A stretch of DNA of 32,438 nucleotides from an uncultured Limosilactobacillus sp. (GTDB lineage: Bacteria > Bacillota > Bacilli > Lactobacillales > Lactobacillaceae), in NCBI GenBank assembly GCA_944327195.1, contig CALVGV010000024.1:1-32438 (forward strand), in the 5' to 3' direction. Each line of letters starts with the position of its first letter. Within the stretch, counting starts at the first letter, position 1. Both the position numbers and the translations under genes were made by a program. Of this stretch, positions 1 to 32,438 are shown one piece after another. The notes below the pieces were generated by a model. It did no database searches. It worked only from the letters and a program-made list of their open reading frames with translations, and was not told where the DNA came from.

Positions 1-35
1 TGCAACTTGACAATGTTTGCTACTTTCTTTGCCAC
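1..35 (-). CDS. rplK: Ribosomal protein L11, 5' end only
   Basis: Only the first 11 codons lie in the window, on the minus strand, and the gene runs off the left edge. They read (M)AKKVANIVKLQ, the highly conserved N-terminus of L11, the protein of the GTPase-associated stalk base of the 50S subunit. The start is GTG at 33-35, preceded by AAGGAGG at 45-51 with about 9 nt spacing. Finding rplK just downstream of nusG on the same strand is the normal Bacilli order, but the gap is unusually long (711 nt) because repeat elements lie in it. Identification rests on a short but distinctive stretch plus synteny. Confidence 0.9.
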   Translation of the reverse strand, partial: MAKKVANIVKL

Positions 36-60
36 GAGACAAAACCTCCTTAGTCCGTGT

Positions 61-99
61 TGTGGTAATGATGGGGGATTGCTTTTTGCCCCTCCCACA
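61..99 (-). promoter_or_regulatory. rplK mRNA leader hairpin
   Basis: Minus-strand TGTGG (95-99) pairs with CCACA (61-65), and GAGGGG pairs with a run of Cs further in, leaving an A-rich loop. The segment ends about 25 nt before the rplK start. The family is known to carry a leader that mimics the 23S rRNA site of L1 or L11 for autogenous control, and GTGGGAGG with a downstream CCACA is typical of it from memory. Hairpin seen; function inferred. Confidence 0.5.
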
Positions 100-104
100 G
101 TATG

Positions 105-134
105 TCGATAGCATACCTTATAAACTTACCACAA
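105..134 (-). promoter_or_regulatory. Candidate rplK promoter
   Basis: TTGTGG (129-134) and TATCGA (105-110) are 18 nt apart on the minus strand, with TG one base before the -10 (extended -10). It would give rplK its own transcript independent of nusG, starting just before the leader hairpin. The -10 is a poor match, so this is tentative. Confidence 0.35.
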
Positions 135-410
135 GCTAAATTTAATTACAATCAAAAATTTATGGGGCCTTACTTTGCGAAGTGGCCTCACATCGAAGGG
201 TGGCCTCCGGGGAGGTGGTACCCCGTCCACGTAAGGTTCGCTTTGGGTGAAGGGAACGAGTGCTGACGGTTAGTCGATAAAACGCCGCTAGCAACTGCAA
301 ACTTAAAATAAAGGAATCCAAACTAGTCGAATCCCAATTAGGAATTGTAACCCGCCAAACATGTAGTTGTCGCCGAGCGAAAAGAATCGTTTAGCAGCAT
401 TGGTACCACC
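135..410. other. Gene-free spacer with repeat remnants
   Basis: No coding frame with a ribosome site is visible. The segment holds fragments resembling arms of the structured repeats described below (for example GGCCTCCGGGGAGGTGG near 202) and, at about 373-410, a weaker copy of the stretch that precedes the second repeat at 556-598 (both end in GGTACCACCCGGAGCGG). I read it as decayed repeat sequence. Confidence 0.4.
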
Positions 411-554
411 CGGAGCGGAGCGAAAATACGAGCCAAGATAGCGAAATTTCACTTGGCGATTTATCGCCTAGTGAAAGGCCAAGCTTCGAGACTCTGAAGG
501 AGGCTCGAAGTTGTGCCCGCTATCGTCACGGCTCGTAATTTTTGCGGAGCGGAG
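411..554 (+). repeat. Structured repeat type A, copy A1
   Basis: Three-branched imperfect palindrome. Outer stem: TACGAGCC pairs with GGCTCGTA, then GATAGC with GCTATC. First branch: TTTCACT/AGTGAAA closing GGCGA/TCGCC with loop TTTA. Second branch: CTTCGAG/CTCGAAG. GGAGCGGAG flanks it on both sides as a direct repeat. It stands in tandem with A2 at a 188-bp period. Several stem bases differ from A2, but in every stem the partner base changed as well. No open frame with a ribosome site. Orientation is set by the shared GGCC(G/A)AGCTT and TGTGCCC blocks. Confidence 0.85.
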
Positions 555-598
555 CCGCCGCCAAGCGAATAGAACCGTTCAGCGGCATCGGTACCACC

Positions 599-741
599 CG
601 GAGCGGAGCGAAAATGCGGGCCAAGATGGTGAAATTTCACTTGGCGATTTATCGCCTAGTGAAAGGCCGAGCTTTGAGACCCGGAAGGGCTCAAAGTCGT
701 GCCCGCCATCGTCACGGCCCGTAATTTTCGCGGAGCGGAGC
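599..741 (+). repeat. Structured repeat type A, copy A2
   Basis: Same fold as A1 with other stem sequences: GCGAAAAT/ATTTTCGC, CGGGCC/GGCCCG, GATGGT/GCCATC, then hairpins TTTCACT/AGTGAAA and CTTTGAG/CTCAAAG. It ends 6 nt from the nusG stop codon and runs antisense to nusG. The direct flanks GGAGCGGAG are kept, which could allow unequal recombination with A1. It has no run of Ts after the palindrome on either strand, so it is not a standard intrinsic terminator, although so strong a fold directly after nusG could affect mRNA 3' ends. Confidence 0.85.
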
Positions 742-746
742 ACCCA

Positions 747-1352
747 CTATTCGACGGCATCAACCTGATCAAAGCCAAGTTCCGCCGCGGTTTGCCGCCC
801 AAACATTTCAATGTTGGCCTTGAGCTTCATGTGTTCGTGGTCGACCTCGGTAACGACCCCACTCAGGTTGGCGAAGGAACCGGCGATGACCTTGATGTGG
901 TCGCCGACCTTGACGTCGATGTCAGTCCGCTCCGGTGCCTCTTCGTCGGTCCAGCTGAGGATCCGCTTTACTTCGTCTGGTTGCAGCGGGGTTGGCTTGG
1001 ACCCACCCCCGTGGGAACCGAGGAAACCAGTGACCCCCGGGGTGTTCCGGGCGATGTACCAGGCCCGGTCGGTCATCACCATTTCAACCAGCACATAGCC
1101 CGGGAAGACCTTTTCTTCGATGTCCTTGGTCTTGCCGTCCTTTACCTGGTGAACCGTTTCTTCCGGCACGATTACCCGGAAGATGTAGTCCTCCATCCCC
1201 ATCGATTGGGCCCGCGATTCAAGGTTGCTCTTCACCCGGTTTTCGTAACCGGAGTAGGTGTGCAACACGTACCAGCGCTTGGCTTGCGAGGTTACTTCTT
1301 GGTCGACTTCTTGGGCGCGTTCGCTGCCCGTTGCTTGTGTCTTTTCTTCCAC
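747..1352 (-). CDS. nusG: Transcription elongation/termination factor NusG
   Basis: NusG binds RNA polymerase and modulates pausing, termination and coupling to ribosomes. The 201-residue protein has an acidic N-terminal extension of about 24 residues, then the NGN domain starting at KRWYVLHTYSGYEN with the conserved FPGYVLVEM, and a C-terminal KOW domain (VGDHIKVIAGSFANLSG... about residues 147-200). The family is usually near 180 residues, and the difference is the N-terminal extension. Start is GTG at 1350-1352 behind AAGGAG with 6 nt spacing. It follows secE on the same strand, the standard arrangement, but a terminator-like hairpin separates them. Downstream come two structured repeats and then rplK. 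Confidence 0.97.
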   Translation of the reverse strand: MEEKTQATGSERAQEVDQEVTSQAKRWYVLHTYSGYENRVKSNLESRAQSMGMEDYIFRVIVPEETVHQVKDGKTKDIEEKVFPGYVLVEMVMTDRAWYIARNTPGVTGFLGSHGGGSKPTPLQPDEVKRILSWTDEEAPERTDIDVKVGDHIKVIAGSFANLSGVVTEVDHEHMKLKANIEMFGRQTAAELGFDQVDAVE

Positions 1353-1404
1353 GTTGTACTCCTTCTTTGTTTCTTACCGGCATCTCGCCTGTGCAGGGCA
1401 AAAT

Positions 1405-1441
1405 AAAAAAGCCCGCACTGAGACGAACTTTTCGTTGGGCT
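1405..1441 (-). terminator. Terminator-like hairpin between secE and nusG
   Basis: On the minus strand AGCCC (1437-1441) pairs with GGGCT (1410-1414), with an inner ACGAA/TTCGT hairpin, directly followed by six Ts (1405-1410). It lies 37 nt after the secE stop and 53 nt before the nusG start. It should lower transcription from secE into nusG, or act as an attenuator. No separate nusG promoter is evident in the gap. Confidence 0.6.
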
Positions 1442-1477
1442 AATTATAGCAAACTTTCCCCTTCGTGGCTAGGGATC

Positions 1478-1657
1478 TTACTTGACGAAGGACAACATCC
1501 CCTGCTGGATCAGCCAGTCGAAGAGGGCGAAGAAGAGGACGAAGAAGATCGTGATCGTCAATACGATCCCGGTATCCCGCCGGTTCTCCTTGGCAGTCGG
1601 CCAAACTACCTTGTGCATTTCCGCGACGACGCTCTTTGTAAACCGAATCAAGTGCAT
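1478..1657 (-). CDS. secE: Preprotein translocase subunit SecE
   Basis: A 59-residue protein starting MHLIRFTKSVVAEMHKVVWP. The amphipathic N-terminal helix with VVWPTAKE is the SecE signature, and it is followed by one membrane helix (about residues 31-52). SecE clamps SecY in the SecYEG channel. The ATG at 1655-1657 has GGAGG 5 nt upstream. It starts 15 nt after the rpmG stop and precedes nusG, the conserved order rpmG-secE-nusG. The length is normal for the short Gram-positive form. A longer open frame overlapping it on the same strand (1440-1718) gives an Arg/Pro-rich product and is not the gene. Confidence 0.95.
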   Translation of the reverse strand: MHLIRFTKSVVAEMHKVVWPTAKENRRDTGIVLTITIFFVLFFALFDWLIQQGMLSFVK

Positions 1658-1672
1658 CCCTACCTCCGAATT

Positions 1673-1825
1673 CTACCGGGTTTGCCGGTGCAGTGTCACC
1701 TGCTGACAGTGCTTGCAAAATTTCTTTAATTCTAATCGTTCACTCGCCTGCTTGGCGCTGATGTTGACCGTGTAGTTGCGGGCTCCGCAGCGGGAGCACT
1801 CGAGGCCAACTTTGCGGTGTGCCAT
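1673..1825 (-). CDS. rpmG: Ribosomal protein L33
   Basis: A 50-residue basic protein starting MAHRKVGLECSRCGARNYTV. Four cysteines (C10, C13, C37, C40) form the two CxxC pairs of the zinc-binding form of L33. L33 is a small 50S protein near the E site. The ATG at 1823-1825 has GGAGG 8 nt upstream. It lies between sigH and secE as in other Bacilli, and probably shares a transcript with secE. Because all four cysteines are present, this copy is of the zinc-dependent type, and a zinc-free paralogue may exist elsewhere. Confidence 0.95.
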   Translation of the reverse strand: MAHRKVGLECSRCGARNYTVNISAKQASERLELKKFCKHCQQVTLHRQTR

Positions 1826-1882
1826 TGTGGCCACCTCCAATCAGATTTTACTCTAGCATATTTGCTTTTTGAGGGCAAGCGA

Positions 1883-2470
1883 TCAAAAACGCCAGCCGCG
1901 CTCCTCGCGCAAGGCCTGGTACTTGCGGCGCGAGCGCCACACCGCCCCGCGGACGCTCGCCAGGGAAAGGCCCAGCTTGTGGCTGGTCGCCTCCAGCGAA
2001 TAGCCCTGGCAAATTAGCAAGAAGCACTCCTGCTCGCGCGGGCTGAGCTGGTTGATCAGCTCCCGCAGGCAGGCCCGGTAGTGAAGCAGCGAATCAAGGT
2101 CCGGCTGGTGGTCGGGTAGGTCGCCAACCTCACTGGCCTCCTCCAGGGAGCAGACCCGCTCCGCCGGGATCCGGTGCTTGCGCTGGCAGTCGCGGGAAAA
2201 ATCGGTTACCCGGTGTTCCAGGGTGCGGAGGTAGTAGTGGGCAAAGTGGGCCCCGGTTTCTTCGAAGCTTTGCAGGCACTTGTAGAGGGTGACCGCCGCC
2301 TCCTGTTCCCAGTCCTCCCAGCTCAGGTAGCGGGAGACCTGGGTTCGCCAGAGCTTCTTGATCAGCGGCGAATAGCGGTGGTAGAGGGTGGTGAAACTTT
2401 CTTCACTTTGGTGGCGCTTGACCTGGTAAATCAAGCGTTGTTCAGCAATTGCGGATTGTTCATTAATCAT
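1883..2470 (-). CDS. sigH: Sigma-70 family factor, SigH/ComX-like
   Basis: Alternative RNA polymerase sigma factor of 195 residues. Region 2 covers about residues 26-95 (LYHRYSPLIKKLW, then a DWEQEA core-binding segment), and region 4, a helix-turn-helix, covers about residues 142-185 (LSPREQECFLLICQGYSLEATSHKLG). The chosen start is ATG 2468-2470 (MINEQSAIAEQ), with AAGGTG about 9 nt upstream; the frame stays open 35 codons further upstream but without family-like sequence. Its place between rlmB and rpmG-secE-nusG is that of sigH in Bacilli. In lactobacilli this gene is tied to competence genes rather than sporulation (family knowledge). The 5' untranslated region is long. Confidence 0.85.
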   Translation of the reverse strand: MINEQSAIAEQRLIYQVKRHQSEESFTTLYHRYSPLIKKLWRTQVSRYLSWEDWEQEAAVTLYKCLQSFEETGAHFAHYYLRTLEHRVTDFSRDCQRKHRIPAERVCSLEEASEVGDLPDHQPDLDSLLHYRACLRELINQLSPREQECFLLICQGYSLEATSHKLGLSLASVRGAVWRSRRKYQALREERGWRF

Positions 2471-2638
2471 GACAAGGCACCTTGCTGCAATCTTCGCCCG
2501 GGACTGTCCCCCTGGAAGACCAGTCGGCCATCGCACCGCGAACCGATGCGGGGGAATGAAACCAGGAACTTTCACCTTGCTGGCTCAGTTGGCGCTTCCA
2601 GCAGGGCGGTTTGGCCAACTTAAGATCCGGACTTTTCT

Positions 2639-2667
2639 ACGGTACCAAAGGGTGCGAACGCTTTCAA
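2639..2667 (-). promoter_or_regulatory. Candidate sigH promoter
   Basis: TTGAAA (2662-2667) and TACCGT (2639-2644) are 17 nt apart on the minus strand, with TG one base before the -10. It would leave a leader of about 160 nt before sigH. The spacer 2471-2834 holds no gene: besides this site it contains GC-rich palindromic sequence around 2700-2750 and the rlmB terminator. Confidence 0.35.
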
Positions 2668-2780
2668 GGAGGAACGGGGCCATTAATCGGCTAATAATGC
2701 CCGCCCGGCCCGCGCGCCGGGTAAGGGCCGCGGCGGCAACGGGAGCCCAACGAGCGCCACTGTTAATCGGGTAACAATAA

Positions 2781-2816
2781 GGACCCGCTTCGCTGGCAAG
2801 GCAGCAGAAGCGGGCC
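2781..2816 (-). terminator. Terminator after rlmB
   Basis: GGCCCGCTTC and GAAGCGGGTCC pair into a 10-bp stem 19 nt after the rlmB stop. On the minus strand the tail is CTTATTGTT, a weak T-run, so termination may be partial. Confidence 0.55.
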
Positions 2817-2834
2817 GAAAATAAAAATTTTTTC

Positions 2835-3584
2835 TTAGCCGAGCGGGTGGCGGGAGGTGAAGCCTTGATAAATCAAGAGGCTGGCCGCCACGCTAGCGTT
2901 GAGGCTTTGGACGTGGCCGATCATCGGGATCGTCAGCATTTCGTCGCAGGTCTTCTTCAAGAGGCTGGAGATCCCCTTGCCCTCGTTGCCGATCACCAGG
3001 GCCACCGGACCGGTGGCGTCCCAACGGCGGTAGTCGGTCCCCTTCATGTCGGTCCCGAAGAGCCAGAGGCCGCGCTGCTGGAGCTCCTTGGCGGTTTGAA
3101 CCAGGTTGGTGACCCGGGCCACCGGCACGTGTTCCAGTGCTCCGGTCGAGGTCTTGGCAACCACGCTGGTTAATCCAACCGCCCGCCGCTTGGGGATGAT
3201 GATCCCGTGAACCCCGGCGGCGTCGGCCGTCCGCAAGATCGACCCCAGGTTGTGGGGGTCGTTGAGCTCGTCGAGGATCAAGAAGAAGGGCGCCTCGTCG
3301 CGTTCCGCTGCCCGGGCAAAGAGGTCGTCGATGGTGGCGTAGTGGTAGGCGGCCACCGCCAGGGCCACCCCCTGGTGGTTGGCGTTGGCCGTCAGCTGGT
3401 CGAGCTTGTTCTTTGGCACCTGGGTGACCACCAGGTGGCGTTCCTTGGCCAGCTTGATGATCGTGGCAATCGCGTCGGCCCGCAGGTCGCGCTGGATGAA
3501 GACCTTGTTGATCTCCTGGTCGCTCTTCAAAGCGGCGACGGCCGGGTGGCGGCCGATGATGAATTCAGGCGTCTCACTTGGCAT
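2835..3584 (-). CDS. rlmB: 23S rRNA 2'-O-methyltransferase, TrmH/RlmB type
   Basis: SPOUT-class RNA methyltransferase predicted to methylate the 2'-O of a guanosine in 23S rRNA (RlmB) using S-adenosylmethionine. Of its 249 residues, about 5-75 form the substrate-binding domain. Motif 1 is [14 protein letters not shown] (108-121), motif 2 holds GNEGKG (about 198-203), and motif 3 is [14 protein letters not shown] (about 228-241), which makes the knotted cofactor site. The start ATG lies inside the end of mrnC (11-bp overlap), so the two are translationally coupled. The order cysS-mrnC-rlmB is conserved in Bacilli. The exact target nucleotide is inferred from the family. Confidence 0.93.
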
Positions 3585-3978
3585 GGTTCAGGTCCCCCTT
3601 TTCAACGTGGCCGATGCACCAGTAAACCAGCTGGTCGAGCCGTTCCTGCTGGCCGGAGAGCTTGAGGTAGCCGATCAGGGCCTCAAAGCCGGTTGAAATC
3701 CGGTAGGTTAAGACGCTGGTGTTCTTGGCGTGGGTGTAGCTGTTGGCGTTGCGGCCGCGCTTGAAGTAGGCCCACTCCTCCTCGGTCAGGTAGTCCTCTT
3801 CCTCCATCTTGGCGATCAGGGCCGCCTGGGCCTTGGCCGAGACGTAGCTGGTGGCGGCGCGCTGGAGGCGGTTGGGCTTGCTCATCCCCTTGGCCAAGAG
3901 GCGCTCGCGAACATAAACTTCGTAGACGGCATCGCCGAGGTAGGCCAGGGCGATGCCGTTCAATTGCTTGTAATCCAT
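3574..3978 (-). CDS. mrnC: Mini-ribonuclease III
   Basis: A small RNase III-like nuclease without a double-strand RNA-binding domain, which trims the ends of 23S rRNA precursors in Firmicutes. The 134 residues carry the signature [18 protein letters not shown] (11-28) with the catalytic acidic residues D16 and E20, and the later [14 protein letters not shown] segment typical of the family. The ATG is 1 nt after the cysS stop and the 3' end overlaps rlmB, so the three genes form one tight operon linking cysteinyl-tRNA synthesis with rRNA maturation. Length is normal for the family. Confidence 0.95.
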
Positions 3979-3979
3979 C

Positions 3980-5386
3980 TTATTCCTTTCTGTAGCGGGT
4001 CCCCTGGGGGGTGTCTTCTAGGATGATCCCCTGGGCCTTGAGGTCGTCTCTGATCTGATCGCTGAGGGCAAAGTTCTTTTCCTTGCGGGCCTGGTTGCGC
4101 TTTTCGATCAGGGCCTCAATCGCCGCGTCGTCGATCTGCTTGCTCTCCAGCTTGATGCCAAAGATTGCCGTCAGCTCGGTCAATAGGTCCAAGAAGCCGG
4201 TCAGGGCGTCTGCCTGGACGGTTTCCTGCTGGGCGTAAACGTTGGCCTCCTTAGCCAGTTCGTAGACGACGGCGATCCCGTTTTGGACGTTGATGTCGTC
4301 GTTCATCGCCGTGATGAAGCGGTCCTTGAATTCAGCTAGCTTGGCGGTGACCGCCGGGTCATCCCCCGCCGCGGCATCCTGCTGGCGGTAGGTCAGGTTG
4401 TCGTAGGTGTGCTGGAGGTGGGCCAGGTTGTTGGCGGCGTCGGTCAGCTTTTCCTGGCTGTACTGGATTGGCCGCCGGTACTGGGTGGTGGCCATGAAGA
4501 AGCGCAGCACCTGCGGGTCGACCGTCTTTAGGATCTCGTGGACGGTGACGAAGTTGTGTAGCGACTTGCTCATCTTCTCGTTGTCCTTGCCGATGGTGAC
4601 GAAGCCGTTGTGCATCCAGTAGCGGACGAAGGGCTTGCCGGTGACCGGTTCGACCTGGGCAATTTCGTTTTCGTGGTGGGGGAAGGTCAGGTCCTGGCCG
4701 CCGGCGTGGATGTCGACCGTCTCGGCCAGGTACTTGGTGGCCATGACCGAGCACTCGATGTGCCAGCCCGGCCGGCCGGCGCCCCAGGGCGAATCCCAGC
4801 TGATCTCACCCGGCTTGGCCGCCTTCCAGAGGGCGAAGTCGAGCGGGTCTTCCTTTTGGTCGACCTCGGCGGCGGAGACGTGCTCGCTGGCGCCGGTTTC
4901 CAGGTCGTCGATCGACTGGCCGGACAGCTTGCCGTAGCCGGCGAACTTGCGGGCCCGGTAGTAGACCGTGCCGGATACCTCGTAGGCGTAGCCCTTTTCG
5001 ATCAGGGCGCTGATCAGGTCGATGATCCCGGCGATGTTGTCGGTTGCCCGCGGGTGAAGGGTGGCCGGCTCAACGTTGAGGGCGGTCGTGTCCTCCATGA
5101 AGGCGGCGATGTACTTTTCGGCCAGCTGGGGCACGGTGATCCCCTGCTCCTTGGCGGCCTTGATCATCTTGTCGTCAACGTCGGTGAAGTTGGAGACGTA
5201 GTTGACTTGGTAGCCCAAAAACTCGAGGTAGCGCCGGACGGTATCGAAGGCCACCACGCTGCGGGCGTTTCCGATGTGGATGTAGTTGTAGACGGTCGGC
5301 CCACAGACGTACATGGTAACCACCCCCGGCTGTTGAGGGGTGAATTCTTCCATCTGACGGGTGAGGTCGTTGTAAATTTTGAGCAT
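3980..5386 (-). CDS. cysS: Cysteinyl-tRNA synthetase
   Basis: Class I aminoacyl-tRNA synthetase joining cysteine to tRNA-Cys. The 468-residue product has the HIGH-type motif HIGN (37-40), the KMSKS motif (271-275), and the zinc ligands C28, C212, H237 and E241 that give cysteine selectivity. The start ATG at 5384-5386 gives the family N-terminus [11 protein letters not shown]; an in-frame ATG 8 codons upstream overlaps the Shine-Dalgarno purines (AAGGAAGAAGGA) and is less likely. It heads the cysS-mrnC-rlmB operon. No T-box is visible upstream, nor is cysE or gltX, which precede cysS in Bacillus. Confidence 0.97.
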
Positions 5387-5422
5387 CGTCCTTCTTCCTT
5401 TCTCGCGCAATCAAGTACTTCA

Positions 5423-5431
5423 ATCTTACCA
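5423..5431 (-). promoter_or_regulatory. Extended -10 for cysS
   Basis: TGGTAAGAT on the minus strand matches TGnTAnnnT and lies 37 nt before the cysS start. There is no clear -35 box 17 nt upstream. The same nine bases occur before the first acetyltransferase gene (12418-12426). Confidence 0.35.
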
Positions 5432-5610
5432 CAAGATCGGCCGCCGCCGGGGCGGATCTGACCGTTTGGCTCGCTTAATTATTCCCCCGGGGAATGGGCT
5501 TTCTTGGGTCCAAAAGCGGGAGTTTCTGTCTTGTAAATTCCTTGGGCACCAAGGGTTTGGGGTGCTTTACCCTTGTTTTAGTTTTCCATCATATTTTCTT
5601 CAAACAAGAC

Positions 5611-5622
5611 TGCTAGTATATA
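5611..5622 (+). promoter_or_regulatory. Candidate promoter of an orphan plus-strand transcript
   Basis: TGCTAGTAT (5611-5619) is an extended -10 and overlaps TATATA. The -35 region (ATATTT) is poor. No plus-strand protein gene follows, only the small-RNA candidate. Confidence 0.35.
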
Positions 5623-5626
5623 AAGC

Positions 5627-5781
5627 GTGGTAAGGATATTCCTTATCATGATTAACCGAAACCTATTATTTTTCAATTACTCCTCCCAAATAGTAACCGA
5701 AAAATAGACTATTTACGAAATCTCCCCCAAGATATTCGTAGTACTCCTCGGCGGTGGTCCCAAGTGGCCACCGCCTTTTTT
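5627..5781 (+). ncRNA. Candidate small RNA, about 155 nt
   Basis: A plus-strand interval bounded by an extended -10 element and a strong intrinsic terminator lies between two minus-strand genes (cysS and a phosphatase). It begins with a hairpin GGTAAGGA/TCCTTATC (5629-5647), followed by AT-rich sequence with further pairing (CTATT...TTTTTC with GAAAAATAG). A 19-codon frame (5648-5707, MINRNLLFFN...) starts right after the hairpin. Its only Shine-Dalgarno candidate, AAGGA, is inside that hairpin, so it could be a structure-controlled peptide. Boundaries are inferred, and no known RNA family is recognised. Confidence 0.35.
5750..5781 (+). terminator. Intrinsic terminator with no gene upstream on its strand
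   Basis: GGCGGTGG (5750-5757) pairs perfectly with CCACCGCC (5768-5775), followed by six Ts. On the minus strand there is no T-run after the stem, so it works for plus-strand transcription. Confidence 0.8.
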
Positions 5782-5798
5782 GTCGTCTTGCTAGCCAC

Positions 5799-5842
5799 AA
5801 AAGCAGCGACCGGGAAGTGCCTCGCCTCCCGGTCACTGCTTT
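5799..5842 (-). terminator. Terminator of the phosphatase gene
   Basis: AAAGCAGTGACCGGGA pairs with TCCCGGTCGCTGCTTT (one mismatch) directly after the stop at 5847, with TTTTG as tail on the minus strand. Confidence 0.75.
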
Positions 5843-5846
5843 CTTC

Positions 5847-6422
5847 CTACTCCTTTCCCGGCCGCCCCAGTTCGCGAAAGTGACCGTTGAGCGACTCGAA
5901 GCGGCGGATGGCACAGCTCCGCGGCAGCCAGCGGCCAGCCAGGTGGTTGGGCGTTTCCAAGAGGGCCCCGCAGACGAAGCGCATGATCGCCCCGTGGCAG
6001 GCGATCAGGACGGTCTCGGCCCCGCTTTCTTTCAGGTCGGCCACGAAGCTGGTCGTCCGTTCCACCATCGCGGCGTAGCTTTCGACCGTCGGCGGGGCGG
6101 CAAAGTAATCCGGAAAGAGCCAGGCCGCCCCCATGTGCGGGGCCACCTGCCAGTAGGGCCGCAGCTCGTAGCGACCGAAGTCCTGCTCCCGCAAGCGGGG
6201 GTCGGTGAGCACCGCCTGGGTGTCGCCGATGATCGCGGCGGTCTGAATCGCCCGCTGGAGGGGGCTGGCATAGACGAGGTCGAATTCCTGCTCGCCCAAC
6301 AGGAGGCGGGCGGCCCGGGCCTGGTAAAGGCCGCGCGCGTTGAGCGGTGCGTCGGTCCGCCCCTGCATCAGGTGGCGGCGGTTGAGGTCGGTTTGCCCGT
6401 GGCGGGTTACCCAAACTTGCAT
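5847..6422 (-). CDS. Histidine phosphatase family protein (phosphoglycerate mutase-like)
   Basis: A 191-residue member of the histidine phosphatase superfamily. The catalytic RHG is TRHGQTDLN with H8, the second histidine is in IACHGA (H143), and R57 in SPLQRAIQTA and E79 in LREQDFG complete the phosphate pocket. Such proteins remove or move phosphate groups on small metabolites, and the substrate cannot be told from the sequence. The length and lack of mutase-specific insertions favour a phosphatase (GpmB/CobC-like) over the glycolytic mutase. The ATG at 6420-6422 has AAGGGGG upstream. It is monocistronic, with its own extended -10 and a terminator on each side. Confidence 0.85.
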   Translation of the reverse strand: MQVWVTRHGQTDLNRRHLMQGRTDAPLNARGLYQARAARLLLGEQEFDLVYASPLQRAIQTAAIIGDTQAVLTDPRLREQDFGRYELRPYWQVAPHMGAAWLFPDYFAAPPTVESYAAMVERTTSFVADLKESGAETVLIACHGAIMRFVCGALLETPNHLAGRWLPRSCAIRRFESLNGHFRELGRPGKE

Positions 6423-6458
6423 CAGATCAGCCCCCTTTTCGTCGCTGTAACTAGTTAA

Positions 6459-6467
6459 ATTATAACA
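6459..6467 (-). promoter_or_regulatory. Extended -10 for the phosphatase gene
   Basis: TGTTATAAT on the minus strand, 37 nt before the start codon and touching the preceding terminator. No good -35. The same nine bases precede ktrB. Confidence 0.5.
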
Positions 6468-6501
6468 AAAAGCGTGAAGTCATTCCGGCTTCACGCTTTT
6501 T
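6467..6501 (-). terminator. Terminator after yacL, symmetric
   Basis: AAAAAGCGTGAAG pairs with CTTCACGCTTTTT around a short loop, 5 nt after the yacL stop, with T-runs on both strands. Confidence 0.9.
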
Positions 6502-6505
6502 GGGG

Positions 6506-7627
6506 CTAGTCCTTCTTTTGCCCCTTCTTGTTGTTTTCGATCCCGCGGTGCGGCGGGCGGGCAAAGATCATCCGCCCGGCGTCGGTTTGCAGGGCGCTGG
6601 TGACCTCAACCACGATCGGCTTGTTCATGAAGTAGCGGCCGTCTTCGACCACCACCATCGTGCCGTCGTCGAGGTAGGCCACCCCTTGCTGGCGCTCGGT
6701 CCCCTTCTTGACCACCGTCACCTTCAGCTTTTCGCCGGGAACGACCCGTGGCTTGAGCGACTTGGCCAGGTTGTTGATGTTGAGCACCTGGACGTTTTGG
6801 AACTGGATCACCTTGTTTAGGTTCCAGTCGTTGGTCACGATCACGCCGTCGACCTTCTTGGCCAGGGCAATCAGCTTGCTGTCGACCTCGGGGATGTCCG
6901 GGAAGTCGATGTCCGACATCTCAATCGGCACGATCTTCTCCTGCTGGAGCTTGTTTAGGATGTCCAGCCCGCGGCGGCCGCGGACCCGCTTGATGCTCTC
7001 GCCGGCGTCGGCGATGTATTGCAGCTCGTACAAGACGAAGTTGGGCACCAGCAGGGTCCCTTCCAGGAAACCGGTCTTGACCAGGTCGTAGATCCGCCCG
7101 TCAATCAGGATGTTGGTGTCGAGGATCTTGTAGTGGTGGTAGTTATCGTCTTGCCGCTTTAAGATCGGGCCGTCCTTGGCCTTGTCGCGGCGGGCAAAGA
7201 AGAGCTTGCGCCACTCCTCCATCCGGGTGGTCCCGAGGACGAAGCCGAAGTAACTGAAGATGATCATCAAGAGGATCGGCACGACGTTGTTGACCACCGG
7301 AATCTGCAGGCGCCACAGCGGAATTGAGATCAGCGACGCCAGGGCAAGGCCAAGAATCGTCGTCACCGCCCCCACGATCAAGTAGAGGGGGCTCTTCTTG
7401 GCCAGGTTGCTTTCGATCCGGTGGGCGAGCTTGAGAACCCACCCGGAAAAGGCCAGGGCGAGGAGCCAGAAAATAAGGCCACCGATCACGATATCGGCGA
7501 TGACCAGAATAATTGCAAAGTTGGTTTTAATTCCAAGCGCCGGCCACAATGGCGGCAGGTAGTAGTAACCGATTGCCATCCCGACCAACACGAAGAGCAG
7601 GGTGACAATTCGTTTCTGAGTTTTCAA
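6506..7627 (-). CDS. yacL: PIN/TRAM domain membrane protein, YacL type
   Basis: A 373-residue protein with four membrane helices (about residues 8-28, 38-62, 82-104, 113-133), then a PIN nuclease fold whose acidic residues are D170 (KILDTNILIDGRI), E201 (YELQYIADA), D249 and D267 (VTNDWNLN), then a TRAM RNA-binding domain (about residues 300-350). It is probably a membrane-tethered RNase, but the substrate is unknown. Start is TTG at 7625-7627 behind AGGAGG; a nearby ATG is out of frame. In Bacillus this gene follows radA-disA. Here radA is still upstream but disA is absent and the gap of 780 nt is filled with structured repeats. Confidence 0.88.
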   Translation of the reverse strand: MKTQKRIVTLLFVLVGMAIGYYYLPPLWPALGIKTNFAIILVIADIVIGGLIFWLLALAFSGWVLKLAHRIESNLAKKSPLYLIVGAVTTILGLALASLISIPLWRLQIPVVNNVVPILLMIIFSYFGFVLGTTRMEEWRKLFFARRDKAKDGPILKRQDDNYHHYKILDTNILIDGRIYDLVKTGFLEGTLLVPNFVLYELQYIADAGESIKRVRGRRGLDILNKLQQEKIVPIEMSDIDFPDIPEVDSKLIALAKKVDGVIVTNDWNLNKVIQFQNVQVLNINNLAKSLKPRVVPGEKLKVTVVKKGTERQQGVAYLDDGTMVVVEDGRYFMNKPIVVEVTSALQTDAGRMIFARPPHRGIENNKKGQKKD

Positions 7628-7694
7628 AGCATTCGCCTCCTTTCATTTCATTGTTTAGGGTTGTGGGGGCCTCCACTCCGGAAAAGTGCGGGGG

Positions 7695-7860
7695 GGCCTC
7701 CGGGGAGTAGCTTCCGGGAGACTGGAACGGGGTGGGCACGACTTGAAGCCCACCGGAATCGCTTCGCTCTCCGGCGGTCTTCAAGCTCGGCCTTCCACTA
7801 GGCGATAAATCGCCAAGTGGAACGACACCCCTGAGCTCCCGGGTCTACTCCCCTCCGGCC
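7695..7860 (-). repeat. Structured repeat type B, copy B1
   Basis: Same three-branched plan as type A with a longer base stem. Read on the minus strand: GGGGAGTAG/CTACTCCCC, CCGGGAG/CTCCCGG, GGGGTG/CACCCC, then branch 1 TTCCACT/AGTGGAA closing GGCGA/TCGCC, then branch 2 CTTGAAG/CTTCAAG with an inner CCGCCGGA/TCCGGTGG. It sits 67 nt upstream of the yacL start in the same orientation, so it may be part of that 5' untranslated region. Confidence 0.85.
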
Positions 7861-8234
7861 CGGCATCGATGGTGGAACCGGACTAGCAACAGGCAGGAGG
7901 CACCACGGTTCTCTTCTACCGGTTGTGGAAATGATTCACTGCTTTGGTCCCTGATGCTTGAAGTGGAGAATTATTCACCATTTGTCGATCACAACTTGTG
8001 GTAGTTGTTGGCCGCTCACAAGCAGTTGCATTCGCAACGCTGCGTTGCCGGGCAATGGAGGCCCTCACTAGCAAGTAGCAGTACTATTTTCACCACAACG
8101 CGTAGAGCTAATTCGTACCAGTTAGGTAAGAAGCCACGCATGGTGGTGCGTTTAGCCTTAGTTGGCGAAATCACACCTAGTAGCGGTTGCTGCCCCTTTA
8201 CAATCAGTTGCATTCGCAACGTTGCGAAGCCGGG
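7861..8234. repeat. Gene-free spacer with two copies of a 22-bp hairpin repeat
   Basis: CAGTTGCATTCGCAACG at 8023 and again at 8205 belong to 22-bp copies (8023-8044, 8205-8226) differing at one base. Each contains the hairpin GTTGC-ATTC-GCAAC and is followed by GCCGGGC. The second leads straight into type A copy A3, so the first may mark the edge of a decayed copy. No coding frame here is convincing. Confidence 0.5.
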
Positions 8235-8377
8235 CCGGAGCGGAGGAAAATGCGGGCCAAGATGGTGAAATTTCACTTGGCGGTTTACCGGCTAGTGAAA
8301 GGCCAAGCTTTGAGACCCGGAGGGGCTCAAAGTTGTGCCCACCATCGTCACGGCCCGCAATTTTCCGGAGCGCAGGC
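8235..8377 (+). repeat. Structured repeat type A, copy A3
   Basis: GCGGGCC/GGCCCGC, GATGGT/ACCATC, TTTCACT/AGTGAAA and CTTTGAG/CTCAAAG form the common fold. The loop-closing stem GGCGG/CCGGC of branch 1 has one mismatch. It lies 33 nt past the radA stop, antisense to radA, as A2 does for nusG and A4 for ktrA. Confidence 0.85.
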
Positions 8378-8410
8378 CCTCCGCAAGGCTGCCCTTCGCA
8401 GGCCGGCCAC

Positions 8411-9787
8411 CTAGCGAGCGAGGGCCAGCTTCAGGGCCTCGCTGATGGTGGTAACCCCCACCACCTCAATGGTATCCGGCACCTTCCAGCCTTGCAAGTT
8501 ATTCTTCGGCACGAAAATCCGCTGGAAACCAAGCTTGGCCGCCTCGGCCACCCGCTGTTCAATCCGGTTCACCCGGCGGATTTCCCCGGTCAGGCCCACT
8601 TCACCCACGAAGGCGTCGGTTGGCCGCGTTCCGCGGTCGCGGTAGGAGGAGGCGATCGCCATCGCAATCGCCAGGTCGATCGCCGGCTCGTCCAGCTTGA
8701 CCCCGCCGGCCGCCTTCAGGTAGGCGTCCTGGTTTTGCAGGAGCAAGTTGGCCCGCTTTTCCAGCACCGCCATCAGCAGCGAGACCCGGTTGCGGTTGAG
8801 GCCGGTCGCCGTCCGCTGAGCGTTGCCAAAGACGGTCGGCGTAATCAGGGCCTGGATTTCCACCAGAATCGGCCGCGTCCCCTCCAGGGAAACGACCACC
8901 GCCGAGCCGGTGGCGTCCTCCAGCCGCTCCTCAAGGAAGATTTCCGAGGGATTGGCCACCTCGCGCAGGCCGTCGCTGTTCATCTCGAAGATCCCCAGCT
9001 CGTTGGTCGAGCCGAAGCGGTTCTTGACCGCCCGCAGGATCCGGTAGGTGTGGTGGAGGTCACCCTCAAAGTAGAGGACCGTGTCGACCATGTGCTCCAA
9101 AATCTTCGGGCCGGCCAGTACGCCGCCCTTGGTGACGTGGCCGACAACGAAGACGGTAATGTTCTTGCCCTTGGCAATCTGCATCAGCTGGGCGGTGACG
9201 GCGCGGATCTGGGAAACGCTGCCGATCGCCGAGGTGACGTCCTGGGCCTGCATCGTTTGCACCGAGTCGATGATCACGTACTCCGGCTTGAGGTTGTCGA
9301 TCGTCGCCCGGATGCTGGCCATGTTGGTTTCCGGGTAGATGTAGAAGTTATCCCCGGAAACGTCCAGCCGCTGGGCGCGCATCTTGATCTGGGAGGCACT
9401 TTCCTCCCCGGACACGTAGAGGACCGAGTGGTTTTCCTTGCTCAGCTGGCCGGAGACCTGCAGGAGCAAAGTCGACTTTCCGATCCCGGGATCCCCCCCG
9501 ATCAAGACCAGGGAGCCGGGCACGATCCCACCGCCGAGCACCCGGTTGAGCTCGTTTAGGCCGGTCTTGACCCGCGGCGTCTTTTGGGCGTCGATTTCGT
9601 TGATCCGCTGCGGCTTGGCCACGATCCCGGTTAGGGTGGTGGTTGCCTGGACCTGCTTTTCGATCTCGCGCTGCTCCACCTCTTCGACCAGGGTGTTCCA
9701 CTGGCCGCAGTTGGGGCAGCGGCCCAAGAAGCGCGGCGAGGAGTAGCCGCAGTTTTGGCAAACGTAGTGGGTTTTGGTCTTGGCCAC
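8411..9787 (-). CDS. radA: DNA repair protein RadA (Sms)
   Basis: RecA-like ATPase that drives branch migration of recombination intermediates, in repair and in natural transformation. The 458 residues hold an N-terminal C4 zinc finger (C10, C13, C24, C27), a Walker A motif GDPGIGKS (98-105), the RadA-specific KNRFG motif, and a C-terminal Lon-protease-like domain (about 280-458, with [18 protein letters not shown]). Start is GTG at 9785-9787 behind AAGGA. It is 15 nt downstream of dut on the same strand and probably co-transcribed with it. Confidence 0.97.
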
Positions 9788-9802
9788 GAAATTCCTTCCT
9801 TC

Positions 9803-10339
9803 CTATTCCTTGGTCGAACCGAAGCCGCCGGTGCGGTCGGCCTGCGGAGCCACCTCTTCGTCGGCCACCAGGTAGGGGGTGAAGATCCCCTGGGCGATCC
9901 GCTCCCCCTTCTTGATGTGGTAGTCGGTCAGGCCGTAGTTGATCAACTGGACGAAGATCTCGCCCTCGTTCTTCGGGTTGTCGTAGTAGTCGGCGTCGAT
10001 GATCCCCACCCCGTTTGGCAGGATCAGCCGCCGCTTGAGCGGGCCACTGGAGCGGTTGAAGAGCATCAGCACCTCGTCCGGCTGCATGTAGGCCTTGATC
10101 CCGGTCGGCACCAGCACCGGATTGAAGTCGGCCGCCGCCGCGGTCAGTTCCTCCTCGCTCACCTTGTCGCCCCTGAGCAGGAGCTTGAGGGCCAAGAGGA
10201 AGTGGTGCTTCCAGAGGGAAGGCACCACGAAGTCCTCGCTGGCCGCAAAGTCGTAGCCGGCGGCCTGCTTGGTTTGCCGCTGGGGAAGGGTGATCCCCTG
10301 GTCGGCCTTGGTGGAAACTACCTTAAATCCACGTTTCAA
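9803..10339 (-). CDS. dut: dUTP diphosphatase
   Basis: Trimeric dUTPase that hydrolyses dUTP to dUMP, keeping uracil out of DNA and supplying dTMP synthesis. All five family motifs are present: AAGYD (26-30), NRSSGP (95-100), GIIDADYYD (112-120, catalytic Asp and Tyr), GERIAQ (145-150), RTGGFGST (169-176). The 178-residue form uses TTG at 10337-10339, read as MKRGFKVV, with AGGGGG 9 nt upstream. An in-frame ATG 11 codons earlier overlaps a TAGAAT -10-like element and is probably not the start. Residues about 45-75 are a helical insertion between motifs 1 and 2. Coupled with radA. Confidence 0.93.
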   Translation of the reverse strand: MKRGFKVVSTKADQGITLPQRQTKQAAGYDFAASEDFVVPSLWKHHFLLALKLLLRGDKVSEEELTAAAADFNPVLVPTGIKAYMQPDEVLMLFNRSSGPLKRRLILPNGVGIIDADYYDNPKNEGEIFVQLINYGLTDYHIKKGERIAQGIFTPYLVADEEVAPQADRTGGFGSTKE

Positions 10340-10409
10340 TTTGTTCGTCCCCCTAATGAATAGTATTTCCATTCTATCACACCCCGGCCGCCGCGCCCAC
10401 GGGAGCGAC

Positions 10410-10438
10410 TTGCGGCCGGCCAGCCGCCCGGCTACAAT
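10410..10438 (+). promoter_or_regulatory. Promoter of the acetyltransferase-rpiA pair
   Basis: TTGCGG (10410-10415) and TACAAT (10433-10438) are exactly 17 nt apart. A second possible start is TTGACA (10467-10472) with a weak GAAAAT 17 nt on. Confidence 0.6.
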
Positions 10439-10504
10439 AAAGGTACCGGTTTCAATCGGCCGGGACTTGACATTTTCCCGGCGGACCAGGAAAATAGATT
10501 TTGG

Positions 10505-10516
10505 TAAAACGTTTTA
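10505..10516 (+). promoter_or_regulatory. Perfect 12-bp palindrome, candidate operator
   Basis: TAAAACGTTTTA is a perfect palindrome with a central CG, the form of LacI/CcpA-family operators. It lies at the expected start of transcription for the second promoter and just ahead of the ribosome site at about 10521. The repressor is unknown. Confidence 0.4.
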
Positions 10517-10534
10517 TGGTGAGGAGGAAGCACG

Positions 10535-10828
10535 ATGGAAATCCAGGTTGAAGCAGAACAGCTGACGGCCCTTGATGCGGACGGCACCCTGATCGGCCAG
10601 GTTGACTACCCCTTCGTCGACGAGGCCGCCAAGCGGGTGGTCCTCGAGCGGGTCTTCGTCAACCCGGCCTACCGGGGCCAGGGCATCGCCGCCAAGCTGG
10701 TGGCCGCCTTCGTTGACCACGCCGACCAGGCCGGCTTGACGGTCAAGCTGATGTGTCCCTATGCCAAGCAGGCCTTTGCCAAGCACCCGGACTACCAACG
10801 CTTGCTTGCCCCCGAAGACCGCTTTTAG
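10535..10828 (+). CDS. Small GNAT-fold N-acetyltransferase (YjdJ type)
   Basis: A 97-residue protein with the minimal acetyl-CoA-binding core: [14 protein letters not shown] (43-56), in which RGQGIA is the pyrophosphate loop, and the C-terminal [15 protein letters not shown] (74-88) typical of the short GCN5-related YjdJ family, with C74 as a possible catalytic or acyl-carrying residue. The substrate is unknown. The ATG has GAGGAGG upstream. rpiA follows after 10 nt, so the two share a transcript. No functional link to pentose phosphate metabolism is evident beyond co-transcription. Confidence 0.8.
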
Positions 10829-10838
10829 AGGTGTGATT

Positions 10839-11528
10839 ATGGATCAAAATCAATTGAAGGCCCTCGTTGGCCAAGAAGCAGTGAAGTACGTTCAGGACGG
10901 GATGATCGTGGGCCTCGGAACCGGCTCGACGGTCAAGTACATGGTCGACGCCCTCGGCAAGCGGGTCCAGGAAGAGGGGCTCAAGATCGTCGGCGTCACG
11001 ACCTCCAACCGGACGACCGCCCAGGCCGAAAGTCTCGGGATTGAAATCAAGGACATCGACGAGGTCGACCACATCGACCTCTGCATCGACGGGGCCGACG
11101 AAATCGACGACGACTTCAATGGCATCAAGGGGGGCGGCGGCGCCCTCCTCTGGGAAAAGATCGTCAACAACGCCTCGACCAAGCGGATGTGGATCGTCGA
11201 CCAGAGCAAGATGGTCAAGCGGATCGGCAACTTTGGCGTGCCGGTTGAGGTGATCCCCTTCGGCGCCCAACACGTCTTCAACGCCTTTGAGAAGCGCGGC
11301 TACCACCCGGTTTGGCGGAAAGTTGACGGCGGCGAGAAGTTCCGTACCGACGAGAAGAACTTCATCATCGACCTCAAGGTGGGCGAAATCGCCGACCCCC
11401 GCGCCCTGGCCGAGGACCTGATCCACACGGTCGGCGTGGTTGAACACGGCCTCTTCCTCAACCGGGTTGACCAGGTGATCGTCGGCACCGACAACGGGCC
11501 GAAGGTGCTGGACGTGCCGGCTAAGTAG
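10839..11528 (+). CDS. rpiA: Ribose-5-phosphate isomerase A
   Basis: Interconverts ribulose 5-phosphate and ribose 5-phosphate in the pentose phosphate pathway, central in a heterofermentative lactobacillus and a supply of nucleotide precursors. The 229 residues show the phosphate-binding GLGTGST (25-31), DGADEID (84-90) and [11 protein letters not shown] (97-107), with E106 as the likely catalytic base. The chosen ATG (10839) has AGAGGTG upstream and gives the family N-terminus [14 protein letters not shown]; an earlier in-frame ATG lies inside the previous gene. A strong terminator follows 22 nt after the stop. Confidence 0.96.
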
Positions 11529-11550
11529 GTCCCAAGCAAGCCTAGTTTTT

Positions 11551-11580
11551 GAACCGTTCCTCCGGGGGCGGTTCTTTTTT
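11551..11580 (+). terminator. Terminator of rpiA
   Basis: GAACCG (11551-11556) pairs with CGGTTC (11569-11574), followed by six Ts. Confidence 0.9.
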
Positions 11581-11587
11581 GTGCAAG

Positions 11588-11627
11588 CAAAAACCGGGCC
11601 CGCTCCCTTGGGGGAAGCGTCCCGGTG
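11588..11627 (-). terminator. Terminator of the HXXEE gene
   Basis: On the minus strand ACCGGG-A-CGCTTCCC pairs with GGGAGCG-GG-CCCGGT, followed by TTTTTG. It faces the rpiA terminator, as expected between convergent genes. Confidence 0.8.
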
Positions 11628-11633
11628 CCTTAA

Positions 11634-12296
11634 TTACTTGTTCGCGGCTGGTTTCTCGCCGGCCTTGATCAGCTCCGGCCGCCAGCGGTAGCGCTCGTCC
11701 TGGTTGTAGGGGTAGGGCGAATCGGGGTTGCGCAGGGTGACCACCGGGATCAGCCAGAGGACCACCACCGCCAGGAGACTGCCAAAGAAGCCGATCCAGT
11801 AGGTGCCTCCGCTTGCCAGATGATGGCTGGCAACGTAGTAGATGTAGTAGATCCCCACCGGTAATTGCCAGAGGAGGTTGGAGGCCATCCCCGGGTTGTA
11901 GTGGGTCTTCAGCCGCCGGTTGACGATGATCCCGTGGACCGGCACCTGAACCAGCCCCTGGCCCACCTGAATCAGGCCGTACCAGATGGCGTGGGGAAAG
12001 ATGATTGCCAGCAGGTAGAAGGGGTAGGTCAAGAAGACGTTGTCGATCGTCGTCAGCTGGGCGTTGAAGGGGTAACGGTCCGGCCGGTCACTCTTCATCA
12101 GGACGTTGGCAAAGCCCTGGAAGCCACCCGGGAAGGCGTACTCCTCAAACTGGTGGAGGAGCATCCCCAGCCAGCTGTAGATCAGGATGATTTGCAGGCG
12201 GCTAAACCAGCGGCTCCCCCAGAGACCGATGACCAGGGAAAGGCCGGCGAAGAGGACCCCGCCAACGTAATACCAATGATGCCGATACCAATTCAT
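11634..12296 (-). CDS. HXXEE domain integral membrane protein
   Basis: A 220-residue membrane protein with about five hydrophobic helices. The motif LHQFEEYAFPGGF (47-59) supplies the H48-x-x-E51-E52 signature of the HXXEE family, whose conserved His/Glu residues suggest a metal-dependent membrane enzyme. The reaction is not known. The start ATG at 12294-12296 has AAGGAGG upstream, and the protein begins MNWYRHHWYY. It is single, bounded by its own terminator downstream and an orphan minus-strand terminator upstream. Confidence 0.75.
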   Translation of the reverse strand: MNWYRHHWYYVGGVLFAGLSLVIGLWGSRWFSRLQIILIYSWLGMLLHQFEEYAFPGGFQGFANVLMKSDRPDRYPFNAQLTTIDNVFLTYPFYLLAIIFPHAIWYGLIQVGQGLVQVPVHGIIVNRRLKTHYNPGMASNLLWQLPVGIYYIYYVASHHLASGGTYWIGFFGSLLAVVVLWLIPVVTLRNPDSPYPYNQDERYRWRPELIKAGEKPAANK

Positions 12297-12380
12297 TTTT
12301 CTTCCTCCTTTGCGTTCGTCCCCCCTAGGATAGGGCCGCTTTGGTTCGGTCATCAATCAACAATCCCCCGCCGGGTATCG

Positions 12381-12410
12381 AAAAAGGGCCGCCTCCCCCA
12401 CTAGGCGGCC
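12381..12410 (-). terminator. Orphan minus-strand terminator
   Basis: GGCCGCCT pairs perfectly with AGGCGGCC (12387-12394/12403-12410), and on the minus strand the stem is followed by CTTTTTC. No minus-strand gene lies directly upstream: the genes from 12.4 to 15.2 kb are on the plus strand. It may block antisense readthrough toward the HXXEE gene. Confidence 0.7.
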
Positions 12411-12470
12411 AACGAGATGGTAAGATGGAAGCAATTCTTTCCCAGTACAAACAGAAAGGGGCCGATTCAA

Positions 12471-13112
12471 ATCGAAGAGAACACCAAGCGGATGCTGGCC
12501 GGCCAGCTCTACAGTCCCCACACCGCCGAGTTGCAGGCGCTGATCACCCGCGGCCACCACCTCAGCCACGACTACAACCTGACCTACGAGGAGGACGTCA
12601 CCCGCCGGGCCGCCATCCTCGACCAACTGCTCGGCCACCACGGGACCGATCCCTACCTCCAGGGGCCGATCCACTTCGACTACGGCCGCTTCACTAGCGT
12701 TGGCGACCACTTCTACGCCAACTTCAACCTGACCGTCCTCGACACCTGCCCGGTGACGATCGGCGACAACGTGATGTGCGGTCCCAACGTCAGCCTGATC
12801 ACCGCCGAACACCCGCTAACGGTGGCCGAGCGCAACCCCAAGTTCGTTGATGGCCAGCCGGTGAGCTGCGAGTTTGGCCGGCCGATCACGATTGAAGACA
12901 ACTGCTGGCTGGGGTCCAACGTGACCGTCCTCGGCGGGGTGACGATCGGAGCCGGCAGCGTGATTGGCGCCGGAACGGTCGTCACCAAGGACGTGCCGGC
13001 CAACTCGCTGGTCGTTGGCCAACCGGGCCGGGTCCTGCGAACGATCACCGCCGCCGACCGCCAACCGGGCTTCGCCGCCTGGGCCCGCCAGGCCGGCTTC
13101 CCGCTCGACTAG
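12471..13112 (+). CDS. Sugar O-acetyltransferase (LacA/Maa type), copy 1
   Basis: Left-handed beta-helix acetyltransferase of the maltose/galactoside O-acetyltransferase family, using acetyl-CoA. It has an N-terminal Maa domain (ENTKRMLAGQLYSPHTAEL), then hexapeptide repeats (about residues 70-185) with the catalytic-region histidine in LITAEHPL and the closing GSVIGAGTVVTKDVPANSLVVG. It is strongly similar to the next gene along the whole length, so this is a tandem duplication. Aligned with copy 2, the start falls on ATC at 12471, with AAAGGGG 9 nt upstream. The in-frame ATG at 12417 adds 18 unrelated residues, lacks a ribosome site and lies in a TGGTAAGAT -10 element. The start is therefore uncertain (12417, 12471 or 12492). 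Substrate unknown. Confidence 0.82.
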   Translation: MEENTKRMLAGQLYSPHTAELQALITRGHHLSHDYNLTYEEDVTRRAAILDQLLGHHGTDPYLQGPIHFDYGRFTSVGDHFYANFNLTVLDTCPVTIGDNVMCGPNVSLITAEHPLTVAERNPKFVDGQPVSCEFGRPITIEDNCWLGSNVTVLGGVTIGAGSVIGAGTVVTKDVPANSLVVGQPGRVLRTITAADRQPGFAAWARQAGFPLD

Positions 13113-13129
13113 CCGCCGCTAAAAACCGC

Positions 13130-13158
13130 TTTCATTTCACGGCCAGGTTTGGTATTGT
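13130..13158 (+). promoter_or_regulatory. Promoter of acetyltransferase copy 2
   Basis: TTTCAT (13130-13135) and TATTGT (13153-13158) are 17 nt apart, with TG one base before the -10. Confidence 0.45.
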
Positions 13159-13192
13159 TGACTCATCACTAAGAACAACGGGAGAATCAACA

Positions 13193-13804
13193 ATGGAACA
13201 AAATACCCGCGACATGCTGGCCGGTAAGCCCTACACCCCGGCGACGGCCGAAATCAGCCGCTACGCTCAGGCGGGCCACCGGCTCAGCCAGGAATACAAC
13301 CAGACCTTCGACACCGAAAGCGAAAAGCGGGCGTCCCTGGTCGATCAGCTACTCGGCGGCCACGGGAAAAACACCTACCTCCAGGGGCCGATCCAGTTTG
13401 ACTACGGCCGCTTCACCACCGTTGGCGACAATTTCTACGCCAACTTCAACTTCACCGTCCTCGACACCTGCCCGGTGACGATCGGTGACAACGTGATGAT
13501 CGGCCCCAACGTCAGCCTGCTGACCGCCAAGCACCCGCTGATGTACCAGCAACGCAACGTCCGCGAGGTCGACGGCGAAATGGTTGACTACGAGTTCGCC
13601 GCCCCAATCACGATCGGGGACAACTGCTGGCTGGGCGGCAACGTGACCGTCCTCGGCGGGGTGACGATCGGCGCCGGCAGCGTGATCGGCGCCGGAACGG
13701 TCGTCACCAAGAGCGTGCCGGCCAACTCGCTGGTCGTCGGCGTTCCCGGCAAAGTCATCCGCCAGATTACCGAAGCCGACCGGATCGCCAACTACCCCTG
13801 GTAG
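13193..13804 (+). CDS. Sugar O-acetyltransferase (LacA/Maa type), copy 2
   Basis: A 203-residue hexapeptide-repeat acetyltransferase, the close paralogue of copy 1. The Maa domain spans about residues 1-60 (MEQNTRDMLAGKPYTPATAE). The beta-helix follows, with TVLDTCPVTIGDN, LTAKHPL (active-site histidine region) and GSVIGAGTVVTKSVPANSLVVG. It has a normal ATG with GGGAG 8 nt upstream and its own promoter, so it can be expressed separately from copy 1. It lacks the short C-terminal tail of copy 1 (QAGFPLD). Expected to acetylate a sugar or glycoside hydroxyl; the actual acceptor cannot be predicted. Confidence 0.9.
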   Translation: MEQNTRDMLAGKPYTPATAEISRYAQAGHRLSQEYNQTFDTESEKRASLVDQLLGGHGKNTYLQGPIQFDYGRFTTVGDNFYANFNFTVLDTCPVTIGDNVMIGPNVSLLTAKHPLMYQQRNVREVDGEMVDYEFAAPITIGDNCWLGGNVTVLGGVTIGAGSVIGAGTVVTKSVPANSLVVGVPGKVIRQITEADRIANYPW

Positions 13805-13825
13805 GAAATTTGCGAGTGAAGTTGG

Positions 13826-13854
13826 TGGGCATTTGGCGCTGTGCTCCTTATAAT
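13826..13854 (+). promoter_or_regulatory. Promoter of pepC
   Basis: A perfect TATAAT at 13849-13854 with a moderate TGGGCA 17 nt upstream, 29 nt before the pepC start. Confidence 0.6.
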
Positions 13855-13883
13855 GGAACTAATACCACTAAGGAGGTAGTCTG

Positions 13884-15224
13884 ATGACTTTTGAAATTAC
13901 CGCCGCCGACCTGAAGGACTTCCAGGCCGACTTTACCGCCAACTCAACCAACCGGGTCCTCGAACGGGCCGTCACCAAGAACGGGGTCAAGAACGCCAGC
14001 TTCGACTGGCACGCCCAGGCCGAGGGCGACCCCCACTTCTCAATCGAACTGGAAACCGGCGACGTGGCCGACCAAAAGCAGTCCGGCCGTTGCTGGATGT
14101 TCGCCGCTTTGAACACGATGCGCCACGACATGCAGGCCAAGTTCAACCTGCCGACCGACTTCGAACTCTCCCAGTCCTACCAATTCTTCTGGGACAAGTT
14201 TGAAAAGGCCAACTACTTCTACGAAAACGTGCTCAAGACCGCTGACCTCCCCCACGACGACCGCAAGGTGGCCTGGCTGATGGCCACCCCCCAACAGGAC
14301 GGCGGCCAGTGGGACATGCTCTGCGCCCTGATCGAGAAGTACGGGGTGGTGCCGCAATCGGCCATGCCGGAAACCTACAACTCGACCAAGTCGCGCGAGA
14401 TCAACGAGGTTTTAAACAGCCAGCTCCGCCACGACGCCGTCATCCTGCGCCAGCTGGTCAACGACTACGGGGCCGAGGACGAACGGATCGCCACCACCCG
14501 CAAGCAGATGCTCAACCGGGTTTACCGGATGCTGGCGATGTCCTTTGGCGAACCGGTGCAGGAATTCTCCTTTGAATACCGGACCAAGAAGGACAAGCAG
14601 TTCCACCGCGAGGACAAGCTGACCCCGCAATCCTTCTTCAAGAAGTACGTTGGCTGGAACCTGGCCGACTACGTGTCGATCATCCAGGCGCCAACCGCCG
14701 ACAAGGAATACCACCAGACCTACACGATCGACATGCTGGGCAACGTGGTCGGTGGTCGGCCGATCAAGCACCTCAACCTGCCGATGGACGAGTTCAAGGC
14801 CCTGGCGGTCAAGCAACTCAAGGGCGGCGAAAGCGTTTGGTTCGGCTCCAACGTTTCCAAGTACTCCGAATCCAAGCTCGGCCTGATGAACCTCAACACC
14901 TACCACTACGAGGAACTCTTCAACACCGAACTGAAGATGAGTAAGGCCGCCGCCCTCGACTACGGCGAATCGATGATGAACCACGCAATGGTGCTGACCG
15001 GGGTCGACCTCAAGGATGACCGACCGACCAAGTGGAAGGTGGAAAACTCCTGGGGCAACAAGGTCGGCCACAAGGGCTACTTCGTGATGAGCGATGGCTG
15101 GATGGACGAATACTGCTACCAGATCGTGATCAACAAGAAGTACCTGTCGGCCGAGCAACTGGCCGCCCAGGAAAAGCCGGCCAAGGTGCTGGCCCCGTGG
15201 GACCCGATGGGCACCCTCGCCTAG
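13884..15224 (+). CDS. pepC: Aminopeptidase C (bleomycin hydrolase family)
   Basis: Cytoplasmic papain-like cysteine aminopeptidase that releases N-terminal residues from peptides, part of the proteolytic system supplying amino acids to lactobacilli. The 446-residue length is typical. The catalytic triad is visible: C70 in QKQSGRCWMF, H367 in MNHAMVLTG and N388 in KVENSWG. The family works as a hexamer whose C-terminal tail reaches the active site; here the tail ends ...MGTLA. The ATG has AAGGAGG upstream and the gene has its own TATAAT promoter and terminator, so it is monocistronic. Confidence 0.97.
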   Translation: MTFEITAADLKDFQADFTANSTNRVLERAVTKNGVKNASFDWHAQAEGDPHFSIELETGDVADQKQSGRCWMFAALNTMRHDMQAKFNLPTDFELSQSYQFFWDKFEKANYFYENVLKTADLPHDDRKVAWLMATPQQDGGQWDMLCALIEKYGVVPQSAMPETYNSTKSREINEVLNSQLRHDAVILRQLVNDYGAEDERIATTRKQMLNRVYRMLAMSFGEPVQEFSFEYRTKKDKQFHREDKLTPQSFFKKYVGWNLADYVSIIQAPTADKEYHQTYTIDMLGNVVGGRPIKHLNLPMDEFKALAVKQLKGGESVWFGSNVSKYSESKLGLMNLNTYHYEELFNTELKMSKAAALDYGESMMNHAMVLTGVDLKDDRPTKWKVENSWGNKVGHKGYFVMSDGWMDEYCYQIVINKKYLSAEQLAAQEKPAKVLAPWDPMGTLA

Positions 15225-15247
15225 CACTAACCTAAGTTCGAAACAAG

Positions 15248-15297
15248 AAAACGTCCTTCCGGAAGACGACGACGGCCGCCTGCGGAAGGACGTTTTT
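15248..15297 (+). terminator. Bidirectional terminator between pepC and the ClC gene
   Basis: AAAACGTCCTTCCG pairs with CGGAAGGACGTTTT, with T-runs on both strands. It can serve both convergent genes. Confidence 0.9.
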
Positions 15298-15307
15298 ACG
15301 TACGGAA

Positions 15308-16519
15308 TTATGGTTTGAGGGCCGGGACCCGCTTGATGGCGGCGCTGGTCAGGTAGGCCACCACCAGGATGACCGGGCTAAACTGCACCGGCAAGAGGAG
15401 CCAGAGCAAAATCGCCGTCACCAGCGGCTTTTCCAGGATCACCGTCAGGGCGGTGGTCATGACGATCGTCACCGTCAGCCGCGGCATCCAGGGCAGGAAG
15501 TGGGCCAGGCAGGCGCCGGCCGCCAGGGCGCTGAAGATGGCGGGGAAGATCGTCCCGCCGCGCCAGCCGAGGGCGAAGCCGAGGTTGGTCACCACCGCCT
15601 TGAGAAGGGCGATCGCCAGCAGGGTTAGCGGGGCCAGCTGCAGAGACTCGCTGGCAAAGCCAATGATGCGGAATTCACCGGAGAAGAGGAGGTCGGTGGT
15701 GAAGGCGGCCGCCGCGGCTATCATCACCCCGCCGAGGAAGGCGCGCAGGTAGTGGTGGCGGTGGCTGTCAACCAGCCGCTCGCACAGGAGGCCGAGCTTG
15801 ACGAAGAAGGCGCCGAAGAGCCAACCGACCACCAGGGCGGGGATGACAACTAGGAGGCCGCCCCACTGCCAGTGGATGGTTGACCGGTGGAAGCCAAAGA
15901 CCCCCTCCTGGGGGAAGAAGTGAAAGAAGGTGGCCAGGCCGACCACGCCGACCAGCGACAGGAAGAGGTAGGCGGTCTTGCGCCGGCGGGCATTAGGCAC
16001 GAAGGCAGTCAGCGGTTGGTCAAGATTGACTGCCGCCGTCCGGGTCAGCCAGATTCCCCGCAGTTGCTGGGAAAGGCCGGCGGTGGCCAGCTGGGCTTCT
16101 TGGGTGCGGATCAGTTTGTAGCGGCAGTTGAGCCAGTAGATCATCCCCGCCACCAGGCCGCTGGCACTGGCTTCGGGCCCGACGCTGGCCCCGGCCCCCA
16201 TGATCAGCAGGGCCGCCAGGAGGATTTGCCACCAGTGGTGGTAGTCGCTCCCCTTCCCCTGGCGCACGGCGGTCAGGATCTCGGCGATCGTTTTCGGGTA
16301 GGCGCCCCAGTGGGCCTGGGTGTAGCCGATCACCAGGCTCAGCGGCAGGCAGATCACCAGCGGCCGCCAGGCGGTGGCGATCCCGAGGGCCTGGGGAAGG
16401 TCCTTCCAAAAGAAGTCGATCACCCAGTTGACCAGGTCGAGGTAGGCGGCGGTGGCGCCCCCGATTAACAAACTCCAGACGGCCAGGTAGGCCGCCGTCA
16501 GCACTTTCAAACGTCGCAC
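15308..16519 (-). CDS. ClC family chloride channel/transporter-like protein
   Basis: A 403-residue protein with about ten hydrophobic helices. The ClC signature segments are recognisable: GAGASVGPEAS (108-118), matching the G-x-GPE anion-site motif, and GWRGGTIFPAIF (about 318-329), matching the GxFxP motif. ClC proteins either conduct Cl- or fluoride or exchange Cl- for protons; which applies is not decided here. Start is GTG at 16517-16519 behind GGAGG; an overlapping ATG is out of frame. It is shorter than E. coli ClcA and has no CBS domains. It is single, with terminators on both sides. Confidence 0.85.
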   Translation of the reverse strand: MRRLKVLTAAYLAVWSLLIGGATAAYLDLVNWVIDFFWKDLPQALGIATAWRPLVICLPLSLVIGYTQAHWGAYPKTIAEILTAVRQGKGSDYHHWWQILLAALLIMGAGASVGPEASASGLVAGMIYWLNCRYKLIRTQEAQLATAGLSQQLRGIWLTRTAAVNLDQPLTAFVPNARRRKTAYLFLSLVGVVGLATFFHFFPQEGVFGFHRSTIHWQWGGLLVVIPALVVGWLFGAFFVKLGLLCERLVDSHRHHYLRAFLGGVMIAAAAAFTTDLLFSGEFRIIGFASESLQLAPLTLLAIALLKAVVTNLGFALGWRGGTIFPAIFSALAAGACLAHFLPWMPRLTVTIVMTTALTVILEKPLVTAILLWLLLPVQFSPVILVVAYLTSAAIKRVPALKP

Positions 16520-16585
16520 GGCATTCCCTCCAAATCAAATTTCGATAGGTAGTATACCACATCGCCGCCGGCAGGTTGGCGCAAG

Positions 16586-16628
16586 AAAAGACCCACCCCG
16601 CGGGAAAGTTCCCGTAAGGTGGGCCTTT
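16586..16628 (-). terminator. Terminator after the surface-protein pseudogene
   Basis: On the minus strand AAAGGCCCACC-TTA-CGGGAA pairs with TTCCCG-CGG-GGTGGGTCTTT, followed by TTTTCTT. Confidence 0.8.
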
Positions 16629-16644
16629 AATTCGGCGAAGTCAA

Positions 16645-19204
16645 CTAGTGCTCGCGCCGCTTGCGCCAGCCAAGGGCGGTGGTGACGAGGGCGAGAAGGA
16701 CCCCGAGGACGGTCGTGGCTAGCGACCGGGCCGTCCCGGTTTGCGGTAGGCTAGTCGGTGAAGGGCCGGTGGCCGGCGAACCGCTAGATGGGGCCGGGCT
16801 GGTGGCCGGGGCCGCTTCGCTGCTTGCTGGAGCCGCGGAGACGGTTGCCGGGCCGGGGGCGAGTGGCTGCTGGCCGCGCGGCGCCGGGGCTTGGGCGGTT
16901 GGCGCCGGGGCCATCGCTGGATGGTCAACGGCGACCTTGGTTTGCGGGGTCGGCGTTGGCACGGCCGGGTTCAACGGGGCCACCCCGGTGCCGCTGGCCG
17001 GCGGAAGGGCCGGGGCGGCGCCACTCGGGGTCGGCGTGCCGCTGGTTGCGGGTGCCCCACTGGCAGCGGCCGAATCGCTAGCCGGCGTCGAATCACTGGT
17101 CGTGGCCGAATCGCTGGCCGGCGTCGAGTCACTGGTCGTGGCCGAATCGCTAGTCGTGGCCGAGCCGCTGGTCGTGCCGCCATCACTGCTGGTGGCCGGC
17201 TTGGTGTAAACCACCGTCGTCGTCGTGTCGCTACTGTTGGCGGTGACCGTCGAACCGGCGACCGCGGTTTGGCTTGCGTCGTAGCCGCTGATGACCGGGC
17301 TCTCGACCGTGCTGGTCGTCTGGGCCGGGCTCCACTCGCCGACCGTCGTCTGGCCGGTTACCGCGTCGGTGGAGGTTTCCCGGCTGAAGGTCAGGTCAAC
17401 CGAGGAGGCCGGCGCTGCCTCTGGTGTCGGTCACCGTGCCAGTGACGGTGGAACCGTCGGTCAGGGTCAGGGTGTAGGTGTAGCTGGTGGTCCCCGGCAT
17501 GGTGGTGTCACTGACCGGGGTCTTAATCCCGGTCACGTCCAGGCCGTCGGCAAAGTTCAGGTAGAAGGTGGCGTCGGTGAGGGCGTAGGCCGTGCTATTG
17601 GTCACCGTGAAGTAGTTGACGATCGCCGGGTTGTCGGTGTCGTCGCTGTCCAGGAGCAGTTCGGCGGCCGAATTGTTAGCAAGAGCAATCGCCGAGAACT
17701 CCCCCTCGGTGTCCGGCGGTACGGTGCCGGCAATCGTTTCGGTCCAAGCGTCCGCGGTCGCCGTCAAAGTCGTCGTTCCGCTGGTGGTGGCAACCGTTTG
17801 GGTAATCGTTACCTTGCCGTCGTTGGAGGCGAGCGGGTTATCGGCCGCCGAGATCACCGTATCGCTGGTGGACTGGGTGGTGTCAAAGGACCCCACCAGC
17901 TTGTAGCTCTTCCCCAAGTAGTTTTGGCTCCCGCTCCCCTTCGGGACGGTGATGATGATGTCGGTCCCGGTACCGCCCGGCTGGGTAATCGTCGTGTCAT
18001 CGGTAATTTCCTACAGGAGGAGCGAGCGGGTCTCGTCGAGGGTGAAACCGGCCGGCACCGGAATGTCGATCGTGGTGCCGAGGTTGACCGCCGAGTTGGC
18101 CTGACCGGAAGCGTAGGTCCCCTCCAGACCGTCGGTTTCGTTGAGGCTGAACTGGTAGGTGTACTCAACGTTTGGCAGAACCTTGGTGATCCCGCTGGAG
18201 CTGGACGGGGTGATCCGGGTGACCGCCGTTGGCGACATCGTGGGCGAAATGGTTTGCCACAGGACCAGCTCCGGGTTGGTGGTCGTTACCCCGTCGCGCG
18301 TGGTCGTCCAAGTGATTACCTTGGCGTAAGTCCCGGTCGGGTCGGTCATCGGCGTTTCGCTTTGCTTTTGGTAGCTATTGGTTTCGTTCAAGTAGAGGTA
18401 GAGGGTGAGGCTCGCCGCCACGCTAAAGGTGTAGGTGTAGGTTACCTGCCCGGAGACCGTTTCATCAACGAACGTTGTCCCGTAGGATGACGATAGGGAA
18501 CCGTCCGTCCCGACGCTAAGGTAGTAGGCGTTGGAGGTCGGAATGGTAATCGTGTAGACGTCCCCGGCCTTTGCGGAGAGGGAAAAGGTAACGGTGACCG
18601 AGTTCGTGTTGCCGTCATTGCCGACGGTGTTCTGGCTGACCGCCAGCGAGGACCCGTTGCTATCCGTTACCTTGGTGGCCGTGGTCGAGGCGTTGACGGT
18701 GTCAGTTGCCTCGGTGTAGTTGCTGATCGTGGTCGCCGAACTGTCACTGGTGGAATCGCTGCTGTCACTGGTCGTCGTACTACTACTGTCACTGGTCGTG
18801 GTGCTGGTGGTGGCCGCCAGGGCCGTCACCGTCGTGCTTGAACTGGCGGCGCTGGCACTCGAACTGGCCGCACTGGCGCTCGTGGTGGTGCTGCTTGCAC
18901 TGCTGCTGTCACTACTTGCCGAGCTGGCGGTGCTGGCCGCACTCGTGCTACTTGTACTACTGGTGGCACTGCTGGTCGCACTACTGCTTGCGCTCGTTGC
19001 CGTGCTAGTGGCCGCACTGGTGATCGCGGTCGTCGTGGCCGTGCTCGTCGCCGTGGTGTCGGCCATGGCGCTTGGCCCGGTCAGGAAGATGGTCGTGCCC
19101 AAAAGGACGGAAACGACCCCAATCGCGAGCTTGCGCAGGCCAAACCGCTGGGCCTGATCACGCCCCCGCCGTTGCATTAGCTGTTGATTCTTTCTCCCAA
19201 CCAT
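16645..19204 (-). pseudogene. LPxTG-anchored surface adhesin-like gene, disrupted
   Basis: Read as one gene it would encode about 850 residues. It has a YSIRK-type signal peptide (RFGLRKLAIGVVSVLLG, about residues 20-36), a long Ser/Thr/Ala-rich stretch (50-165), beta-rich domains, a MucBP-like end (TFSRETSTDAVTG...VISGYDASQTAV), a Pro/Ala/Thr/Ser-rich wall spanner and the sortase motif LPQTG, then a membrane helix and KRREH. Two lesions break it. One is an in-frame TAG at 18011-18013, after which the same frame continues with plausible domain sequence. The other is a frameshift near 17410-17425, after which the next frame continues to LPQTG. The start ATG has GGGAGG. Sequencing error is possible but would need two events. 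Confidence 0.8.
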
Positions 19205-19776
19205 TGCTCTTTCCTCCCGTTACTATTGCCAGAGACCCAAATTTGTCAAAACGCGCTCATAGATTAATCGGCTTCTGAAACGGTCGGTTAATATAAAACT
19301 AATGATATGTAATTAATAATAAAAGTTGCTGATAATTCTCCTTTGAACGATATCCCTTACCTCCTTTTAACACTTTCTTAACGCTTTGTAAACCTTTTCG
19401 ACCGGCTACTCATCTTTTTATCGTTTTTAGCGACAGAATGATCGAAAATGGCTATTTATTGGCCTAAGCCCAGCGTTTCGGAATTAATTATCAACCACTA
19501 GAAATAACGAATCTGGTATAAAATAATAACTAAAATAAAGGCTGATTATAAAAGATGAATTATTTGTGAAATTTGCCGTTTTCCCGGTCTGATCGCATCT
19601 AGCCGCCCTAAATTTGCGACCAGCGGAAAAGGGGGTGATAACCGAACCCCCTCCCGATCACTTTCTCAATTTTTTACCGGATTCCGCGAAAATAATTTAA
19701 TCGCAGTCTCCGGCCTTAGCACGGGCAAAGTCAGCCCCACCGGGTGTGGCTTCCCCCTGCCCAAAATTTGGCAACA
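19205..19776. other. AT-rich spacer upstream of the surface-protein gene
   Basis: No coding frame with a ribosome site is visible over 570 nt. From about 19240 to 19590 the base composition is clearly AT-rich against the GC-rich neighbours, with runs such as TTAATATAAAAC and a plus-strand TGGTATAAAAT (19514-19524). The surface-protein promoter must lie here, but no spaced -35/-10 pair stands out. Such AT-rich flanks are common next to acquired surface-protein genes. Confidence 0.5.
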
Positions 19777-19812
19777 AAAAAAGCGGCCACGCACGATGCG
19801 TAGTCGCTTTTT
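19777..19812 (-). terminator. Terminator of rplJ-rplL
   Basis: AAAAAGCGGCCACGCA pairs with TGCGTAGTCGCTTTTT (two mismatches), 18 nt after the rplL stop, with T-runs on both strands. Confidence 0.9.
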
Positions 19813-19829
19813 CTGGGGTTGGGCTAAGA

Positions 19830-20195
19830 CTACTTAAGGGTAACAGTAGCACCAGCGGCTTCAAGCTTTTCCTTGAGGTCGTTTGCTTCGTCTTCCTTAA
19901 CGTCTTCCTTGATTGCGGACGGAGCCCCGTCAACGAGGTCCTTAGCGTCCTTCAGGCCAAGGCCAGTGATGTCCTTAACGACCTTGATAACCTTAACCTT
20001 AGCAGAACCGGCAGAAGTCAGTTCAACAGTGAAGCTGTCCTTAGCAGCAGCGTCGCCACCGGCAGCACCGGCAACAGCAACCGGAGCAGCTGCAGAAACG
20101 TCGAATTCTTCTTCGATTGCCTTAACCAGGTCGTTAAGGTCAGAGATTGATGCTTCCTTGAGGGAAGCAATGATAGCATCCTTATCAAAAGCCAT
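19830..20195 (-). CDS. rplL: Ribosomal protein L7/L12
   Basis: The flexible stalk protein of the 50S subunit that recruits translational GTPases. The 121 residues consist of an N-terminal dimerisation domain ([29 protein letters not shown]), an Ala/Gly-rich hinge (about 36-51) and the C-terminal factor-binding domain with [22 protein letters not shown]. The ATG at 20193-20195 has GGAGG upstream. It follows rplJ after 70 nt in the normal order. Usually these two genes continue from rplK-rplA; here they stand 20 kb upstream of rplK with unrelated genes between. Confidence 0.98.
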
Positions 20196-20265
20196 GATTA
20201 AATCCTCCAATATATTGTGGTTTAGTTACGCTAATTAGCGTGATTTTTACGCGACTAGGCGACGA

Positions 20266-20766
20266 TTAAGCAGCTTCGTCTTCCTTGTCGGCGATTGCCT
20301 TGACGGCCCGCGCGATCTTGCGCATTGGGTCTTGCAGGGCAGATGCCAGCATGGAAAGCAGCTCTTCGCGACCTGGCATGGTTGCGTATTCGTTGATTTC
20401 GTCGAGGGTCTTAACACCCTTTTCGATGAAGCCACCCTTGATTTCAAGAGCGTCGTGGTCGTCAGCGAACTTCTTCAAGATCTTCGCCGGGGCGATCGGG
20501 TCATCGTCAGAGAAGGCGATGGCGGTTGGGCCAACGAAAACATCAGTCAATGCTTCGTAGTCGGTCCCTTCCACGGCCCGTTGCAAGATCTTGTTCTTGA
20601 TCACCATCATCTTAACGCCGGCATCCCGAAGTTGCTTCCGCAGGTCAGTAACTTCTGCCACCGTCAAACCACGGTAGTCGACAACGATCCCGGTTTCAGC
20701 AGCCGTCAACATTGCGTTAACGTTCTTAACTGCTTCCGCCTTCTTTGCAATACTTGCTTCACTCAT
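20266..20766 (-). CDS. rplJ: Ribosomal protein L10
   Basis: L10 anchors the L7/L12 dimers to 23S rRNA at the stalk base. The 166-residue protein starts [20 protein letters not shown] and contains the conserved [24 protein letters not shown] and KNKIL segments; its C-terminal helix, which binds L12, ends [11 protein letters not shown]. The ATG at 20764-20766 has AGGAGG 8 nt upstream. An in-frame GTG three codons earlier lies in that ribosome site and is not the start. Expression is very probably controlled by the L10 leader just upstream, where L10(L12)4 binds. Confidence 0.98.
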
Positions 20767-20775
20767 TTGTTTCAC

Positions 20776-20905
20776 CTCCTATGCGAAATTTGTGATCGGA
20801 TTTATAAAAAAATCCCTATGACCGCAGACATAGAGAAGGAATTTCAGTTCTTCCTCGGCAGGATATTAAGGCCGGTGGCCACCTGAGTCTTAGGCAGAGT
20901 CATAT
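20776..20905 (-). promoter_or_regulatory. L10 leader of rplJ with attenuator hairpin
   Basis: The untranslated leader contains CCTTAATATCCTGCCGAGG (20853-20871), a highly conserved part of the L10-binding leader in Firmicutes. Further on, CTATG/CATAG form a hairpin followed by GGGATTTTTTT, an intrinsic-terminator form just before the rplJ ribosome site. The known logic is that excess L10-L12 complex binds the leader and favours termination. Leader and hairpin are seen; the mechanism is by analogy. Confidence 0.85.
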
Positions 20906-20921
20906 TTAAATCAACTTCATC

Positions 20922-20950
20922 ATTATAGCCAAGCTCCCCGCCCGTGTAAA
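20922..20950 (-). promoter_or_regulatory. Promoter of rplJ-rplL
   Basis: TTTACA (20945-20950) and a perfect TATAAT (20922-20927) are 17 nt apart on the minus strand, directly before the L10 leader. Confidence 0.85.
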
Positions 20951-21007
20951 GGGGGACGACCAACTTTTTTGCTCGCGGAGAAAAATTAGAATTTCGTGAG
21001 TTTTCCC

Positions 21008-21036
21008 TTGCCAGCGATTAATTTCTCTGCTAGGAT
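21008..21036 (+). promoter_or_regulatory. Promoter of the permease leader
   Basis: TTGCCA (21008-21013), 17 nt, then TAGGAT (21031-21036) with an extended TG (TGCTAGGAT). Transcription would start near 21043, about 25 nt before the leader-peptide ATG. Confidence 0.7.
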
Positions 21037-21067
21037 TGAACCAACAAATGCCAAGGAGGAACGAACA

Positions 21068-21133
21068 ATGCAATTTCAAGCCCAACTTCGATTAGTCTCT
21101 TCCTCCTCAACTAGCACCTTGCTGGTTGAGTAA
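21068..21133 (+). CDS. Ser/Thr-rich leader peptide of the permease gene
   Basis: A 21-codon ORF (MQFQAQLRLV, then SSSSTSTLLVE, TAA stop) with an ideal ribosome site, AAGGAGG at 21053-21059, 8 nt before the ATG. Codons 11-17 read Ser-Ser-Ser-Ser-Thr-Ser-Thr (TCT TCC TCC TCA ACT AGC ACC). The run coincides with the 5' arm of a hairpin that competes with an antiterminator. The following gene resembles a serine/threonine exchanger. This is the design of a leader peptide whose slow translation under Ser or Thr shortage would switch on the permease. It is too small to be an enzyme, and the ribosome site is stronger than chance. Confidence 0.75.
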   Translation: MQFQAQLRLVSSSSTSTLLVE

Positions 21134-21215
21134 TTTGGCATTGATAACATCAAGCGTCAAATAACCGGGTTCACTCAACCACCAAGGTTCTTGGTGGTGG
21201 GCGGACCCGATTTTT
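21106..21215 (+). promoter_or_regulatory. Four-segment transcription attenuator upstream of the permease
   Basis: Segment 1, CTCAACTAGC (21106-21115), pairs with segment 2, GCTGGTTGAG (21121-21130). Segment 2 can instead pair with segment 3: TGGTTGAGT (21123-21131) with ACTCAACCA (21173-21181), 9 perfect pairs. Segment 3 is inside the 5' arm of a terminator: CGGGTTC (21166-21172) with GGACCCG (21203-21209), plus ACCACCAAG/CTTGGTGGT, followed by ATTTTT (21210-21215). A ribosome stalled on the Ser/Thr codons covers segment 1, frees segment 2 and prevents the terminator. A ribosome that finishes, or no translation, lets the terminator form. Confidence 0.75.
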
Positions 21216-21238
21216 AGTTTGAAACGGAGGGATGACAG

Positions 21239-22618
21239 ATGCAAGCACAGAACCCAAAGGAAGAAATGAAGCGGTCACTCGGTCTCGGGTCGGCCCTGTC
21301 GGTCGTGATCGGGACCCTGATCGGCTCCGGGATCTTCTTCAAGCAGGGCTCGGTCCTCGATAGTGCCGGCAGCTCGACGATGGCCATCCTCGCCTGGGTG
21401 ATCGGCGGGGTGCTGACCCTGGCCGCCGGGCTGACGATCGCCGAAATCGGTGCCCAGATGCCCTACACCGGGGGGCTCTACGTATATATTGAAGACCTCT
21501 ACGGCCGCCTCTGGGGCTTTTTGGCCGGCTGGATGCAGGTGATCGTCTACGGCCCAGCCATCACCGCCTCGGTGGCCGGCTTCATGAGCATCCTGATGAC
21601 CAACTTCTTCGGCCTCTCCAGCGCCTGGCGGGTTCCGCTGGCGGTGATCACCATCCTGGCGATCGGCTTCATGAACATGTTTGAAAACCGGGTTGGGGCC
21701 GCCTTCTCGGTGATCACCACCATTGGGAAGATGATCCCAATCGCCGCCATCATCATTTTCGGCATCTTCTGGGGCCATAACGACGCGATCGGCCAAACGA
21801 TCAGCGAGGTCCACGCCGCCAGCGGCAACTTCGGCGTTGCCATCCTGGCCACCCTCTTCGGCTACGACGGCTGGATTTTGATCGCCAACCTCGGCGGCGA
21901 GCTGAAGAACCCGCAAAAGATTCTGCCCCAGGCGATCATCGGCGGGATCTCCTTCGTGATGGTGGTCTACACCCTGATCACGGTGGCCGTCTTCCGCTTC
22001 CTGCCGGCCGACAAGATCCACGCCCTCGGCGAAAACACCACCGCCTACCTGGCAACGGCCGCCTTTGGCCAGATCGGGGGCAAACTGCTCTCGGCCGGGA
22101 TCATCATCTCGATGATGGGGACGATCAACGGCAAGCTTCTCACCTTCCCGCGGATCGTCTACGCGATGGCCAAGCGGCGCGACCTGCCCTTCTCGCGCTA
22201 CCTGGCCTACCTGACGCCGAAGGCCAAGGCACCGGTGGTCGCCACCCTCTTCATCATCGTGCTGGCCACGATCATGATGCTCTTCTTTGACCCCGACCGC
22301 CTGTCGGACCTGTGCGTCTTCACCGTCTACTGCTTCTACACCCTGGCCTTCTTTGGCATCTTCATCCTGCGCAAGCGCAACAAGGGGCAAGCGCGGCCCT
22401 TCTCGACCCCGCTCTACCCGTGGATCCCGCTGGTCGCCATCTGCGGGGGGATCTTCGTCTTGGTCAGCGAAGTGATCAACGACCCGGCCGGCGTCCTCCT
22501 CTTCGCCGGCGTCGTCGTGGTTGGTCTGCCGGTCCTCTACCTGGTAAAGCGGCTCGACCAGCGGCGGGTGGAAAAGGCCATGAACATCGAAAAGGGGCTC
22601 GACAACGAGCAAAAGTAG
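21239..22618 (+). CDS. steT: APC superfamily amino-acid permease, SteT-like Ser/Thr exchanger
   Basis: A 459-residue permease with 12 predicted membrane helices. The start of helix 1, GTLIGSGIFFKQG (25-37), is the APC substrate-binding unwound segment, and TGGLYVYIEDLYGRLWGFLAGW (from about residue 77) is highly characteristic of the LAT/SteT branch, to which Bacillus SteT, a serine/threonine exchanger, belongs (from memory). The symbol is a best guess. The ATG at 21239 has GGAGGG 7 nt upstream. Expression appears controlled by the Ser/Thr leader-peptide attenuator just upstream, which independently supports serine or threonine as substrate. A strong terminator follows; monocistronic. Confidence 0.82.
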   Translation: MQAQNPKEEMKRSLGLGSALSVVIGTLIGSGIFFKQGSVLDSAGSSTMAILAWVIGGVLTLAAGLTIAEIGAQMPYTGGLYVYIEDLYGRLWGFLAGWMQVIVYGPAITASVAGFMSILMTNFFGLSSAWRVPLAVITILAIGFMNMFENRVGAAFSVITTIGKMIPIAAIIIFGIFWGHNDAIGQTISEVHAASGNFGVAILATLFGYDGWILIANLGGELKNPQKILPQAIIGGISFVMVVYTLITVAVFRFLPADKIHALGENTTAYLATAAFGQIGGKLLSAGIIISMMGTINGKLLTFPRIVYAMAKRRDLPFSRYLAYLTPKAKAPVVATLFIIVLATIMMLFFDPDRLSDLCVFTVYCFYTLAFFGIFILRKRNKGQARPFSTPLYPWIPLVAICGGIFVLVSEVINDPAGVLLFAGVVVVGLPVLYLVKRLDQRRVEKAMNIEKGLDNEQK

Positions 22619-22633
22619 CCCCCATCCTTATCT

Positions 22634-22670
22634 AACTCCCACCGGGATCATCCCCGGCGGGAGTTTTTTT
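22634..22670 (+). terminator. Terminator of the permease gene
   Basis: AACTCCC-A-CCGGG pairs with CCCGG-C-GGGAGTT, followed by seven Ts. Confidence 0.92.
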
Positions 22671-22680
22671 GTGCCAACCC

Positions 22681-22716
22681 AAAAGCGGCCGCCCCCCCCC
22701 GGGAGACGACCGGCCC
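22681..22716 (-). terminator. Possible terminator of the small-peptide operon
   Basis: On the minus strand GGGCCGGTCG and CGGCCGC flank a nine-G run (22692-22700), followed by TTTTGG. The stem is imperfect. The homopolymer run is prone to length variation. Confidence 0.4.
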
Positions 22717-22779
22717 TTGATAACGATTTCTTTTTCCTTTTTCCGCCACCGCAATGGTGCTAGACTGAAACCAAAAGAT

Positions 22780-22860
22780 TTACCAAAAAATTAACGACGC
22801 GATCACCAAGATGACAATCAGCAGGTACCAGAAGTTGGGGTTCTTGATTAAGTTTGTCAT
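22780..22860 (-). CDS. Tiny membrane peptide, 26 residues
   Basis: An ORF of 26 codons (MTNLIKNPNFWY, then LLIVILVIASLIFW, stop) with AGGAGG directly upstream of its ATG. It is one polar N-terminal segment plus one membrane helix, ending in aromatic residues at the bilayer edge. It starts 14 nt after the stop of the 47-residue ORF, so the two form an operon, transcribed divergently from a histidine kinase/LytTR pair. Not recognised. It could be a signal precursor, a kinase-modulating peptide, a bacteriocin-like peptide or a type I toxin-like peptide. Confidence 0.6.
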   Translation of the reverse strand: MTNLIKNPNFWYLLIVILVIASLIFW

Positions 22861-22874
22861 GACTCTCTCCTCCT

Positions 22875-23018
22875 TTACCACCGGTTTGGTAGGTTGTTCC
22901 AGCCGTCTTGGTAGCCCTTGCCGAGGTCGGGACCGCCCAGCAAGAAGACGATCGCCACGATCACCAGGGCCAGGGTAACCAGCAGAATCAGGGCTTGAAT
23001 GGTTTGTGCTTTCTTCAT
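22875..23018 (-). CDS. Small membrane protein, 47 residues
   Basis: Starts MKKAQTIQALILLVTLALV with a basic N-terminus and one long hydrophobic helix (about residues 8-27), then GGPDLGKGYQDGWNNLPNRW, a polar aromatic tail with two glycines just after the helix. The ATG at 23016-23018 has GGGGAGG upstream. First gene of a two-gene operon with the 26-residue peptide and head-to-head with the two-component system. The layout (signal-like helix, Gly-Gly, 18-residue Trp-rich tail) is compatible with an exported peptide, but the leader is not the classical double-glycine type and no AgrB, LanT or ABC exporter is in the window. Not recognised. Confidence 0.65.
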   Translation of the reverse strand: MKKAQTIQALILLVTLALVIVAIVFLLGGPDLGKGYQDGWNNLPNRW

Positions 23019-23113
23019 TGCCTCCCCTCCTCGCTTGGCTTTCTTTCTACCCTGATGATACCCCATCTTCCGCAAAATGGTTTCCCGCCGTTTTTTCGTC
23101 TTCCGGCACGGTT

Positions 23114-23140
23114 AAACCACTTTTGCCAACGAAAAAACCA
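23114..23140. promoter_or_regulatory. Direct repeat with 21-bp period, candidate LytTR operator
   Basis: AAACCA occurs at 23114-23119 and again at 23135-23140, exactly 21 bp apart (two helical turns), within TAAACCACT and AAAACCAGC. LytTR response regulators bind direct repeats of about 9 bp with 12-bp spacing, the same 21-bp period. It lies between the divergent peptide operon (start 23018, with TATCAT at 23055-23060) and kinase gene (start 23202, with GATAAT at 23168-23173). Neither promoter has a good -35, which suits activation by such a regulator. Confidence 0.5.
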
Positions 23141-23201
23141 GCCGCCCCGCCGGGCCACTCGTTTCGCGATAATAAGATCAGAAAGGAAAGGAGGCCGTCC
23201 C

Positions 23202-24503
23202 ATGTTAATCGAACTCGCCGCCCCCCAGGCGCTGGTGGTCACCGCCGCCTGCTGGGCCTTCGTCATCTTCGGCGGCCGCCTCTTGCTCGGCCCGCTCACC
23301 CGGCGCCAGGTGGCCGCCGACCTGGTCGCCTGCTGCCTAGTCACCGGCCTGGCCACCACCTCGCTGGTCCTGGCCGTCCTCGCCAGCTATGGCTACTGGG
23401 CCTATTCCAGCCGGCGGGCGGGGCAGGCGGTCCAGGGGCGCCTGCTGATCCTGACCTACCTGCTAGCCATTCAGCTAATCGCCTTTTCGGGCCTCGACGA
23501 CGCCCTCCGGCTGCGGGGCGGACTGAGCGGCTGGGCGGTCACCGTCCCCTACCTGCTCCTTGCCGGGATTGGCCTCCTTTTAGCCGCCGGCTTGCGGGGA
23601 CCGGTGCGCGCCCTAGTGACCACCTTGGCTAAGGTGACCCCGGTCAGTGCCACCCTCCTCCTCTTCACCACCATCGGCTACGGCGGCCAGCTGGCCCTCG
23701 CCCTGGTGGCCGCCTGGCTGAAGGTGCCCGCCAACTACGCCCTCGCCCTCCTGCTGGTCTTCGCCTGGCTCGACCTCCTGCTGGCGCTGGTCACCGGTTC
23801 GCTGATCCAGAGCTACGCCCGCGAACTGCGGGCCCGGCTGGCCCAGGCCGCCGCCGCCCAGCAGGTGGCCCTAGCTGAGGAAAACAACGCCCGCTTCCAG
23901 GCCCTGCGGCGGGAGCGGCACGACCTGAAGAACCTCCTGCTCGGCGTCCAGGGCCACCTCAAGCAGGGCGAGATCGCAGAAGCAAGCAGCCAGTTGGCCG
24001 CCCTGACCGACCAACAGACCGACCAGCTCCAGCGGGCAACGGCGCTGACCACCGCCGCCGCCAAGCTCCCCCTCGCCGGCCTGCAGAACCTGATCGTCAC
24101 CAAGGCCGCCCGGATCACCAGCGCCAACCCGCGGGCCCTGCTCTCGCTGGAGGTCAGCAACCGGATTGGCGAGCTGGCGGTCGCCGAGGCCACCCTGGTA
24201 AGGATTGCCGGGATCCTGCTCGACAACGCCGCCGAGGCGGTCAAGGCGCAGACCAGCCCCAAGGTCCAGATCGCCTTCCTCCGCCACGGCCACAACTACG
24301 AGTTCACCGTCACCAACTCGCTAACCACCCCGGTGACGGTCAGCCAGCTCTTCGCCAGTGGCTACACCACCAAGGCGGGCCACAGCGGGATTGGCCTGGC
24401 CACCGTCGACCAGCTGGTTAAGGCCGACGCCAACCTCTCGCTGGAGGCGACCACCAGCGATGACCGGCTGGCGATGACCCTCTACGTAAGGGGGGTGGCC
24501 TGA
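23202..24503 (+). CDS. Sensor histidine kinase, HPK10 (AgrC/ComD-like)
   Basis: A 433-residue membrane kinase. The N-terminal half (about 1-205) is six or seven hydrophobic helices with almost no loops, as in peptide-pheromone receptors. After a coiled linker (206-236) comes the H-box RRERHDLKN with H240, then the GHKL ATPase domain with N-box LDNAAEAV (N342) and G-box SGIGLATV (395-402). The DLKN after the histidine is the HPK10 signature. The ATG has AAAGGAGG 7 nt upstream. Its stop overlaps the regulator start (TGATG). The expected ligand is a peptide, and the two small ORFs divergent from it are candidates. Confidence 0.88.
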   Translation: MLIELAAPQALVVTAACWAFVIFGGRLLLGPLTRRQVAADLVACCLVTGLATTSLVLAVLASYGYWAYSSRRAGQAVQGRLLILTYLLAIQLIAFSGLDDALRLRGGLSGWAVTVPYLLLAGIGLLLAAGLRGPVRALVTTLAKVTPVSATLLLFTTIGYGGQLALALVAAWLKVPANYALALLLVFAWLDLLLALVTGSLIQSYARELRARLAQAAAAQQVALAEENNARFQALRRERHDLKNLLLGVQGHLKQGEIAEASSQLAALTDQQTDQLQRATALTTAAAKLPLAGLQNLIVTKAARITSANPRALLSLEVSNRIGELAVAEATLVRIAGILLDNAAEAVKAQTSPKVQIAFLRHGHNYEFTVTNSLTTPVTVSQLFASGYTTKAGHSGIGLATVDQLVKADANLSLEATTSDDRLAMTLYVRGVA

Positions 24504-25279
24504 TGCTTCGCGCAATCATCCTCGAAGACGACCAGTTCCAGCGTGGCTTTTTCGAGCAGCTGGTGACCAACCGGATCATGATCAACCCGAGCCCCCACCA
24601 CTACGACATGGAGGTCGCCCTGGTGACCGGCCAGGGCCAGGCGGTGATTGACTACGCCGCCGCTCATCCCCAGGAGCCGCTCCTTTTGATCACCGACATC
24701 GAGTTGACCGACCAGGAAATGACCGGGATCGACGTCGCCGCCAAGCTGCGGCAAACCAGCGCCTTTGCCACGATCATCTTCGTCTCCTCTTACCCCGAGT
24801 ACCTGCCGCTGACGATCTCGCGCCAGGTGGAGCCGCTCGACTTCATCTACAAGGGCGCCGGGGCCGAGGAGGTCACCGAAAAGCTCCGCGCCGCCATCGA
24901 CGTCGCCTACCAGCGCTACCAGAAGGGCTTCGCCGCCCGGGCGCCGCAACTCTTCACCTACTCGCCAATGCCGGGGATCCTCCGCCAGGTGGAGCTCAGC
25001 CGGATCTACTACATCCGCTCGGTCAAGGACCAGCGCCGCCAGCTGCAAATCGTCGGCCAGGGGCTGAACGTCGTCTACCGCGGCGAGCTGTCCAAGATCG
25101 ACTCGCCGGCCCTGTTGCGGGTCGACCGGAGCGTGCTGGTGAACCCGCAGGCGATCGACCACTTCGACGCCCAGCAGCGCCGCCTCTACTTCGATTCCGC
25201 CGGCACGATCTTCTGCCCTTGCAGCGTCCGCAAGGTGGCGGTGGTCAAGCAGTACCTCCAGACCCACGCCCAGCAATGA
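24503..25279 (+). CDS. LytTR-family response regulator
   Basis: A 258-residue regulator (AgrA/ComE type). The receiver domain has the acidic pocket E8-D9-D10, the phospho-acceptor D65 in LLITDIEL and the conserved lysine K117 in FIYKGA. The C-terminal LytTR DNA-binding domain (about 150-255) includes RIYYIRSVKDQRRQLQIVG and LLRVDRSVLVNP. Translationally coupled with the kinase (1-nt overlap). It should bind paired direct repeats at 21-bp spacing, and one such repeat lies upstream of the kinase gene, so autoregulation together with the divergent small peptides is likely. A terminator follows 17 nt after the stop. Confidence 0.92.
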   Translation: MLRAIILEDDQFQRGFFEQLVTNRIMINPSPHHYDMEVALVTGQGQAVIDYAAAHPQEPLLLITDIELTDQEMTGIDVAAKLRQTSAFATIIFVSSYPEYLPLTISRQVEPLDFIYKGAGAEEVTEKLRAAIDVAYQRYQKGFAARAPQLFTYSPMPGILRQVELSRIYYIRSVKDQRRQLQIVGQGLNVVYRGELSKIDSPALLRVDRSVLVNPQAIDHFDAQQRRLYFDSAGTIFCPCSVRKVAVVKQYLQTHAQQ

Positions 25280-25296
25280 GCGATCATAAATTACGA

Positions 25297-25334
25297 AGGG
25301 GCCAAGTTGGATTTTCCCAGCTTGGCCCCTTTTG
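25297..25334 (+). terminator. Terminator of the two-component operon
   Basis: AGGGGCCAAG pairs with CTTGGCCCCT, followed by TTT. Confidence 0.85.
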
Positions 25335-25338
25335 CAAC

Positions 25339-25365
25339 CAAAAACAGGCCACCCAGGGGGCAGCC
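25339..25365 (-). terminator. Terminator of the fumarate reductase gene
   Basis: On the minus strand GGCTGCCC pairs with GGGTGGCC around CCT (two G-T pairs), followed by TGTTTTT. It is about 140 nt past the stop; the sequence between holds no gene. Confidence 0.55.
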
Positions 25366-25503
25366 CGTTTTCGGGTAATCTGATTTTTGCTTATTGGTTA
25401 GTGTTTTTCAAAGAGTTTCGTTTGCGATTTTTTCTACCGGTACGGCTTGACGAAGGCCGGAAGTCGCGAATTCCCTGCCTTGCCCAACCTGCCGGACCGT
25501 TAA

Positions 25504-26892
25504 TTACTTCAGCGTTTGGCTGTAGAGGGCCACCTGTTGGCCGGCCTGGCGACCAAAGATGATCGTTTCGGCGATCGAGTTGCCGCCGACCCGGTTGTTC
25601 CCGTGGAGCCCCCCGGCAACTTCGCCGGCTGCGTAGAGCCCCTTGATTACGTCACCGTTGCCGTCGAGGACCTCAGTCTTGGTGTTGATGTGGATCCCCC
25701 CCATCGTGTAGTGGATGGCCGGGGCAATGTGGATGGCGAAGAAGCCCGGCTTTTCGATCCCGCGGTCCATCCCGGTCGTCCGGTTGAATTCGGCATCGTT
25801 GCCGCTCTTAACGGCCTCGTTCCAGGTTGCCACCGTCTGCTTCAGGTTGGACGGGTCAACATTGATGTTCTTGGCCAGGTCTTCCAGGGTGTCACCGTGA
25901 ACCACCAGGCCGACCTTGTCGTAGAACTCGATGGCCTTCACGTGGTCACGGATCCCCTGGTCGAGGATCAGGTAGGCGCTGTGTTCCGGCAGGGCAGTGA
26001 TCGCGTTGGACACGATCTTGCGGGTGTTCAATTCGTTGACGAACCGCTTCCCCTCGCCGTTAACCAGGATGGCCCCTTCGCCCCGAACGGCTTCCCCGAT
26101 CAGGTAAACGTGCGGGTTGTCCTGTTGGACGGTCGGGTGAACCTGGATCAGGTTCATTTGCATCAGTTCGGCACCGAGGTCTTCGGCCAGCTTGAGACCG
26201 TCACCGGTTGCCCCCGGTTGGTTGGTCGTCTTGTAGTCGAGCAGGTCCGGCCGGAAGCGCTTCATGTATTCCTTGGAAGCACCGAAACCACCGGTGGCCA
26301 GGATGACCGCCTTGGCGGCAATCGTCTTGCTGGTGCCGTTGGCGTCGACCTCAACGCCGCTGACCCGGTCGCCGTCCTTGATCAGCTTGGTGACCTTGGT
26401 GTGGTTGAAGACCGGAATTTCTTCTTCCTTGGCCACCCGGAGGAGGCTCTTAACCAGGAAGCCACCGATCGGGGCCATCGAGGCCGGACGGTGGGTCCGC
26501 TTGCGCGACATCCCCCCGGTAATGGTGATGTCGGTCAGCTTGATGTCGTGGTCGGCCAACCAGTCAATCGCCGGGGCGGAGTGGTAAACGAAGTAGCCCA
26601 GCATGTCCTTGTCGTTGAGCTTGCCCCCGTCCTTGTAGGTTTCGTGGAAGAAGTCGGCCACGTTGTCGATCACCCCGTGGTGGAGTTGGACGTTGGTTTC
26701 GGCGGCGTTCATCCCGGACGAGGCCCGGTTGGTGTTCCCCCCGAGTTCGGCTTCCTTTTCCAGCACGGCCACGTCCAGCCCCAGTTCGTGGGCCTGGATG
26801 GCGGCGGCCAGCCCGGTCCCACCGGAACCGATGATCACGGCGTCGTATTGGTCAGCCAGTTGACTGGCCGGCAATGGTTCAAAATCTGCCAT
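25504..26892 (-). CDS. frdA: Fumarate reductase flavoprotein (flavocytochrome c type)
   Basis: A 462-residue soluble FAD enzyme of the fumarate reductase/succinate dehydrogenase flavoprotein family. The dinucleotide-binding motif is GSGGTG (22-27), followed by VLEKEAELGGNTNRASSGMNAA, and the C-terminal FAD loop is GLYAAGEVAGGLHGNNRVGGNS. It has no heme or FMN-binding domain, so it is a stand-alone FAD subunit, and the electron donor is not encoded nearby. With fumarase next door it would use fumarate as electron sink, producing succinate and reoxidising reduced cofactors. Start ATG with AGGAGG. A type B repeat lies 55 nt upstream, within the probable leader. Confidence 0.92.
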   Translation of the reverse strand: MADFEPLPASQLADQYDAVIIGSGGTGLAAAIQAHELGLDVAVLEKEAELGGNTNRASSGMNAAETNVQLHHGVIDNVADFFHETYKDGGKLNDKDMLGYFVYHSAPAIDWLADHDIKLTDITITGGMSRKRTHRPASMAPIGGFLVKSLLRVAKEEEIPVFNHTKVTKLIKDGDRVSGVEVDANGTSKTIAAKAVILATGGFGASKEYMKRFRPDLLDYKTTNQPGATGDGLKLAEDLGAELMQMNLIQVHPTVQQDNPHVYLIGEAVRGEGAILVNGEGKRFVNELNTRKIVSNAITALPEHSAYLILDQGIRDHVKAIEFYDKVGLVVHGDTLEDLAKNINVDPSNLKQTVATWNEAVKSGNDAEFNRTTGMDRGIEKPGFFAIHIAPAIHYTMGGIHINTKTEVLDGNGDVIKGLYAAGEVAGGLHGNNRVGGNSIAETIIFGRQAGQQVALYSQTLK

Positions 26893-26947
26893 TGGATTTT
26901 CCTCCTGAGTTTGGTGTTGCTTTCAACAGTAATTTGCACGCGGGTAG

Positions 26948-27104
26948 GGCCTCCGGGAAGGAGCTTCCGAGACACTGGAACGGGGTGGGCACGACTTTGA
27001 GCCCGGTGCCGGTCTCAAAGCTCGGCCTTCTACTAGGCGGTAAACCACCAAGTAGAACGATACCCCTGAGGTCTTGGGTCTCCTTCCCTCCGGCGGTGGT
27101 ACCA
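26948..27104 (-). repeat. Structured repeat type B, copy B2 (mixed type)
   Basis: Base stem GGGAAGGAG/CTCCTTCCC and GGGGT/ACCCC, branch 1 TTCTACT/AGTAGAA, branch 2 CTTTGAG/CTCAAAG. The base stem corresponds in position to that of B1 but with compensated changes, and branch 2 is of type A, so the copy is a mosaic. It lies in the frdA 5' region in sense orientation. The rest of the spacer (27105-27305) has no gene; it contains an inverted pair GCCGCT/AGCGGC near 27190-27222. Confidence 0.85.
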
Positions 27105-27305
27105 GCCGGTGACCACCCCAGAAAGGGAAATCGGCTTCGAAAGAGGATCCCCCAGGCACCAACCATGGCGAGTAAGGTTGTCCTCGCTACGCCGCTGGCA
27201 GCCCAAACAAGTAGGCCCCTAGCGGCAAGCAAGGACGAACCCGCCCTGCGAATTCGTCCTGCCCGTGCTTTTACTTCCCCTTGCGCTTTTTAAAGTGGCG
27301 CGAAC

Positions 27306-28694
27306 TTAGTCCTTACGGTCGACGTTGGTCATTTGGAGCATGTCCATCCATTCGTCGTATTGTTCTTCCGTTACCTTGCCGGACTTGAGGGCGGCTTCCT
27401 TCAGGGTGCTGCCGGCCTTGTCTGCGGCTTGAGCAATCTTGGCGCTGTCGTGGTAACCGATGTGTGGTGACAGGGCGGTAACCGTCATCAGCGAGTTGTC
27501 CAGGAGTTCCTTCATCCGGTCTTCGTTAACCGTCATGCCGTGGATCATCTTGTCGGCAAAGCCCATGATCGTCCCGGTCAGCAAGTCAGCCGATTCCAGG
27601 AAGGCGTCGATCAGAACTGGCTTGAAGACGTTCATTTCGAAGTTCCCTTGGGAGGAGGACATCGAAACTACCACGTCGTTCCCGAAGACGCGCATTGCGG
27701 CCATCGTAACGGCTTCGGCCTGGGTTGGGTTAACCTTCCCTGGCATGATCGAGGAGCCTGGTTCGTTGGCCGGAATGTTCAGTTCGCCGTAACCTGCCCG
27801 CGGGCCAGAAGCCAGGAAGCGGATGTCTTGGGCGATCTTGAACATGTCGGCAGCTAGGGTCTTGAGGGCGCCGTGAACAACGTCGAGGCCGGAGTGGTGA
27901 GACAGGCCGTAGAACTTGTTGGTCTTGGCGGTGAATTCGTGCCCGTAAACGGCGCTCATCTTTTCGGCGATCTTTTCCGGCATCCCCGGAGCGGCGTTGA
28001 GCCCGGTCCCAACGGCCGTCCCCCCGATGGCCAATTCAAGCAGGGTTGGCGTCAGGGTCTTGAGGTAGTCGAGGTCGTGTTCCAGAGCGGAAACGTAACC
28101 GGAGATTTCTTGGCCGAAGGTCAGCGGAGTGGCGTCTTGCAGGTGGGTCCGCCCAACCTTAACCGTGTGCCAGTACTTCTCTTGCTTTACCTTCAGTTCG
28201 TCGATCAGGTGTTGAACGGCTGGTTCCAGCTTGTCGATGGCTTCCACGGCCACGATGTTCATTGCCGTCGGGAAGGTGTCGTTGGAGCTTTGGCCCTTGT
28301 TGACGTCGTCGTTCGGCAGGATTTCGATGTCCGGGTTGAGTTGGTGGCACTTGTGGGCAACCACTTCGTTCGTGTTCATGTTGGTTTGGGTCCCGGAACC
28401 GGTTTGGTAAACCTTCAGCGGGAAGTCCTTGCGGAGGTCTTCGTCGCTCAGGGCAAGCAGTTCGTCGATTGCCTTAACGATCAATTGACCCTTTTCCTCG
28501 CTGATTTGGTTTGATTCCATGTTGGCCTGGGCCGCTGCCTTCTTAATGTTCAGCAGTGCACGAATGATGGCCAGCGGCATGAATTGGCCGGTCGGGAAGT
28601 TGTTCCGGCTCCGCTCAGTTTGCGGGCCCCAAAGGGCAGCCGCCGGGATTTGGACTGGACCTAAAGTGTCTTCTTCAGTACGAAATTCAGCCAT
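27306..28694 (-). CDS. fumC: Class II fumarase
   Basis: Converts malate to fumarate and water reversibly, without an iron-sulfur cluster. The 462 residues contain TGSGTQTNMN (98-107), GRTHLQDA (181-188) and the superfamily signature GSSIMPGKVNP (313-323) with the catalytic serine loop. The ATG at 28692-28694 has GGAGG upstream. It lies directly upstream of frdA on the same strand (gap 413 nt with repeat B2), so malate to fumarate to succinate is encoded as a pair. Codon use looks like that of a highly expressed gene. Confidence 0.97.
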   Translation of the reverse strand: MAEFRTEEDTLGPVQIPAAALWGPQTERSRNNFPTGQFMPLAIIRALLNIKKAAAQANMESNQISEEKGQLIVKAIDELLALSDEDLRKDFPLKVYQTGSGTQTNMNTNEVVAHKCHQLNPDIEILPNDDVNKGQSSNDTFPTAMNIVAVEAIDKLEPAVQHLIDELKVKQEKYWHTVKVGRTHLQDATPLTFGQEISGYVSALEHDLDYLKTLTPTLLELAIGGTAVGTGLNAAPGMPEKIAEKMSAVYGHEFTAKTNKFYGLSHHSGLDVVHGALKTLAADMFKIAQDIRFLASGPRAGYGELNIPANEPGSSIMPGKVNPTQAEAVTMAAMRVFGNDVVVSMSSSQGNFEMNVFKPVLIDAFLESADLLTGTIMGFADKMIHGMTVNEDRMKELLDNSLMTVTALSPHIGYHDSAKIAQAADKAGSTLKEAALKSGKVTEEQYDEWMDMLQMTNVDRKD

Positions 28695-28960
28695 GTTCTT
28701 TCCTCCAAACTCGTTGTTGTGAACAGTTGCACATTTGATTACGGATTAAGAATAATCCAGGCGACTAGGGATAGTCAAATCTTCGGTGGTCGATAAATGT
28801 TTCGTATATGATACCAAGAAATCGCTACCATTAGTGGACCGCAAGCGGGTTCAAATTGGTGAAAGGGGCCGCGCCCAGGCTTTCAGAAATAAAATTTTGT
28901 CAATTTTTTGGGCGAACCGGGTCGCGGGGGCCGGATTGGATTGGCTAATTGGTGCCAAAT

Positions 28961-28980
28961 GAAAACGACCAGGTCGTTTC
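28961..28980 (-). terminator. Terminator of the YbjQ-family gene
   Basis: GAAACGACC pairs with GGTCGTTTTC, 7 nt after the stop. The stem carries the T-run in its 3' arm (TTTTC). The rest of 28695-28960 has no gene. TGGTATCAT (minus, 28808-28816) is a possible fumC -10. Confidence 0.6.
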
Positions 28981-28987
28981 TTGTGGC

Positions 28988-29245
28988 TTAATCGGTGAAG
29001 CGGACCGCCGTCCCGTAGGCCACGACTGACTGCATGTCCTGGGCGGCCTCTTGAAGGCGGTCGAGGGCCTGAAGGCGGGCCTTTTCGAGCATCTTGGTGT
29101 AGGAGCGAATCTCGCCGCCAGTGATGTTCTTTAGTTGGGCGCCGAAGTCGCTGATGGCGTTGCGCGACTGGGTGGTGACGCCAAAGACCTCGCCGAGGAC
29201 TTCGTAGGAGTGGCCCGGAATCTGTTCGGTGGTGGTGATTAACAT
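28988..29245 (-). CDS. YbjQ/UPF0145 family protein, internally shortened
   Basis: An 85-residue relative of YbjQ, a family of small pentameric proteins sometimes called heavy-metal-binding; its role is unknown. The N-terminal two thirds fit well ([11 protein letters not shown]...[53 protein letters not shown] is the normal course of the family in outline), and the end [11 protein letters not shown] is the normal last strand. The usual stretch between them, with the conserved GA-x-AVVG-x-RF motif (about 18 residues), is missing; the family is normally near 105 residues. Reading frame and ribosome site (AAGGAGG) are intact, so it may still be expressed. Confidence 0.8.
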
Positions 29246-29545
29246 GGTGGTACCTCCTTTGGAAGGTTTGGAAGTTAGTTGTTCATCAACCTAATAATAA
29301 CAAGACTAGGGCTTGAATTAGAAGCAAAAAGGGACAACTTCGCCCGTCGGTAGTCGCAACGGAAAGTACCTCTGCGCAACTAGCTTCTCCCGCCCTACAA
29401 CATAGAAAAGATGGTTGTGACCACTCCTGCAACTAGCCGTCGGGCCGGAGCGGAGCAGAGCGAAAATACCCCTCAGCCAGGGAATTCCCGGCAACTTGGA
29501 ACTAATCGCCACCCAACAGCGGAAAGTAGCAGTGGTACCACCGCC

Positions 29546-29829
29546 GGAGGGGGAGTGGACCCGGGAGCTCGCGGTTCGCTGTTAGCCAATCGCTCGTCGC
29601 AAGCTCCTCGTTCTTGGACAGCTATCGCATGGAATGTTTCTAAGTCGGAAGCCTTCCGCTGGTCGGCTTCCAACTAAGTAACATTCGCAAGGGGTGTCGT
29701 TCCACTTGGCGATTTATCGCCTAGTGGAAGGCCGAGCTTGAAGACCGCCGGAGAGCGAAGCGATTCTGGTGGGCTTCAAGTCGTGCCCACCCCGTTCCAG
29801 TCTCCCGGAAGCTACTCCCCGGAGGCCAC
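29546..29829 (+). repeat. Structured repeat type B, copy B3, split by a 119-bp insertion
   Basis: The 5' arm (29546-29570, ending CCGGGAGCTC) matches B1. Then 119 bp of other sequence (29571-29689) intervene, and at AGGGGTGTCG (29690) the B1-like sequence resumes to GGAGGCC at 29827. Stems: GGGGAGT/ACTCCCC, CCGGGAG/CTCCCGG, GGGGTG/CACCCC, TTCCACT/AGTGGAA, CTTGAAG/CTTCAAG. The insertion has a hairpin GGAAGCC/GGCTTCC but no obvious terminal repeat or target duplication. The preceding spacer 29246-29545 has no gene; the minus-strand TGTTATTAT at 29294-29302 is a possible -10 for the YbjQ-family gene. Confidence 0.8.
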
Positions 29830-29954
29830 GTAGCGTTCCAGGGGTGCCCTTAGTGAAGCGGAGTTCCCTCGGGTAGTCTGTACCCTTCCAAGCAAAGAAA
29901 AGGGGGTTGTAGCCCCCCTCTCAATCAGTAGCCACTCTCGCAGCTAGCCGCCGG

Positions 29955-30140
29955 GCCGGAGCGGAGAAAAATGCGGGCCAAGATGGTGAAATTTCACTTG
30001 GCGGTTTATCGCCTAGTGAAAGGCCAAGCTTTGAGACCCGGAGGGGCTCAAAGTTGTGCCCACCATCGTCACGGCCCGCAATTTTTCGGAGCGGAGGCCC
30101 ACCATCGTCACGGTCCCGCCCCTTTTGAGGAGCGGAGGCC
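29955..30140 (+). repeat. Structured repeat type A, copy A4, with duplicated 3' arm
   Basis: GCGGGCC/GGCCCGC, GATGGT/ACCATC, TTTCACT/AGTGAAA, GGCGG/TCGCC and CTTTGAG/CTCAAAG form the common fold (29955-30100). The 3' arm from CCCACCATCGTCACGG to GGAGCGGAGGCCC is then repeated once (30098-30140) with changes. The end is 8 nt from the ktrA stop, antisense to ktrA. Confidence 0.85.
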
Positions 30141-30147
30141 CCCACCG

Positions 30148-30822
30148 CTAGTGCTGCTGGAGCAAGTCGTTCAACTCCCCCACCGCCTCAATCGGCCCAA
30201 TCACCGTCAGCTTATCATGTGGGTGCAAATGGTCGCTCCCCTGGGGCAGCTGGATCAGCTGGTCGTCCTTGTCCACCAAAACGAGGACGTTGACCTGGTA
30301 GCGACTCCGGAAGTCGAGCTCGTCGAGGGTCTTGTCGAAGAAGGCCGGGTTCAGGACCTCGATCTCGGCCAAAGTCAGGCTCTTGCTGATGCGGACGTAG
30401 TCGAGGACGCTCGGGTGGAGCTTGGAAAAGACCAGCCGCTCGGCCAGGTCGTGCTCGGGCCGGACAACCGTGTCGGCACCGATCCGCTCCAGCACCCGGG
30501 CGTGGTTGCGGTTCTCGGCCCGGCAGATGACGTCCTTGGCGCCGAGGTCCTTGGCGATCAGGGTGGCCATGATGCTGGTTTCGATCTGCTTGCCGATCGA
30601 GATGTAGACGTGGTCGTAGTGGCCGATGTCGAGCTCCTTCATCGCGTCCTCGTCGCGGGCGTCGGCAATCACCGCCCGCATCACCAGGCCGGCGAAGTCG
30701 TTGATCACCGCCTCGTTGAGGTCGACGGCCAACACCTCCTGGCCGGCACGGACCAGGCTCTTGCAAATGGCGGCGCCGAACTGGCCGAGGCCAATCACGG
30801 CAAAACTTTCCTTCTTAGCCAA
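30148..30822 (-). CDS. ktrA: Potassium uptake gating protein, KtrA/TrkA type
   Basis: Cytoplasmic RCK regulatory subunit that forms an octameric ring under the KtrB channel and opens it with ATP or NADH. The 224 residues contain a Rossmann RCK-N domain with GLGQFG (11-16) and the acidic residue in VLAVDLNEA, then an RCK-C domain (about 135-220), the domain known in relatives to bind c-di-AMP. Start is TTG at 30820-30822, read through the end of ktrB (8-bp overlap), with GGAGGAGGGG upstream inside ktrB, so translation is coupled. Repeat A4 follows the stop directly. Confidence 0.93.
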   Translation of the reverse strand: MAKKESFAVIGLGQFGAAICKSLVRAGQEVLAVDLNEAVINDFAGLVMRAVIADARDEDAMKELDIGHYDHVYISIGKQIETSIMATLIAKDLGAKDVICRAENRNHARVLERIGADTVVRPEHDLAERLVFSKLHPSVLDYVRISKSLTLAEIEVLNPAFFDKTLDELDFRSRYQVNVLVLVDKDDQLIQLPQGSDHLHPHDKLTVIGPIEAVGELNDLLQQH

Positions 30823-32158
30823 TCGGAATCCCCTCCTCCGGGTAACGGTAGTTTGGTTGCTTCGGCTGGGCGTTGAAGAGCGAGAACATCACCGTGTAGA
30901 TCCCCACCCGGCCAATGAACATCAGCACCATCACCACCAGTTGGCCCAGCAGGTTCAGCTTGGCGGTGATCCCCAGCGAGATCCCGGTCGTCCCAAAGGC
31001 GGCCAGCACCTCGAAGGTCAAGTACGAGAGCGAGTTGTGCTTGGGCAGGTCCTGGGTTTCGGCCAGAATCAGGATCGCCAGCGAAATGATTGCCAATCCC
31101 ACGAAGAGAAGGGTCAGGGCGCGGAAGACGTTTTCGACCCGGAAGCGGCGCTGGGCCAAAGTGGCGTCGCGCTGTCCCCGGAGGGTGGCCAGGGCCTGGA
31201 GGGCCAGCAAGCCGATCGTGGTCGTCTTGATCCCGCCGGCGGTCGACCCCGGCGTCCCGCCGATGAACATCAGGATCATTGTGTAGGAGAGGCCGGCCGG
31301 GGTCAGCTTAGTGTAGTCAAAGGTGGTCAGCCCGGCCGTCCGCGGGGTGATCGCCATGAAGACCGTGTTGACCAGCCGCTCCCCCCAACTGAGCTGGCCG
31401 GAGAGTTGGGTCAAATTCTTCTCGGTCAGCAAGTAGACGATCACCGAAAGGGTCATGATGATCGCCCCGGTCCGCAGGGCCAGGTGGGTGTGCAAGGACA
31501 TCCGGTGGCGCTTGCGATACTGCAGGAGGTCTTGCCAGACCAGGAAACCGAAGGAACCAGCGATGATCAGGAAGGCGAAGACCACCAGCAGGTAGGGGTC
31601 GTTGGCGAAGTTGGCCAGCGAGTTGCCGAAGAGGTCGAAGCCGGCGTTGCAAAAGGCCGACATGGCGTGAAAGAGGCTTAGCCAGAGGCCCCGCCGCCAG
31701 CCGTAGCGGGGACCGAAGTCGAGGTAGAGGAGGACTGTCCCCAGCAGCTGGATCAAGAGCGAGAGCCGGATCACCAGGGTGACTACCTGGACCTGGGAGG
31801 CGTGGTCGAGGTTGAGCGACTCCTGTACCAGCAGGCGGGTCGACATCCGCAAGCGGCGCCGGATCAGGAGCGAGGTCATGACGGCAAAGGTCATGAAGCC
31901 CAGCCCGCCGACCTCCAGCAGGGCGGCGATCACCACCTGGCCGAAGAGGGTCCAGTGGCTGGCGGTGCCGACCAGGGTGAGGCCGGTGACGCAGGTGGCA
32001 CTGGTGGCGGTGAAGAAGGCGGTCATGAAGCTGGTGTGCAGGCCCGCCCGGGTGGCCACCGGCAGGAGTAAGAGGAGGGTGCCGATGGTGATCACCAGCA
32101 GGAAGCCGAAGGTCAGCACCTTGGGAAAGGAATAGCGGTGCTGGTTGATTTCGATCAT
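30815..32158 (-). CDS. ktrB: Potassium uptake channel subunit KtrB/TrkH
   Basis: K+ (Na+)-dependent uptake channel of 447 residues built of four membrane-pore-membrane repeats. Pore loops are visible: CVTGL (56-60) in repeat 1, CNAGFD in repeat 2, TPRTAGLTT in repeat 3 and FGTTGISLG in repeat 4, each with the selectivity-filter glycine. The start ATG at 32156-32158 gives MIEINQHRYSFPKVL, with GGAGG upstream; the frame is open further upstream but runs across a promoter and terminator. Co-transcribed with ktrA (overlap). The leader upstream has an extended -10 and, before it, a promoter-terminator pair that may attenuate or make a small RNA. Confidence 0.94.
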   Translation of the reverse strand: MIEINQHRYSFPKVLTFGFLLVITIGTLLLLLPVATRAGLHTSFMTAFFTATSATCVTGLTLVGTASHWTLFGQVVIAALLEVGGLGFMTFAVMTSLLIRRRLRMSTRLLVQESLNLDHASQVQVVTLVIRLSLLIQLLGTVLLYLDFGPRYGWRRGLWLSLFHAMSAFCNAGFDLFGNSLANFANDPYLLVVFAFLIIAGSFGFLVWQDLLQYRKRHRMSLHTHLALRTGAIIMTLSVIVYLLTEKNLTQLSGQLSWGERLVNTVFMAITPRTAGLTTFDYTKLTPAGLSYTMILMFIGGTPGSTAGGIKTTTIGLLALQALATLRGQRDATLAQRRFRVENVFRALTLLFVGLAIISLAILILAETQDLPKHNSLSYLTFEVLAAFGTTGISLGITAKLNLLGQLVVMVLMFIGRVGIYTVMFSLFNAQPKQPNYRYPEEGIPIG

Positions 32159-32186
32159 GGTGGTCCCTCCCTCAAAGATTTCCCCC

Positions 32187-32195
32187 ATTATAACA
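32187..32195 (-). promoter_or_regulatory. Extended -10 for ktrB-ktrA
   Basis: TGTTATAAT on the minus strand, 28 nt before the ktrB start, with no clear -35. Confidence 0.55.
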
Positions 32196-32225
32196 TTTAT
32201 CACCGCGATCCCCAGGTGAAAACAG

Positions 32226-32275
32226 AAAAGGCCCCGGAACGAGCCACGACACATGCGCGCCCCCGTTCCGGAGCC
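32226..32275 (-). terminator. Intrinsic terminator upstream of ktrB
   Basis: On the minus strand GGCTCCGGAACG pairs with CGTTCCGGGGCC (12 pairs, one G-T), followed by TTTTCTGTTTT. It ends either a small transcript starting near 32314 or a gene beyond the right edge. Confidence 0.85.
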
Positions 32276-32314
32276 GATCAACTTTGGCGAAGCACTCCTA
32301 AGCCCGCCCAACCT
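32226..32314 (-). ncRNA. Candidate small RNA or attenuated ktrB leader, about 90 nt
   Basis: A promoter (32321-32350) is followed after about 90 nt by the strong terminator, with no ORF of note in between; the only frame, GTG at a weak AGGAG site, has five codons. Either this is a short stand-alone RNA, or a leader whose termination is relieved to extend into ktrB. I could not match it to the c-di-AMP riboswitch that often controls potassium genes. Confidence 0.3.
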
Positions 32315-32320
32315 AGCCTT

Positions 32321-32350
32321 ATTGTACGCTTATTCGTCACCCAACGCCAA
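32321..32350 (-). promoter_or_regulatory. Promoter upstream of the ktrB leader
   Basis: TTGGCG (32345-32350) and TACAAT (32321-32326), 18 nt apart on the minus strand. The remaining sequence to the right edge (32351-32438) shows no coding frame or clear signal on either strand. Confidence 0.5.
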
Positions 32351-32438
32351 GTTTAGTAACCGATGTATCTGTCAAGTTTTCATAGGTTGCCTTATATATG
32401 CAGGAACTAGTGTGAGAGCGACTTAACGAGGTGCCCGA

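Follow-up and report, generated by a model that had tools for sequence, protein, structure and literature searches.

A family of paired, three-branched intergenic repeats in Lactobacillaceae, read as REPIN-like mobile DNA with a putative mover

Seven intergenic sequences in a contig of an uncultured Limosilactobacillus sp. belong to a repeat family, apparently not previously described, whose arms share one three-branched fold. We read this family as new REPIN-like mobile DNA with a putative mover, and we assign a probability of roughly 0.6 to the view that the copies are a propagating, mobile, noncoding DNA element of Lactobacillaceae in which two head-to-head arms make up the full unit. The window, by which we mean the whole stretch of DNA analyzed, covers positions 1 to 32,438 (32,438 nt) of contig CALVGV010000024.1 (assembly GCA_944327195.1).

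Results

Each arm is ∼150 nt long and consists of three helices, a long base stem and two hairpins. All seven copies listed in the original prediction are present and fold as claimed, according to a covariance model and to single-stranded DNA folding, in which the seven sense-strand stretches gave z-scores of -4.5 to -8.4 and no dinucleotide shuffle (200 for each stretch) folded as well as its stretch. The listed stem variants were also found in our alignments. The list required amendment in that the copy at 29546 contains a 119-nt insert and those at 7695 and 26948 are minus-strand copies. The model was trained on 42 sequences that include six of the seven window copies (29687 is absent), so its hits in the window provide placement and not independent proof. 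The copies at 411, 599, 8235, and 29955 form subfamily A and those at 7695, 26948, and 29546 form subfamily B; the outer-stem sequences of the two are unlike, but their geometry is the same.

Coordinates of cores are those of the covariance model, and the outer arms reach beyond them. At the left end of the window, an A-type arm at 411 to 554 (plus strand, core 434-531) is adjoined by a copy in the same orientation, the A-type arm at 599 to 741 (plus strand, core 622-717), which has the nusG stop codon 5 nt from its 3' end. A head-to-head unit lies between radA and a PIN-domain gene. Its left half is a B-type arm at 7695 to 7862 (minus strand, core 7721-7835), its right half is an A-type arm at 8229 to 8377 (plus strand, core 8258-8353), and the spacer at 7863 to 8228 contains two copies of a 66-nt module (7988-8053 and 8170-8235) that are 79% alike. 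By eye, sequences like this module precede many A arms elsewhere. Outside the B arm, at 7663 to 7694 on the minus strand, is an extra partial A-type 3' tail that we read as the remnant of an older copy. A single B-type arm occupies 26948 to 27097 (minus strand, core 26974-27070). The B-type arm at 29540 to 29829 (plus strand, core 29687-29801) is interrupted by the 119-nt insert, which spans 29571-29689 and separates the 5' outer arm from the core. The covariance model and folding both support the A-type arm at 29950 to 30097 (plus strand, core 29979-30074), and immediately behind it is an extra A-type 3' tail (30098 to 30140, plus strand). Such extra 3' tails indicate repeated overwriting.

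The sequences for alignment came from 59 anchor hits. Nine failed the 3' motif (three chance hits in coding sequence, five arms with a module insert, and the variant L031) and one duplicated another hit. Adding six sequences from other species brought the set to 55. Alignment A1 contains 47 of the 55, omitting window copy 29679, L035, L004:1949, and L006:1191 as irregular and L009:1515, L021, L047, and L048 as repeats of others. Removal of five near-identical A copies gave alignment A2 (42 sequences), and alignment A4 comprises all 77 matches (E ≤ 1e-3) from 49 chosen loci of 102. Across 73 distinct sequences, 95.0% of the cells were paired, compared with 74.4% in shuffles and 34 to 47% with slid partners. 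Cells changed on both sides numbered 526 versus 137.4 in shuffles, a value that none of 500 shuffles reached. The stems are rewritten using all four base-pair types, and unpaired residues are conserved in the internal loops and the junction. The joint GGCC(G/A)AGCTT, which had been described as fixed, proved to covary: its A/G pairs with the T/C of AGTYGTG, as 21 A-T, 20 G-C, and 1 G-T pairs in 42 sequences. Together, these comparisons strongly support the predicted selection on folding; that the covariation exceeds phylogeny rests on the shuffled and slid controls and on its spread across many genera.

A covariance model search, which had been proposed as a check of the original prediction, found the fold in 104 of 397 Lactobacillaceae genomes, representing 14 of 40 genera, and in 0 of 397 other genomes sampled from the same class. 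The source genome has 81 matches (E ≤ 1e-3), and two near-complete Companilactobacillus genomes, G447 and G196, have 92 and 103, respectively. The repeat is therefore spread over the genome and over other genera rather than limited to one locus. Within the genus of the source, its distribution is patchy (5 carriers among 50 members). Copies also occur on plasmids of Lactiplantibacillus and Ligilactobacillus (L. plantarum, L. pentosus, and L. salivarius), in differing surroundings; each of the three plasmid loci that we tested holds a single arm and no pair. A blastn search of plasmids and phages, among which records close to the source may be missing, gave no match to window copy 8229-8382, two exact-pattern scans of viral contigs showed no repeat, and one unit from each of two Companilactobacillus genomes had no plasmid match. 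We thus rejected a phage or plasmid repeat. A plasmid single-strand origin, considered in view of the plasmid copies, was rejected as a general explanation because whole genomes contain 80 to 100 copies.

The repeat does not correspond to a known RNA family. Rfam gave no match at the repeat when the window was searched at gathering scores, and a search of four loci at E up to 5 gave a single chance-level overlap (mir-9413 at L045 6477-6542; E 4.2, 21.7 bits, cutoff 100). We found no description of the family in open-licence papers on repeats of lactobacilli, structured RNAs, and REP/RAYT/BIME, a scope that makes this weak evidence of absence. The lack of an Rfam match and the head-to-head pairs strongly support the initial view of an unrecognized, REP-like family.

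Head-to-head neighbors at ≤700 nt numbered 16 in the source genome, at least 17 in G196, and at least 10 in G447. Tail-to-tail neighbors at this distance were absent from the source genome and from the matches listed for G196 and G447. Single arms occupied 38 of the 57 sites in G447; these singles and the one-arm plasmid loci speak against a paired unit. The G447 single arms lean to one replication direction (26/38, P = 0.034), and this lean also follows gene direction.

A unit was gained at the radA junction. The gap between radA and the PIN-domain gene is 783 nt in the source, where it holds one arm pair, and is short (20 to 45 nt, by eye) in the 12 relatives read out of 29 retrieved loci (44 relatives matched overall). 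These 12 include G019 and G058, which carry the repeat but have no unit at radA. This gain could be a single event of another kind, later spread by recombination. At a second site (L049), the unit is absent and the flanks are joined within 0 to 80 nt in 5 of the 24 loci read, four loci (L133-L136) contain the unit or its edge, and the remaining loci have other sequence or are missing the right flank. The unit at this site is inverted in G447, as established by BLAST strands and direct alignment. In-place inversion and arm swapping are achievable by ordinary homologous recombination. The repeat has also been the target of an insertion sequence, and one unit lies, by eye, in an apparent 5' untranslated region.

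Units bear terminal inverted repeats (by eye), such as TGCCGTCGTCC..GGACGACGGCA in Companilactobacillus, which are imperfect in the plasmid version. The end sequences differ widely among genera, and the internal fold is retained. We could read no target-site duplication at three C. formosensis units, nor at the empty sites of L049, whose sequences have diverged too far. In nine stretches over long inter-arm intervals, we recognized by eye no transposase and no autonomous unit with a gene between its arms.

The original prediction had pointed to TnpA-REP/Y1 as a possible partner, a link that the carriers do not bear out. Y1_Tnp (PF01797) had a match in 12 of 30 chosen carriers and none in the other 18, which include the high-copy genomes G447 and G196. 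By eye, the hairpin beside the sole Y1 gene of the source genome (L041) is unrelated to the repeat. We therefore rejected RAYT/IS200 as a general mover.

Discussion

Whether the fold was selected as RNA or as single-stranded DNA had been left open, and our pair statistics and neighbor-strand data favor DNA. A transcript that acts as a cis-regulator or as a small RNA, is spread by recombination, and is selected for its RNA fold would agree with the strong covariation, with the conserved unpaired residues of the internal loops and junction, and with intergenic sites that adjoin gene starts or ends, including the one in an apparent 5' untranslated region. However, among 31 pairs in the 73 distinct rows, we counted 2,168 Watson-Crick, 39 G.T, 27 A.C, and 12 other cells (columns 4, 86, and 87, amounting to three pairs, were excluded; with them, G.T cells are 72 of 2,464 paired cells). 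G.T cells are thus hardly above A.C cells, which indicates a DNA fold, whereas a control consisting of three tRNAs showed 8 G.T and 0 A.C in 65 pairs. Strict pairing could also persist through copying of one arm from the other. The 38 single arms of G447 take all four arrangements relative to neighboring gene strands (14, 10, 7, and 7), which rules out a fixed transcriptional orientation and, for want of a constant relation to these strands, favors DNA. With one arm antisense in every head-to-head pair and up to 103 matches per genome, we consider a structured RNA decidedly improbable.

Two kinds of known mobile DNA also have to be weighed. In a classic MITE, a short nonautonomous transposon, a DDE transposase would read only the terminal inverted repeats, and the fold would be a by-product or would regulate host genes. 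The inverted repeats at the unit ends, imperfect ones on the plasmid version included, fit this reading, which also dispenses with a Y1 enzyme. We nevertheless regard it as unlikely, since the ends vary so widely across genera while the internal fold stays, the covariation of the internal branches exceeds what a by-product would show, and neither a transposase (nine intervals, by eye) nor a target duplication was seen. REPIN/BIME elements proper, i.e., REPs moved by a genome-encoded RAYT (Y1 transposase), resemble the repeat in their head-to-head hairpin doublets in gene gaps, with singles as possible remnants, and in their compensated arms, high copy number, and targeting by insertion sequences (compare PMC3116915). 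Yet the absence of Y1 from high-copy carriers largely refutes this explanation, and the three-branched arm of ∼150 nt, in place of one short palindrome, and the unrelated hairpin beside the only Y1 gene of the source also make it very improbable.

We therefore return to a mobile element moved as a paired fold. As single-stranded or extruded DNA, each arm would form the long base stem with its two hairpins. A trans-acting enzyme of the host or of a mobile element may recognize the folded arm pair, probably while the DNA is single stranded during replication, and would copy or move the unit into intergenic gaps. In many carriers, this putative enzyme would not be a Y1/RAYT transposase. Single arms and stray 3' tails would be broken or overwritten units. 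More tentatively, we suggest that the repeats may constitute a selfish-DNA class of its own, in which an enzyme outside the Y1/RAYT family spreads paired three-branched folds both within Lactobacillaceae and from one to another. Structure rather than sequence would then be what is inherited and recognized, the stems having been rewritten among genomes as well as inside single genomes with their pairing retained.

About one-quarter of the sampled Lactobacillaceae genomes carry the repeat, in up to ∼100 copies, providing a natural record of selection on an apparent DNA fold and raising the question of what moves REPIN-like elements where RAYT is absent. The repeat alters intergenic gaps; in food and probiotic bacteria, it may influence expression as well as assembly from short reads, and it could also serve as a marker for typing.

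Correia/NEMIS, ERIC, RUP, BOX, and bcr are intergenic hairpin repeats of other bacterial hosts. To our knowledge, none of them has a three-branched head-to-head anatomy, and it is by these descriptions, not by sequence, that we set our repeat apart. IS200/IS605-type MITEs bear subterminal hairpins that are recognized as single-stranded DNA, a likeness to our repeat, but the two arms of the repeat are mutually inverted and not unidirectional, and Y1 is missing from 18 of 30 carriers. Like MITEs in general, the repeat is short, noncoding, and multicopy and has terminal inverted repeats; unlike them, it has a strongly selected internal fold and, in the stretches read, no autonomous relative. No target duplication was readable at the sites compared. 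The foot of a REP carries a GTAG or CGTC tag, whereas the repeat has no GTAG foot or other tag common to the genera whose ends were read, CGTC being present in Companilactobacillus ends. The repeat also differs from REPINs/BIMEs in that many carriers are without RAYT and in having so far been seen in Lactobacillaceae only. A REP is a single palindrome of 20 to 40 nt (PMC3733652), in contrast to our ∼150-nt arm with its base stem and two branches. PMC3116915, PMC2817692, and PMC1525189 describe REPINs/BIMEs as inverted hairpin doublets in intergenic regions, in tens to hundreds of copies, with singles as remnants, compensatory changes, and possible targeting by insertion sequences. The repeat is like them in its inverted hairpin doublet unit, its intergenic location, its many copies, and its singles.

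A structured repeat family across Lactobacillaceae

All seven copies named in the original prediction are present in the window and share one fold, with a base stem and two hairpins standing above a longer outer stem. Folded as single-stranded DNA, their seven sense stretches had z scores between -4.5 and -8.4; for two antisense stretches the scores were -6.3 and -6.2, and no shuffle equaled any of them. The arms fall into two subfamilies, A and B, with a common geometry, in which a 6-7-pair base stem leads through a lopsided internal loop (2 versus 5 nt) to outer stems whose letters differ between A and B. The joint, at first taken to be fixed, covaries instead (21 A-T, 20 G-C, and 1 G-T among 42 sequences).

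We evaluated covariation in two alignments. In the first, drawn mostly from the assembly containing the window (own genome), 98.0% of 1425 cells were paired, versus 88.0% in shuffles and 40-46% with slid partners; both sides had changed in 146 cells (37 in shuffles), and further pair types showed no excess (28 versus 29.1). In the second, which comprised 73 distinct sequences spread over many genera, 95.0% of cells were paired (shuffles, 74.4%; slid partners, 34-47%), several pairs displayed all four Watson-Crick types, and further pair types were in excess (77 versus 64.8); both sides had changed in 526 cells against 137 in shuffles, although shuffle figures in either alignment are not probabilities, because each alignment was made to fit a structure and its sequences share ancestry. 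The weight of the covariation case is carried by the spread over genera and by the slid controls.

A blastn search with one window copy gave 51 own-genome matches, and 55 relatives had none. An exact 19-mer from the joint region led to Lactiplantibacillus fabifermentans, L. nangangensis, and Companilactobacillus formosensis; all three adopt the same fold with other outer stems. A covariance model trained on 42 sequences matched the own genome 81 times (E<=1e-3). The search across the genus proposed in the original prediction extended the repeat beyond the one locus, to 5 of 50 genomes, the other four carriers having 47, 20, 8, and 2 matches. In Lactobacillaceae, 104 of 397 genomes and 14 of 40 genera had matches, with at most 10 candidates scored per genome, so that copy numbers there are lower bounds. 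Two near-complete Companilactobacillus genomes, G447 and G196, contained 92 and 103 matches. The family assignment was derived from kinship labels together with genomes G369 and G260, whose coordinates agree with those of L. fabifermentans and C. formosensis, and the genus of G447 and G196 from the label they have in common with G260. A class-level search of 398 genomes from 146 genera, with strict filters and ten candidates scored, matched the own genome only; it included at least two further family members, both without a match. These are real, widespread structured DNA repeats.

A head-to-head pair of arms as the probable unit

Among 82 own-genome matches, neighbors within 700 nt were head to head in 16 cases, in the same direction in 9, and never tail to tail. 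Among the matches listed for G196 (83) and G447 (67), at least 17 and at least 10 neighbors were head to head, with no same-direction or tail-to-tail neighbors. By eye, 13 own-genome pairs comprised nine A+B, one A with a third, B-like type, and three A+A (loci L009, L031, and L036). More pairs occurred at loci of L. nangangensis, C. formosensis, and genomes G070 and G019, and weak ones at G058 loci. Counting against the pair as the unit, 38 of 57 G447 sites were single arms and plasmid loci had one arm each. Behind full arms there was often an additional 3' tail, or a second one as well, from the same or the other subfamily, as would result if newer units overwrote older ones. At L028, a B-type outer stem near 2007 (about 1960-2050) lacked both branches (GGGGTGCCCACCCC) and represents a bare ancestral state or, alternatively, a clean deletion. 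Separately, L091 (genome G149) held three direct-tandem arms, repeating every 168 nt, and a fourth arm that was inverted.

Gain, turnover, and inserts

The distance from radA to the start of the PIN-domain gene was roughly 20-45 nt in the 12 relatives read but 783 nt in the window, where a B-A unit and remnants occupy it. Flanks of the C. formosensis site L049 were joined within about 0-80 nt in 5 of 24 loci read (L138, L145, L146, L148, and L151), and in G447 the unit was inverted relative to C. formosensis (G260) between flanks nearly identical by eye. Two other genomes of the genus (L156 and L157) had, in the gap occupied in C. formosensis, clearly dissimilar sequences that looked by eye like units of this type, which suggests a preferred insertion gap. 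On plasmids, a form about 337 nt long, whose terminal repeats are imperfect, had different surroundings in each of L. plantarum, L. pentosus, and L. salivarius, the last with a nested insert; this insert (L102, plasmid pSF118-44) is another sequence, three-branched by eye, within the first branch. No target duplications were readable at the repeat sites examined. The data establish the fold, its spread, the arrangement of neighboring arms, and a gain; the family looks mobile, by a mechanism that we infer.

The arms themselves receive inserts. Four copies of an IS3-like element in G447 (L169, L194, L203, and L219) occupied the same arm position, following the GTTC of the 3' internal loop, resembling insertion sequences that target REPs (PMC1525189). 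The two copies compared (L194 and L203) were identical over 1491 nt; of two reading frames, the first matches HTH_Tnp_1 and the second was assigned by eye. A second repeated module (GCGGTTCGCC...AACATTCGCA) of roughly 118-145 nt interrupted A and B arms at a number of positions (L037, L038, L039, L040, L027, L035, L006, and window 29571-29689), with no readable target duplication.

Elsewhere in the window, adjacent open frames at 12417-13112 and 13193-13804 are tandem duplicates (80-85% DNA identity in two blocks of 212-215 nt) whose products resemble hexapeptide acetyltransferases by eye. On the minus strand lie a ribosomal protein L10 leader (20798-20912; Rfam RF00557) and a gene whose product has a YSIRK signal peptide and is probably a surface protein (18011-19204).

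Probably DNA rather than RNA, and the search for a mover

The original prediction left selection on RNA or single-stranded DNA undecided. If sense RNA were selected, G.T would be expected to be common and A.C rare. Setting aside three ragged pairs, the repeat had 2168 Watson-Crick, 39 G.T, 27 A.C, and 12 other cells, G.T and A.C being nearly equal (P = 0.18), versus 57, 8, and 0 A.C in three tRNAs of the same loci (Fisher P = 4e-5 for the G.T share). Such near equality would be expected from a strand-indifferent constraint or from a DNA hairpin tolerating neither mismatch; the strict pairing could also arise if an arm were copied from its partner. Neighboring genes, called with a simple reading-frame caller, had no fixed relation to the 38 single arms of G447: 14 were in line with both, 7 were against both, 10 lay between convergent genes, and 7 lay between divergent genes. 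Replication direction, read from the GC skew of stretches, was followed by 26 of the 38. Pair statistics and mixed gene directions thus favor DNA over RNA.

The suggested link to a genome-encoded TnpA-REP/Y1 was not borne out: the Y1_Tnp profile had no match in 18 of 30 carrier genomes, including both ~100-copy genomes. A single Y1 transposase is encoded in the own genome, and the hairpin beside it is unrelated by eye. No transposase was recognized in the translated frames of nine stretches that span long intervals between arms, so these searches yielded no candidate mover.

Comparison with known repeats

The family is apparently undescribed so far: no description was found in the open-licence papers searched. 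In three sources, a term search for Lactobacillus found nothing (PMC3733652), Lactobacillus appeared in one table row alone (L. johnsonii; PMC2267715), and none of five terms was present (PMC6006769). REPINs, as described in PMC3116915, are hairpin-forming REP doublets that RAYTs are thought to move; single copies are seen as their remnants, and compensatory changes occur. Against that description, the three-branched family works alike but differs in arm type and in its relation to a RAYT. Its behavior is therefore of the REPIN/BIME kind, whereas by anatomy and enzyme it is not a member.
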